The notes below the pieces were generated by a model, which saw only the letters and a list, made by a program, of their open reading frames with translations, did not search any database and was not told the DNA's origin. Shown piece after piece: positions 1-64,000 of a stretch of DNA of 64,000 nucleotides (positions are counted from its first letter, which is position 1; each line of letters starts with the position of its first letter). Both the position numbers and the translations under genes were made by a program. The stretch is from Limnomonas spitsbergensis (lineage: Eukaryota > Chlorophyta > Chlorophyceae > Chlamydomonadales), in assembly GCA_037349105.1 (NCBI GenBank), contig JAYJMM010000106.1, forward strand, positions 2,356,001-2,420,000, given 5' to 3'.

Positions 1-10
1 ACAATGTAGG

Positions 11-3000
11 CTACTCTTCCCCAAAGAAGCCTTCATCGTCATGGCGTGACTCGTATACGACACAGCGTGCACACAAGATGGCGTGCAGTACCCACCGTGT
101 GGAACCAGCCCTCCTCGTCAGACCTCTGGTACGTGTGTGAGCCGAAGAAGTCGCGCTGCGCCTGCACCAGGTTGGCTGGCAGGCGCTCACGACGGTACGT
201 GTCGAAGTACGACAGCGACGCGGTGAAGCCGGGGACGGGCACACCGGCGACGATGGCCTGTCCGATGACTCGGCGCCAAGATTCCTGAACATGGCAGGTG
301 GCAGAGAGGGGTGGGGACAGCGTCAAGCAAAGCTTTCTCTAAGCGCCTCAAAACTAAAAACCAGATAAAACCCTGTCAATGGCCACCAGGGCTTCGTATT
401 CAGCTAGCCGTGTTAATGGGTGCACCGGCTGTAGGCTGCGCCAGTCCCAGTTTGGTTCCAATTGGTCTCGTCTTGGGAGGTCTGGAAGATTCCCAAAGGT
501 TCTGGTACAAACAACTGGAGTCGACATTGACAGCATTTGCATCAAGCACCCTGTCACCTGCTAAACACACGCAATGTACACAAATACAGCACACACACAC
601 ACACGCACACATACGAAGCAACAAACAAACGCGTGCGCAAAATGTGGATGCACAAAGACCGTCAATTGCACCCATACTATTTCAAACACACACCTGGGAT
701 GATGTCAGCCTGGATGCAAACTCGGGGTCGATCATCAGGTTGGCCAGCTTGGGGTCCGTGTTGTAGGCCTTGCTGATGTCATTGAGGAAGCCAGCACGGA
801 TGATGCAGCCACCCTGAGCAAGTTGGTCAGGTTCAGGCTCAGTGTCGAGCTCTTCAGAATTGAGTGTCAAGGCCTGTTATGTTCAGTATCCTCAAGATTC
901 TCAAGATTCAAGATCCTCAAGATCGTCAAGATTCAAGATTCTCAAGATTCAAGATCCTCAAGATTCAAGTCCAGCTCGGAACGAGGCAGGGGAAAAAGGA
1001 GCATTAAAGCATGGTCGTTCGATGCAGCCCCCCTCTGCACTTGCCAGCCATACTAGGATGAATATCACGCATTCCTGTTCAAGACGACGTGTACAAGACT
1101 CCCCTAAAGCAAAAAATTAGGAATGCTCAAAGGAGAATTCCCCCTCAATCTCGACCCTTAGACCTCATTCTCCAGTTCTTTTTTGAAGTCCTCCCCGGAT
1201 TCGTTCCGCTGCGTACCTTCCAAATCCTGGCCAGGCCGCCGAGGTTGACGCCCCACTTCATCTCCTCGCTCTTCGCCTTGATAATGTTCATGCCCTGCGC
1301 GTAACTGCAGATCTTCGAGGCTAGCAGCGCGGCGCCGACGTCCTCAATCAGCTGCGCCTTGTCGATTCCGGGGAGGATGGTCGGCTGCTTCAGGCCCAGC
1401 TTGGAGAAGACCTGGGCTGCGATCATGCGCTCGGGCTTGAGCGCGCTCATGTAGCGTCCGTCCAGGGAGGAGGTGATGGTGGGAGCGGCCACTGACAGGT
1501 CAGCGGCCTGCTGTACAGTCCACTTGCCTGTGGGGAGTGATTTAGGAGAGGGCTGTTAATATCAGAGAGGTTACTATGTCATCATCTTCATCCATCACAC
1601 AGCCTTTTTCGAGAGGGCGAGGCAGCGCGAACCGGAGCAGTCAGATGGCGCGATGCGCAAACCTCGCCATCAGCTATCAGGCTTTGGAAGCATTTTTGAC
1701 AGAGCAGCGCGCAGGTAAGACAGCTGGGGTAAGGCTCAGATACATGCTTCCAATCCTCCCTTCCATCCACCATCACAACAGCATGTCTCCCTTCATGCGG
1801 TCATGCACCCTCTAAACATGGCCGCGCACCAGTGCCCTTGCTTCCAGTCTGGTCAACCACCATGTCAAGCACATAGCCGGGGGTCTTATCGTCCTTCTTT
1901 CCGAGGATGATCGAGGTGATCTCCACAAGGAAGCTGGACAGGGCGGCACCAGGCTTGTTCCACTCGGTGAAGGTGGCTGCAAGCTCCTCGTTGGTCAGGC
2001 CACCGATGGTCTTGAGGATATCGTAGGCCTCAGAGATGAGCTGCACGGCAGGAGCATTCAAAATTCAAATTTGAGCCCACAAGGCGCTAGAGCAGGCGAG
2101 TGGGAGTACCTGCAAAACCCCATAACAGCATGGATAGTTGTGAACCGGAACCAACCAGTCCTGCAGCTGCATGAATATCAGCATTGACCAACTCGATGTA
2201 CGAGATTGATGGGCCTGTTCTGTGTGCTGCTTTTGCCCAAGAACATTCCACGTGCAGAAATTGCCAGACTGAGATGCGATAAACACACACTTTTCCAAAT
2301 TCGCATCCGCAATGCATACAAAACAGATCTTAACTCTACAGAAATCTGCAGTTGATGCATGTGCATGAGGACATGAACCACAGCTGTAGAAGTGCTTAGC
2401 CTGCTGACAGTTGAAAGCGTATGCATATAGCTGAAGGGATTTAAGGCTCCCCACACATGATTTTATCAAGACATATACGGTAGCTAAACGCATGAAGCTC
2501 AAAACAATACAGAGCTCCTCCCCTCGCCACACACACTGTTCCCCCCTACAAACCTGCATGTCACCGTACTCAATGCCGTTGTGCACCATCTTGACAAAGT
2601 TACCGGAGCCGCCGTCGCCAATGTACATAACGCAAGGGCCGTCATCAACCTGCGCCGACACCTTCTCCACAATGGGCTGGATGGCTGCGTAGGCGGCAGC
2701 GCTGCCTCCGGGCATCATGGAAGGTCCTGCTCGTCAAGACACAGGGGCGTGGCACCATTTAGCAGGTGTAAGGTCATATAAACACCCCCTCTGCAATGGC
2801 TGGGTGGATCTGCAGGCGGCTGCGCTGCCACCAGGCATCAGGAAAGGACCTGCTCGTCAGCACAAAGATGGATACCATTTGGCAGGCCAGGGGTGACACC
2901 TCCTCTACAAAGTCGGATAGCCTTTCAGACATATGTGCTGCGTCAAGGGATCATGCAAGGACCTGCAGGGACACATGAGCAAATAGGCAAGATGCCAGAC

Positions 3001-5333
3001 ACGGCCAGAGACACAATAGCAGACCGGTGGCATACCGATGACAGGCTCAAGCACAGTCCAAGGCTGGCCCTCCATCTCAGCTCAGCACTGGCAAAAAGCA
3101 TGCGCCTTCAGTCCCATAGGTGATTTCCACGTCTCCAGATCGGGGTGTCTTATCAGCTTAAAAAGCCGCTCCCCGTTTCTAACACCTCCATAGTCCATGC
3201 CTCGCCGTTCCTGCCCTAATTAGCTCACCGTTCCTAGCCCCCTCCTCTCCTCCAGAGACACCCATGCCAAGGTACAACAGGCCCTTCTTCTCAACCATGG
3301 CCATGCGCTTCTCCGTGTTCTCATACCTGCGGGCATGAAGGACAGAGGGGGGGCAAGCTTCAGAGAGGCGCAAAGGTCTGGGCTTCAGGCAGGCACTGGG
3401 CTACAGGCAGGTGCGAGGTACTAGACATCAGGCAGGGACGAGGTAGTGAGGTACCGGACATCAGGCAGACACGAGGGACATCAGGCAGGCTCAAGGAACT
3501 GGACAGCAGGGAGGCTGGAGGGGCACCAAGAGAACAGGGGTACAGGACTAAATGCCGGGCAGGGGTGCAGGGCATAAGGCAGCACAAGGGCACAGGGCTG
3601 CAGGCAGAGACGAGTGGACAAGGGGTGGCAGGACATTGATCCTGCACACAGCCACAGCTGCAGCAGGGGCCTTCGGGAATTTGACGCGGGTTTATGCTTC
3701 GAGATAGCCATACTCGAAACACAAAAATAATCACACCATTGGCCATCCACGATTTTATTGCTCATGAAGCCACAATCCGGCTGGTTTTCATTAACGCCCA
3801 TTCAAGTTCCGCATTCCTCGGATTGTTAAGTATGATCCAACCCTATGATCCTAGTTCAACACTGATCCTGCACCTGGTTGATACCAGCGCGAGTGCGCAA
3901 CCTGACTTCCTTTAATTCATGTTCCACAGGGCTGGAGGCATGTCAGAATGTACCAAATGTTCCAACCAAACCATCCACCACATTGTACCCCCCCCCCAGC
4001 TCACCACTCGTTGCCTCCATCGATGATGATATCACCGGGCTCCATGAACTTCATCAGGGCATCAATGGTTGAGTCCACAGGGGCGCCGGCCTTGACCAGG
4101 ATGATGACGCTCCTGCAGTTTTAGGATAATAAGGGGAGTCATTGGTATACTCATATTGCGTCAGCGGCAAGCAAGATGAGGGTGAAGGGAACGTCACTGT
4201 GTACGATGACGAGTGACCATGATCTGATCATCAGACTGGATGTATTAGGGGGATGAATCCCTTGCACCAGAATCTTCAAGTTATCTTAGAAAAACGAGAT
4301 TCTTCTTCGCAAAAAAAAGTCGAGGACAATGACTTGTTTATTTTCAGGGGCATCACTTGAAGGCTCGGGCAACTGTACCAATTATTTTGAGACAGCCCGG
4401 TAGCAGACAGGGAAGTGCCTAATGGGAGTTCAAGTGGCGGCCACATGCCATAATGCAGTGGGCCATTGATCGATCGTTGTCATGGATCATTGAAATTTGA
4501 GACAAGTGTTGGCATGGAGCAAATAGTGATGGGGGTAGAATAAAGGCCATGAGAATCTTCTGCATGGACAAGAGACCAAATAACTCCATCCCACCTGGGC
4601 TTCTGCAGGGACATCACAAAGTCCTTGACTTCTTCGTAACCATGGAGCTTCTCGCCCAGACCTGATTCATCATCGGACATGTAATTCATATTTATCGACA
4701 ACATCGTGAGTGAGTGACGGGACCACTGGGGAGGGAACGCAGTATCAAAAACATTCGCTCGATAACATAGCTTACCCTCTTTCTGGGCCCTCTTTACTGC
4801 AGCCTCAGTCTTGTCGAAAGATCTGTTGTATACAGAGATGGAGAAACCCTTCTCGGCAACGTTGAGCGCCAGGTTCTGCGATCATCAATCATCCAACATA
4901 GTTATATTCAATAGAGGAGCAAGCAAGTACATGCATAAAAATCAGCAGACACGGGCGTTTTCAGGCCCACCTGCCCCATCACTGCCAGACCCACGAGACC
5001 GATTTGAGACATTCCGGTGGACTTGCTGCTGCGAACAACGCAAGAGGAGAATATATTAGTTCCAAATCGACTTCCAATTGTGCCCTGGATCAACCTGAAA
5101 CGTAGCAGGCCCTACTTGTCAGTGGCCGATGAGCTAGGACTCGCAGCAACGGCTGACAGAGTGGATGATGACCTCTTAGATGCCGTGAAGCTGAGGCGCT
5201 GGATAACAGGCTTTGCTCCGATGGGTGTGGCAACGTGAATTTTAGAGCCAACGGTTGCAAAGGAAGGGGCCACTGATCGCTGCCGGGTGGTGAGGGTGCG
5301 ATCAACTGAGGGGAGAGTGCGTGTCAGCTGCAT
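11..5333 (-). CDS. PGD: 6-phosphogluconate dehydrogenase (decarboxylating), plastid-targeted
   Basis: Oxidises and decarboxylates 6-phosphogluconate to ribulose 5-phosphate, making NADPH in the oxidative pentose phosphate pathway. Exons read on the minus strand: 5333-5116, 5028-4971, 4875-4776, 4661-4595, 4112-4005, 3326-3229, 2726-2554, 2040-1830, 1527-1217, 813-694, 284-96 and probably 49-11. All have GT-AG borders and every phase joins, giving about 563 residues. The first 75 or so residues are Ser/Thr/Arg-rich and acid-poor, like a transit peptide; the start is the first Met in frame. Visible motifs: GLAVMGQN (NADP Rossmann loop, about 86-93), [11 protein letters not shown] (substrate loop, about 205-216), [13 protein letters not shown] (catalytic Lys and Glu, about 260-272), [11 protein letters not shown], and the C-terminal RRDFFG/FHT-type end. 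The length fits the family plus a transit peptide. The last 12 residues depend on a 46-nt intron and are uncertain. No neighbour appears functionally linked. Confidence 0.93.
885..972. repeat. Short tandem repeat in a 6PGDH intron
   Basis: AAGATTC/AAGATCCTC-type units of about 9-15 bp repeat imperfectly between the last two large exons of the dehydrogenase gene. No coding signal is seen. Confidence 0.7.
2671..2870 (-). repeat. Duplicated acceptor side of 6PGDH exon 7
   Basis: The start of exon 7 with its acceptor (GACGAGCAG then GACCTTCC, reading minus) at about 2671-2735 recurs as a diverged copy at about 2791-2860 in the upstream intron. The copy keeps GACGAGCAG and a PGGSAA-like stretch but its reading frame is degraded. 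A third trace (AAGGACCTGC on plus) lies near 2957. The unit is about 120 bp. Confidence 0.7.
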
Positions 5334-6708
5334 GGCAAATGGACTTATTAATTGACTTAATGGATGCGGACGGCGAGGAGTAATGGACTCGACGCGCCTA
5401 ATCTGGTTGAACAGTGATATTTACTCATGCGTGATTTGGTTTCGGTAACATATCCACACTCTTCATTAGTGGACCTTTCGTAAGGGTCCAGAGCGCAAGG
5501 GCGATAGGACCCGTTCGGAAGGTGCCTCTCTTCCCTCCCACCAGCCCACCCACTCCCCGATCCATCCTCCTTCCTCCCTCGCACCCTCCAGTTTCCTATT
5601 TCCCACATTTCCGGATACCAGTAGACCACTCCTCCCCCTCACCTGCTAATAATCTTGACACCTGTTTGCATTTCCAAAATCAGATCATCCCACATGCAGT
5701 ACACTCATCCTTCCCTTGCATGTCTATCATTTGCACACGTTGCCATAGCAGTGCTGTCACCTAGTTAGCTGTGCCCAATCCAGTCCCTCTTACCTTGACA
5801 TCAACCGTCACAGGACCCTGCCATTGTAAGTTCCTCTGATACACCTGCTGATGAACTCCTCCATGAAGATCAACCACCAGGGTCCCATGTGTCAACTAGT
5901 CGACAACAAGGGTACTCCCTTCCCTACCTCCGTACCGTAGAAGCCACAAACATAATATCATGTCAAGATTGGAAGAGTATGTCAGGCCTCCCTTCCCTAC
6001 TTCCTCAAAAGCCACGACCATGATCCCATGACGACGATTTCAAGAGGACATAAGGCCTCCCTTCCCTACTTTCTCGTAAGCCACGCGTCAGATGTGGCTT
6101 TTGAAGTTCGAGTTGTTGTTGTTCTCGCTTCACCCGGTGGTCGCATGCGGGCCATCACTGCATCGGGGAAGCTTGCGCGACTTTTCTTGCTTCACCCGGT
6201 GGTCGCATGCAGGCCATCAGGGAAGCTTACGCGGCTTTCCTTAGGCTGCTTACAGCTACAGAAATATCACTGGGGTGAGTGGGCCTGACGGCCTGTAGTG
6301 GGTGAAAGCCGTCACACCATAATGTAACAGTGCACATTCAATAGACAGCGTCAATCATACTGGCCTGTCACGCCACCACTGGGCCCAATGGGACTAAACC
6401 TTGACCAGGTTACGGCCAATGGCTCAAGCAGCAGAGTGAGGGCATGCTGCACCAGGCCCTGTCGGCCGCAGGCCATGATGAAGCTCCGAAGCTAAATCGT
6501 AGCTGAAGTGCGCTTTATTAATAAACGTATACGCTAACGCAGCGCCCAGGAGATGCACAAATGCTGATTGCTGATTAGCGAGTTTAAATTTGTGCCACTC
6601 TCATCACCCAACTGAAACAGAACAAACCAGCAATTAAACGTCGCCAGCATGAAGCAGCAATTCAGCTAACAAACTTTACCAGATTAAACCTGCAATGAGA
6701 CTACCGCG
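5334..6708. other. Intergenic stretch, no gene seen
   Basis: Spacer upstream of the dehydrogenase gene. It contains two or three short imperfect duplications: CCTCCCTTCCCTAC plus a Met/Ala-like run at about 5925-6080, and CACCCGGTGGTCGCATGC at about 6130 and 6190. It presumably holds the dehydrogenase promoter, but no specific element could be recognised. No ORF shows family resemblance or convincing codon use. Confidence 0.5.
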
Positions 6709-6893
6709 GATTTGTGTGGCCTTCCCTCATAATTAATGTTGTTTGGGGTTGAGGGATCCATGGATTTATTATTGATCGATTGTCGACCCCAGTTTTCAGC
6801 CGTAAAGTAAGAGTTGTTGTCAACAATTGGCCCGGAGGGCAGCATTGCAAGAAATCATTTTTTGATGCCCAAGGGAAGGCAAATCAAATCTAT
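6709..6893 (-). mobile_element. 180-bp MITE, copy 1 (reverse)
   Basis: Starts GATTTGTGTGGCCTTCCCTCA-like and ends AAGGGAAGGCAAATCAAATC. Read in reverse complement it aligns along its length with the element at 25884-26063, including the subterminal GGGGTTGAGGGATCC block. It has no coding capacity, so it is a non-autonomous inverted-repeat element. Confidence 0.75.
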
Positions 6894-7033
6894 GGTAGTA
6901 AATGTTTCCAGATTAATCCAGCAAACATTGAAAATTTAAACAAGAGCATCAAGTTTGAATTTCCAGCATGTGCATCCCAGCCCCCGCCTGATACAGAAAC
7001 AGTGTTTTCATTGCAAGAGGTTGCTACTACCGT
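6894..7033. other. Spacer between two inverted MITE copies
   Basis: 140 bp bounded by imperfect inverted ends (CTATGGTAGTA on the left, TACTACCGTAG on the right). It could itself be an inserted small element. The AT-rich interior has no recognisable gene. Confidence 0.4.
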
Positions 7034-7214
7034 AGATTTGATTGGCCTTCTCTCAGGTTTGAGAAAATTATTACTTTTAATGCTGCCCTCAGAGCAAACT
7101 TTCGACCACAACTTACCATTTTTTACTATAACTGGGTTCGACTGTCGATAACTAATATTTTATGTGTCCCTCAACCCCAAACATCGTTAATTGTGAGGGA
7201 AGGCAAATCAAATC
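7034..7214 (+). mobile_element. 180-bp MITE, copy 2 (forward)
   Basis: Begins GATTTGATTGGCCTTCTCTCA-like and ends GAGGGAAGGCAAATCAAATC. It shares the interior CAAACTTTCGACCA and TGTCGATAACTAAT blocks and the CCCTCAACCCCAAACA subterminal block with the copy at 25884. It faces copy 1, forming a large inverted repeat. Confidence 0.8.
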
Positions 7215-7673
7215 TTAGGGACCGTAACCGACTGCTTCCTCCAAGTAACCGTATGCGCCATGCCTGCTTAATGGCTTGGTAGCACCATCCGCATAACCGC
7301 AACCGTAGCTCAAACTGTGCCGCATCATGCCGTGTCGTGCTACCTTGATAAGACAACACGGCCAAACAGCATGCCGTATCGAGCCAAATTGTGCGGACAT
7401 GCCCTCTAGTGCTTCATCGTGCTGTATCATGCATTCAAGCCGCATCGTGCTATATTGTGCTGTATCATGCCGCATCCTGCGACCCTACTGCATTGATTAA
7501 TGGTGCAAACCGGTACGAGGCCCATCGGCGGGCAAGCGGAAGGTGGGGAACTCATACTACCCAGGCACCCCTGTCTAGAATTAGAAAACAAGGGCTGGAC
7601 AGGCACATGAAAGAAGGTGCTGTAGGATCAGGCTCAATGATGTTACACCTCTGGGCCCTGCTCAAACAAATTC

Positions 7674-7793
7674 TTGGTTGTACGGTCTTGGCTGTACGGT
7701 CTTGGCTGTACGGTCTTGGCTGTACGGTCTTGGCTGTACAGTCTTGGCTGTATAGTCTTGGCTGTACGGTCTTGGCTGTACGGTACGGGCGGG
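7674..7793 (+). repeat. 14-bp minisatellite
   Basis: About eight head-to-tail copies of TACGGTCTTGGCTG with two point variants (TACAG, TATAG). Reading frames across it are by-products of the repeat. Confidence 0.9.
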
Positions 7794-8146
7794 CAAAAGA
7801 GCACTGTGCCTGGGCTGCGTTGTCTGCTGTTTAAGAAATTCGTCAGTAGCCCACATGCCTAAGCGATTGTCGAGGTTTCAGGGTTTGGATAAAGAGGTTC
7901 CGCTTCTAGTCCTCCAGGCGGGGCGTAGGAGGCAAATATCGCGTCAAGCCTGGCCTGTCGTGGAGGGATACGTCATATCAAAAAAACCATGCAAGCTCTC
8001 TTTTTCTTTTCATGTGGCCGCTTCTTTTCTGTTTGTCATGCTTACGTACGGCGTCCTAGTTGGTTTCTTGACTACCAGGTAGAGTGGGTGGCCGATCGGA
8101 GAGCAGCATTTTTTTTAAGTGAGTGGTATACCCCTATGAGCTTCAG

Positions 8147-8292
8147 ATCAGCTACACTGTGGCCCATGGCCACAAGCCCCTGGCTGGTTTGGCCAGCCCT
8201 GCTGCTTGGGCCACCGGCCAGAGGCCGGTCCAGGTTTTGTGTGAATTGGCCCAGGGGTGGCCGCGGGGCGGCACAGCAAAGGTGGTCCGGTA
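8147..8292 (-). mobile_element. hAT-like MITE family A, partial copy
   Basis: Contains the family core in reverse orientation: CAGCCCTGCTGCTTGGGCCACC, then GGCCGGTCCAGG, then CGCGGGGCGGC..AAAGGTGG. It begins near CAGCTACA, and the outer ends are eroded compared with the full copies at 56346 and 59561. Confidence 0.6.
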
Positions 8293-9620
8293 CCCACTAA
8301 AATAAACATCGATGTGCTTGAGGTTTAGAGGGTCTTGCGATGCCACTCGAGACACCTGGCGCCAGATCTCCCTAGTGACATTGCCAAACCCTATATATAG
8401 GGTACACCTCAACAGTGAGCAGTGCTCATTGTAGTGCGCGCCAGACCACCTTGGGCGGCCACCGGGCGGCCACCACCGAGCTGGCGGGCTGATCATGCAT
8501 GGGGATTGGGGGTCATACCATGCCAAGCCATGCAGCTGGGCTAGTTGCGTCAGGACCTAGGCATACATTTGGCCTAATCTTAGCGGAAGCGCACATAAAT
8601 AAACCCACATTACTATTGTACTGACCTGAGTGTGCACGAGGAAATGGAGGAATGCGGTAGGAACGATTGAACGAAGCCGTAGACGCGAGATACTTCGGGT
8701 GACGTGAACGCTGAATCTCGGGCCCTGGGGCTGACTAGGCGTTGGATGGAGCCGTATATGCGCTGCTGGTACGTGCAGCCGATGCAGGACGGTGATACGG
8801 GCTTGGAAATCGAGAGTCCAGTAGCCTACCGTGAAATACTGAAATCAAGCGTGTTAGTTACCGGTATTAGGAACTCGAGCGAGTTGCGTAACCCGTCGGC
8901 AGGATAGCTTGTTGTTTTGGAGATTGATTTTCAGCGGGAGTGCAAACGTATGGAGTCACAGGTTTATGGGAAGCATAGGCAGTGCTAGTGCTCTGAGCAG
9001 GAAAGTCTAAAAACGCTAGGCAAGCCCGGGTGAGGTAATCCCCTGCAGGCTGCAGGCCCAGTCAGGTGCGGACAGAGAGCGTAGGAAGCGATGGGGTCGG
9101 AAGCCACGTGTACCGGTACCTGCCAAGTGCCAACGGTTGCTACGGATCGCAGGTGGGCGCAGGTAGGCCTGGTTTCAAACACAAAACCATATGCTGGAGA
9201 CAAGGTGTATCCCGAGCAATCCCCAAGTGTTATGAATAATGATTCATGATGTATAACTGCACCGCACGAACTTGTGTGTTGCCCTGCTTTCCCGGTTTCT
9301 AGGTTGAGAGTACCGGTAGTTTATTACTGTAGGAATGACTCGGGGTGGGATTCGTGATTTCGTGGGAATGACTTGAGTTTCGAACCCGTTTTTTATGGTT
9401 GGTTTTCTTCTTTTATTCGCGTTTAGTTGGTTTATCACATTGTATGGGCTCACATTTGGTTCCCCCCTGAGAATTCCCTAAACAAGGCAGCTTGTATGCT
9501 CTCAAGCTTCTAATGTATACACTAGCCAGAAAATACTTATCAATAACATCATGGGGTTAATGCTAAATACCCACTGACACAAGAGGGGTGGGATACGCTT
9601 GCTTCTGTGGACCTTTCTGT
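8293..9620. other. Intergenic stretch, no gene seen
   Basis: No ORF of convincing composition, RNA gene or array. Only short AT-rich tracts and scattered GTACCGGTA-like palindromes were noticed. Confidence 0.4.
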
Positions 9621-9629
9621 AGGCTTTGT

Positions 9630-9795
9630 TGAGGGCTAGTCTCTAGTGGAAATCAGGTGTCCACTTCGCCTTCTTTGCCTTTCCGGCCTTTCCTTTTGTT
9701 TCTATCCCCCCCTCTTCCTGTTAGTTTCTTCTTTTCTCCCTTCTAAACAGTTGGGCGCCCACGCGGCCGAGCTTTGAGAGGTGTGACGTTTTTGA
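9630..9795 (-). repeat. Dispersed repeat family B, reverse copy
   Basis: Shares the order TTTGTTGAGGGCTAGTCT, TTCTTTGCCTTTCCGGCC, CCCTCTTCCTGTTAGTTTC, ACAGTTGGGCGCCCACGCGG, CCGAGCTTTGAG, AGAGGTGT with copies at 10820, 11030, 42110 and 52010. It carries no coding sequence. Confidence 0.75.
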
Positions 9796-10339
9796 CCTCC
9801 TGACACAAGAGGCCACATGGGGCCAATGGGCCAACAAACAGATGCAATTTTGGATTGCTGTGCCATATTTAAATATTGCATTGATCAGAAGATAGAAGAA
9901 TCGGGGAAAGAGGAAAAGGACGGGGCGGGGCAATGCCGCATGTGATCGCTCGGTCTTCATCTGTACCCTAAAGCTCCCGAGCGTGATCTGCAGCCCTTTA
10001 TGTAGCCTTTGCCTTTGCTCTGTCCATTGCCTCAAACAAATTAAACTGCCTCTTCATTTAAAATTGAGATTGGTTCGATCTGACAGAGAATGGGGGGGGG
10101 TGCAGCTGAAAACCCTGGTGTAACCCAAACTATCTGTTTTTATGGTTTATTGTTTTGTTGTATACCTGAATTTATTGGTTTTCATGATTGTTAAAAGCCA
10201 TACAAAAATCAGATACTACAAATAAAAGGGATATAAGTTCTGGCTGACTGGTATGGACACAGAGAGCCGGTATCAGAGACGTTCATGAGGCGGAGAAGTG
10301 GCAGCGTAGATTTACATGTGGTGGCACTCTAGTTCGTCA

Positions 10340-10440
10340 GGCTAAATCAGGGAAAGCACAAGGGGTCGGTGGCGAACTAGGTCGTCATGGTAGGTCAGGG
10401 AAATCATAAGGGGTCGGTGGCACTCTGGTTCGTCAAGCTG
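10340..10440. repeat. Short direct repeats in spacer
   Basis: Three imperfect copies of a unit of about 45 bp built on GGTCGGTGGC, AGTTCGTCA and TCAGGGAAA. Confidence 0.6.
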
Positions 10441-10819
10441 TGTACAAATTTGCGACTGCGGCTCGGCACGATCAGCACGGCTGACACCAGAGGACGGCGT
10501 AGCGGTCAACGGTGAGAGGCACGCTCCTGCCAACGATGTTGGTCGAGGCTCTTGACCAACAACCTTGAAGGTGTGATGGCGAGCATGTCGAGGATGCACT
10601 ACATGCTTACTTCCAATGCCCTAGCGTCATGGGGCAGTTACATAAGCGGGGATGGGCAGGTCCCCTGCTGAGCGGTGCCACAAACTTCCGCCAACTGTAC
10701 CAAGCCGAGTAGGGGTAGGATGCACTTGATTTTATGGATGCTGTTGTAGAATCTGTTGATGGCTACTTACTGGTGGGTGTCGGACTTGTCTGACTTCATT
10801 CCCGGCCTGACTTGCTGGT

Positions 10820-11190
10820 GAGGGCTAGCTTGTGGAGGGTGCCGGTCAGACTTGGTCTTCTTTGCCTTCCCGGCCTCTCTTTTTGTTCCTTTCCCCCCCT
10901 CTTCCTGTTAGTTTGTTCTTTTCTACCTTCTGAACAGTTGGGCGCCAACGCGGCTGAGCTTTGAGCGGGCCCAGAGGTGTAACGTTATACACTGGAGGGT
11001 GCCCGACTTGTCTGACCTCCTGGAGTCCCGGCCCGACTTGCTGACTTCCCGGCCTCTCCTTTCGTTCCTTTTTTTGTGTTCCCTCTATTGTCTAGTTTCT
11101 TATTTTCCCCATCTGAACACTTGATCAGCTGGGCGCCCACGCGTCCGAGCCTTCTTACCGGTATGCAGTGCCCAGAGGTGTAACGTAATT
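10820..11190 (-). repeat. Dispersed repeat family B, two reverse copies
   Basis: Two tandem family B copies, about 10820-10990 and 11025-11185. Each runs from GACTTG..CTTCCCGGCCTCTC through TCCCCC/TTTCTTATTTTCC to TGGGCGCC(C/A)ACGCG and ends CAGAGGTGTAACG. They lie directly upstream of the helicase gene. Confidence 0.75.
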
Positions 11191-11455
11191 GACTGACGAC
11201 CCGCCATGTACGGGGCGTGAACGGAAAATCCGCTCACACACGTATTACGGTATCAACCAAACGAGCTTGGGAAGGATCAACCCCATAATGCAAGCTGGTA
11301 GATGCTACTCGACAGAATACAGCGCAGTTTGCCGCAATCAATGTTTTGAGTGCCGTCCACACTTTCCACTTCCGCTCCGCACTTTCACCGGCTGGATGTG
11401 GGCGTGGCGGCATTAACCCCCTACCCCCTGAAAACAACCACAGCCATTATCAGCA
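11191..11455. other. Presumed helicase promoter / 5' region
   Basis: 265 bp between the repeat cluster and the helicase ATG. It must contain the promoter if transcription starts nearby. No TATA-like or named element can be assigned with confidence. Confidence 0.3.
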
Positions 11456-14400
11456 ATGTCTTTTCAGGACCTCGGCCTTGACCCCCGCCTCCTGCGAGCA
11501 ATCGGCAAACTCGGGCTCATAAAACCCACCGCGGTCCAGCTGGCCTGCGTCCCCAAAACTCTCGAGGGAAAGGACATCATTGCCAGGGCGCGAACCGGCA
11601 GCGGCAAGACGCTCGCTTACCTGCTCCCGGCCCTGCACCGCGTGTTGACGGCCACTGACGACGGCTGCAGCGGCAGCTTCAACGCCATCATTCTCGTGCC
11701 CACTCGTGAGCTATGCGAGCAGGTGCGAGAGGGGATACTGATGCACAGGCGTGCTCTGTGCGATATATGTATTGTCATGCCGTCGAGCCAGGGGCCATGG
11801 CGTGCATGGCCTTTGCATGGCAGCTTCAAAGCTGTCATCCTTGTGCCCATTCGCAAGCTGTGCGTGCAGGTGCAAGCGAAAGACATGATGGACAGGCATG
11901 CGACCTGCATGTTGTTGTTGCCTGCCTTCGTTGACTGTATGACCCTTCATGTCAAAAACGGCTTGGCATTGGTGCCGGGGCGGCCTCGGCTTGCATGGCA
12001 TATGCCTGGGTGTCGCGCGCTTTGCAGGAGGGAGGGCGAGGCTGCTGATGGACAGACGTGCGCCCTAAATCACGACATTGTCAGCCATCCATTCAGTGGC
12101 TTTGCAGTTGAATGTTTTGGTAATTGGATCCCTCCCAATCCCGCTGCATGGAGTGCATGCGCGATGCTTTCCTCTCGGTTCAAAGGGTATAGCATTATCC
12201 GGCATAGATTCGGTTCTGGGAGCCTGCCCTTGACTCGCTCACAAAAAATCGTTCGATAGCATCCTTTGGGGTGCGAGCTGTACCCTATAGCGACTAAAAT
12301 TTGCACTGGTTGTAATCAGTGCTGTGCCGATTACGGGCCTTACGGTGGCTGAATTTCGTGGCTGAGTTTCAGTTACCGTACTTTCAAGGCAAATTCAGCT
12401 ACTTTTACCAGTAGAGGAATGTAATTGCTTACACAACTCTTGAATTAATGGCGCAATTGCACAGCACTGGTTGTAATGCCCCTCGTGCCAGGGGCCGAAG
12501 CATGCGTGGCAAGTCAGCATGCATGGCAATACAGCAGGCAGGGATCTTTATAGTGGCATTTGGAACCAATTGACGGTTACCATTAGTAGGGACTTCTTGG
12601 TGGTGAACTCAATGCAGGCGCGGGATTTTTCCCGATCCTGATTGACTTCAACGTCGCTTTGCGGTGTCATTCGGCGGAACCTTGGCTAACGGCTGGTGGC
12701 CTAAGCAGAAGGTTTGTTGGATCTGGAACCGCGGTTGGACCATATGTAGCTGAACTGCAGCTGAAACACCCTCGCGTAAATAGAGGCCAGGCCCACTAAA
12801 ATCAGAGACCCGGGTCATGAAGTGGCCCACTGCTGTCTTCGTCTGCAAAACCGTGAGAGCTTACGCCACACTCGGAGAATAAAATAATGATTCTCATACT
12901 ATCAGGAGGACAAGAAAGGCCTGCTTGCGTTCGGATTGTAGTTTTGATTTGGGTGAGGTTCAGGATAAAGGTAGAAGCACATCACATAACATTGAGCGGC
13001 TGATTCATATCGTTCCGCGCTGAGTCACACTTTTCACGTGTGATTAGGTTAAGCTGGAGGCTGCTGCAGTGGCGGAGCACTGTGGCTCTGATGTGAAGGT
13101 GAGGACTGAGGGGGAGATTGAAGCAGGGGGGGGGGGGGGGGGAGATAGAGAAGGGGGGGCGGTGGAGAGAGAGGGGGGGGGGAGGAGTAGAAAGGGGAGG
13201 GGTAGAGGGAGGGATTGGTAGAAGGGGGAGGGGAGAGGAAGAGGGAAGAAGAGGGGGGGAGGGGGAGAGGAGAAGAGAGAGGAGAGGAGGAGGAAAGGGG
13301 GGAGGGATAGAGGTGTGTGTATGGGGGGGGGGGGGGGGGGATTATAGGGTGGGTGGGGAAGGGGGAGAGGGGGAAGGGGCAGTGAGTGGGAGAGGGTGAG
13401 AGGTGTGCGCAATTTTGGAATCTGAAATATTGTAAACATGAGATCACGAAGAGGCCATGGGGGGGGAGGTGAGAGGTTAAAAGAGAATCGAGAGGGGGGG
13501 TAGAGTAGATGTTTATGGGGTGGGAGGGGCCGAGTAGGAGGAGACCGTTATATTGCACCAGGTAGCCTGCCCTTAATATGAATTCCCCATATTGTGTACC
13601 GCGGGTCACTGCCCGGCTGGGGTATAACAGTTGGCCACCTCAATTCACGTCTCAAGGCGCACCCCTTCCACCATGTCCCAAGGCACACCCCTTCCTCCTC
13701 AGTCGTGAATGTTATCTGATGGGTGCGCTGCAGGTCACTGCCCTGCTGGGGGAGAACTCTCTGGAGCTGAAGCGGGCGGTGGCTGTGGCTGGCCATGTCG
13801 TGGTCTCCACACCAGGTGAGGGGTCTGAGGGAGTCTGAGGCAGCCTGAGCAAGTCTGAAGAATTATAAGGCAGCCTGAAGAATTAAAAGGCAGCCTGAGG
13901 AAGTCTGAAAAATTGTAAGGCAGCCTGGGGAGTCTTGATGCGGTCTGGAGTACGCTGAGGAGGTCCAGGGGGAGGAGGGCTCATCTGCGGGATGTCATGT
14001 CATGGTTGGTGGCTTTAGGGTTCTGAGGAGGTCCAGGGGGAGGATGCGCCCACACCGTTCTGACGCCATAATGTGGTTATCTGAAGGGCTTATTTGAGGC
14101 AGAATGGATGATGGGGTGAGGAACATTTGGGGGCTGAGGAAGGTTTTGAGGACTGGGGAGGTTTGGGGTCTGGGGAAGGTTTGGGGACTTTGGAGGGTTG
14201 GGGTCTGGGGAGGTTTGGGGTCTGGGGAGGTTTGGGGTCTGGGGAGGTTTGGGGTCTGGGGAAGGTTTGGGGTCTGGGGAGGTTTGGGGTCTGGGAAGGT
14301 TTGGGGTCTGGGGAGGTTTGGGGTCTGGGGAGGTTTGGGGTCTGGGAAGGTTTGGGGTCTGGGGAAGGTTTGGGGACTTTGGAGGGTTGAGGACTGGGGA

Positions 14401-17400
14401 GGTTTGGGGTCTGGGAAGGTTTGGGGTCTGGGGAGGTTTGGGGTCCGGGGAGGTTTGGGGTCTGGGGAAGGGTTTGGGGACTTTGGAGGGTTGAGGACTG
14501 GGGAGGTTTGGGGTCTGGGGAGGTTTGGGGTCTGGGGAGGTTTGGGGACTGGGGAGGTTTGGGGTCTGGGGAAGGTTTGGGGTCTGGGGAGGTTTGGGGA
14601 CTTTGGAGGGTTGGGGACTGGGGAGGTTTGGGGTCTGGGGAAGGGTTTGGGGACTTTGGAGGGTTGAGGACTGGGGAGGTTTGGGGTCCGGGGAGGTTTG
14701 GGGTCTGGGGAAGGGTTTGGGGACTTAGGAGGGTTGAGGACTGGGGAGGTTCGGGGTCTGGGCAAGGTTTGGGGACTTTGGAGGGTTGGGGACTGGGGAG
14801 GTTTGGGGTCTGGGGAAGGTTTGGGGTCTGAGGGTGTGATGGAGATGATGGTGATGGTATGTGGGGTGTGAGAGAGGGGATACAAGTGGCAAAGGGAATT
14901 AGTGGGGGGGGGGTCTTGGGGTCAGCAGGGGCAGAGGGGGGGGGAGGAGGCCAAAAGTGTTTCCCTGAGGTGGGAGATTGTCTCTGGCTTAAGGCCACGG
15001 GGAAGTTGCCTGAAGGCAGCAGATTTATCTTTGTGAGGGTTTATGTCAATAGTAAACTGTTGTTTGCATGTGCGTGTTGTCCCGATGCAAGGAACTGACT
15101 TCCTTTAAAATGCCTCAAGGCTTAGGGTTTAGGGTTAAGGGCAGACTTTGCCCAACCAAAGGCTGTAGCCCTAGCAGAGGTGCTTGTTGTACCCTACCTC
15201 TCCCCCCCACCCCCCCCTCAGTTGTAGGCCCAAGCAGGTGCGAAAAGGCAGGGGAGTCACCTTCAAATAGTGTGAAATTAAAGAGTGAACCATTGCATGC
15301 ATGTGTGTGTTCTCTTGATGCAGGGATTCGGCTGCCTTTGAAATGCCTTAGGCAGCCTCCAGCAGACTTTGCCCGACCAAAGGCAGTAGCCCGAGCAGAC
15401 GTACTTGTTGTACCATACCTCTCCCCCTCGGCTGTAGGCCTGAACACTTGCAAAAATGCAGGGGATTCACCTTCAAATAGTGTGACATTAAAGAGTGAAT
15501 CGTTGCATACATGTGTGTGTGTTCTCCTGATGCAGGGACGCTAGCCGCTGCCATGCAAGAGGCGCTGATTCCCCTTTAAATAGTGTGACATTAAAGAGTG
15601 GGCCATTACATGCACTTGCGTGTGTTCCCTGATGCAGGGAAGCTAGCCGCTGCCATGCGAGAGGCACTGATCCCCCTGGCTGCGTTTCAGGTGATCAGGG
15701 AAGGGGGGAGGGAGGCAGGCACGGGGGGCGAGGAGGGGGGGGGAGGGGGCGGAGGGCAGGGGTTTGAGGAGGGGGGGGGGAGGGGGTTGGAGGTTGAGGG
15801 GGGAGGGGGGCAGGCACAGGGGGGCAGAGAGATTTGGGGGGGGGGAGGAGGGAAGGGAGGGGGGCAGGCAAGGGGGGCAGGGAGGGGGGAGAGAGAGGGG
15901 TCGGGTTGGGGGGGGAGGGGGGGAGGGTTGAGAGAGGGGGCTTGTGGAGGAGCTGATTCAACCGGATACAATGCTACTGTGCAGGGAGTAGCCCTGCTGC
16001 TTGGGCCACCAGCCGTAGGCTGGTCCAAGTTTGGTCCATTGGGTCTTTGACGGCTGCGGGGCTGCCTGCCAAAGGTGGATTCGTAGCCGAAAAACGAAGC
16101 ACAGACCCTGCTGGCGTTTTGCAGGGGAGTGGGCAGGGGGGGAGAGGGGTGGGGAGGGGGAGGGGATGTCAGTCTTCTTCTTTCGGCTGCAAGTTCAACT
16201 TTGGCAGGCCGCCCAAAGGCCTCCAAGGGCCCAAGTAGGACCAGACCTGGACTGGCCCGCAATTTGTGGCCAAAGCAGCAAGGCTGGCCACGAATGGGGT
16301 CTCCGGCCAGCGGCCTGAGTGTAGCTGACATGTAGCTGTGTCACAGGGGGACAACTGGGGGATATGTGGCTCACGAAGAGAGGATGGGCAGGGATGCAAG
16401 AGCGTTGTTTGCAGTTCTGAAGACATGGTAAGCTTGAGAGTTATCGCAGATCTGAGGGGCGTGGCAGATCTGAGGGGCATGGCAGATCTGAGAGGCATGG
16501 CAGATCTGAGAGGCATGGTAGATCATACGCCCTGAAGCCAGCTCTGCCCGCAGAGATGTTTCTCTCGCTCGCCCTCGCGCGCCTGCACGCCGGCCATCCT
16601 AGGACCGCACCAACGCACCCCGCCCGCCCGCCAGCCTTTGCCCACCCCCATGTGCCCGCCCGACGCCCTGCGCCTGCCCTGCTCTCCCCATGTGCCTGCC
16701 AGCCTTTGCCCGCCCCCCATGCGCCTGCCCGCCGCCCTGCGCCCGCCCGCCCGCACGCACGCTTCCACATACCTCCCAGCCTGTTTTTCCCCCTCCTGCA
16801 CCCTGCCGCCCACAGTCGCGGCTGCCCGCCCCCTATGTGCCTGCCCGCCCCCCATGTGCCTGCCCGCACGCTTCCACATACCTCCCAGCCTGCTTTTCCC
16901 CTCCTGCACCCTGCTGCCCGCAGTCGCGGCTGCAGATGCTGATCCTGGATGAAGCCGACTTGCTGCTTTCCTACGGCTATGAGGAAGACCTGCAGCTCAT
17001 AGCGCCCCAGGTAGGCCCGAGTGGGCCCAAGTAGGCCCACTCCGAAAGATACATTACCGTAGTATGAGTCCGATTTCGTTTTATTGATCGTTTTTCAAGA
17101 AAACGAACCGTTGATTTCGATTAAAATGTACCATGGGACAAAAACGAACCATAAAAACGAATATTTAGCCCCAAACCCTAAAAAATCGCCACACAAAGAG
17201 TAGCTTCGTTCATGTCGCAATCATGCTCCTTTCGCATTGAAATGCTGTTGTTATGAGCAAAAGGCAGTTCACTTTCGCTGAATCAATTGCTAGAGCAAAG
17301 GCACGGGCTGTTCTGGCACCGGCAGCACCTCATCAGACATCGCCGGCTCCCGCTGATCCCGCTTGCGTCTCGGTTATTAGAGACTGGGGCCCGGAAGATG

Positions 17401-20400
17401 CGAGGTGGTGCCCGGGGTAGCAGGGGTGGTCGGGGCAGTCGAGGTGGCAGGACTGGCGGGGCCAGCGACATTGCCCCTGGCATCAGTGGAAGGGGAAGGG
17501 GAAGGGGAAGGGGAGGGGCAGACCTAGGGGAAGTGGGGCAAGGGGGCGAGGCGGCAGTGGACGTGCAATTCAGGAGGGTGCTGCTGATGAGATGGGGGGG
17601 GGAACGGTGTCTGAGGAGGGGGGAGAGCAAGCTGAGGTTGTTGAGGAGCAGGAGGTTGATGAGGGAGAGGCGTCTGAAAATGAGGATGGGGAGGGCGAGA
17701 GCTCAGAGGAGGAGGTAGAGGACTCTGATCAGTCTGAGGGGGGGAGACGAGCTCTGAGGAGATGGAGCAATCGGATGAGGAGGAGGAGGCTGAGGAGGGA
17801 GGTGATTCTGAGGAGGAGAGGGTGGCGGAAGAAGTCCCAGGTCCTAGTGTAGATAGGGGTGGTGCAAGGGTCCCTCCTATTCATCGCCGGTCTGGCAGGG
17901 CCATCACTACGCCAGTGCACCTCCGGGCTCTCCCTCAAGCCCCCCCGCCCCCCCTTCCTCAAGTAGGATGCAGCAAGTGCAGGTTTCAGGGTTGCAGCAA
18001 ATGTCGGTGACAAATAAATAAATGAGCCATGCACCTTGGTTCATGAATGCATTCGGTAGGTCACCATGCAACTCGGATTTAGCAAGGCCTGCCGTGTGTT
18101 GTTGAAGGTGTGTGCTGCCCTTGATGGCTTCCATGACATCTTGTGTGTCCAATTTGTTTACCAAGTGGACTGCATGTTTGCCTTGCTTATTGGCATACTG
18201 TTACCGTTCTCTGTAGTCCTATTGGTGCAAGTTTGTAGAATTTTTACGACAGAAGAGTGAACTACCAGCTCATGTGACTTCAGGGATCTCAATTGACGAG
18301 TTTAGACCATAAACGAACGTTTGATTGCAATGTAATCAACTTTTTGACAAAAACGAACCGGTGATTGCCGTTTTGAGTGGTTCTGGAGCAAAAACGAACC
18401 AGTGATCGTAAAAATTTTCAGCCTCCGATCAGGAAAACGAACCACTAAAACGAAAGCTTGATTTTGTTAATTAGAAGGTTTCCAAACAAAAAATGAATTC
18501 AACATGAAACGAAATCGGACTGATACTACGGTTTATGTTTTTTAAATTATATATTTTTAGTTTTAATATTTTTAGTTTTAGTATTTTAGTTTTTACAGTG
18601 GGACGCGAGGGGGGGCAAAAGAAACCATCTCCCCCAAAGAAAATCGAGCACCCAAGCCTACCACCCACCCACCTACCGCCTCCGGAACCCACTGTAACTC
18701 AAATATCTCAGTCAAAATTCAAAATTACAGGGCATGTAAGGGGTGTTTTTATCAGCTCGTCAAGGCGCTTCTACTGGTATATTTGAATTCGTTAGGTGAT
18801 GAAAAGTCATGCCAACAGTCAGTTTTGGTACCGGACTTAGCCAGGCTATTGAGTACCGACTAATGCTCGCTAGAAATCACAATTTATACCAACAGTCAAT
18901 TTGGGTACTGAGCTCAGCCAGGCTATTGACAACCGACTAATGCTCGCTAGCGATCACATGTTTCCAGAAGGCAGATGGCCTGGATGGCGGTGCCAATGTG
19001 ATGGCATCAGCCTTCATCTTGGCCATGAGCTCCCTCACTGCCTTCTTCCTCTCCCTCAGCGGGAACTCTTTGCCCACTACTCCCTCTAATTCCTCCACCG
19101 TAGCTTGCCACATCCGCCTCCGCCAGCTGCTGATCGGGATGGGCTGTCAGCATGTGATCAAGGTAGTGATAGCTCCAGACCCACGGGCGGGGGACGGGCG
19201 GATCCCTGCTCCTGCAGACATAGCATGTGATCAAGGTAGTGATAGCTCCAGACCCGCGAGTATCGCGGAAGCTGCCACGCACTCCCTCGCATTCTGGTGG
19301 CGTCCGACATTTGCAGGGTCAGCGGATTTGAGGACCTTGCCACAACTACCACAAGTGATCTGTTTATTCATGATCCACCAGACCCACACTTCAACATGCT
19401 GCGTGTTATACAGCTCTTTCTAAGGCTGGCTCAGCTGGTTTCGTGGTGTCTCCAATGGGGCCAAACCCTCAGTATGGGGGCCAAGGGGTCACGTGGTAGT
19501 TCAAGCAACATTTTAGGATGTAAATGGACTCATGTTGGCAAGAAGAACACAGAGGTGCCGCTGCCAGCCTCGACAGACCTCACGAAAAAAGATACGAAGT
19601 TTTCCAAATATTGGTATTTTGGGGAGACCACCCACCCACCCACCCCAACTTTGCCGTCCCATATCCCCCACATCCCCCCTGGGCCAAAAAACATTTAAAA
19701 GACAGCTATGGAACGCTCTCTTCAAGTTTTCCAAAAAAAGGGGATGGGGTCGATTATTTTTGTCTTTGCCCCCCCCTCGGTGGGACGTGGAGTTTTCTTG
19801 TATGAACAAAGAAGGCTGAGCTTTCTGTAGGGTCTGGTCGGCAATCTTTGAAATTGAGAATCTGCACTTTAAGATACAAATAAAAGGCCTGCCTAGTTTA
19901 ACAAAAGGCCTGCCGCTTTGTTCAGAGGAAACTGCCTTCCTTTCGGGATGTTTTTAATTCATCCAGGCGGAAGACCTGCAGGTGATGGGGCCCCAGATGG
20001 GCCCCTTGAAAAAAACGAAAGAACGTGCCAGGAAGCTGCCAGGAAACTGCGCGGGAGCTGACGGGAAACTGTCCTACTTGGCTGGGCAGTCCCGCATCGA
20101 AAGATACGAGGAGGCCAGCAGCTGGTAGCGCCACAAGTATGCCCTGTGTGCTAGAATGAAAGAAACTACGCCCCACTGGGGCGCGAAGGTTGAGGAAACA
20201 GCGCAGCTTGGGGCCGTAGCCATATCCGCGCCGTAACCATGACACTTGATGAATACTGCGGTCCTTTGGGGGGTGTTGGAGGGGAATGTTAAGGGGTTTA
20301 GGGTTTTAAGGTTTAGGGAGGCCGCTCCTTTGAAGAGGGAAGCTGCATTATTTTGAGTTTAGAGTTTCTGTTGTATACCGTAGGCATTTAGGGTTTAGGG

Positions 20401-23400
20401 TTTAGGGTAAAGTACCGCTGCCCAGCTCGGGGTGACAGAACCCTGACGCCCTGGATATCCTCCCCGCACTAGTCATGTGTTTTGAATTCGTTGTTCAAGC
20501 ATCGTTCATACTTTCTCACTCACAACTTGGAGAACAGGCTGCTTGCAACACCAGTGACCTGCATCTGCCGTATGATAAATAAGCCCCCTCCGAGGGGCTT
20601 GTATTTCAAGCTCCCTAACTACGAGCCCCCTACTTGTGAGCCCCCTATTACTCTGCCCCTTAATTTTCAGTCACTGATTCTGAGCCCCTTGATTGTGTGC
20701 CCCTCATGATAACCCTCTCCCCCCGCCCCCACTCCACCTGCCTCTCATCTCCATTTCTCCCCTCTTAATTACCCTCTCCCCCCGCCCCCACTCCACCTGC
20801 CTCTCATCTCCATTTCTCCCCTCTTAATTATCCTCTCCCCCCGCCCCCACTCCACCTGCCTCTCATCTCCATTTCTCCCCTCTTAATTATCCTCTCCCCC
20901 CGCCCCCACTCCACCTGCCTCTCATCTCCATTTCTCCCCTCTTAATTACCCTCTCCCCCCGCCCCCACTCCACCTGCCTCTCATCTCCATTTCTCCCCTC
21001 TTAATTACCCTCTCCCCCCACCCCCACTCCACCTGCCTCTCATCTCCATTTCTCCCCTCTTAATTATCCTCTCCCCCCGCCCCCACTCCACCTGCCTCTC
21101 ATCTCCATTTCTCCCCTCTTAATTATCCTCTCCCCCCCGCCCCCACTCCACCTGCCTCTCATTTCCATTTCTCCCCTCTTAATTATCCTCTCCCCCCGCC
21201 CCCACTCCACCTGCCTCTCATCTCCATTTCTCCCCTCTTAATTATCCTCTCCCCCCCGCCCCCACTCCACCTGCCTCTCATCTCCATTTCTCCCCTCTTA
21301 ATTACCCTCTCCCCCCGCCCCCACACCACCTGCCTCTCATCTCCATTTCTCCCCTCTTAATTACCCTCTCCCCCCGCCCCCACTCCACCTGCCTCTCATC
21401 TCCATTTCTCCCCTCTTAATTACCCTCTCCCCCCGCCCCCACTCCACCTGCCTCTCGTCTCCATTTCTCCCCTCTTAATTACCCTCTCCCCCCGACCCCA
21501 CTCCACCTGCCTCTCATCTCCATTTCTCCCCTCTTAATTACCCTCTCCCCCCCGCCCCCACTCCACCTGCCTCTCATCTCCATTTCTCCCCTCTTAATTA
21601 CCCTCTCCCCCCGCCCCCACTCCACCTGCCTCTCATCTCCATTTCTCCCCTCTTAATTATCCTCTCCCCCCGCCCCCACTCCACCTGCCTCTCATCTCCA
21701 TTTCTCCCCTCTTAATTACCCTCTCCCCCCGCCCCCACTCCACCTGCCTCTCATCTCCATTTCTCCCCTCTTAATTACCCTCCCCCCCCGCCCCCACTCC
21801 ACCTGCCTCTCATCTCCATTTCTCCCCTCTTAATTACCCTCTCCCCCCGCCCCCACTCCACCTGCCTCTCATCTCCATTTCTCCCCTCTTAATTACCCTC
21901 TCCCCCCGCCCCCACTCCACCTGCCTCTCATCTCCATTTCTCCCCTCTTAATTATCCTCTCCCCCCGCCCCCACTCCACCTGCCTCTCATCTCCATTTCT
22001 CCCCTCTTAATTACCCTCTCCCCCCGCCCCCACTCCACCTGCCTCTCATCTCCATTTCTCCCTCTTAATTACCCTCTCCCCCCGCCCCCACTCCACCTGC
22101 TTCTCATCTCCATTTCTCCCCTCTTAATTACCCTCTCCCCCCGCCCCCACTCCACCTGCCTCTCATCTCCATTTCTCCCCTCTTAATTACCAGCCCATAA
22201 CTTACATGGCCTTTTGATTATCAGCCCTCAAATTACAAGCCCATTAATTACAACCCCTTCTCCTCCCCCCCCCCTCCTCTTGTAGATCCCTCGCTCCTGC
22301 CAGTGCATGCTGATGAGCGCCACGGTGTCCGAAGAGATTGAGCGCCTTAACAAGCTCATTCTCCACAACCCGGTCACCCTCAACCTCCTGGACGTGCAGG
22401 GGGGCACCGCCGGCCTGGGCGCGGGATCAGGTGGGGGTCAGGCAGGGGGGCACTGCCGGCCTGGGCGCGGGATCAGGTGGGGGAGGCAAGGGTGCACGGC
22501 AGGCCTGGGCGCAGGATCAAGTGGGGGAGGCAGGGGTGCACCGCAAGCCTGGGCGCGGGATCAGGTGGGGGTCAGGCAGGGGGGCACCGCCAGCCTGGGC
22601 GCGGGATCACGTGGGGGAGGCAGGGGTGCACAGCAGGCCTGGGCGCGGGATCAGGTGGGGGAGGCAGGGGTGCACCGCAGGCCTGGGCGCGGGATCAGGT
22701 GGGGGAGGCAAGGGTGCACGGCAGGCCTGGGCGCAGGATCAGGTGGGGGAGGCTGGGGTGCACCGCAAGCCTGGACGCGGGATCAGGTGGGGGTCAGGCA
22801 GGGGTGCACCGCAGGCCTGGGCGCGGGATCTGGTGGGGGAGGCAGGGGTGCACCGCAAGCCTGGACGCGGGGTCAGGTGGGGGTCAGGCAGGGGGGCACC
22901 GCCAGCCTGGGCGCGGGATCAGGTAGGGGTCAGGCAGGGGGGCACCGCAGGCCTGGACGCGGGATCAGTTGGGGGGGGCAGGGGCACCGCAGGCCTGGGC
23001 GCAGGATCAGGTGGGGGAGGCAGGGGGGCACCGCCGGCCTGGGCGCGGGATCAGGTGGGTGTCAGGCAGGGGGGCACCGCCAGCCTGGGCGCGGGATCAG
23101 GTGGGGGAGGCAGGGGTGCACCGCAGGCCTGGGCGCGGGATCTGGTGGGGGAGGCAGGGTTGCACCGCAAGCCTGGGCGCGGGATCAGGTGGGGGAGGCA
23201 GGGGTGCACCGCAGGCCTGGGCGCGGGATCAGGTGGGGGAGGCAGGGGGGCGCTGCAGGCCTGGACGCGGGATCAGGTGGGGGAGGCAGGGGGGCACCGC
23301 AGGCCTGGGCGCGGGATCAGGTGGGGGTCAGGCAGGGGGGCACCGCCGCCTGGGCGCGGGATCAGGTGGGGGAGGCAAGGGTGCACGGCAGGCCTGGGCG

Positions 23401-26400
23401 CAGGATCAGGTGGGGGAGGCAGGGGTGCACCGCAAGCCTGGACGCGGGATCAGGTGGGGGTCAGGCAGGGGGGCACCGCCAGCCTGGGCGCGGGATCCGG
23501 TGGGGGGGGCAGGGGTGCACCGCAGGCCTGGGCGCGGGATCTGGTGGGGGAGGCAGGGGTGCACCGCAAGCCTGGACGCGGGGTCAGGTGGGGGTCAGGC
23601 AGGGGGGCACCGCAGGCCTGGGCGTGGGATCAGGTGGGGGTCAGGCAGGGGGGCACCGCAGGCCTGGACGCGGGATCAGTTGGGGGGGGCAGGGGCACCG
23701 CAGGCCTGGGCGCGGGATCAGGTGGGGGAGGCAGGGGGGCACCGCCGGCCTGGGCGCGGGATCAGGTGGGTGTCAGGCAGGGGGGCACCGCCGGCCTGGG
23801 CGCGGGATCAGGTGGGGGAGGCAGGGGTGCACCGCAGGCCTGGGTGCGGGATCTGGTGGGGGAGGCAGGGTTGCACGGCAAGCCTGGGCGCGGGATCAGG
23901 TGGGGGAGGCAGGGGTGCACCGCAGGCCTGGGCGCGGGATCAGGTGGGGGTCAGGCAGGGGGGCACCGCAGGCCTGGGCGCGGGATCAGGTGGGGGAGGC
24001 AGGGGGGCACCGCAGGCCTGGGCGCGGGATCAGGTGGGGGAGGCAGGGGAGGCAGGGGGGCACCGCCGCCCTAGGGCGTGCAGGGGGGCACCACCGGCCT
24101 GGACCTTCAGGGGGACCTGACGGCCTGGGCGCGGGATCAGGTGGGGGAGGCATAAGTGCGGAGTAGTATCCAGGGTCAGGTGTGGGAGACCATCGGATCC
24201 AGAAGTATCTTCAAGTACCCAGGAGTATTTAGGTGAGGGGGGAAACAATGTCTGGAAGGATCTTGCAAGTAATTGTGTCCAGGGGCAGGTGAGGGATGCA
24301 GCTGTATCACAAAATATCACAAAATATCACAAAATATCACAAAATATAGCGAGTGTCTGGTGTCATGGATGTGGTTGTCTCCTGAGTGAGGGAGACAACA
24401 ACATCCATGAAGTATTTAGTGAATATCCGGGATCAGGTGAGGGATGGATTAAAAACAATCCAGTGAATATCCGGGATCAGGTGAGGGATGGATTAAAAAC
24501 ATTTAGTAAATATCTGGGATCAGGTGAGGGATGGATTAAAAACAATCTAGTAAATATCTGGGATCAGGTGAAAGATGAATTAAAAAACAATCTACCTATT
24601 ATCTACGGTTTATTACATCGTCTGCTTTGCTTATGTCGCCATTCTTCTTCTCTACTTCTTCGACTGTTCCTGCAGCATCCACGACTTCACGCACATATTC
24701 GATCCTTGTAGTAGCACTACTCTTTCAACTCCCTCCCCACGTGATGTACAATACATCCCCTGTTGCACGCATATGCTGTACGCATACGTTGTACACATAT
24801 GCTGTACGCATCGCATCCTTCTTCTTCTTTCGCTGCTGTTACGTTGTTCACTGTGGCACTGCGTCAAACATACTTTTTGTCCGACTCCTTCAATGCCGTA
24901 TCATGGTACTCTAGATTGGCTTCACCTCCCCCCATCATACATTCATACGTAGAGCAGTTCATGGGTGATGGATATTTCCACAATAAAACTTAGTGAGGTC
25001 ACCAATTATCATCGGAAATGATTTTTTGTCGATACCGGAATTGATTTTTTGTCGATACCGGAATTGATTTTTTGTCGATACCGGTATATTTGTCCCAAGG
25101 GCAATTTTAAACATACCTAATCTAGGGAAGGCAGTAAGACTCCACAGCTGCTCTTTCCTTATTGCTCACATTTTATCTGCTGCTCCTCAGGCACTGCTTC
25201 CGAAATAGAGCACTTCTCCTTTGATTGCGCTCCGGAAGACAAGCTGCTGGTCACCATGGCCCTCCTTAAGCTCGGCCTGGTGCGCAAGAAGACACTCATC
25301 TTCGTGAATACAGTCGATAGGGTGAGTGGAGATGGGGTGAGAGGGTGGGCCTGGGTCGCAAGAAGGCGCTTATCGTCGTGAATACAGTTGATAGGGTGAG
25401 TGGGGAAGGATGTGAGGGGGGTGGGCCTGTGTCGCAAGAAGGCGCTCATCTTCGTGAATACGGTTGATAGGGTAAGTGGGAATGGGGTGAGAGGGTGGGC
25501 CTGGTGCGCAAGAAGGCGCTCATCTTCGTGAATACGGTTGATAGGGTAAGTGGGAATGGGGTGAGAGGGTGGGCCTGGTGCGCAAGAAGGCGCTCATCTT
25601 CGTGAATACGGTTGATAGGGCGAGAGAGGAAGGATGTGAGGTAGGTGGGCGCCCGTTGGGGGGGGAGAGGGAAAGGGAGTCAGTGGGGTAGGGTAGAGAT
25701 GGGAAGGGAGGGGGGAAGAGAGAGGGGGGGGGGCAAAAATGCCCTCATCAACATCAACACTTCCGGCTGGACTACATGCCCTGTCTTCATGGCGGGAGTG
25801 TTGGTGGAGATGTGCTGATGTGTTGTTGGGGGGGGAGATGGCTGTGGCTGGGGGGGGGGATGTACCACCTGGCATTACTGCAGATTTGATTTGCCTTCCC
25901 TCAGGTATGAAAACACGATTCTTTTTAACGCTGTCCTCGGGGCAGACTTTCGACCAAAACTCTTATTTTCTGACTGGAATCTGGCGTGGACAGTCGATAA
26001 TTTGTAATTTCGTGGATCCCTCAACCCCAAACAACGTTAATGATGAGGGAAGGCAAATCAAATATACAGTATTTGCTAACTATCCGACGCTTGTCCCCTG
26101 CCGACGCTTGTCTCTGGCTGACCCTTGTCCCCTGCCGACGCTTGTCTCTGGCTGACCCTTGTCCCCTGCCGGCGCTTGTCTCTGGCTGACACTTGTCCCC
26201 TGCCGACGCTTGTCCCCTGCCGACACTTGTCCTTTGCCGACAGGGCTACCAGCTTCGCCTGTTTCTGGAGAGCTTCGGGGTCCGCAGCGCCCTCCTCAAT
26301 GCAGAGCTGCCTCTCAACAGCCGCAGCCACATCTTGCAGACCTTCAACAAGGGGCTGTTTGACTACCTCATAGCCACGGGTGGGTATATTCCCTTTGAGG

Positions 26401-29400
26401 CGTTTGCCTCTCCAGCTTTTTTTGACTTCCTGTGCTTCATACAAATGTTGACTACCTCACAGCCACTGGCGCGTGTTTCAAAGGGTTTGTTTTGGGGGGT
26501 ATTTCAAGGTGTTTGCTTGCTACAGTTGTTGATTCCCTGTCTGCTTGGTCCCAAATCTTGCTATGTTGCGGCTCGTGCCATCATCCCCCCACCACCCCAC
26601 CCCCCCACCCAACCACCCACACCCTAACGCTAACATCCAATCCCTGCAGATGACGTTCATACCTCATCGCATGACAGCCCCTCCACCCAACCACCCACCC
26701 CTTAACCCTAACCCAACACCCCTCCAACCAAACACCCACACCCTAGCCCCAACATCCAATCCCCGCAGATGACGTTCATGCCTCATCCCATGACGGCCCC
26801 TCCACTAGCAAAGCAAGCGGGACAGCGGCAGTGAAGCGTGGACGCGACGGGCGGCCACTTTTGGGCAAGAGTGGTGGAGGTGAGACCCTTCTTATGTTTG
26901 TTTCTAAAAGGTTTAGGGTTTGTAACTAGGGTTCAGGGGTCACAGTTAGGGTTCAGGAATCATATTTAGGGTTTAGGTTTTATAAGTAGGGTTTGCGGTT
27001 CATAATTAGGGTGAAGGGTTCACAATTAGTGATTCAGGAGGGGCAGCAGTGTAGTTTGGCCGCGACAGGTGGCCACTTTGGGGCAAGGGCAGCGGTGGTG
27101 TTGAGGAAACAGGCAAATGGGTCTTCAGGGGAAGGGTACAAGGAGGGGTGGCGGTGAGGGTGGCTACTTCTGGGGAGATTCACAGCAGGTAGGGACTTCT
27201 GAAAGTTGACTGTGTACCTACCCATTGGTCCTTGACTCCGTGCAGCGGAGGTGAGAGGGCTCTCCATGGGACCCTTCTTTTCATTTGTTTTATTTTCTAC
27301 AAAATTGGGACAGCCTGGCTAAAAAATGGCCTTGGTGGGTGCCTACCTCTGGGGAAATGCGGCGGCGGTGACAGAGCTCCCCCGGGCACCCACCTTCTCA
27401 TTTGTTTTATTCAAAGTTGGGACAGCCTGGCCCGCTCAAAAATGGCTTCCGTGCAGATGATTCGTTTTGGGGATTTAGGGCTTATGACTTCCGGCTTCTA
27501 AACCTTGAACCCTAAATCGTTACCCGTGTTTTGCTGCAGGTACAGCGGGTGGCTGGGAGACCAACATGGCGACAGACCCATCTCATCCTCCCTCTTACCC
27601 TAAACCCTAAACCCTTAACCCTAAACCATAAGCCATAATTGTTCATAGCAACCCTGGTGTCGTGCTTGCAGGGAAGGCCGGGGGCAGGAAGGCGCCATGA
27701 CAGCAGGCTCACCTCATCCCCCTCCCTCCGTTGATTGTTTACAACTGCCCCCATGTCTTGCCCGCAGGAAAGGCAGGGGACAGGAAAGCTATCAAGGCAA
27801 TAGACTCCCCTCGCCCCCCCCCTCTCACCCCTGTTTTTATTTACGATAGCTCATGTTTCGTGCGCACAGGAAAGGCTGGGGGCAGGAAGACCAAACCGCC
27901 CCCCCCCCCTCCTATTTCAATCCACAGCTGTCCTTATGTTTCGCGCGCAGGCAAGGCCGGGGGCGGGAAAACTGTGAAGCCGGGCGGCGCCAAGGATGAG
28001 GAGTTTGGCGTGACGCGCGGCATTGACTTCAAAGGCGTCCGCACCATCATCAACTACGACCTACCCTCGACAGTACAGGGCTACGTGCACCGAGTGGGGA
28101 GGACAGGTGGGGAGGGGCAGGGCTGCCAGTTATCAACCACTAAATGGTAACGGCGCAGATGTGGCTTCGGCCCAGGCTGTGCTGTTTCCTTCCTGAACTC
28201 CCAAGCCTCCCACGGCGCGTAGCTTTCCGTGTTCCTCTCAGCCGCTGATGAAGCGACCATTGGCATGTGTCCTATAGCAATCAGTACAGGGCTATGAGTA
28301 CAGAGTGGGGAGGGCAGGTGAGAGGCCAGGCCCATGATCCATGGAGCCATGGATTATAAACCCTAGGATCTTTACCATAACCTTGCATGGCAGGCCGTAC
28401 CGTCGTGGCTCCTAATCCTTTAGTTATGGACCTTTCACCCCAAACCCCTCAACCCTCAACCAGTACCGCCCTAAACCCCAGATTTGCTGTTTATTGCCAC
28501 CCTGGCAGGCCGTACCGTCGTGGCTCCTAATCCTTTAGTTATGGACCTTTCACCCCAAACCCCTCAACCCTCAACCAGTACCACCCTACTACCCAGTACT
28601 GCTGTTTATTGCCACTTAACCGCCATCCAAACGCCAACCAGTGCCCTAATACCCAGTATTGCTGTTTATTGCCACTCAACCGCCATCCAAACGCCAGCCC
28701 CCTGATCCTTTAGCTTTTTACCTTTTACCCCCCAAACTGAACTCTCAGCCAGGAACACCTTGAACCCCAGCATGGCCCTTTATTGCCACCCTGGCAGGCC
28801 CTGTCGGCCAGCCCCCTAATCCTTAAGTGTTGACCTTGCACCCTTAACTCCTGAACCCTTGACCATTGACACCCTGAACCCCAGCATGACTTTTTACTGC
28901 TTCTCATGACAGGCCGTGCTGGCGAGTCAGGCGTCGCCATCACACTTCTTGGCCCTAAGGACAAGGCGTACCGCGAGCTACTGCTGGAGGCGCTGGTGGA
29001 ACCTGCTGCCGCCCAGGCAGTACAGGTGGTACGCATCGGCGGTACGGCGGACGACGACGAAGAGGAAGGAGAGGCCAAGGAGGCTGGGGAGAAGGTCGGT
29101 GCCCCGGCTGGGAGGATATCTGCCACTGCTTAGGGTTAAGGGTGTTGCAGCTTCATTGTATGCCTTCTCTGTACCTACTCTGCACCATCCCTGCACCTTC
29201 CCTGCACCATCCCTGCAACTACCATGCAACTACCATGCACGCATCCTGTGGCTACCATTCTCCTGCCACCCAGCACCTTCCCTGTACCTTCCATGCACGT
29301 TTTCTGCATCTTCCACGAACCTTCCAATCTTCCTTGCACCTACCCTGCACTTTCCCTGTGCCTGTCCCGCACCTTCCTTGCACCTACCCTGCACTTTCCC

Positions 29401-32400
29401 TGTGCCTGTCCCGCACCTTCCTTGCACTTACCCTGCACTTTCCCTGTGCCTGTCCCGCACCTTCCTTGCACCTACCCTGCACTTTCCCTGTGCCTGTCCC
29501 GCACCTTCCTTGCACCTACCCTGCACTTTCCCTGTGCCTGTCCCGCACCTTCCTTGCACTTACCCTGCACTTTCCCTGTGCCTGTCACGCACCTTCCTTG
29601 CACCTACCCTGCACTTTCCCTGTGCCTGTCCCGCACCTTCCTTGCACTTACCCTGCACTTTCCCTGTGCCTGTCCCGCACCTTCCTTGCACTTACCCTGC
29701 ACTTTCCCTGTGCCTGTCCCGCACCTTCCTTGCACCTACCCTGCACTTTCCCTGTGCCTGTCCCGCACCTTCCTTGCACTTACCCTGCACTTTCCCTGTG
29801 CCTGTCCCGCACCTTCCTTGCACCTACCCTGCACTTTCCCTGTGCCTGTCCCGCACCTTCCTTGCACTTACCCTGCACTTTCCCTGTGCCTGTCCCGCAC
29901 CTTCCTTGCACTTACCCTGCACTTTCCCTGTGCCTGTCACGCACCTTCCTTGCACTTACCCTGCACTTTCCCTGTGCCTGTCACGCACCTTCCTTGCACC
30001 TACCCTGCACTTTCCCTGTGCCTGTCCCGCACCTTCCTTGCACTTACCCTGCACTTTCCCTGTGCCTGTCACGCACCTTCCTTGCACTTACCCTGCACTT
30101 TCCCTGTGCCTGTCACGCACCTTCCTTGCACTTACCCTGCACTTTCCCTGTGCCTGTCCCGCACCTTCCTTGCACCTAACCTGCGCTTTCCCTGTGCCTG
30201 TCACGCACCTTCCTTGCACTTACCCTGCACTTTCCCTGTGCCTGTCACGCACCTTCCTTGCACCTACCCTGCACTTTCCCTGTGCCTGTCCCGCACCTTC
30301 CTTGCACTTACCCTGCACTTTCCCTGTGCCTGTCACGCACCTTCCTTGCACTTACCCTGCACTTTCCCTGTGCCTGTCACGCACCTTCCTTGCACTTACC
30401 CTGCACTTTCCCTGTGCCTGTCCCGCACCTTCCTTGCACTTACCCTGCGCTTTCCCTGTGCCTGTCCCGCACCTTCCTTGCACTTACCCTGCACTTTCCC
30501 TGTGCCTGTCACGCACCTTCCTTGCACTTACCCTGCACTTTCCCTGTGCCTGTCACGCACCTTCCTTGCACTTACCCTGCACTTTCCCTGTGCCTGTCAC
30601 GCACCTTCCTTGCACTTACCCTGCACTTTCCCTGTGCCTGTCACGCACCTTCCTTGCACCTAACCTGCGCTTTCCCTGTGCCTGTCCCGCACCTTCCTTG
30701 CACTTACCCTGCACTTTCCCTGTGCCTGTCACGCACCTTCCTTGCACTTACCCTGCACTTTCCCTGTGCCTGTCACGCACCTTCCTTGCACTTACCCTGC
30801 ACTTTCCCTGTGCCTGTCCCGCACCTTCCTTGCACCTAACCTGCGCTTTCCCTGTGCCTGTCACGCACCTTCCTTGCACTTACCCTGCACTTTCCCTGTG
30901 CCTGTCACGCACCTTCCTTGCACTTACCCTGCACTTTCCCTGTGCCTGTCACGCACCTTCCTTGCACTTACCCTGCACTTTCCCTGTGCCTGTCACGCAC
31001 CTTCCTTGCACTTACCCTGCACTTTCCCTGTGCCTGTCACGCACCTTCCTTGCACCTAACCTGCGCTTTCCCTGTGCCTGTCCCGCACCTTCCTTGCACT
31101 TACCCTGCACTTTCCCTGTGCCTGTCACGCACCTTCCTTGCACTTACCCTGCACTTTCCCTGTGCCTGTCACGCACCTTCCTTGCACTTACCCTGCACTT
31201 TCCCTGTGCCTGTCCCGCACCTTCCTTGCACTTACCCTGCACTTTCCCTGTGCCTGTCCCGCACCTTCCTTGCACTTACCCTGCACTTTCCCTGTGCCTG
31301 TCCCGCACCTTCCTTGCACTTACCCTGCACTTTCCCTGTGCCTGTCCCGCACCTTCCTTGCACTTACCCTGCACTTTCCCTGTGCCTGTCCCGCACCTTC
31401 CTTGCACTTACCCTGCACTTTCCCTGTGCCTGTCCCGCACCTACCATGCACCTACCCTGCACTTTCCCTGTGCCTGTCCCGCACCTTCCTTGCACTTACC
31501 CTGCACTTTCCCTGTGCCTGTCCCGCACCTTCCTTGCACTTACCCTGCACTTTCCCTGTGCCTGTCCCGCACCTTCCTTGCACTTACCCTGCACTTTCCC
31601 TGTGCCTGTCCCGCACCTTCCTTGCACCTACCCTGCACTTTCCCTGTGCCTGTCCCGCACCTTCCTTGCACTTACCCTGCACTTTCCCTGTGCCTGTCCC
31701 GCACCTTCCTTGCACTTACCCTGCACTTTCCCTGTGCCTGTCACGCACCTTCCTTGCACTTACCCTGCACTTTCCCTGTGCCTGTCCCGCACCTTCCTTG
31801 CACTTACCCTGCACTTTCCCTGTGCCTGTCCCGCACCTTCCTTGCACTTACCCTGCACTTTCCCTGTGCCTGTCCCGCACCTTCCTTGCACTTACCCTGC
31901 ACTTTCCCTGTGCCTGTCCCGCACCTACCATGCACCTACCCTGCACTTTCCCTGTGCCTGTCACGCACCTTCCTTGCACCTAACCTGCGCTTTCCCTGTG
32001 CCTGTCCCGCACCTACCATGCACCTACCATTCTCTTGGCGCCCTGCGCTCTGCCTCGCAGGGACCCCTCTGTCCCTATGGTCGGCTTCCTAAACCCTAAA
32101 ATCCTTAACACTAAACCCTGCCTCGCAGGGACCCCTACGTCCCTATGGTCGGCTTCCCAAGGCGCAGGTGGAGGCGCTCCGGTATCGCGGGGAAGATATC
32201 GCGCGCAGGTATGTCAGTTGGAAGTTCTGGAATGAAACGTAGTTTTGAAAGAGGGTCACACTTACGGACTGCCTCGGGGAAAGCGTGGCGCTCTTTTCTT
32301 GAAATATGCGTATGTTTACTAATGCCAATTATGGTGCAGAAAACTGAAATACTTTGGTTGAGGCGTTGCGCGCTTGCGTGAAATCTTGAGGGGCCAAATC

Positions 32401-35400
32401 TAGGCTTTGGGAAGCTGAGAAATATGTATTGTTTTAACAAGGGGCATGTCACTTAAGGGGTCGGACGAGTCCCCCCAAACAAGGGGTTTCGGCCGGGACG
32501 GAGCCTTTCCACCCAAAAAGTCCGACAGGAAGAAAACGATATTTCCTTCCGTACTAAACAGCTTAAGTCCTGGAAGCCAGTAAAACCAGGTAGAACTATT
32601 CGCGGGGAAAGACCCCATCCCAAGGGTCGATTGCGGTTGTCGGGGGACTTGTCTGACCCCATAAGTGACATGCCCTTTGTTTGAACCCTACATTTTAAAG
32701 AAAATGGCATTGCTTGGGATAATTTGTTATGATGAATTGTTACTTTTTAGGAGAAGGGTATCCATGAAAGCAAATTCTAGTTGTTTTAATGTTTTGTTGC
32801 GGCAGAGCAGAGGAAAACGGACACGCGTGCTCTCCAAAGCTTGGGGCGTCCGATCAGGTTTTGAGGGTTGACGGAGCGGAAAAGGAAGTTTCAAAGGTGC
32901 ATGCTGTTCATTTGTGTTACCCCTTATGGCAGAATGTTTTGGAGAAAAAATAGTTGCGCTAAACCGCCAAAGCGGCTCCCACACCCCTATGAAAATAAAA
33001 TGGTTTATTCTAATTTATGGTAAGCTCCTCATAGGGGAATTTGATTCGTTTAATCGTGCTCTCACTTAATTGATATTATGTTAGCGGAAAGGCAATGTGA
33101 ACATACCGGTACAAAATCCCTGATGTGGTCAGCCGATGCCCGTCTACCTCACAAACACAGTGCTGGATGAGGCATCATTTAAAGCTCTGCAGATGGGTCC
33201 CGCCGTCATGCAGACATCCCCTGAGGAATTGCCAGGGCTGCAAATGAACACCTGCACCATTGCATCATTCCCCACGATGCCAAAGATGTGCGCGCGGGGT
33301 CCCCGCCAGTTTATTTTTGTGGCATTCGGAATGAATTTTCGTTACCAGAAGTACCGGTAGTGGGTTCTTGCGGAGTTTTTGGTGAAGAGCCCGCCACGGG
33401 CGGCAAATTTCCCCTATCCTGATTGATTTCGGCGTTCTTCGTTACCGCGCAACAAAACCCCAGATTCGCCAAATCAATTGTTTACGACTCGTAACCAGTA
33501 CTGTACTGTCATTCTCATTTGGTGTCATTTAACCAGTAACCACTAAAAATAACCAGTAACCAGTAACCAGTGTCACATAACCAGTAACCAGTAACCAGTG
33601 TCACATAACCAGTAACCAGTAACCAGTGTCACATAACCAGTAACCAGTGTCACATAACCAGTAACCAGTGTCACATAACCAGTAACCAGTAACCAGTGTC
33701 ACATAACCAGTAACCAGTAACCAGTGTCACATAACCAGTAACCAGTGTCACATAACCAGTAACCAGTGTCACATAACCAGTAACCAGTGTCACATAACCA
33801 GTAACCAGTAACCAGTGTCACATAACCAGTAACCAGTGTCACATAACCAGTAACCAGTAACCAGTGTCACATAACCAGTAACCAGTAACCAGTGTCACAT
33901 AACCAGTAACCAGTGTCACATAACCAGTAACCAGTAACCAGTGTCACATAACCAGTAACCACTAAAAATAAAACTGGTCCCCGCAATGTAACCCTCCTTC
34001 AATCCTCCTTCGTCCATCGGTATATCGCAGTATTACCCGCAACGTCATCAAGGATGCTCGTGCAAAGGAGCTCAAAGCAGAGCTGCTCAACTCAGAGGTG
34101 GGTTTAGGGTTAGGGTGTAGCTGCTCAAGGGCCACTTCAACACCTCAAGGAGTTTTTTTCACCTTGATCGTAGAGTATTGATCCATTCGATGTGTGTTTG
34201 TTTGTGCAGCGTCTTAAAGGCTACTTCTAAGCCTCAAGCTTAGATACCGTCCCTTGAATATACAGTATATTGATTGTTTTTTTGTTTGTTTTTGCTTGTG
34301 CAGCGTCTCAAGGGATACTTTGAGGAGCACGCAGCTGAGAGGTGCGTACTGTTCAGTTCTCGCTTGACTGAAATGTTTTGCACCCACCCTCCAGCCTTCT
34401 TTGATGGGACACAGCAATTGCGTGCTGTTCAGCTCTCGCTGGACTGTAATGTACCTCTCCCACCCACCAGCCTTCTTCAGAGGGGCCGGGCGATTGCGCG
34501 AGAGATGCATGTGAATTGAAGTTTTTACAGTCCAGTGGGGCATCGAATTTGATGCATAGGACAGGTGCCCGAAAATCAGTTCGGGCACAAAATAGGCCAG
34601 GGCAGCGAGCGGAAACAAAAACGGGTGAACCCCAGAGCAAGCAACCAACACACAAGAACATCTGTCAGCCAGCTGCATGTCCAGCGCATGCTGCAGCTGC
34701 ATACCGTAGCCAGCGCATCTGCATGCCCGCTTGTAGCTGTGTTCACAAATCGATCCTCGCATTAAAACCCGAGGATGGAGACAGTCAACGAATCAAGTTG
34801 CGGCATGACTGCGTGCACGCAGGACGCTGCTCCGCCACGACAGGCCCCTCCACAGGACGCAACAGGCAGTACACCTCAAACACGTACCGGCGTACCTCAA
34901 GGACCCCTCGCTCATTGGCTCTGGTGGGTTTAGGGTTTTAGGCCCAGAAAGCAAACCCTAAGCATCCTGGTGGGTCAGGGTGCAGGTAGTCAACCCTAAG
35001 CATCCTGGTGGGTCAGGGTGCAGGTAGTCAACCCTAACCATCCTGGTGGGTCAGGGTGCAGGTAGTCAACCCTAAGCATCCTGGTGGGTCAGGGTGCAGG
35101 TAGTCAACCCTAAGCATCCTGGTGGGTCAGGGTGCAGGTAGTCAACCCTAACCATCCTGGTGGGTCAGGGTGCAGGAAGTCCACCCTAAGCATCCTGGTG
35201 GGTCAGGGTGCAGATAGTCAACCCTAAGCATCCTGGTGGGTCAGGGTGCAGGTAGTCAACCCTAAGCATCCTGGTGGGTCAGGGTGCAGGTAGTCAACCC
35301 TAAGCATCCTGATGGGTCAGGGTGCTGGTAGTCAACCCTAAGCATCCTGGTGGGTCAGGGTGCAGGTAGTCAACCCTAAGCATCCTGGTGGGTCAGGGTG

Positions 35401-38400
35401 CAGGTAGTCAACCCTAAGCATCCTGGTGGGTCAGGGTGCAGGTAGTCAACCCTAAGCATCCTGGTGGGTCAGGGTGCAGGTAGTCAACCCTAAGCATCCT
35501 GGTGGGGCAGGGTGCAGGTAGTCAACCCTAAGCATCCTGGTGGGTCAGGGTGCAGGTAGTCAACCCTAACCATCCTGGTGGGTCAGGGAGCAGGTAGTCA
35601 ACCCTAACCATCCTGATGGGTCAGGGTGCAGATAGTCAACCCTAAGCATCCTGGTGGGTCAGGGTGCAGGTAGTCAACCCTAAGCATCCTGATGGGTCAG
35701 GGTGCAGGTAGTCAACCCAAGCATCCTGGTGGGTCAGGGTGCGGGTAGTCAACCCTAAGCATCCTGGTGGGTCAGGGTGCAGGTAGTCAACCCTAAGCAT
35801 CCTGGTGGGTCAGGGTGCAGGTAGTCAACCCTAAACATCCTGGTGGGTCAGGGTGCAGGTAGTCAACCCTAAGCATCCTGGTGGGTCAGGGTGCAGGTAG
35901 TCAACCCTAAGCATCCTGGTGGGTCAGGGTGCAGGTAGTCAACCCTAAGCATCCTGGTGGGGCAGGGTGCAGGTAGTCAACCCTAACCATCCTGGTGGGT
36001 CAGGGTGCAGGTAGTCAACCCTAAGCATCCTGGTGGGTCAGGGTGCAGGTAGTCAACCCTAAGCATCCTGGTGGGTCAGGGTGCAGGTAGTCAACCCTAA
36101 CCATCCTGGTGGGTCAGGGTGCAGGTAGTCAACCCTAAGCATCCTGGTGGGTCAGGGTGCAGGTAGTCAACCCTAAGCATCCTGATGGGTCAGGGTGCAG
36201 GTAGTCAACCCTAAGCATCCAGGTGGGTCAGGGTGCAGGTAGTCAACCCTAACCATCCTGGTGGGGCAGGGTGCAGGTAGTCAACCCTAAGCATCCTGAT
36301 GGGTCAGGGTGCAGGTAGTCAACCCTAAGCATCCTGGTGGGTCAGGGTGCAGGTAGTCAACCCTAAACATCCTGGTTGGTCAGGGTGCAGGTAGTCAACC
36401 CTAAGCATCCTGGTGGGTCAGGGTGCAGGTAGTCAACCCTAAGCATCCTGGTGGGTCAGGGTGCAGGTAGTCAACCCTAAGCATCCAGGTGGGTCAGGGT
36501 GCAGGTAGTCAACCCTAAGCATCCTGGTGGGTCAGGGTGCAGGTAGTCAACCCTAAGCATCCTGGTGGGTCAGGGTGCAGGTAGTCAACCCTAAGCATCC
36601 TGGTGGGTCAGGGTGCAGGTAGTCAACCCTAAGCATCCTGGTTGGTCGGGGTGCAGGTAGTCAACCCTAAGCATCCAGGTGGGTCAGGGTGCAGGTAGTT
36701 CACCCTAAGCATCCTGGTGGGTCAGGGTGCAGGTAGTCTACCCTAAGCATCCAGGTGGGTCAGGGTGCAGGTAGTTCACCCTAAGCATCCTGGTTGGTCA
36801 GCGTGCAGGTAGTCAACCCTAAGCATCCAGGTGGGTCAGGGTGCAGGTAGTTCACCCTAAGCATCCAGGTGGGTCAGGGTGCAGGTAGTTCACCCTAAAC
36901 CCTTTGCTGGTTCAGCCGGCTGGATGTCTCCGATATGGCCCGTTCAAAATGGGGAGTCTCGCCTTGCGTGTTGTGCGGTGGTCGCTAAGAATGAAAAACA
37001 AAACTGGGATATGACTGACCTAGAACAGCGCTCCCATGGCTTGCCTGTTGGTATGTACTGGAGATGTGTACTGCTGGTATGTACTGGATGTATGTACTGT
37101 TGGTATGTAGTACATATATGTGCCACATCAGTCTAATCTTAGCCTTCTGTTCTTCTACGTTTAGAACTGGGGCTTCAACTTTGTCATCGATAAGCATAGG
37201 ACCCTCTAGGATCTCGGAGCTCGACATAATCGATTTAGCCAACGAGCGTGTAAAAACGGGTCGGCTGACGCGGACACGTGGCCTAAAAATAGCATGCTGG
37301 CATCGGCTGGCGCCGATGCGAGGGATTCGGAGTGGTCGGGGTTTTATCAGACTTTGTTTTTGACCCACCGGCGCCCAGTTCCCTGGTATGGACTGCTGGT
37401 ACGCTCTGTCAGTCTGTACTGCATCTAACTTCACTCATGTCATGACCACATGTCTGCTTACCGCTGCAGGTACTCGAACGGGAATTTAAAACCTGACTTG
37501 GTATATTTTTATTTGTCGAGGTGGATCAGCGGTGCTCACACGCAGTCCTGTCCTCCGCTCAGCTGCTCATTTTTTTCCACCTTCCCCAAGATGCCACCCC
37601 CCCCCTCCACCAACACCTAACCCCAGTCCTACCCCTCCCTCAACGAACTCTAACCCCTAAACCCTGCTCACAGCTGTCTGCCTGCAGAGAGGTTCACTCA
37701 GATTTATTTTTGTCATTGGGTACCATCCCGACCCTTCCCACTCCAAACCGGCCTCCGGCCCTGTCCCCCAGCAGGGAGGTCCGCTTGGATGCTTTTGTAA
37801 TTTCGTACCTCCACCCCCACCCCGAACCCCGACCCTGCAATTAGGCCTGCTCAGATGCTTTTGCCATATGTGCCCTGTTCATCCCATCTCGCTCCCACCC
37901 GGCCCCGCGCCCCCTGACCCTGACCTCTGCAAAGAGGCCTGCTCAGATATTTACATCATTGTTACTATCCCCACCTCTCCCGCTCCCCCCTCCTTCCGGA
38001 CGTGACCCTCTGCAGAGGGGGTCCGCTCGGTTGCTCTTGTCATTTGTACCATCTCCCTCCCTCCTCCCCCAAACCTGATGCAGATGCTCTTGTCATTTGT
38101 ACCATCTCCACCCGTCCCACTCCCCCCTTCCCTAACCCCGACCTCTGTAGAGAGCCCCGCTCACATGTTTTGTTATCTTGTATCACCCCCCTCCCTCCCA
38201 CTCTATCCCCACCTCTATCACCACCTCTCCTGCTCCCGGACCTGCCCCCTCCCGGACCTGCCTGCCTACAGAGAGGCCCACACAGTTGACTATGTCATTT
38301 TGTACTATCTGACTCCACTCCTCCAATTTCCACACACACACCTCAAACCTTACCCTCCCCATCGTGGGTGGTCCCTGGCGGCGTACAGCAGGTGTGGAGT

Positions 38401-41061
38401 GGTTAGGTTGGCTTTCCCCCCTTCACCCACCTGCCTGCCTGCAGAGACGCCTGCTGTGAGCCCTGCAGGCGTCGCCTGACCTTTCCTGCATGCTCACATG
38501 CATGTAAAGAGGCCGTGGGTGGGTTCCGCAGCCTGTTGAGTGGGTGGTGGCCCTCCCCCCCCTGTCCCACCTGCCTGCCTGCCTGCCTGCCTGCAGTGAG
38601 CCCTGCAGACGTCGCCTGACCTTACCTGCAAGCTCACATGCATGCAGAGAGGCCTTGGGTGGGTGCCGGCGGCCTGTTAAGTGGGGGTGGGGGGGGGGCC
38701 CTCTTCCACCTGCCTGCCTGACTGCACTGACCCTCGCAGTGACCTCAATACTGAGCCCTTCACGCACCTGACCTTCCCCGCTTGCTCGCATATGTGCAGG
38801 GAGGCCGTTGGTGAGCGCTGGCGGCATGCAGAGCAGGGTGCCCCCCCCCCCCCCACTCTTACCTGCCTGCCTACCTGCGGTGCCTCATGCAGTGACTCCT
38901 TCACACGCCTGAACTTCCCCGCTTGCTCGCATATGTGCAAAGAGGCCGTTGGTGAGCGCTGGCGGCATACAGAGCAGGGTGGCCGACCCCCTCTCTTACC
39001 GGCCTGCCTACCTGCGGTGCCTCATGCAGTGACTCCTACACACGCCTGAACTTCCCCGCTTGCTCGCATATGTGCAGGGAGGTCGTTGGTCGGCGCTGGC
39101 GGCCTGTTGAGTGGGATCGTCGATCCCCCCTCTCCTACCTGCCTGCCTAACTGCAGTGACCCCTGCTAATGACCTCAATAGTGTGTTCCCTGCACACACA
39201 CCTCACCTTCCCTGTCTGCTCGCTTATGTGCAGAGAGGTCGTGGGTGGGTGCCGGCGGCGTACAGCAGGTTGCGGAGAAGGCCGGCAGGCCCACCCGCAA
39301 ACCGCTGCTGGCTGCCGCCCGGGCGGCACGCAAGTCCTTTGCGTCTGCCAGCAGCCAGCTTAAGGACCCGTTGAAGGAGGTTTCCGGCGGGTTCATCAAG
39401 GCGTCCAAGAAGGGGGGGGTGGAGGACGAGGAGCTAACGGAAATGGAGGTGAGGTTGAGGGTTAGGGAGGAGGGTGGAGGATGAGGAGCTCTCAGAAATG
39501 GAGGTGAGGTTTAGGGTTGAGAAGTTAGGGAGGAGGGAGGAGGATGAGGAGCTCACGGAAATGTAGGCGGGGTTGAGGGTTAAGGGGTTGGGGAGGAGGG
39601 TAAGGAGCTCACGGAAATGGAGGATAGGTTGATGGTTGAGGGGTTGGGGAGGAGGACGAGGAGCTCACGGAAATTGAGGTGAGGGTTAGGGTGGAGGGTG
39701 GAGGAGGAGCTCACGGAAATGGAGGTGAGGGCTTGATTCAGGTTTTTGGGGTTCAGGAGGAGGAGAAGGAGGAGCTCATGGGAATGGAGGTGAGGTTTAG
39801 GGGGTAGGGTTGAGGGGTTAGGGATGAGGAGGAGGAGCTCTCGGACATGAAGATGAGGTCTTGATTCAGGGCTCTGGGGTTAAGGAGGAGGAGAAGGAGA
39901 AGGAGGAGCTCACGGAAATTAAGGTGATGGTTTAGGGAGGTTGAAAGGGAAAGGAGGAAGTGGTACCCCCACAACCACCCCCCTTTGCCGGAAGTGGAGG
40001 GCGGAAGGTTGTTAATGATATTTCCTCCTCTTTGTGGGTCATTTTTATTTCACTGCCAGAAAGCCCAGCGAGACGGGTAAGATGCGTGTGTGGGTGGGAA
40101 GGAAAGGGAGAGGTTGCCTTGAGCCTAGGGATCGACCGCAGACAGATTCCAAAGTTTTCATTTCAAGAAGAAACGAGAGGAGTTTTCAGCCCTCCTCCTT
40201 TGACTCGGTACAACGACAAATTTACTGTGTACCCGGCGACCTTGTCAGATGTGGCCGTGTCTGCAGCATGATGAGCGCTGGGTAGTGGGTGCAGTCTTTC
40301 TTCTTTCGTGTTTAGGCGACGTGTCAGCGACACTCTAGCCTTTGCTCAGAGGGCCCCTTTGTGGCCAGCCATGCTGCTTTAGCCACTAATCATAGGCCGG
40401 TCCAGGTTTGGTCCCAATCGGGCCTTTCGCGGCCGTGGGGCGGCCTGCTGAAGGTGGACTTGCGACCAGAAAAATAACCAGAAAATAACCTTATAATGAT
40501 ATAATTATAATCTAAACCCTAAACCCTAAACCATGACAGTTTGGCCACTATCACTGGGCTGATAGCAGTTACTATTATACTGCTTGCCTGGCCACCTTTG
40601 ACATGTCACTGGGCAGCCACCACTAGGCCGATGTGAACAAACCTGGACCGGCCTACGCAGGGTGGCCCTGGCGGCCGGCAGAGCACCAGGACTTCTCGGA
40701 CATAGGCGGTGGTGTAGCTGAATTGTAGCGGACGCCACGTAAAGATAATCATGCTGTGCCTCTGATGCTCAGCTCCTGGCTCCTGGGGGAGGCGAAAAGG
40801 CAGAATGGGAAGTCGCGAGCCTGGGATGGACACGGTTTGGGATTTGACGTGCGGAGATCTCTAGATCCAGCCTGAAAAGACTCTGAACCCTCCACTACAG
40901 CTTTTATCATCTGAACCCTGAGCTTTCAACTCTGAACCCTCCACCTGCTTCAGAAACGAGCTGCGAAAATCGGCAGGAAGGACGCCAAGGCCAAGGCGAG
41001 ATTGGCGGGCCTGCCAGTGGTCCCCAAGGTCAATGTCCGGAAGCACAAGCGGCTTCGGTAG
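11456..41061 (+). CDS. DDX56: DEAD-box ATP-dependent RNA helicase, DDX56/Dbp9 type
   Basis: Family role: nucleolar RNA helicase in large-subunit (60S) ribosome assembly. Exons: 11456-11722, 13048-13098, 13734-13815, 15638-15690, 16924-17010, 22286-22430, 25191-25321, 26244-26379, 26769-26879, 27951-28106, 28913-29094, 32129-32208, 34031-34097, 34304-34341, 34823-34923, 39234-39448, 40954-41061. Phases join throughout to 669 residues. Motifs: KPTAVQ (Q motif, 23-28), ARTGSGKT (I, 45-52), PTRELC (Ia), STPG (Ib), DEAD (II, 160-163), SAT (III, 191-193), [10 protein letters not shown] (IV), VTRGIDF (V, 375-381), HRVGRTGR (VI, 401-408). The basic C-terminus [17 protein letters not shown]...RKHKRLR is typical of this subfamily. 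The basic, Gly/Ser-rich linker between motifs IV and V is also family-typical. About 7% of the 29.6-kb gene is coding. The exon 6 donor at 22430 was chosen for phase. A possible 17-nt exon at 40060 breaks the frame and was left out. Confidence 0.93.
11676..11900 (+). repeat. Duplicated donor side of helicase exon 1
   Basis: The exon 1 end ([15 protein letters not shown] then GTGCGA) at 11676-11728 is copied at about 11821-11875, where it reads [15 protein letters not shown] followed by GTGCAAG. The unit is about 145 bp and includes intron sequence (ATGCACAGGCGTG versus ATGGACAGGCATG). A weaker trace lies near 12046. Confidence 0.85.
12317..12469. mobile_element. 153-bp hAT-like MITE with perfect 8-bp TSD
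   Basis: Ends are CAGTGCTGTGC and GCACAGCACTG (11-bp perfect inverted repeat). Both sides carry the direct repeat GTTGTAAT (12309-12316 and 12470-12477). An 8-bp target-site duplication and C/TA-G ends suit the hAT superfamily. It lies in helicase intron 1 and is non-coding. Confidence 0.85.
13115..13540 (+). repeat. Polypurine (G/A) tract
   Basis: About 280 nt almost free of pyrimidines on the plus strand, with runs of G up to 14-18, then a purine-rich tail. It sits just after helicase exon 2. The long proline/serine-rich frames on the opposite strand are composition artefacts. Confidence 0.85.
13600..13720 (+). repeat. Degenerate copy of helicase exon 3 acceptor side
   Basis: GGGTCACTGCCCGGCTGGGG-like sequence at about 13602 resembles the true exon 3 start GTCACTGCCCTGCTGGGGG at 13734. 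The repeated CACACCCCTTCC blocks between them also match. One decayed upstream copy. Confidence 0.6.
14128..14832 (+). repeat. 17-bp G-rich minisatellite
   Basis: About 40 units of GGTTTGGGGTCTGGGGA with higher-order variants (GACTTTGGAGGGTTG). It lies in helicase intron 3. Regular GGGG runs make it a potential G-quadruplex former. Frames on both strands are open only because of the repeat. Confidence 0.9.
15285..15690 (+). repeat. Acceptor-side copies of helicase exon 4
   Basis: Two or three units of about 100-230 bp share AAAGAGTG..CATTG/CATGCA, TGTGTGTTCTC, GATGCAGGGA and, in the last two, AGCTAGCCGCTGCCATG. The final unit (15638 onward) is the real exon 4. The unit at 15531-15565 repeats acceptor and exon start but then diverges. 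Confidence 0.8.
15700..15945 (+). repeat. G-rich low-complexity tract
   Basis: Runs of GGGGGG(A) with GCAGGCA interruptions directly after the exon 4 donor. Its complement gives the proline-rich spurious frames on the minus strand. Confidence 0.8.
15980..16110 (-). mobile_element. hAT-like MITE family A, reverse copy
   Basis: Core CCTGCTGCTTGGGCCACCAG, TAGGCTGGTCCAAG, GCGGGGCTGCCTGCCAAAGG, TCGTAGCCGAAAA in reverse orientation. It is followed after about 60 bp by a forward copy. Confidence 0.7.
16170..16345 (+). mobile_element. hAT-like MITE family A, forward copy
   Basis: Begins CAGTCTTCTTCTTTCGGCTG, contains CCAGACCTGGACTGGCCCGC and GCTGGCCACGAATGGGG, and ends TAGCTGACATGTAGCTG near GTCAC. 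It is close to the consensus of the copies at 56346 and 59561. Confidence 0.75.
16445..16530 (+). repeat. 18-bp tandem repeat
   Basis: Five copies of AGATCTGAGGGGCATGGC with small changes, in helicase intron 4. Confidence 0.85.
16620..16925 (+). repeat. Acceptor-side copies of helicase exon 5
   Basis: CCTGCACCCTGCCGCCCACAG followed by TCGCGGCTGC at about 16795-16825 repeats the true junction at 16905-16935 (CTGCTGCCCGCAG, TCGCGGCTGCAG). Units carry CTTCCACATACCTCCCAGCC and CCATGTGCCTGCCCGCC. The unit is about 115 bp, with further C-rich partial units upstream. Confidence 0.8.
17055..18533 (+). mobile_element. 1.48-kb DNA transposon-like element with ACCGTA TIRs
   Basis: Left end ACCGTAGTATGAGTCCGATT and right end the reverse complement with one mismatch (..ATACTACGGT at about 18532). 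Subterminal AAAACGAACC motifs repeat near both ends. The interior has frames with an RGG-rich segment (about 17395-17560), a long Glu/Asp/Ser-rich segment (about 17610-17850) and a CxxC-x4-CxxC-type tail (about 17975-18008). A frame change separates the acidic block from its continuation, so it looks like a decayed transposon gene. It is inside helicase intron 5. The superfamily is not assigned. Confidence 0.7.
18534..20705. other. Helicase intron 5, unique part
   Basis: Apart from the coding-like fragment, it holds a degraded echo of exon 5 at about 19967-20000 (GAAGACCTGCAG..GGGGCCCCAG, compare GAAGACCTGCAGCTCATAGC) and TTTAGGGTTTAGGG runs at about 20285-20410. No other gene is seen. Confidence 0.5.
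18953..19120 (-). pseudogene. Coding-like fragment, unknown
   Basis: The minus strand reads a charged helical stretch ([19 protein letters not shown].., then [14 protein letters not shown]) ending in a stop near 18944. A 66-bp direct repeat (TGATCAAGGTAGTGATAGCT) lies just upstream in that orientation at 19155 and 19230. It could be part of a mobile-element gene and has no recognised family. Confidence 0.3.
20709..22195 (+). repeat. 59-bp C-rich minisatellite
   Basis: About 25 highly similar units (CTCCACCTGCCTCTCATCTC, CATTTCTCCCCTCTTAATTA, CCCTCTCCCCCCGCCCC). It ends 90 bp before helicase exon 6. The near identity of units suggests recent expansion or homogenisation. It contains no exon-edge sequence. 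Confidence 0.95.
22394..24155 (+). repeat. 44/45-bp minisatellite seeded by the exon 6 donor
   Basis: About 39 units of GGGATCAGGTGGGGGAGGCA / GGGGTGCACCGCAGGCCTGG / GCGC. The first unit spans the inferred exon 6 end (GGATCAG then GTGGGG at 22430/22431). Every unit therefore carries a donor-like AG/GTGGGG. All plus frames are open across it, giving false ORFs of several hundred codons. Confidence 0.95.
24415..24590 (+). repeat. 44-bp AT-rich array related to the preceding one
   Basis: Four units of GAATATCCGGGATCAGGTGA / GGGATGGATTAAAAACAATC. They keep GGATCAGGTGAG from the array upstream but have an AT-rich remainder. CACAAAATAT x4 lies just before, at 24308-24345. Confidence 0.85.
25022..25083 (+). 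repeat. 23-bp repeat, three copies
   Basis: GATTTTTTGTCGATACCGGA plus ATT repeated in helicase intron 6. Confidence 0.9.
25271..25625 (+). repeat. Donor-side copies of helicase exon 7
   Basis: After the real exon end (..FVNTVDR then GTGAGT at 25322) there are four units of about 74 bp. Each repeats CGCAAGAAGGCGCTCATC, TTCGTGAATAC(A/G)GT, and TGATAGG followed by GTGAGT or GTAAGT (GCGAGA in the last). Read-through meets a stop in the first unit. Confidence 0.9.
25884..26063 (+). mobile_element. 180-bp MITE, copy 3
   Basis: Perfect 20-bp terminal inverted repeats ATTTGATTTGCCTTCCCTCA and its complement. The interior matches the two copies at 6709 and 7034. It is in helicase intron 7 and non-coding. 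Confidence 0.9.
26086..26243 (+). repeat. 17-bp repeat abutting the exon 8 acceptor
   Basis: About nine units of CCGACGCTTGTCCCCTG / CTGACCCTTGTCTCTGG. The array runs into the real acceptor (TTTGCCGACAG, exon at 26244), so it also supplies the pyrimidine tract. Confidence 0.85.
26350..26480 (+). repeat. Donor-side copy of helicase exon 8
   Basis: GACTACCTCATAGCCACGGG at the exon end is echoed about 85 bp downstream as GACTACCTCACAGCCACTGG. Confidence 0.7.
26640..26800 (+). repeat. Acceptor-side copy of helicase exon 9
   Basis: CAG + ATGACGTTCATACCTCATCG at 26649 precedes the real CAG + ATGACGTTCATGCCTCATCC at 26769. The unit is about 120 bp and includes CCACCCACACCCTAACATCC intron sequence. 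Confidence 0.88.
26849..27425 (+). repeat. Donor-side copies of helicase exon 9
   Basis: The exon end (GGCGGCCACTTTTGGGCAAG..GGAG then GTGAGACCC) is echoed at about 27056 (GGTGGCCACTTTGGGGCAAG). The junction and intron start (GGAGGTGAGAG, GGACCCTTCTTTTCATTTG) recur at about 27245 and 27357, each followed by TTGGGACAGCCTGGC. Confidence 0.75.
27525..27990 (+). repeat. Acceptor-side copies of helicase exon 10
   Basis: Four decoys precede the real acceptor at 27950/27951. Each has a CAG followed by a relative of GCAAGGCCGGGGGCGGGAA: about 27539, 27670, 27768 and 27870. The spacing is about 85-130 bp, with C-rich intron sequence between units. Confidence 0.85.
28070..28325 (+). repeat. Donor-side copy of helicase exon 10
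   Basis: CAGGGCTACGTGCACCGAGT..GGACAG then GTGGGG (real, 28106/28107) is echoed at about 28286 as CAGGGCTATGAGTACAGAGT..GGGCAG then GTGAGA. Confidence 0.8.
28375..28920 (+). repeat. Acceptor-side copies of helicase exon 11
   Basis: TTGCCACCCTGGCAG + GCCGTACCGTCGTGGC at about 28390 and 28505, and GGCAGGCCCTGTCGGCCAG at about 28793, precede the real TGACAG + GCCGTGCTGGCGAG at 28913. Units carry CCTAATCCTTTAG and CCAGTACCACCCT. Confidence 0.8.
29330..32030 (+). repeat. 44-bp minisatellite, about 61 units
   Basis: ACCTTCCTTGCACTTACCCT / GCACTTTCCCTGTGCCTGTC / CCGC repeated through helicase intron 11 with a few point variants (CTTACC/CTACCC, TCCC/TCAC). All three plus frames are open, which gives a false ORF of more than 1000 codons. 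No exon-edge sequence is seen in the unit. Confidence 0.97.
32040..32160 (+). repeat. Acceptor-side copy of helicase exon 12
   Basis: CTCGCAG + GGACCCCTCTGTCCCTATGG at about 32054 precedes the real CTCGCAG + GGACCCCTACGTCCCTATGG at 32129. The 70-bp unit ends in CTAAACCCTAAAA. Confidence 0.9.
32209..33500. other. Helicase intron 12, unique part
   Basis: No gene recognised. It holds an inverted pair of GGGGTC(G/A)GAC..AGTGACATGCC-like ends at about 32445-32480 and 32640-32680 (GGGCATGTCACTTAAGGGGT versus its complement), suggesting another small inverted-repeat element of about 230 bp. Confidence 0.4.
32442..32682. mobile_element. Putative 240-bp inverted-repeat element
   Basis: Left end AAGGGGCATGTCACTTAAGG and right end ATAAGTGACATGCCCTTTG are near-perfect inverted repeats. 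The GGTCGGAC / GTCTGACCCC blocks next to them also pair. Non-coding, and no target-site duplication was resolved. Confidence 0.6.
33503..33532 (+). mobile_element. Solo end of an ACCGTA-type element
   Basis: ACTGTACTGTCATTCTCATT followed by TGGTGTCATT is nearly identical to the left end of the element at 47497. No matching right end follows; a minisatellite does. Confidence 0.65.
33533..33970 (+). repeat. 21/28-bp minisatellite
   Basis: About 18 units of ATAACCAGTAACCAGTGTCAC, some with an extra AGTAACC. It is bounded on both sides by AACCAGTAACCACTAAAAAT. Confidence 0.92.
34195..34320 (+). repeat. Acceptor-side copy of helicase exon 14
   Basis: TTGTGCAG + CGTCTTAAAGGCTACTTCTAA at 34210 precedes the real TTGTGCAG + CGTCTCAAGGGATACTTTGA at 34304. 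The unit is about 94 bp. The copy has an in-frame stop. Confidence 0.88.
34342..34500 (+). repeat. About 65-bp direct repeat in intron 14
   Basis: CTGTTCAG(T/C)TCTCGCT(T/G)GACTG, ATGT, CACCC(A/T)CCAGCCTTCTT appear twice just after the exon 14 donor, at about 34349 and 34428. Confidence 0.75.
34915..36900 (+). repeat. 38-bp minisatellite seeded at the exon 15 donor
   Basis: About 51 units of CATCCTGGTGGGTCAGGGTG / CAGGTAGTCAACCCTAAG. The first bases resemble the true junction TCTG/GTGGGT at 34923/34924, so every unit carries a CTG/GTGGGT donor-like site. It includes CCCTAA, the half-motif of the algal telomere. Confidence 0.9.
36985..37290 (-). other. Coding-like fragment in helicase intron 15
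   Basis: The minus strand reads a plausible acidic stretch ([16 protein letters not shown], then [14 protein letters not shown]) at about 37245-37130, with open frame on both sides. It has no recognised family and could be a mobile-element remnant. A TATGTACTG-rich short repeat lies alongside. Confidence 0.25.
37670..39260 (+). repeat. Acceptor-side copies of helicase exon 16 (at least 12)
   Basis: Successive units of about 90-150 bp end in GTGCAG/GCAG + AGAGGCCGTTGGTGAGCGCTGG-like sequence at about 37683, 37770, 37930, 38010, 38145, 38270, 38440, 38505, 38640, 38795, 38935 and 39075. The real exon starts at 39234. Similarity to the exon grows toward it: the nearest units keep GGTGGGTGCCGGCGGC and even GTACAGCAGG, while distant ones keep only the splice site. 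Confidence 0.85.
39415..39935 (+). repeat. Donor-side copies of helicase exon 16
   Basis: The exon end (GAGGACGAGGAGCTAACGGA, AATGGAG then GTGAGG) is followed by about seven units of 55-75 bp with GAGGAGCTC(A/T)CGGAAATGGA and GTGAGG(GT)T. The series is partly shared with 48465-48660 in the duplicated segment. Confidence 0.88.
40060..40076 (+). other. Possible 17-nt microexon (uncertain)
   Basis: ACTGCCAG + AAAGCCCAGCGAGACGG + GTAAG has perfect splice-site form and would encode KAQRDG. Including it would put the terminal exon out of frame, so it is not in the gene model. The same block is amplified seven times at 48765-49050. Confidence 0.3.
40289..40480 (-). mobile_element. hAT-like MITE family A, reverse copy
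   Basis: Starts CAGTCTTTCTTCTTTC (complement of the CACTG end) and contains CAGCCATGCTGCTTTAGCCA and GGCCGGTCCAGGTTTGG. It is shared with 49877 through the segmental duplication. Confidence 0.75.
40600..40735 (+). mobile_element. Diverged family A-like fragment
   Basis: Keeps ACCTGGACCGGCCTACG and ends GTGTAGCTGAATTGTAGC. This end also occurs at about 12742, 56012 and 6490, hinting at a second related family. Confidence 0.45.
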
Positions 41062-41572
41062 ATCTAGATCTAGATGTTTGCTGACCTATCTCGGTCGATG
41101 TGCGTCTAGATCCGTGGGTTTATTTAGCAACGTCTAGAAGCGACAGCGCTGCTGCCTCTCGAAGGCGATGTTTGGCATTTTGCGATGTGTGTTTTGGATG
41201 GTTGTACAGTTCAACGGACGCCAGTAGGGTACATGAGACCTGGTCCAGCTCACGGTATTTGTGTAGGGGGAGGGGGAATGGGGATCAAGAAATAGCAAGA
41301 CTTTGTGACGACTGACGACCTTGTGAACTTTGTGAAAGTGAGGTGGAGAATCGTAATAACTGGTAATGGGCATAAGGAAGGCTCGAGAACCTCAATCCTG
41401 ATTATGCCCTACCATCGCTCTCATTTCCTGCCGGCTTGGGTAATTCAGCTGTCCTCGATTCAGTTATTTCTGTAGATGGTTGGGAGTGGGGAGGAGTCTC
41501 GAAGATTAATTAGCAGTGAAACCAGGGTTGAAACTATCAGTTTCGTTTCGTTGGCACCGAACACTTTAATGT

Positions 41573-42300
41573 CATTACACCTTTGGGCCTGGGAAACTCA
41601 CAAGATAATGTACGAGAGAAGGAAGGAAAGGGTCTCCACCATCCAAACAACAACAAGGGGGGGAAATGAACGGAAGACCGAGTCCCCAGCCCCTCAAGAG
41701 ACTAGCTCTCTAAAAGTTAATGGCATTACATCTCTGGGCCCTGCTCAAAAAGGCTCGGCCGCGTGGGCGCCCAAGTGTACCGTTGGGAGAAAAGAACCCG
41801 AAGGTGAGAGGGAAAGAAGGAGATGAAGACAAGGGAGAAACAAATACCCCCCCCCCATCCAGCTCCCATCAAGTTCGACCACATCTTCCATAAAAGCCAA
41901 GGCCTCTCACCCTTGCTTGTCCGGGTACAACTGGTCAAAAACGTCAAACCTCTGGGCCCGCTCAAAGTTCGGCCGCTACCGGTAGTGAACAACTGGTGAA
42001 GATCAATGACATTACACCTCTGGGCCTCACACAACTGGTGAAAGTATGTAGCGTTGTTTGGAGGCTACATGCTCACAGACGGCCATAACATCACTGGCCA
42101 TGTGCCTTGCACCAGTCATTAACGTTACACCTCTGGGCCCGCTCAAAGCTCGGCCGCGTGGGCGCCCAACTGTTCAGAAGGGAGAAAATAAGAAGGAACT
42201 AAAAGGGAGAGGAGGGGGGGGACAAAAGGAAAGGCCGGGAAGGCAAAGAAGACCAAGTCTGACACCTGAGTTCCACTAAAGACTAGCCCTCAACAAAGCC
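41573..42300 (+). repeat. Dispersed repeat family B, cluster of forward copies
   Basis: Three or four tandem partial copies, each opening with a relative of TTACACCTCTGGGCC(C/T)GCTC. The last (42115-42290) is the fullest: AAAGCTCGGCCGCGTGGGCG, CCCAACTGTTCAGAAGGGAG, GAAAGGCCGGGAAGGCAAAG, ACCAAGTCTGACACC. No coding sequence is seen. Confidence 0.75.
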
Positions 42301-42699
42301 TTGCACCAGTGGCATCAGTGGTGTAACGCCATTGACCAGTGGCATCAAGCATGACTGCCCACTGAGCCCCCTGCTCTTTTGCCTCTACATCAGTCATCAG
42401 CGACCTGCCAGGCCTGTTTGCAGCCTAGTGCCCGGCATAGAGCATTGTGTTGGAGGTGGGGCGACGACTTATGTGCCAGTTATAGCCTGATGATCTCTCT
42501 GCTAGTCGGCAGCCCAGCAGGGCTGCAATGCATGCTAGACGCCACGCCCTGAATGTGCGGTGGTTAAACAAATCCATGTAAACGTGAAGCAGCTGAAGGC
42601 AGCGCCGAGTGGATAATTGGGCATGTATCATAGACCTCCCCCCCCCCTACCTTTTGATGAGGGCTAGGATCTAGACGGGCTGGGATTCTTCAGAATTCC

Positions 42700-42850
42700 T
42701 TTACTTTTTGGGGTTGTTTTCTCCTACTCCTCTTCCCGTCTGTTTCTTTCCCCTTCTCCCATAGCCTTAAGTTTCTTTTCCTCCGACCAAACAGTCGGGC
42801 GCCCACGCGGCCAAGCCTTTTGAGCATGGACCAGAGGTGTCATGTCTTTG
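42700..42850 (-). repeat. Dispersed repeat family B, reverse copy
   Basis: GGGGTTGTTTTCTCC, TTAAGTTTCTTTTCC, AAACAGTCGGGCGCCCACGC, GGACCAGAGGTGTCATG. It overlaps the 3' side of the minus-strand membrane-protein exons. Confidence 0.7.
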
Positions 42851-43380
42851 GCCGTCATAGGTCAGGGGCCTCAAACCGGTGTTGTGGTAATGGAATAGTA
42901 GCTGAACCACAACACATACAGGTATGATGGGGGCAAAAATAACAGCTGGACAGTAGCTTATTCCTCGGCTTAACCATGCAAAATAAGCTACGTTGGACAA
43001 GAAAACGACCATGGTGGCTAGCGGCAGCTTTTCATCTCTCTACCCACCAAAGGATTGCAATAAAAAAACATGCCACACACCTTGCCTCTAACTCGGCAGA
43101 GTCTTGCTCTTGAGATCTGGCGTGTCCATGCATTCCATGATCCACGCTCACTACCGGTACAATTCACCGGGGAAAACATAATAATACACCAGGGATAAAG
43201 ACAAAACATAAGTGTTTAAAACACCTTGAATTCTAAAAAGTAGAGAACAGGCAACGAGTACCATGAACATGGATCTCGGTATAAAAGTACAAACACCAGC
43301 ACAGCCACAATTAAATGCCAAACTATGGCCAAAGGTTTGGTGCATGGGGAAGTGAGGGCCCCAGGCATTCCCTAGGCACA
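42840..43380 (-). CDS. Hypothetical multi-pass membrane protein exons, copy A
   Basis: Two hydrophobic minus-strand segments. The first, about 43360-43151, contains FMVLVACSLLFRIQG and VLSLSLVYYYVFPG before a GTGAAT donor. The second, about 43035-42870, follows an AG and reads MVVFLSNVAYFAWLS and YCPAVIFAPIIPV, then VVVQLLFHYHNT. Together they would give about four membrane spans. The same segments persist in copy B with mostly conservative changes (F/L, V/I, I/L), which favours real coding. Ends and family are unknown, and start and stop cannot be fixed. Confidence 0.35.
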
Positions 43381-43545
43381 ACTCTCTAGCATGTTCAGAC
43401 AGCTACCGCGTTCGACACTGGATCTGGTACATATAATATTTTGATATTTGATGACTTGATTAGCAGTCGCTCAGTCATCTGAACACACTCAGTTCACCAG
43501 CTCAAACACAGAGAACGGCCATCCTCCTACTGGGCGTTGTGGCAG

Positions 43546-44435
43546 ACCTAAACATGGACCTCATAGCGACCCTCCTCCTGGGCACTGCGGGTCCTCCTGA
43601 GCACTCCTGGGCACTGCGACGGCCGTCCTCCTGAGCACTCCTGGGCACTGCGGTGGCCGTCCTCCTGGGCACTCCTGGGACCTGGGCACTGCGGGTCCTC
43701 CTGAGCACTCCTGGGCACTGCGGCGGCCGTCCTCCTGAGCACTCCTGGGCACTGCGGCGGCCGTCCTCCTGAACACTCTTGGGCACTGCGGCGGCTGTCC
43801 TCCTGGGCACTCCTGGGCACTACGGGTCCTCCTGAGCACTCCTGGGCACTGCGGCGGCTGTCCTCCTGGGCACTGCGGCGGCCGTCCTCCTGAGCACTCC
43901 TGGGCACTGCGGCGGCCGTCCTCCTGAGCACTCTTGGGCACTGCGGCGGCTGTCCTCCTGGGCACTCCTGGGCACTACGGGTCCTCCTGAGCACTCCTCG
44001 GCACTGCGGCGGCTGTCCTCCTGAGCACTGCGGCGGCCGTCCTCCTGAACACTCCTGGGCACTGCGGCGGCCGTCCTCCTGAGCACTCCTGGGCACTGCG
44101 GCGGCCGTCCTCCTGGGCACTCCTGGCACTGCGGGTCCTCCTGAGCACTCCTGGGCACTGCGGCGGCCGTCCTCCTGAGCACTCCTGGGCACTGCGGCGG
44201 CCGTCCTCCTGAGCACTCTTGGGCACTGCGGCGGCTGTCCTCCTGGGCACTCCTGGGCACTACGGGTCCTCCTGAGCACTCCTGGGCACTGCGGCGGCTG
44301 TCCTCCTGAGCACTGCGGCGGCCGTCCTCCTGAACACTCCTGGGCACTGCGGCGGCCGTCCTCCTGAGCACTCCTGGGAACTGGGCACTGCGGGTCCTCC
44401 TGGGTACTGCGGCGGCCGTCCTCCTGGGCACAAAC
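43546..44435 (+). repeat. 29/34-bp minisatellite, only in copy A
   Basis: About 28 units of GGGCACTGCGGCGGCCGTCC / TCCTGAGCACTCCT with short variants lacking GCGGCC. The equivalent place in copy B (about 53550-53600) has only one or two degenerate units. Several minus-strand frames (Arg/Gln/Pro-rich) are repeat artefacts. Confidence 0.93.
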
Positions 44436-44776
44436 ATTGCCTACATAGTGGCACTACGTGAGCAATGTTTCCATTTCAGGCGAGTGGCTCTCGTGAGATC
44501 AAGAGCAAAAGCGGACACTTTACTTAGAAATTAGCCTCCTCAGCTTGACAGCTCCAGCCAGGGGAGGGTCATATGGTTCCAGAAAATATGGGCACATGGC
44601 AACATGCAACCAGGTGATGCTCCATCCTAAAGAGTAAAGACTGCAACAACAGCAGGCCCACGTGGAAAGCTTCAGTGGCAACAGATTGGGAAGGGGGAGA
44701 GTGAATGGAATATTGCCATTTAGGATGGGGACAGAGCAGTTGAACATGGGAGTTACGACATGCAAGTAGAAGGCAT

Positions 44777-45030
44777 AATGATCAGATGGCCAGCCAGTCC
44801 GGACGTTTGATCGGTTGGTCTACTGGTGGGGTAAGCAGGAGTTGTTGAGGGACCATGCGTCCCAGATCGGCATTCCGGCCCTATCAGCAATTCGTGGCTC
44901 ACAATGATCAGATGGCCAGCCAGTCCGGATGTTTGACAGGCAAGTCTACTTGTGGGGTAGGCATGCATTGTTGAGAGACAATGCGTCCCAGATTGGCATT
45001 CCGGCCCTATCAGCAATTTGTGGTTAACAA
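44777..45030 (+). repeat. 126-bp unit, two copies in A and one in B
   Basis: CAGATGGCCAGCCAGTCCGG ... GCGTCCCAGAT(C/T)GGCATT, CCGGCCCTATCAGCAATT. The single counterpart is at 53908-54035. One plus frame reads FDR(L/Q)VY(W/L/F)WG..LLRD.ASQIGIPAL in all three units, so it may derive from a coding sequence, but stops follow. Confidence 0.75.
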
Positions 45031-45311
45031 TGACACTTGCATGCAGTCATTGGAGCCATGCAACATACCGAAGTCCTTTAAGGTGATAAATTACAGCCTA
45101 CCCCCTCTCGTATTACTACTCTTTCAGAGATTCGTCCCCATACAGACTTTCTACACCATGGAGTATGGGTATGGGCATGATCGGCCAGGGTGGCCGCGGC
45201 CATGCGGGTTATCCAAGCAGCTGCATCAAGGCCATGCAGCTGCAAACATTTGAGTGCCTGAGAAATTGCAAACATGACGGAGTCCCAGCCCTCCAAGAAG
45301 CCAACCTTAGC

Positions 45312-45566
45312 TCAGTCCTTCTTCCGATCATTCTGGTGGGTCCTCTCATATTCCACCATGTACTCCCGAAACATGTCCAATGTTGTCACCAGCCGGCCAT
45401 CGGGAAGGTGACGCTTGCAGTGCAGCTCCCAGCCAAGCAAGTATTCCATTTCGAGAGCATGCCCTTCGCCATCCATGTTAGCGGTAGGCGAGCCGAAGAC
45501 GCCTTTGTAGGTATCTCCAATTATTACAAAGAACAAGTAAAGCGCTTTCAATGGGTCCCGGCACCT
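45312..45566 (-). CDS. Conserved 85-codon terminal exon, copy A (unknown protein)
   Basis: Minus-strand exon opened by a TTGCAG acceptor and closed by TGA. It begins RCRDPLKALYLFFVIIGDTY, then KGVFGSPTANMDGEGH, LLGWELHCKRHLPDGR, TTLDMFREYMVEYE, and ends NDRKKD. Its copy at 54321-54575 has the same length, an intact frame and two amino-acid differences, while the flanks are much more diverged. It is therefore probably a real C-terminal exon under constraint. Upstream exons (to the right, 45570-46070) were not recognised. The family is unknown. Confidence 0.45.
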   Translation of the reverse strand, partial: RCRDPLKALYLFFVIIGDTYKGVFGSPTANMDGEGHALEMEYLLGWELHCKRHLPDGRLVTTLDMFREYMVEYERTHQNDRKKD

Positions 45567-45794
45567 CTGCAAGGGGAAGAAGATTTTGAGAGTCGAAGCC
45601 TCTGGGAGGACTATCACCCAGATAGCAAGCTATCTTCCCAAAATTTCCCGTTCCTCACCACAATTTCCTCTTCTTTTGATACCAGACAGTTGCGCTCGTT
45701 AGCGCCTGGTTGCCCACTTTGCCCCCTTTGCCCACTCATCCTCAGCACGTCCAGGGAAGAAGATGCTAGGTAAGAAAGGGGAGTCAATCAAACA

Positions 45795-46034
45795 ATGAGT
45801 AGCAAGGAGGGAAGAACAGGAGGAAGAAGCACAGTCAAAAGAAAACGGGCATGCCCTTCGTATCCAGGACCCCAGACCCCCCGGCAGTTCCCCCCGGAAT
45901 GTCTTTCGAGAATCGAGATGTTGTACGCTGAACGTTTCGAGACCGATTATGAAGGACTTGCCAACGACCGCGACCGTTGCCAAGCATGCCGTATACAAAC
46001 ATTTGCTGTCCGAAAATATTACCCCGAGTGAAAC
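45795..46034 (+). CDS. Small ORF, doubtful
   Basis: 78 codons starting MSSKEGRTGGRSTVKRKR and ending RKYYPE. It is basic, with a CQAC pair. It sits just upstream of the membrane-protein start and could be leader or chance. No family is recognised. Confidence 0.2.
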
Positions 46035-46070
46035 ACGCACATAATTTTATATGTCATGTAGTAATTAAAA

Positions 46071-46941
46071 ATGCCCAATATGTACCCGATCTTCACCGAC
46101 GACTGGACCTACGGCATTAGAGATCTTCAGCCGTCCCAAATTTCATGTATAGTCTCTGGTGTCGTTGCAGGCCTCGTGTTGATGCTCGTGTCCTCTGTGA
46201 TACGGGCTCTCACCTGGAATTGGTATTCGAATAACTCGTTTCTCCACCGAGTCCTGTTAGCCGTGCCGGCATACTACTGGCTGCCCATCAGCGCAACGAA
46301 TGTCACATTTTTCACCGTGCTCCAGGGCTTCACAGGAAAAACTGAATACCTCATATTTGCTTACTCATATGAGCCGGTGCTGTGGAGCCTCGTCCTCGTC
46401 CTGCTGGACGGCATGGTCTGGGCGAAGTACGAAAAAGACGTCGACGGAGGTAAAGCCCTTATGATATCTGTGCCCACTATGTTAAATTGTCAATTATGTC
46501 CATGCGAGTCCATGGCATGCGAGGAGAATCAGCCCCTCTTCTCATCGTGCGAGGAGAATCAGCCCCTCTTCTCATCGTCCGACCCACTGCTCCTTGCTTC
46601 CTGCAGTTTGGGCCAACAATTGGGCCGTCTTCGACCCAAAGTATATGCCTCTGACATTACCAGCGGTCATTCTCGCCCTTCTTCCTGTAGCAGCGTATTT
46701 TTGCAAAGTCTGGCTTGCTTCGGGATCTCTGGGGCCCTTCTTAGCCAGCTTTGCTGCTTTCGGTGTTGGTGCCTATTATTACTACATCCAGGAGGGCAGC
46801 CTCAAGGCTCAGTTGTCTGAAGACAAGGCCACACTCGCTGAGGAGCATGACAAGCTTGCGAGGGAGAGCCACCAATCGGATATGGCCTGGCGATGGCTGA
46901 AACAAGTACCTCACGTAGGTGCGCCACTCATGTCCACTTAG
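46071..46941 (+). CDS. Small multi-pass membrane protein, unknown
   Basis: Two exons, 46071-46449 and 46607-46941, joined in phase 1 across a GT-AG intron; 237 residues. Hydrophobic spans at about 24-44, 61-86, 102-118, 141-163 and 169-187 suggest five membrane segments. They are followed by a charged helix (about 190-226, LSEDKATLAEEHDKLARE) that could form a coiled coil. The intron contains a 30-bp direct repeat (GAGGAGAATCAGCCCCTCTT). The ending is uncertain: CAC/GTAGGT at 46915 could be another donor, with more exons downstream. It lies in the unique spacer between the two segmental copies. No family is recognised and no function is assigned. Confidence 0.6.
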
Positions 46942-47496
46942 TTCAGGGTCACAAACAATCCATGCCCGCTCACATCCTCTCTTTCATGCATGCAAGTGTT
47001 GTTGCTTGCTTGTAGTCCTTGTACATCGTATGCAATATGTTGCCTCCTCACATGCTCAATTGCTCATGTGGGACACGTATGGGCCATCATGCCTTCCCAT
47101 CATCAAAGACTAGTGTTCTCTCCAAGTTTTTGCTTTCCACACTTACCCCACATGCACAGCCTTTTCACGCCGTCTTGTGGTATTCTAGATGGTACTCAGT
47201 ATTGTTTATCACCTTCGACAGGCTACCCCGTGGCTACAAAGGCCTGATTGGACCCCAACCTGGACCCCAGCCTATTGTTGAAGCTTCATGGCTGACTAAG
47301 GGCCTTGTGTATAATTTAAATTTCCCAACATAACAACGAATTGCATAATTACCTTGGTGCATACACCCATGCGTCACGGACTCACTGTTATGCTTATTTG
47401 CAGACACATACACCCTTCTTTTGGTAGTGGTTCAGATATCATATATATTATATCTAGCATATTATATAATATCATAGCATATTTATTTGATTGCAC
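46942..47496. other. Spacer or further intron, no gene seen
   Basis: AT-rich sequence with ATATATTATATCTAGC-like runs at 47440-47475. Part could be intronic if the membrane gene continues. Confidence 0.4.
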
Positions 47497-48293
47497 TACC
47501 GTACTGTCATTCTCATTTGGTGTCAATTATGGTTTCCCAAATTGAAACCACTGCTGACAATCGTATTTAAGCGTTCAATAGGCCGAACCAACCCGTGACA
47601 ATCGCAAAAAAAACCGAATGTGTACGAACAAGTGTGAAAATAGGCGATTCGCGCCATTTGCAGCCTGTCTTACTTGGCTTTGCAAGTGGCGTATTACCAT
47701 TGCTATGGGTGATATTGTACAAGTTTCCCTAGCCCGCAAGGGACGGCATGGTTGCTCGGTGGGCAAGCACATGAAGATATCGTCCCTATTCTCACTGGCT
47801 CATCAGCTAGCGCGAAGGGAAAAGAGAATGGCAGCAGCAGCAGCACTATTAGAAGCAGAAGCCCTGATCGCAGCCTCAGATGCGGATCCGGACCTCAACG
47901 ACGATTCGAACGGGGAGCCACATTTTGAGGACCCTGCTGTCTACCCTGGCATAGATGAGTTAAACGAACGGCATGCTCGTGAGGTGATCGATCTGGCTGC
48001 CAGTGACATCGATACCATCGCCGAGCAGAGGCGGGCCGTCCCTCCCATCAGTTCTAGCAAGCAGAAGCGCAGCATCGGCGTCTTCGCTTACGCAGGGGCA
48101 AGCTAGGGGAAGGGCACGTGCTTCCTTCCGGCCGTTTTTAGCTGAAACCATATGTTTGAGTGCTTTTTAGGGTGAAACCAAACTCGATTTAAAAAATTCT
48201 GGGCAAACCAACTCGTGACAATCAATACCGTAAATTACGTTTTGAAAATGAAACCAAAAGCAAAAAAAACCAAATGAGACTGACAGTACGGTA
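47497..48293 (+). mobile_element. 0.8-kb element with ACCGTACTG TIRs
   Basis: Left end TACCGTACTGTCATTCTCAT..TTGG and right end its complement with one mismatch (..GACTGACAGTACGGTA). TA flanks CCGTAC on both sides. GACAATC and AAACCAA-type subterminal motifs repeat inside each end. It resembles the 17055 element in end sequence (ACCGTA) and layout. Confidence 0.8.
47618..48106 (+). CDS. ORF inside the TIR element, unknown
   Basis: Up to 162 codons; a later Met at 47705 (MGDIVQVSLARKGRHG) is an alternative start. It contains an Ala/Arg helix (ARREKRMAAAAALLEAEAL), an Asp-rich loop and a ..DELNERHAREVIDLAASD.. helix, ending FAYAGAS. It fills most of the element, so it may be the remaining part of a transposon gene. 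No catalytic motif is visible. Confidence 0.45.
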   Translation: MCTNKCENRRFAPFAACLTWLCKWRITIAMGDIVQVSLARKGRHGCSVGKHMKISSLFSLAHQLARREKRMAAAAALLEAEALIAASDADPDLNDDSNGEPHFEDPAVYPGIDELNERHAREVIDLAASDIDTIAEQRRAVPPISSSKQKRSIGVFAYAGAS

Positions 48294-48764
48294 AGCGCCT
48301 AATGACTCATATGTATTGTTTTCCTTTGTACCGTACTACGTATTACTGTATTTTATGTTGGCTATTCCTCGTCTTGATTTACTGTAAATCATATCCAACC
48401 GTGAGGTATGTCCCCCTAATGGTAAGAATGCAACCAAATCAATCGAGGGCTTGAGGGTTTAGGGGTTAGGGAGGACGACGAGGAGCTCACGGAAATGGAG
48501 GTGAGGTTTAGGGTTCAGGATTTAGGGATTGGGGGGTAGGGAGGAGGAGGAGGAGCTCACGGAAATAAGGGTGAGGGCTTGATTCAGGGTTTTGGGGTTA
48601 GGAAGGAAGAGAGGGAGTAGTTCATGGGAATGGAGGTGAGGGTTTAGGGAGGAGGAAAGGGGAAGGAGGAAGAGGACCCCCCCACACACCCAGCCCCCGG
48701 CCGGAAGTGGAGGGCGGAAGGTTGTTAACGCCGGTTTCTCCTCTTTGTGGGTCATTTCTTTACT

Positions 48765-49052
48765 GCCAGGAAGCCCAGTGAGGCGGGTTTAGGGTTGTTT
48801 TACTGCTAGGAAGCCCAGCGAGGCGGGTTAAGGGTTGTTTTACTGCCAGGAAACCCAGTGAGACGGGTTCAGGGTTAAGGATTGTTTTACTGCCAGGAAG
48901 CCCAGTGAGGCGGGTTTAGGGTTAAGGGTTATTTTACTGCCAGGGAGCTCAGTGAGACGGGTTTAGGGTTAAGGGTTGTTTTACTGCGGAGAAGCCCAGT
49001 GAGGCGGGTTTAGGGTTGTTTACTGCCAGGAAGCCCAGTGAGGCGGGTAAGA
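48765..49052 (+). repeat. Array of the microexon-like junction
   Basis: Seven units of TTTTACTGCCAGGAAGCCCA / GTGAGGCGGGTTTAGGGTTA. The last keeps GCGG + GTAAGATG as in copy A. Copy A has a single unit (40045-40085). Confidence 0.88.
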
Positions 49053-49200
49053 TGTATGGGAAAGGGGAGAAGGAAAGGGAAAGGAGGAGACATGTTGTCC
49101 CATTTGACGTTAGGGAGAGGAGGAAAGGGAGAGGAGGAAAGGGAGAGGAAGAAAAGGAGAGGAGGAAAGGGAGAGGAGGAGGTATGTTGTCATTTGACGG
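49053..49200 (+). repeat. GGAGAGGAGGAAAG purine repeat
   Basis: About eight short units of GGGAGAGGAGGAAA. Copy A has only one or two such units near 40095-40115. Confidence 0.75.
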
Positions 49201-49249
49201 TCGGGAAAGGGCTAACAGCGGAGTCGGAGGGTTCCACGGCAACCGTGTT

Positions 49250-49870
49250 GTACGGTGCCCCCTCCCACGCGTTTTGCTTTAAGCCTGAATGGCTGCTGCT
49301 TCTAGCTTCTACTGGTTGCTGCTACCAGCTTCTGCTGGCTGCTGCTGTTGGCTGCTGATTTCAGCTTCTGAGGATTGAATAGCAAAAAAGTGTCTAAAGC
49401 TTCTTCCGACCCCCCTCCCTGGCTTTTAGCCTTAAGCTTAAATGTCTGCCACTGCTTGCATCTGAAGATTTCTTGACGAAAAGCATTGTAAGGTTCTTTC
49501 AAACCCCCGTCACTCGCTTTTTGCCCAAAGCCTACAGATCTGCCGCTGCCAACCCCTGAGGGTTTCATTACAAAACATATTTTAAGATACTTCCAAGTTC
49601 CAACCCTCCTCGCTTGCCTTGAGATTTCAGCCTAAGGAACGGCCGCTACCAGCTTCCGAATGTAGAGATTGGGCCACTAGACCAAAGGACCAGCTATTGA
49701 TTTAGAGGCACTGAGGTGCGACCACGCACAACACAGAAGTTTTCAATACAAGGAGAAACTAGACTCAGTACATCGCCCTCGACTCAGTACAGTGCCAAAT
49801 ATACTGCGTACCCGGCGACCCTGTCAGATGTGGCCGTGCATGCAGCATGATGAGCGCTGGGTAGTGGGTG
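49250..49870. other. Spacer in copy B without counterpart gene
   Basis: Contains three loose 110-bp repeats on TTTTAGCCTTAAGC..GGCTGCTGCT and CTTCC(A/G)ACCCCC. No gene is seen. Confidence 0.4.
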
Positions 49871-49876
49871 CAGTCA

Positions 49877-50060
49877 TTCTTCTCTTGTGATTTGGCTACA
49901 TGTCAGCAGCACTCGGACCTTTGCCCGGAGGGCCCCCTTGTGGCCAGCCATGCTGTTTTAGCCACCAGTCGTAGGCCGGTCCAGGTTTGGTCCCAATCGC
50001 GACTTTCGCGGCCGAGGGGCGGCCTGCTGGAAGTGGACTTCGGTGCCAGGAAAATGCTGT
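49877..50060 (-). mobile_element. hAT-like MITE family A, reverse copy
   Basis: CAGTCATTCTTCTCTTGTGA at the left, GGCTACATGTCAGCAGCACT, GGCCGGTCCAGGTTTGGTCC, GAAGTGGACTTCGGTGCC at the right. It is allelic in position to the copy at 40289. Confidence 0.8.
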
Positions 50061-50299
50061 TAATGGCGTCACACCTCTGGGCCATGCTGAAATAAAGGTC
50101 AGCCACGTCGGCAAACAGAAAGACAGCTAGGAAAGTCAAGGGAGAAGGCACGAAATGAAAGAAAGGATAGCAAGTTCGCCCATCAAAAAAGAGGAACACA
50201 GAGGTCGGGCAAACCGTATCCCCTGCCCCTGAAGAGACTAGCCTTCAAAAGGCTCACCGACAAGTTGCACAAAACCAGGGCCTCCCACCCCTGCCTACT

Positions 50300-50720
50300 C
50301 AAAGCACATATGCTTGCAGATCCCTAGATCCAGCCTTGAGAATCCCCATGCATGTGGATCTCTAGATCCAGCCTGGAGAGTCCCCATGCATGTAGATCTC
50401 TAGATCCAGCCTGGAGAGTCCCCATGCATGTAGATCTCTAGATCCAGCCTGGAGAGTCCCCATGCATGTAGATCTCTAGATCCAGTCTGGAGAGTCCCCG
50501 AACATGTAGATCTCTAGATCTAGCCTGGAGAGTCCCCAAACATGTAGATCTCCAGATCCAGCCTGGAGAGTCCCCATGCATGTACATCTCTAGATCCAGC
50601 CTGGAGAGTCCCCATGCATGCAGATATCTAGGTCCAGTTTGGAGAGTCCCCATGCATGTACATCTCTAGATCCAGCCTTGAGAGTCCCCATGCATGTAGA
50701 TCTCTAGATCCAGCCTGGCA
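50300..50720 (+). repeat. 38-bp minisatellite, only in copy B
   Basis: About 11 units of GATCTCTAGATCCAGCCTGG / AGAGTCCCCATGCATGTA. Copy A has one unit at 40855-40880. Confidence 0.93.
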
Positions 50721-50864
50721 TGCCTGTATGTAGAAAGACCTAAAGATAAAGCTTATATCATCTGGACTCGATCTGGACCCTGAGCTCTCAATTCTGAACC
50801 CTCCACGACAGCTTTTATCATCTGCACCCTGAGCTCACAACTCTGTACCCTCCACCTGCATCAG

Positions 50865-50972
50865 AAACGAGCCGCGAAATTTGGCAGGAAGGACGCCAAG
50901 GCCAAGGCAAGATTGGCGGGCCTGCCATTGGTCCCCTAGGTTAATGTCCGGAAGCACAAGCGGCTTCGGTAG
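50865..50972 (+). pseudogene. Duplicated terminal exon of the DDX56-like helicase
   Basis: Same 108-nt length and acceptor as the real last exon (40954-41061), reading [20 protein letters not shown]. However, the codon after LVP is TAG (50937-50939) where the gene has AAG, removing the last 11 residues, [10 protein letters not shown] included. No upstream helicase exons accompany it. Confidence 0.85.
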
Positions 50973-51490
50973 ATCTAGATCTAGATGTTTGCTGACCTGT
51001 CCAGGACGATGTGCGTCTAGATCCGTGGATTTCTTTAGCAACGTCTACTAGCAACAACGCTGCTGCCTCTCGAAGGCGATGTTTGGCATTTTGCGATGTG
51101 TGTTTTGGACGGTTGTACAGTTCAACGGACGCCAGTAGGGTACATGAGACCCGGTCCAGCTCACGGTATTTGTGTGGGGGGGAGAAATGGGGATCAAGAA
51201 ATAGTAAGACTTTGAGACGACTGACGACCTAGTGAATTTTGTGAAAGTGAGGTGGAGAATCGTAATAACTGGTAATGGACTAATGGGCATAAGTAAGGCT
51301 CGAGAACCTCAATCCTGATTATGCCCTACCATCTCTCTCATTTCCTGCCGGCTTGGGTAATTCAGCTGTATCCGATTCTGTTATTTCTAGAGATGGTTGG
51401 GAGTGGGGAGGAGTCTCGAAGATTAATTGGCAGTGAAACCAGGGTTGAAACTATCAGTTTCGTTTCGTTGGCACCAAACATTTTAATGTC

Positions 51491-52195
51491 GTTACACCTT
51501 TGGGCCTAAGAAACTCAAAATATGATGTACGAGAGAAGGAAGGAGAGGGTCCACCATCCAAACAACAACAAGGGAAAAAGGAACAGAAGACCGAGTTCCC
51601 AGCCCCTCAAGAGACTAGCTCCGTCTCAAAAGGTCAATGACATAACATCTCTGGGCCCTGCTCAAACAGACATAAAGGCAGAAAACTCTCCCGTTGGGAG
51701 AAAAGAAATCGAAGAGGGAAAGAAGGAGATGCAGACAAGGGAGAAACAAATACCCCCCCAGCTCTCATCAAGTTCGACCACATCTACCACAAAAGCCAAG
51801 GCCTCTCACCCTTGCCTGTCCCGGTACAACTGGTCAAAAACGTTAAACCTCTGGGCCCGCTCAAAGTTCGGCCGCCGCCGGTACAGCTGGTGAAAATCAA
51901 TGACATTACACCTCTGGGCCCCCACACAACTGGTGAAAGTATGTAGCGTTGTTTGGAGGCTACATGCTCACATATGGCCATGACATCACTGGCCATGTGC
52001 CTTGCACCAGTCAATAACGTTACACCTCTGGGCCCGCTCAAAGCTCGGCCGCGTAGGCGCCCAATTGTTCAGAAGGGAGAAAATAAGAAGGAACTAAAAG
52101 GGAGAGGGGGGAAAGAAACAAAAGGAAAGGCCGGGAAGGCAAAGAAGACCAAGTCTGACACCTGAGTTCCACTAAAGACTGGCCCTTAACAAAGC
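51491..52195 (+). repeat. Dispersed repeat family B cluster, copy B counterpart
   Basis: Same series as 41573-42300, including ACACCTCTGGGCCCGCTCAA and CGGCCGCGTAGGCGCCCAAT. Confidence 0.75.
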
Positions 52196-52617
52196 CTTGC
52201 ACCAGTGGCATCAGTGGTGTAACGCCATTGACCAGTGGCATCAAGCATGACTGCCCACTGAGCCCCCTGCTCTTTTGCCTCTACATCAGCGACCTGCCAG
52301 GCCTGTTTGCAGCCTAGTGCCTGACATAGGGCATTGTGTTGGAGGTGGGGCGACGACTAAGGTGCCAGTTATAGCCTGATGATCTCTCCCTGCTAGTCGG
52401 CAGACCAGCAGGGCTGCAACGCATGCTACACGCCACGCCCTGAATGTGCGGTCAATGGTATTTAAACATGGAATGGTGGCTATACAGATCCAAGTCAACT
52501 TGACGCGGCTGAGAGCAGTGCCGAGTGGATGACTGCGCATGTATCATAGACCTTCCCCCCCTCCCTTTGCTGAGGGCTAGGATCTAGACGGGCTGGGATT
52601 CTTCAGAATTCCTTTAC

Positions 52618-52765
52618 TTTTTGGGGTTGTATTCTCCTACTCCTTTTCCCGTCTGTTTCTTTCCCCTTCTCCCATAGCCTTAAGTTTATTTTCCTCCCGA
52701 CCAAACAGTCGGGCACCCACGCGGCCGAGCCTTTTGAGCATGGACCAGAGGTGTCATGTCTTTGG
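52618..52765 (-). repeat. Dispersed repeat family B, reverse copy
   Basis: Counterpart of 42700-42850, with CGACCAAACAGTCGGGCACC and GACCAGAGGTGTCATG. Confidence 0.7.
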
Positions 52766-53300
52766 CCGTCATAAGTCAGGGGCCTCAAAACGGTGTTGTG
52801 GTAATGGAATAGTAGCTGAACCACAACAAATACAGGTATGATGGGGGCAAAAATAACAGCTGGACAGTAGCTTAATCCTCGGCTTAACCATGCAAAATAA
52901 GCAATGTTGGACAACAAAACGACCATGGTGGCTAGCGGCAGCTTTTCATCTCTCTACCCACCAAAGGATTGCAATAAAAAAGCATGCCACACACCTTGCC
53001 TCTAACTCAGCAGAGTCTTGCTCTTGAGATCTGGCGTGTCCATGCATTCCATGATCCACGCTCACTACCGGTACAATTCACCAGGGAAAACATAATAATA
53101 CACCAGGGATAAAGACAAAACACAAGTGTTTAAAACACCTTGAATTCTAAAAAGTAGAGAACAGGCAACGAGTACCATGAACATGGATCTCAGTATAAAA
53201 GTACAAACACCAGCACAGCCACAATTGAATGCCATACTATGGCTAAAGGTTTGATACATGGGGAAGTGAGAGGCCCGGGAAGGGGGTCGGCATAGGGGAA
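52760..53300 (-). CDS. Hypothetical multi-pass membrane protein exons, copy B
   Basis: Minus-strand counterpart of 42840-43380. It reads FMVLVACSLLFRIQG, VLSLSLVYYYVFPG, and MVVLLSNIAYFAWLS..YCPAVIFAPIIPV. The hydrophobic pattern is retained. The sequence before the first segment (53270-53355) differs from copy A because of an insertion/deletion. Confidence 0.35.
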
Positions 53301-54320
53301 CCGAAAGTTCGCCAAACAGGCCATGTCTACACTTGGCCTGTCGGTCGCTAACCAAGCCCTTGGCCCGGGCACAACTCTCTAGCAGGTTCAGACAGCTATC
53401 GCGTTCAGCTCATTGCATCTGCTACATGTTGTATTTGATGACTTGATAAGCAGTCGCTCCGTCCTCTGAGCACACTCAGTTCCTCAGCTCAAACGCAGAG
53501 AGCGGCCATCCTCCTGCCGGGCGTTGTGGCAGACCTAGATATGGACCTTTGGCGGCCCTCCTCATGGGCACTTCGGCAGTCTTCCTTCTGGGCACCATGC
53601 AGGCAGTGTTTCTATTTGAGGCGAGTGGCTCTTGTGAGATCAGGAGGAAAAGCGGACTCTAGACTTGGTAATTAGCCTTCCTCAGCTTGACAGCTCCAGC
53701 AAGAGGAGAGTCATAGGGTTCCAGCTGGTATAGGTACATGGCGACATGCAACCAAGTGATCGCCCTACCGACTGCCACAGAAGCAGGCTCACGCGGGAAG
53801 TTTTAGTGTAAATCGATTGGGGAAGGGGGAATGAATGGGAACATTGCCAGTTCAAATAAGGGCAAAGCAATTGAACATAGGAGTTACATGATGCAAGCAG
53901 AAGGCGCAGTGATCCTAAGACAGCCAGCCAGTCCAGATGTTTGACAGGCTGGTCTACTTTTGGGGTAAGCAGGAATTATTGAGAGACAATGCGTCCCAGA
54001 TTGGCATTCCGGCCCTACCGCAATTTGTGGTTAACAATGACACTTGCATGCAGTCATTGGAGCCATGCAACAAACTGAAGTCCTAAAAAGGCAATACAAT
54101 TACAGCCTTACCCCTCTCGAATAACTATTTTTTCAGAGATTCATCACCATGCAGACTTTATACACCATGGAGTATGGGTATGGGCATGATTGGCCATGAT
54201 GGCTGCGGCCATGCGAGTAATCCATGCAGCTGCATCAAGACCATACAGCTGCAAACATCCAAGTGCCTGAGAAATTGCAAACATGTCGGAGTCCCAGCCG
54301 GCCGAGAAGCCAACCTTAGC

Positions 54321-54575
54321 TCAGTCCTTCTTCCGGTCATTCTGGTGCTTCCTCTCATATTCCACCATGTACTCCCGAAACATGTCCAATGTCGTCACCA
54401 GCCGGCCATCGGGAAGGTGACGCTTGCAGTGCAGCTCCCAGCCAAGCAAGTATTCCATTTCGAGAGCATGCCCTTCGCCATCCATGTTAGCGGTAGGCGA
54501 GCCGAAGGCGCCTTTATAGGTATCTCCAATTATTACAAAGAACAAGTACAGCGCTTTCAATGGGTCCCGGCACCT
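54321..54575 (-). CDS. Conserved 85-codon terminal exon, copy B (unknown protein)
   Basis: Same exon as 45312-45566, with a TTACAG acceptor. It reads RCRDPLKALYLFFVIIGDTY and so on, with GAFG for GVFG and ERKHQ for ERTHQ, and the same stop. Its frame is intact. Confidence 0.45.
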   Translation of the reverse strand, partial: RCRDPLKALYLFFVIIGDTYKGAFGSPTANMDGEGHALEMEYLLGWELHCKRHLPDGRLVTTLDMFREYMVEYERKHQNDRKKD

Positions 54576-54999
54576 CTGTAAGACAAAGGGAGGAAGACTT
54601 GATAGTCCATACATGTGGAGGGATAAGCACACCGCTAACGGTATCCAGATTTTCCCCGTCATACTCCGTTCCTCACCACTATTTCTTCTTCATTCGTTAC
54701 AAGGCGATTGCTCTCGTCAGCGCCTGCTTGCCCACTTCGTCCACTCATCCGCAGAACGTAAAGAGACGAAATTGTTCGGTGAAATAGGTCATTCGATACG
54801 ACAGTTCGTGTAGTGGCACAGTCAGGAGAATCGCTCGACTTGGACTAATTCTAGCCGGCCCTGTAGAGGTGGTTAGCAAATTAAGCATGTGGTTCCGGAG
54901 GCAACCAGGTTGACGTGGCGAAAGAAGCCGACGTGGCCAGTGGCGTGTATAAGATTGGGCGAGTGACTCCTTTCCTTGGTAGCATTTCATAAGAAAAAC

Positions 55000-57900
55000 A
55001 TGAACATTCTCAGCTCTAACATCTCATTGCGAGGCCAGGCTACCGGCGTACGCCCCATTTCATCTGTGTTTCGATACCAGGCAACTGCTGCTGGAGCCCT
55101 AAGTTCAAGACACGCACCTCCATGCGCTCTCACAGCCAGCGTTTCCAACGAAAGCCGACAGCCAGTTGAGAACAGACGGCTGCACTTGTTGCACTGGGGA
55201 AGAAATGGCCAGTCCGTGCTTGTGATTCCGAGGGCTTTCGCGCTCCCCTCGCCCCACGCGTCCTCGCCACGTGCCAAGCCCATGGCCACGACGCCAGTCA
55301 CAGACGTGCTGCAGCTACGAGCTAGCGACCAGCGGGCGATCAAGGCACTCTTCGAACTGAATGGCTTCCTTCTAGACCAAACCAAGGTGAGGAAGCCGAA
55401 AGCTGCGGGTTATTTGGACGCTGAGGTGGGAGCAACTAACAAGCTTGCTTGAGTTGTGGGCATTGGCTGCCATGAGCCAGCGGCTTCATTATTAAAATTA
55501 CAATTTATCAGCAGCAGCCTAGCCCAGCGAAGAAATACCCGTCATTACACTCACTTGCTGTTCCCTACTGCTGACATGGCGGCGCCATGTTAGCAGTTTA
55601 TTTTGTGCACACTGATCCACCTGGGGAGGCTTCCACGTGGCTTCCACTGGCCGATGGGTATCTAAATTTGAACCTCTGCACCAGGTCTGCTCTGCTGTGA
55701 TGGAGCTCAATTGTAGCCAAAAAAGCACCCTCAACAAATACCCTCTGCGCCTCCCCCCCTGTCTGCCTTTGATGCTCGGTTAGGGCTTGATAGGAAGATG
55801 CAGAGATTGGCATGCACAACGCGGCCTCCTTGGCTCAGGTTAGGGCCACCTTCATATCTCTAAACTAATGATGCTCGCTCAGCTCAAAGCCTCAAACCCT
55901 ACCCCCTGAAACACCCTCCTTCCGAGTGCTGACATGCCCCCTTTCAATCCCCCCCCCCCCCCAGCTTCACAGCTATTAGGATGTGTGCCAGTAACATGCA
56001 CACTGTGATGTAGCTGAATGGTAGCTGAAGTCCGCTTAATTAAACTTTGTTCCTCTCCCTCTGCCCTTTCGTCACAGTTGAAGACTTGGATGCTTGACAA
56101 TGGCATGCACATCGTGGCCTCCTCGGCCGAGGGCAGCACTGCCCCCACCATCGTCCACTCGATGCAGGACACCTTTGAGGACTATGAGGACATGCAGGGT
56201 GCCCCACTTGACCAGGTCATGAGGGACTGGCTCAACAAGGTACTGTCCTTGTAGCCTATCCTTTGCCTGCTATCCTCCTAGATAGCTGGAAAGGTGCATG
56301 CCTTTTCATTATGCCTGCCTGCCCGCCCACATGTCCCCCCGCCGCTAGTGCTTCTTTTTTCAGCTACAAGGCCACCTTGAGCAGGCTGCCCCACGGCCGC
56401 CATAGGCCCGATTGGGACCAGGCCTAGTCCGGCCTACGACTGGTGGCCAATGCAGCATTGCTGGCCACAAACGGGGCTTCCGGCTAGATGTCGGGGTGTA
56501 GCTGCCATGTAGCTGATCCATGTAAAAAGAAACACTGCCCGCCCCCCACTGGCCTGCTTGCTAGCATCAGCCGGGTCAAATGTGCACCGTCATTGGACAT
56601 CCACTTGCCTGCCTACTAGCCAGCCTTCCTGACGTCTTCGGTATCTAGGGTTGAGCAGGGCCACTCGTAACATCAGGCATCAGACGGTACAGGTGGTGCT
56701 GACACTGCTGATCAGCCTGCCCGCCCGTTCTGTAGAACCACTCCTCGCTCGTGATATCTAGCGCTAGGCGTTATGAATGGCAGCGCAGAACTTGGAATAG
56801 TTTGACACTGCCTCCCAGCTTGCCTGCCTTCTGTCGGTTTCAACTTGACTTATCCTGTTGGCACAGCTGATCAGGGATGTGGGACCCGTAGCCCTTCTCT
56901 AGTAGCAACTTGCACACCTGAGGCATGTACTCCACCTCAGTGTTCCATCTCAGACCCAGTAGCAGTAGGAACGCTATATCTCTTTAGCAACAGCCCCTCT
57001 CCCCTCATTGTAGCGCGTTAACTTGCCATGCAAGAGGCCATGCAAGAAGCCATGCAAGGGGCCATGCAGGAAGCCTTGATGCTCAGGAGCTCAGTTTTTC
57101 CAGGCCATAACTGGCCTGAGGACATACTCTAGTCACGGACGTGTTTCGTTTTAGGGTGTTTTAGCGACTACGGTGATCCAAAAGTCGCCGACACTGCCGA
57201 CATTGACTATCGGCTCTGTAGTCATTGTCGGCAGTGTCGGCTACTCGACTGAGAAGCAGCACTGTCATTTGTGAATCAGGACTTCCGTTATGTCCTCCGA
57301 GTCAACCTCTCGTAAATCTAGTGATCCTGAGAGGTCCCCAAGGCCCCTCCCGTTGCCGAGGCCATCCACATCTGGGAGGATGCAGCCTTTAAGAGGGGGC
57401 GCTACCACTAGTCATCATGCATATCTGATATCTCATCCGTTGCATTTATAATTTTCTGCAAAACTAGGCCTCAGCCATAACTCGGTATATTTCTGCCTTG
57501 GCTAGAACCTGGTTATAATCATTATTGGTCTTGCTGCCATTGACCTCCGAATTAATTCAGTTTCAGTTAGTAGGCTCCAGTATAATAAGGCCACTTTGTA
57601 GGCTCGAACGAATGACTTGTGGTTTCTTGGTTCATTGCGACTCTTAACATGGGCTCATTGGATTCACACAGTCAAATTGCAACAGGTTTGGTACAAGAAT
57701 CCCAAGTAAAGGCTGCAGAATATTCCGAGCCTTTGGAGCTTCATCCGCAACCCCCCACCGGGGGCTGCTGGCCCCCGGACCCCAGGCGTGGGCTTCCCCA
57801 CCCCCAACACACACCCGCGTGGCTTCGCCGTACCTTCCACACTTTTTAACACCACAGCATTTTAAGGCCTCAATCAAACTTTCTACGCATGATTTATAGC

Positions 57901-60900
57901 GGCCGTGGAGTGCTTGTTGGTCGTGTGCCTTTCCTATTCCAGCTCGCCTTTACTCAGCTGTCGACGAGGGCCCCTTGCGCACCCGGGCTGTTTTTCTATG
58001 TCCGCGTCTCAGATTTCTAGGGTTGGGCGGCCGGTCTCACACCTTGTTAAGTCACAGCAAAAGAATAATAAGTTTATGAAGGAAACACGAAACGGGCCCC
58101 GCCTCACCCCGCCCCTTCCCGCCTTAAGCGGGCCCCGCCCCTCAAGGCCCTGCCGCTGCCTTTGCCGATACGCAGGAAACCTCGATCGACAGCATGGAGG
58201 AGAGCTTTGCCCTCGGATATGGAGACGGCAGCTCGGCAGCTGCAGTCGCGGACGCCGTGCCCTCAGTGCCCTGGGTGGGCGCGGCCGCTGCGGCGTCCCT
58301 TGGCTCCGCCACCGCCGGCCTGAACCGCTCGGCCAACTTGGCTGCGTCGCGGCTGGCGCAGGCGACCAGCCATGCGGCCTCGCTGGCGCTCTCGAAGTTC
58401 AGCTCTGCCGCGCAGTCCATGCAGGTAGGACGATGGGATGTCTCCCACTCTCCCCATAGGTGGCTTGATCCACACTGAAATTGGCACCGGATGCGTTGGC
58501 GGTATTTTCCCCAAGTTGTTTTTTTGTGTGTATATGCAACATATGATACTGCATTCCTTTTGGGGAGGGAGAATTACACTTCTCCTTTCGTTTCCAGTCT
58601 TTCTGTCTACCTTCTGGGTATCAGATTGCTTCACTCCCAACTACCGGTACACAGTTGGGCTCCCACGCGGCAGACCCTTTTTGAGTAGGGCACGGTGGTG
58701 TATTTTTATTGACAGGAGGTATCCGAGGCTGGCAAGCTGGAAGACCATGAACTCCTAGCTGCTAACAACTGTTTTTCCAGGTTTTACATTCAACGCTTAG
58801 TTCAAAAATCGAAACGTGGATGCCTTATCTCTCCGCCCGCGTCTCTCATCTTCTTGACTCAACGTGACACGATTCCTCGTTTCTCAGTTTCATAAACCGC
58901 ATTCTTTTCGTATTAAAAGCTTGCGGTGGCCCCTTTTCCCCTGGTCCCTCTTCTTCGACTGGCGCCCCTACGGATCCTGAAACCCCTTAAACGAGTTATA
59001 TTATAACGCTGTCCCCTTACCGAACTCACCTGTATTCCTGCGCAGAGCACGCGATGGATCGCGTTTGACGACGAGGACTCCACGTCGCGCGTCATCGCCG
59101 TCAGCGCAGGCGCCGAGGCCACTCGGGCGGCGCGCAGCCGCTCCTCGTCGTGTTCCGTGCAGTTGGAGGGCAGCCACAGCGCGAGGATAAACAGGATGCT
59201 GCAGGAGGAGGCGCGCGGGCTGGTGCTGCAGCTGCTGCCGCTGGTGGTAGAGGCCACAGAGCGGGGCATGCAGGTCACCTTAACGGTGAGTTTGACTGGC
59301 GATGCGTGGAATGCCGTTTTCATTCACCTGAAGGGAGGGTGCACGTACTGGTACTGCAGCTGCTGCCGCTGGTGGTGGAGGCCTCAAGAGCGGGGCATGC
59401 AGGTCACCTTAACGGTGAGTTTGACTGGCGAAGTGGGGAATGCCGTTTGCATTCACCTGAAGGGTGGGCGCACGTACTGGTACTGATGCTGCTGCTGATG
59501 GTGGTCGCGGCGACAGAACGGGGCATGCAAGTTACATGGACGGTGAGTGTGGGGCCCGCACAGTGTTCCTTTTTCGGCTACAATTTACCATCGGAAGCCC
59601 GCCCTGCCGCCTCCAAAAGCCCGATTGAAACCAAGCCAGGACCGGCCTACGAGACTGGTGCCCAAGACAGTTTGGTTGGCCACAACTGGGAGCTCTGGCC
59701 AGAGGCCAGAGTTTAGCTGACATGTAGCTGAGTCACGAAAAAATGTCACTGGGCCCGCAGGGCATTCAGTCCACGTTGGTGGAGTGGAGATTGCAAGTTG
59801 CGCTGACAGTGAGAATGCAGGGCGCAGGCTGCATCTGATTTTGCTGCTACTGCTGCTGGTTGTTGAGGCGACGGACCTGGGCTTGCAGTACGATTGAAAT
59901 ATGAGACTATGGTTGAAATATGCTCTCCTGCCTTGCCGTGTTTTTTCGCAGGGCGCCGGTGCGAATGGCTGCCTAGCCGGTGTTAAATATGCTCTGGCTG
60001 CCTAGCCGGCCTGAAATATGAGGCTATGATTCAGATATGCCTCTGTTGGTTTTCCACAGGGCGCCGGTGCGAGTGGCTGCCTAGCCGGTGTGAGCACGCT
60101 GCTTTGCGCCCGAAGAGGTCTAGGCTGCTCCGCCAACATCAATGCCGTCGCGTTCGACCCGCCCGCCTGTATCGGCGAGGAGGCCGACAGCACCTGGTGC
60201 AACGAGGGGGGCTGCAACCTGCAGGTGAATTGTGGTGGGCTGCAACCTGCAGGTGACAAGTGGTGGGCTGCAACCTGCAGGTGATTAGTGGTGGGCCGCA
60301 ACCTGCAGGTGATTAGTGGTGGGCTGCAACCTGCAGGTGATTAGTGGTGGGCTGCAACCTGCAGGTGATTAGTGGTAGGCTGCAACCTGCAGGTGATTAG
60401 TGTTGGGCTGCAACCTGCAGGTGATTAGTGGTGGGCTGCAACCTGCAGGTGATTAGTGGTAGGCTGCAACCTGCAGGTGATTAGTGTTGGTCTGCAACCT
60501 GCAGGTGATTAGTGGTGGGCTGCAACCTGCAGGTGATTAGTGGTAGGCTGCAACCTGCAGGTGATTAGTGGTGGGCTGCAACCTGCAGGTGATTAGTGGT
60601 GGGCTGCAACCTGCAGGTGATTAGTGGTAGGCTGCAACCTGCAGGTGATTAGTGGTAGGCTGCAACCTGCAGGTGATTAGTGGTGGGCTGCAACCTGCAG
60701 GTGATTAGTGTTGGGCTGCAACCTGCAGGTGATTAGTGGTGGGCTGCAACCTGCAGGTGATTAGTGGTGGGCTGCAACCTGCAGGTGATTAGTGTTGGGC
60801 TGCAACCTGCAGGTGATTAGTGGTAGGCTGCAACCTGCAGGTGATTAGTGGTGGGCTGCAACCTGCAGGTGATTAGTGTTGGGCTGCAACCTGCAGGTGA

Positions 60901-63067
60901 TTAGTGGTGGGCTGCAACCTGCAGGTGATTAGTGTTGGGCTGCAACCTGCAGGTGATTAGTGTTGGGCTGCAACCTGCAGGTGATTAGTGGTGGGCTGCA
61001 ACCTGCAGGTGATTAGTGTTGGGCTGCAACCTGCAGGTGATTAGTGTTGGGCTGCAACCTGCAGGTGATTAGTGTTGGGCTGCAACCTGCAGGTGATTAG
61101 TGTTGGGCTGCAACCTGCAGGTGATTAGTGGTGGGCTGCAACCTGCAGGTGATTAGTGTTGGGCTGCAACCTGCAGGTGATTAGTGTTGGGCTGCAACCT
61201 GCAGGTGATTAGTGGTGGGCTGCAACCTGCAGGTGCTTAGTGGTAGGCCGCATTTAGGGGTTGGACAGAAACGTGCAAGTGACTAGTAGTGGGCTGCAAT
61301 TAGGGGGTAGACAGAAACTTGCCGGTGACTAGTGGTGGGCTGCAATTAGGGGTTGGGCAGAAACGTGCAGGTGACTAGTGGTGGGCTGCAATGAGGGGTT
61401 GGGCAGGAACGTGCTGGTGACTAGTGGTGGGCTGCATTTAGGGGTTAAGCAGAAACGTGCAGGTGATTAGTGGTGGGCTGCATTTAGGGGTTGGGCAGGG
61501 ATGTGCTGGTGACTAGTGGTGGGCTGCAATTAGGGGTTGAACAGAAACGTGCTGGTGAGTAGTCGTGGGCTGCAATTAGGGCTTAAACAGAAACGTGCAG
61601 GTGACTAGTGGTGGGCTGCAACTAGGGGTTACACAGAGATGTGCTGGTGACTAGTGGTGGGCTGTAACTAGAGTTTAAACAGAAATGTGCGAGTGACTAG
61701 TGGTGGGCTGCAATTAGGGGTTAAACAGAGACGTGCTGGTGACTAGTGATGGGATGCAATTAGGGGTTAAACAGAAATGTGCCGGTGACTAGTGATGGGC
61801 TGCAATTAGGGGTTGAACAGAAATGTGCAGGTGACTAGTGATGGGCTGCAAGTAGGGGTAAAACAGAAACGTGCAGGTGACTAGTCGTGGGATGCAATTA
61901 GGGGTTAAACAGAGACGTGCTGGTGACTAGTGGTGAAGTGCAATTAGGGGTTGGACAGCAATGTGCCGGTGACTAGTGGTGGGCTGCAATAAGGGGTTGG
62001 ACAGAAAAAACGTGCAGGTGACTAGTGATGGGCTGCAATTAGGGGTTAAACAGAAATGTGCAGGTGAGTAGTGGTGAAGTGCAATTAGGTGTTGGACAGC
62101 AATGTGCTGGGCAGAAATGGGCTCACCCCCCCAAAAGGTGGTTCATTTAAAAACTGGTTCATTCAAAATGAAATTGAAATTGAAAATATGCCGTGTGATT
62201 AAGTTTTCTAAAATGCAGGGTTAGCAACCTAGATGGCTATGATGGACGAGATGCTGTCCCGCGGGCCTATACCAGTTACCGGTTTTATGTCAGTTGTGTG
62301 CCTTTCCTGTTCCTGCTCGCCTTTTCTCAGATGAGGACAAGGGCCGCATGCGGACCCTGGCTGTTTACTGTGTTAGCTTCTCATTTTTTCAGGGTTGGGC
62401 GGCCGGCCTCACACCCTGTTAAGTTCAAGCAGAAGGTATTTCTCTTATTTTTTCTGGTACTATTGGCAACAATTGGAGACCTGTACATGGAGACCTGTAA
62501 ATGGAGACATGTAATTTAATTAATTAATTCAAACCTGCAAATTCGGAAGTGTCCCTAAGCATGAGTGCCACCAAGCAACCATTTCTGCTGGTACTATAAA
62601 GTATGTGATCAGATGTGTTGTCCAACGCTGGGTGAGCAAGAGATCATGGACGAGATCATGTCCCGCAGGGTCTCTGTACCAGTTACCGGTATCTTTTCTT
62701 GACGGTACAAAAGCAAATTGATAACATGTTTCGTCCCACGCAGGACGAGCAGGAGATGGTTGACGAGATCATGTCGCGCGGTCTCCTGGCGGAGCTGGGT
62801 CTCCGACGCGGCATCGTGCGCAGCGTCTACGTGGCCGTCGGCGGCTCCGCCCGGCTGTCGGAGGCCGCGAGCGATGACGTGACTGGGCCCTGGGGCCTTC
62901 TTGGCTCGCTTGCGTCCCAGGCGGGTCTCGGCACGCTGCTTGGCATGACGCAGGCCCAGGAGGAGGATGGCGGAGATCAAACCGCGGTCTTTGTTGAGCG
63001 AGGCGCGGGGGGCGAAGGGATCACGGTTTGGAAGCCTCTGGGGCAGGCGTTCAAGGCTGTTTATTAG
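55000..63067 (+). CDS. Plastid class-3 lipase-like protein, probable pseudoenzyme
   Basis: Six phase-0 exons: 55000-55386, 56078-56239, 58176-58424, 59046-59285, 60060-60224, 62744-63067; 508 residues. The first 90 or so residues look like a transit peptide. Resemblance to plastid class-3 (alpha/beta-hydrolase) lipases, judged by eye: WIAFDDEDSTSRVIAVSAGA (about 270) like the WF..DD..TR..VI.G segment; LVLQLLPLVVEATERGMQVT then LTGAGASGCLAG (343-356) where the family has TGHSLGGS; NAVAFDPPACI (374-384) like the strand after the elbow; LLAELGLRRGIVRSVYVAVG (414-433) where the family has the catalytic Asp segment. The nucleophile Ser position reads Gly, and the Asp position also reads Gly. An Ala-rich exon 3 (184-266) is unusual. 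It may be non-catalytic or regulatory. Family call moderate, gene model strong. Confidence 0.75.
55387..56077. other. Lipase-like gene intron 1
   Basis: Carries a block (GCACAACGCGGCCTCCTTGG, about 55812) that resembles the start of exon 2 (GCACATCGTGGCCTCCTCGG, 56105), together with GATGCAGAGATTGGCATG-like sequence: an acceptor-side copy. TGTAGCTGAATGGTAGCTGA at 56012 is a recurring dispersed motif. Confidence 0.55.
56346..56537 (+). mobile_element. hAT-like MITE family A, full copy
   Basis: 192 bp; ends TAGTGCTTCTTTTTTCAGCT and ..GTAAAAAGAAACACTG. It is flanked by CCCGCCGC (56338-56345) and CCCGCCCC (56538-56545), an 8-bp target duplication with one mismatch. In lipase-like intron 2. Confidence 0.85.
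57187..57241. other. Near-perfect hairpin
   Basis: Arms GCCGACACTGCCGACATTGA.. and ..TCATTGTCGGCAGTGTCGGC pair over 23 bp with one mismatch around a 9-nt loop (TCGGCTCTG). It could be a small-RNA precursor or a folded mobile-element core. In lipase-like intron 2. Confidence 0.8.
57921..58065 (+). repeat. Dispersed repeat family C, copy 1
   Basis: GTGTGCCTTTCCTATTCC, AGCTCGCCTTTACTCAG, GGCTGTTTTTCT, AGGGTTGGGCGGCCGGTCTC, ACACCTTGTTAAGT. The second copy is at 62296. Confidence 0.8.
58565..58715 (-). repeat. Dispersed repeat family B, diverged reverse copy
   Basis: TACACTTCTCCTTTCGTTTC, TACCTTCTGGGTATCAG, ACAGTTGGGCTCCCACGCGG, CAGACCCTTTTTGAG, GGTGTA. In lipase-like intron 3. Confidence 0.65.
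59212..59550 (+). repeat. Donor-side copies of lipase-like exon 4
   Basis: The exon end (GTGCTGCAGCTGCTGCCGCT, GGTGGTAGAGGCC, CGGGGCATGCAGGTCACCTT, AACG then GTGAGT) is repeated at about 59345-59420 and 59478-59548. Both copies keep CGGTGAGT. A fainter trace is at about 59838-59890. The unit is about 125 bp. Confidence 0.92.
59561..59751 (+). mobile_element. hAT-like MITE family A, full copy with perfect TSD
   Basis: 191 bp; ends CAGTGTTCCTTTTTCGGCTA and ..CGAAAAAATGTCACTG. It is flanked on both sides by GGCCCGCA (59553-59560, 59752-59759). In lipase-like intron 4, directly after the third exon 4 donor copy. Confidence 0.92.
59940..60080 (+). repeat. Acceptor-side copies of lipase-like exon 5
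   Basis: TTTTTCGCAG + GGCGCCGGTGCGAATGGCTG at 59943 precedes the real TTTCCACAG + GGCGCCGGTGCGAGTGGCTG at 60060. A partial GGCTGCCTAGCCGGCCTGAA lies at 59997 in between. Confidence 0.9.
60196..61250 (+). repeat. 28-bp minisatellite seeded by the exon 5 donor
   Basis: About 38 units of GGGCTGCAACCTGCAGGTGA / TTAGTGGT. The first is the real exon end (GGCTGCAACCTGCAG then GTGAAT at 60224/60225), so each unit is a copy of the coding end plus donor. T/G and A/G variants mark subunits. Confidence 0.97.
61250..62110 (+). repeat. 46-bp array continuing from the 28-bp array
   Basis: About 19 diverged units of GGTGACTAGTGGTGGGCTGC / AATTAGGGGTTAAACAGAAA / CGTGCA. They retain GGTGA.TAGTGGTGGGCTGCAA from the 28-bp unit, so this looks like an older, decayed and extended derivative. 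Confidence 0.9.
62225..62690 (+). repeat. Acceptor-side copies of lipase-like exon 6
   Basis: ATGGACGAGATGCTGTCCCG at about 62243 and GAGATCATGGACGAGATCAT..GTCCCGCAGG at about 62638 echo the exon 6 start (GAGATGGTTGACGAGATCAT..GTCGCGCGG) at 62752. Both copies are followed by ACCAGTTACCGGT. Confidence 0.82.
62296..62436 (+). repeat. Dispersed repeat family C, copy 2
   Basis: GTGTGCCTTTCCTGTTCC, TGCTCGCCTTTTCTCAG, AGGGTTGGGCGGCCGGCCTC, ACACCCTGTTAAGT. It lies between the two exon 6 acceptor copies. Confidence 0.8.
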
Positions 63068-63097
63068 GAGCTGCTTTCAGGCTCAGGCTTGTAAACA

Positions 63098-63292
63098 GGG
63101 CTCTTCTTTCGGCTGCCGGTCCACCTTGGACAGGCCACCCACAGCTGCCGAAGGCTCGGTTGGGACCCATCCTGGACCAGCCTACGATTGATGGCTTAAG
63201 CAGCATGTCTGGCCACAAATGGGGCCCCGCCTTCCGGGGGCTGGAGCGTAGCTGACGTGTAGCCGAGCATGAAAAAAGAAACACTGCGCCTC
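63098..63292 (+). mobile_element. hAT-like MITE family A, copy after the lipase-like gene
   Basis: TCTTCTTTCGGCTGCCGGTC, GGACCAGCCTACGATTGATG, GTAGCTGACGTGTAGCCGAG, and end AAAAAAGAAACACTG. It begins about 30 bp after the stop codon, so it probably lies in the 3' UTR. No clear target duplication was found. Confidence 0.8.
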
Positions 63293-63382
63293 TGCATTTT
63301 AGCCCTTAAAAGGGCGCCGTTGGCTTAACTTTCAGGCCCTGATCTGCAGGATCTTCATTGGGGATGGGTAGCCCATGAAGCA

Positions 63383-63640
63383 GGTCCACGTATGGCAGAT
63401 CCACGTATGGCAGATCCACGTATGGCAGATCCACATATGGCAGATCCACAAATGGCAGATCCACGTATGGCAGGTCCACGTATGGCAGATCCACGTATGG
63501 CATATCCACGAATGGCAGATCCACGTATGGCAGATCCACGTATGACAGATCCACGTATGGCAGATCCATGCATAGCGCATGGCAAAAGCACAGATCAACG
63601 TATAGGAGACCTACGCATGGCAGACACACGTGCTCTGCAG
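63383..63640 (+). repeat. 15-bp minisatellite
   Basis: About 16 units of ATGGCAGATCCACGT with point variants. Its 15-nt period keeps frames open on both strands (for example DPRMA repeats), but there is no sign of a gene around it. Confidence 0.93.
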
Positions 63641-64000
63641 ATCACACATGGCAGCTGCGGCGTTATGGGCAAGAGGGCATGCTACACTGTTTTCTTTAGT
63701 GAGCACCTCTGGGGGACAGCTGGGTAGGTGCTTGAAGCGTGCCCCTTAAATGATCACCTTTGACTGGGCCATTCAGGACTTGACATTGACAGACCTACGG
63801 CCGACTGCCTAAACGAGAGGGCATGATGCACAGAAACTCCTGGCTTTCATCTGGTATGCGTCTGAAATGTAGTGGAAATCCACTAGCTTGCTTCTGCGTT
63901 GGTGCGTGTGCTCTTGTATGTGGATGATATGTTTGATTTCATGCCATGATGGAGTGGTGCGCAGTTTCTTATTTTGCGATGATTTGTGCTTTGTTGCCAT
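63641..64000. other. Right-hand spacer, no gene seen
   Basis: No recognisable coding or RNA feature before the window ends. Confidence 0.4.

What the first reader, a model, noticed from the sequence alone, without database searches (positions are those of the whole stretch)
11456..63067. Splice junctions are systematically amplified into the adjacent introns
At most exon borders of the helicase and lipase-like genes, and at one border of the dehydrogenase gene, the exon edge plus its splice site recurs in the flanking intron. Donor-side copies always lie downstream of the real exon and acceptor-side copies always upstream. Examples: helicase exons 1, 7, 9, 10, 16 (donor) and 3, 4, 5, 9, 10, 11, 12, 14, 16 (acceptor); lipase-like exon 4 and 5 donors, exon 5 and 6 acceptors. 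Copy number runs from one to about 40. Seen in sequence: the copies. Known: tandem duplication across an AGGT site is a proposed route of intron gain. Inferred: an ongoing process here enlarges introns and plants decoy splice sites.
Basis: partly seen in the sequence, partly recalled or inferred. Interest (0 to 1): 0.88.

Follow-up and report, generated by a model that had tools for sequence, protein, structure and literature searches.

The report
Splice-edge duplications that lengthen algal introns
In this green alga short tandem duplications often copy the edge of an exon together with its splice site into the neighbouring intron, which lengthens introns and leaves look-alike splice sites; the pattern occurs in many genes, but chance duplication plus selection to keep the protein intact can explain most of it.

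Summary
In 17 modelled genes (169 introns) I found 121 local duplication families: 60 cross an exon border, 13 copy mainly the exon end, 48 are intronic; shuffled introns give 11. Copies lie on the intron side at 58 of 59 borders, which keeping the protein would force anyway.

Is it targeting? Random placement of such units in today's introns gives 30% border-touching families, against 60% observed. If introns were 229-290 bp when hit, as in related algae and in family-free introns here, it gives 50-54%, and little excess remains. No mark of AGGT-type intron gain was seen, nearly all families are private to their locus, and decoy splice sites decay about neutrally.

Best reading: a general tandem-duplication load, filtered by selection on exons, lengthens introns and plants decoys. 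A true border hot spot remains possible (about 0.25). The lipase-like gene could not be confirmed.

The parts
11456..41058 (+). DDX56/DBP9-type DEAD-box RNA helicase gene, 17 exons: 11456-11722, 13048-13098, 13734-13815, 15638-15690, 16924-17010, 22286-22430, 25191-25321, 26244-26379, 26769-26879, 27951-28106, 28913-29094, 32129-32208, 34031-34097, 34304-34341, 34823-34923, 39234-39448, 40954-41058
   Evidence: Spliced alignment to a profile of green-algal orthologs; best listed relative Chlamydomonas eustigma, 65% identity
11672..11930 (+). Exon 1 end + donor, one diverged copy 147 bp downstream
   Evidence: copy keeps GT
13594..13757 (+). Exon 3 acceptor and weak upstream copy (offset 129)
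   Evidence: score 21, below the cut-off of 24 used for counts
15464..15677 (+). Intron end + acceptor + start of exon 4, 103-bp unit, two copies
   Evidence: copy keeps AG
16571..16937 (+). Acceptor of exon 5 with upstream copy (offset 116)
22396..24049 (+). Exon 6 end + donor amplified as a 44-bp unit, about 37 copies
   Evidence: strong matches only at this locus, otherwise weak 66-71% matches on two contigs
25274..25650 (+). Exon 7 end (48 bp) + donor (26 bp), 74-bp unit, 4.7 copies
   Evidence: only this locus matched in the genome
26587..26805 (+). Acceptor of exon 9 with upstream copy (offset 119, 85% identity)
26825..27105 (+). Exon 9 end copied 218 bp downstream (edge-only: intron side not recognisably similar)
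27644..27979 (+). Acceptor of exon 10 with upstream copies
28071..28320 (+). Exon 10 end copied 211 bp downstream (edge-only)
28388..28926 (+). Acceptor of exon 11 with upstream copies
32050..32160 (+). Acceptor of exon 12 with copy 68 bp upstream (93% identity)
34115..34498 (+). Exon 14: acceptor copy upstream (offset 89) and donor copy downstream (offset 81, GT lost)
37600..39963 (+). Exon 16: repeats on both sides, acceptor copies upstream and donor copies (55-bp steps) downstream
29145..32059 (+). Purely intronic array, 44-bp unit x about 61, block starting 50 bp after the exon 11 donor
34945..36929 (+). Purely intronic array, 38-bp unit x about 51, block starting 21 bp after the exon 15 donor
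2726..2886 (-). 6-phosphogluconate dehydrogenase gene (11 exons, from about 5009 down to beyond base 1): acceptor of exon 6 (at 2726) and its copy at 2789-2886, the only such border of 20
59220..59548 (+).
   Evidence: negative searches

Best explanation
The genome carries a heavy, general load of local tandem duplications (border-crossing units mostly 45-140 bp, some later amplified into arrays). A duplication that starts in an exon and ends in the intron, or the reverse, is tolerated if splicing keeps using the outermost sites, that is the donor nearest the upstream exon and the acceptor nearest the downstream exon; the other copy then becomes intron. Duplications inside exons change the protein and are mostly lost. 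Because the units are a sizeable fraction of an ordinary intron of this group (medians 200-340 bp), a large share of the surviving duplications must span a splice junction, with the copies on the intron side. Each one lengthens the intron and leaves a decoy splice site that then drifts. Shown here: the copies, their direction, their presence in most genes sampled, their privacy to the locus, near-neutral decay of decoys, absence of intron-gain marks. Inferred: use of the outermost sites (no transcripts), random breakpoints, short introns at the time of the hits.
For: 14 of 17 genes have junction or edge families; the other three (CCT1, CCT3, CCT8) have short introns, medians 144-307 bp. Direction 58 of 59. 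A forward simulation with introns capped at 229-290 bp gives 50-54% border-touching families, replicates 46-58%, against 60% observed; related Chlamydomonadales have median introns of 198-343 bp (passages of PMC8226300) and family-free introns here 289 bp. Density of families with >=84% identity is alike outside the modelled genes, 0.19 against 0.21 per kb. 104 of 108 families match no unrelated modelled gene. Decoys stay intact at about the neutral rate. Donor and acceptor sides are similar, 23 and 33 families, P 0.23.
Against: With today's intron lengths, reduced only by the detected expansions, border families are twice the expectation: 60 of 96 against 29.5, simulation 30% against 60%. The excess holds for low-copy families of at least 84% identity, 11 of 16 against 5.5, P 0.003, which need not have hit short introns. 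With introns capped at 289 bp the geometric null still leaves 65 of 108 against 45.6, P 1.5e-5; it vanishes only when lengths are cut to about 0.3 (median 124 bp). The capped simulations end with median introns of 237-298 bp against 479 real, so other growth must have followed. Taking the shorter intron of each paralog pair left 28 of 38 against 21.4, P 0.009 (older caller). Families of all ages are denser in the genes than outside, 0.64 against 0.43 per kb.
Confidence: 0.6

Rival explanations
1. Exon borders are true hot spots: breaks or template switching occur more often near splice junctions, for example through co-transcriptional breakage or nucleosome-linker exposure, so junctions are amplified beyond what selection and geometry give.
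For: Two-fold excess against current intron lengths, also in young low-copy families. Purely intronic families lie near borders: KS P 1.9e-5 for the 33 families with at least 200 bp of other intron. Outer block edges are densest within about 60 bp inside the exon and, at donors, 30 bp inside the intron.
Against: Most of the excess disappears in simulation if introns were 229-290 bp when hit. The simulation without a hot spot gives as many blocks ending 0-30 bp inside the intron (11% simulated, 10% observed). No significant donor/acceptor polarity. In the older-caller simulation the families of >=80% and >=84% identity exceeded the null only slightly (0.50 and 0.54 against 0.34-0.47).
Confidence: 0.25
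2. Retention or visibility bias: duplications arise evenly, but those touching exons last longer or stay recognisable longer, because deletions cannot run into the exon and one copy of the exon part is under selection.
For: The exon side of the copies is a little more alike than the intron side (0.85 against 0.81, P 0.002). Edge-only copies exist whose intron part is not recognisable (13 families).
Against: A simulation with stronger exon constraint and older events did not raise the border share much (32% against 30%). The excess is as large in young families. Deletions were not simulated.
Confidence: 0.1
3. Intron gain by tandem duplication of an AGGT-containing exon stretch, the copies being marks of intron birth.
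For: Tandem duplications at AG|GT sites exist here; a boundary-crossing duplication made a new intron in potato (PMC4974935, abstract and Results section).
Against: No in-register match of exon end with intron end stands out in 169 introns. Exon lengths of paralogs agree except at first or last modelled exons, 37 introns compared. The copies include existing intron sequence.
Confidence: 0.03
4. The repeated splice sites are kept because they help splicing (splice-site arrays as recruiting platforms) or serve alternative splicing.
For: Intact decoys are slightly more frequent than neutral (20 of 24 and 24 of 33; P 0.11 and 0.25). Of the intact copies 21 of 24 acceptors and 9 of 20 donors score at least as well as the real site.
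Against: Neither excess is significant. No clear preference for units divisible by three (remainders 0/1/2: 22/15/20). Presence differs between paralogs at 18 of 27 crossed borders.
Confidence: 0.02

Closest known systems
Boundary-crossing tandem genomic duplication in the potato RdRp gene (Ma, Lan and Niu 2016, PMC4974935; abstract and Results section read)
   Same: A tandem duplication that crosses an intron-exon boundary and carries the parental acceptor signals
   Different: One case, and the outcome was a new intron; here there are dozens in 17 genes, and the models make the extra copy part of the old intron
[quoted passage not shown] Hellsten et al. 2011; seen only as described in passages of PMC3443670 and in PMC4974935)
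   Same: Tandem duplication and AG|GT sites
   Different: The duplicated stretch there is exonic and makes an intron; its register signature is not seen here
Donor duplication on the way to stwintrons in Lipomyces (PMC7138796, abstract only)
   Same: Duplication of a functional donor element of an existing intron
   Different: There it is proposed to lead to nested introns spliced in two steps; nested splicing could not be tested here
Introners (PMC9860276, search listing with start of abstract only)
   Same: Repeated sequence at splice sites
   Different: Introners are dispersed elements that create introns; nearly all these repeats are private to one locus

Membership tests
Boundary-crossing tandem genomic duplication | Head-to-tail copies that contain exon edge, splice site and intron edge | tested here: met
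   60 of 121 families in 17 genes; shuffled control 8 in 5 replicates
Boundary-crossing tandem genomic duplication | A new intron and exon spliced between the copies (potato outcome) | not testable with these tools
   No transcripts; the protein models need no extra exon
AGGT intron gain by tandem duplication | Upstream exon end repeated at the intron 3' end and intron 5' start repeated at the downstream exon start, in register | tested here: not met
   Mean 11.93 of 46 positions against 11.90 in the control, maximum 20 (control 23), 169 introns
AGGT intron gain by tandem duplication | Intron present at a position where a relative has none | tested here: not met
   Four paralog pairs, 37 comparable introns, exon lengths agree except at first or last modelled exons; no comparison with other species was made
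Introner | Same element in many genes | tested here: not met
   4 of 108 families match an unrelated modelled gene; donor-7 array matched once genome-wide, donor-6 array only weakly elsewhere
Minisatellite (for the arrays) | Head-to-tail units of about 10-100 bp, many copies | tested here: met
   44-, 38-, 59- and 74-bp arrays in the window

The most novel reading that the evidence does not exclude
Exon-intron borders in this alga are mutational hot spots for tandem duplication, so that splice junctions are repeatedly copied into introns, about twice as often as random intron positions. This would be a border-directed ratchet for intron growth and decoy splice sites, tied perhaps to transcription, splicing or chromatin at exon edges.
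Probability: 0.25. Interest if true: 0.85.

Novelty: new variant of a known kind. Interest (0 to 1): 0.55.

Why it matters
How introns become long is usually credited to transposon insertion (general knowledge). Here a second route is visible in gene after gene: junction-spanning tandem duplications that selection can keep only on the intron side. It gives a natural set of dozens of intact duplicated splice sites, many scoring as well as the real ones, so that the choice between near-identical sites can be read from RNA. The same kind of event is the raw material from which new introns and nested introns have been proposed, so its frequency here bears on the open question of where introns come from.

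Tried and rejected
First caller rejected: plain self-BLAST (used) reported no family offset below 87 bp and missed borders such as acceptors 12 and 14; the chunked caller replaced it. Results quoted come from the older caller.

First null rejected: placing blocks of aligned length gave only 12.8-16.7 border families expected of 58 and overstated the excess; unit-length nulls and forward simulations replaced it.

Position coverage is misleading: 13 of 32 helicase borders against 55% of intron positions, and 48 of 338 borders against 28% of intron positions in all 17 genes, look like depletion, because a few long arrays fill the introns. I report it as a result that does not favour enrichment.

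Rows dropped: L046 (CCT1-like region that aligned only in part); low-complexity matches; families with score below 24 or unit above 600 bp where stated.

Led nowhere: homologs for the lipase-like gene; Rfam on the window, 0 matches; frame preference of units; telomere-like motif as a marker of the duplications (17 of 31 clusters in or near a family, 45% expected).

Full report
WHAT IS THERE. The window is part of a 260-Mb assembly in 124 contigs. The helicase protein is closest to Chlamydomonas eustigma (65%) and other Chlamydomonadales, so the source is probably a green alga of that order or near it; the species was not identified. I wrote a spliced protein-to-DNA aligner and used a profile of 14 algal orthologs to model the helicase as a DDX56/DBP9 ortholog with 17 exons, 11456-41058. 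The 6PGDH gene on the minus strand has 11 exons. The lipase-like label could not be confirmed.

THE COPIES. I add donors 6 (44-bp unit, about 37 copies) and 14. At score 24 or more, 13 of 32 helicase borders are crossed. In 6PGDH it is 1 of 20.

BEYOND THE WINDOW. A family search for chaperonins gave 16 further regions (fetched); 15 could be modelled, one (L046) aligned only in part and was dropped. With the two window genes this makes 17 genes and 169 introns. The chunked caller finds 121 families: 60 crossing a border, 13 copying mainly the exon end, 48 intronic. The same caller on dinucleotide-shuffled introns finds 55 in five replicates, 8 of them junction-crossing; 32 of the 55 are in the helicase. 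At score 24 or more 25 donors and 34 acceptors of 169 each are crossed, and 14 of 17 genes have at least one junction or edge family. The three genes without have introns with medians of 144-307 bp.

DIRECTION. At 58 of 59 crossed borders the copies lie on the intron side only. This is not an independent finding: a copy on the other side would stand in the coding sequence.

IS THE BORDER SPECIAL? Counted by positions it is not: 48 of 338 borders are covered by a copy, against 28% of intron positions (older caller), because long arrays fill some introns. Counted by families the picture differs. A tandem unit of length u in an intron of length A crosses a border in about 2(u-16)/(A+u-16) of placements. 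With introns reduced by the detected expansions, 60 of 96 families (score 30 or more) touch a border against 29.5 expected. The excess persists at identity of at least 90% (12 of 23 against 6.3, P 0.0014), for low-copy families (36 of 54 against 19.5) and with one member of each paralog pair (48 of 85 against 25.9). A forward simulation of random tolerated duplications, mutated and run through the same caller, gives 30% against 60%.

Two points weaken this. First, simulations with introns capped at 290 or 229 bp give 50-54%, replicates 46-58%, and at 150 bp 69%; 65 of 108 differs from 50-54% with P 0.02-0.12. Median introns of related algae are 198-343 bp (passages of PMC8226300) and family-free introns here 289 bp, so such lengths are plausible when the introns were hit. 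But the capped simulations end with medians of 237-298 bp against 479 real, so later growth by other means would be needed; at least one helicase intron does hold a dispersed repeat. Second, families of at least 84% identity are about as dense outside the modelled genes (0.19 per kb over 78.4 kb) as in introns (0.21 per kb), although families of all ages are denser in the genes (0.64 against 0.43, older caller). On the other side, the geometric null with introns capped at 289 bp still leaves 65 of 108 against 45.6, only a cut of intron lengths to about 0.3 removes the excess, and taking the shorter intron of each paralog pair leaves 28 of 38 against 21.4 (older caller). I therefore leave about one chance in four for a true hot spot.

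WHAT HAPPENS TO THE COPIES. The decoy site aligned with the real one is still GT in 20 of 24 donors and AG in 24 of 33 acceptors, where neutral decay predicts 16.8 and 21.6; 9 and 21 of the intact ones score at least as well as the real site. So decoys are neither purged nor clearly kept. Units show no clear preference for multiples of three. The exon side of the copies is slightly more alike than the intron side, 0.85 against 0.81. Introns with a family are 724 bp long at the median, those without 289 bp; part of this difference is that long introns offer more room.

PARALOG PAIRS. Four chaperonin genes exist as pairs with exons 78-92% identical. Exon lengths agree except at first or last modelled exons, so no intron was gained or lost among 37 comparable introns, while at score 24 or more 18 crossed borders are private to one member and 9 are crossed in both. 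Whether the 9 are inherited or hit twice was not tested. Many paired introns share little or no alignable sequence.

WHAT IT IS NOT. The repeats do not look mobile: 4 of 108 families match an unrelated modelled gene, the donor-7 array matched only its own locus in the genome and the donor-6 array has only weak matches elsewhere. They are not marks of AGGT intron gain.

KNOWN RELATIVES. A tandem duplication across an intron-exon boundary made a new intron in potato (PMC4974935, abstract and Results section); donor duplication has been proposed as a step to stwintrons in Lipomyces (PMC7138796, abstract). In nine literature searches no listed title or abstract start describes border duplication as a common mode of intron growth; several lists were capped, most papers were not opened, and the library lacks most subscription journals.

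LIMITS. No transcripts were available; borders rest on protein conservation and GT/AG. The references for 16 of the 17 final gene models were recalled, not fetched (the helicase profile came). Fifteen of 17 genes come from one family of conserved proteins. P values printed as 0 are below about 1e-5, the simulation limit. Deletion and transposon insertion were not simulated.

Noticed in passing
window, 24 places, e.g. 34929-34937, 34103-34111, 27603-27625, 48788-49017: Telomere-like TTTAGGGTT: 24 matches against 0.58 expected. In the introns of the 17 genes TTAGGGTT occurs 87 times in 23 introns, permuted motifs 3.1 times on average; exons of these genes have none, nor do 40 kb to the right of the window. 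Possibly marks of break repair; no clear link to the duplications (17 of 31 clusters in or near a family, 45% expected).
   Followed up: partly
window 18605-19785 (helicase intron 5): Dispersed repeat, probably a transposable element: 2213 first-look candidates genome-wide, of which 40 were scored, mostly 83-91% identical.
   Followed up: partly
G000 contigs C39/C99, C36/C119, C84/C114, C82/C97, and Ras-family matches on C113/C120, C105/C116, C41/C124, C19/C93: Several genes occur as pairs on different contigs (chaperonin exons 78-92% identical); on C84/C114 a chaperonin and a Ras-family gene are both paired. Suggests an old whole-genome or large segmental duplication, or two diverged genomes. 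The Ras pairs are read from the match table only.
   Followed up: partly
L049-L052 (G000:C106:2420001-2460000): The first 30 kb to the right of the window lie mostly in long repeat blocks (79-89% of each 10 kb), the fourth 10 kb less so (24%).
   Followed up: no
L046 (G000:C102:974001-982000, minus strand): A CCT1-like region that aligns only in part and poorly; probably a pseudogene.
   Followed up: no
window 12001-32000: Very strong strand asymmetry in several 2-kb stretches, GC skew from -0.58 to +0.52, where G-rich or C-rich arrays lie.
   Followed up: no
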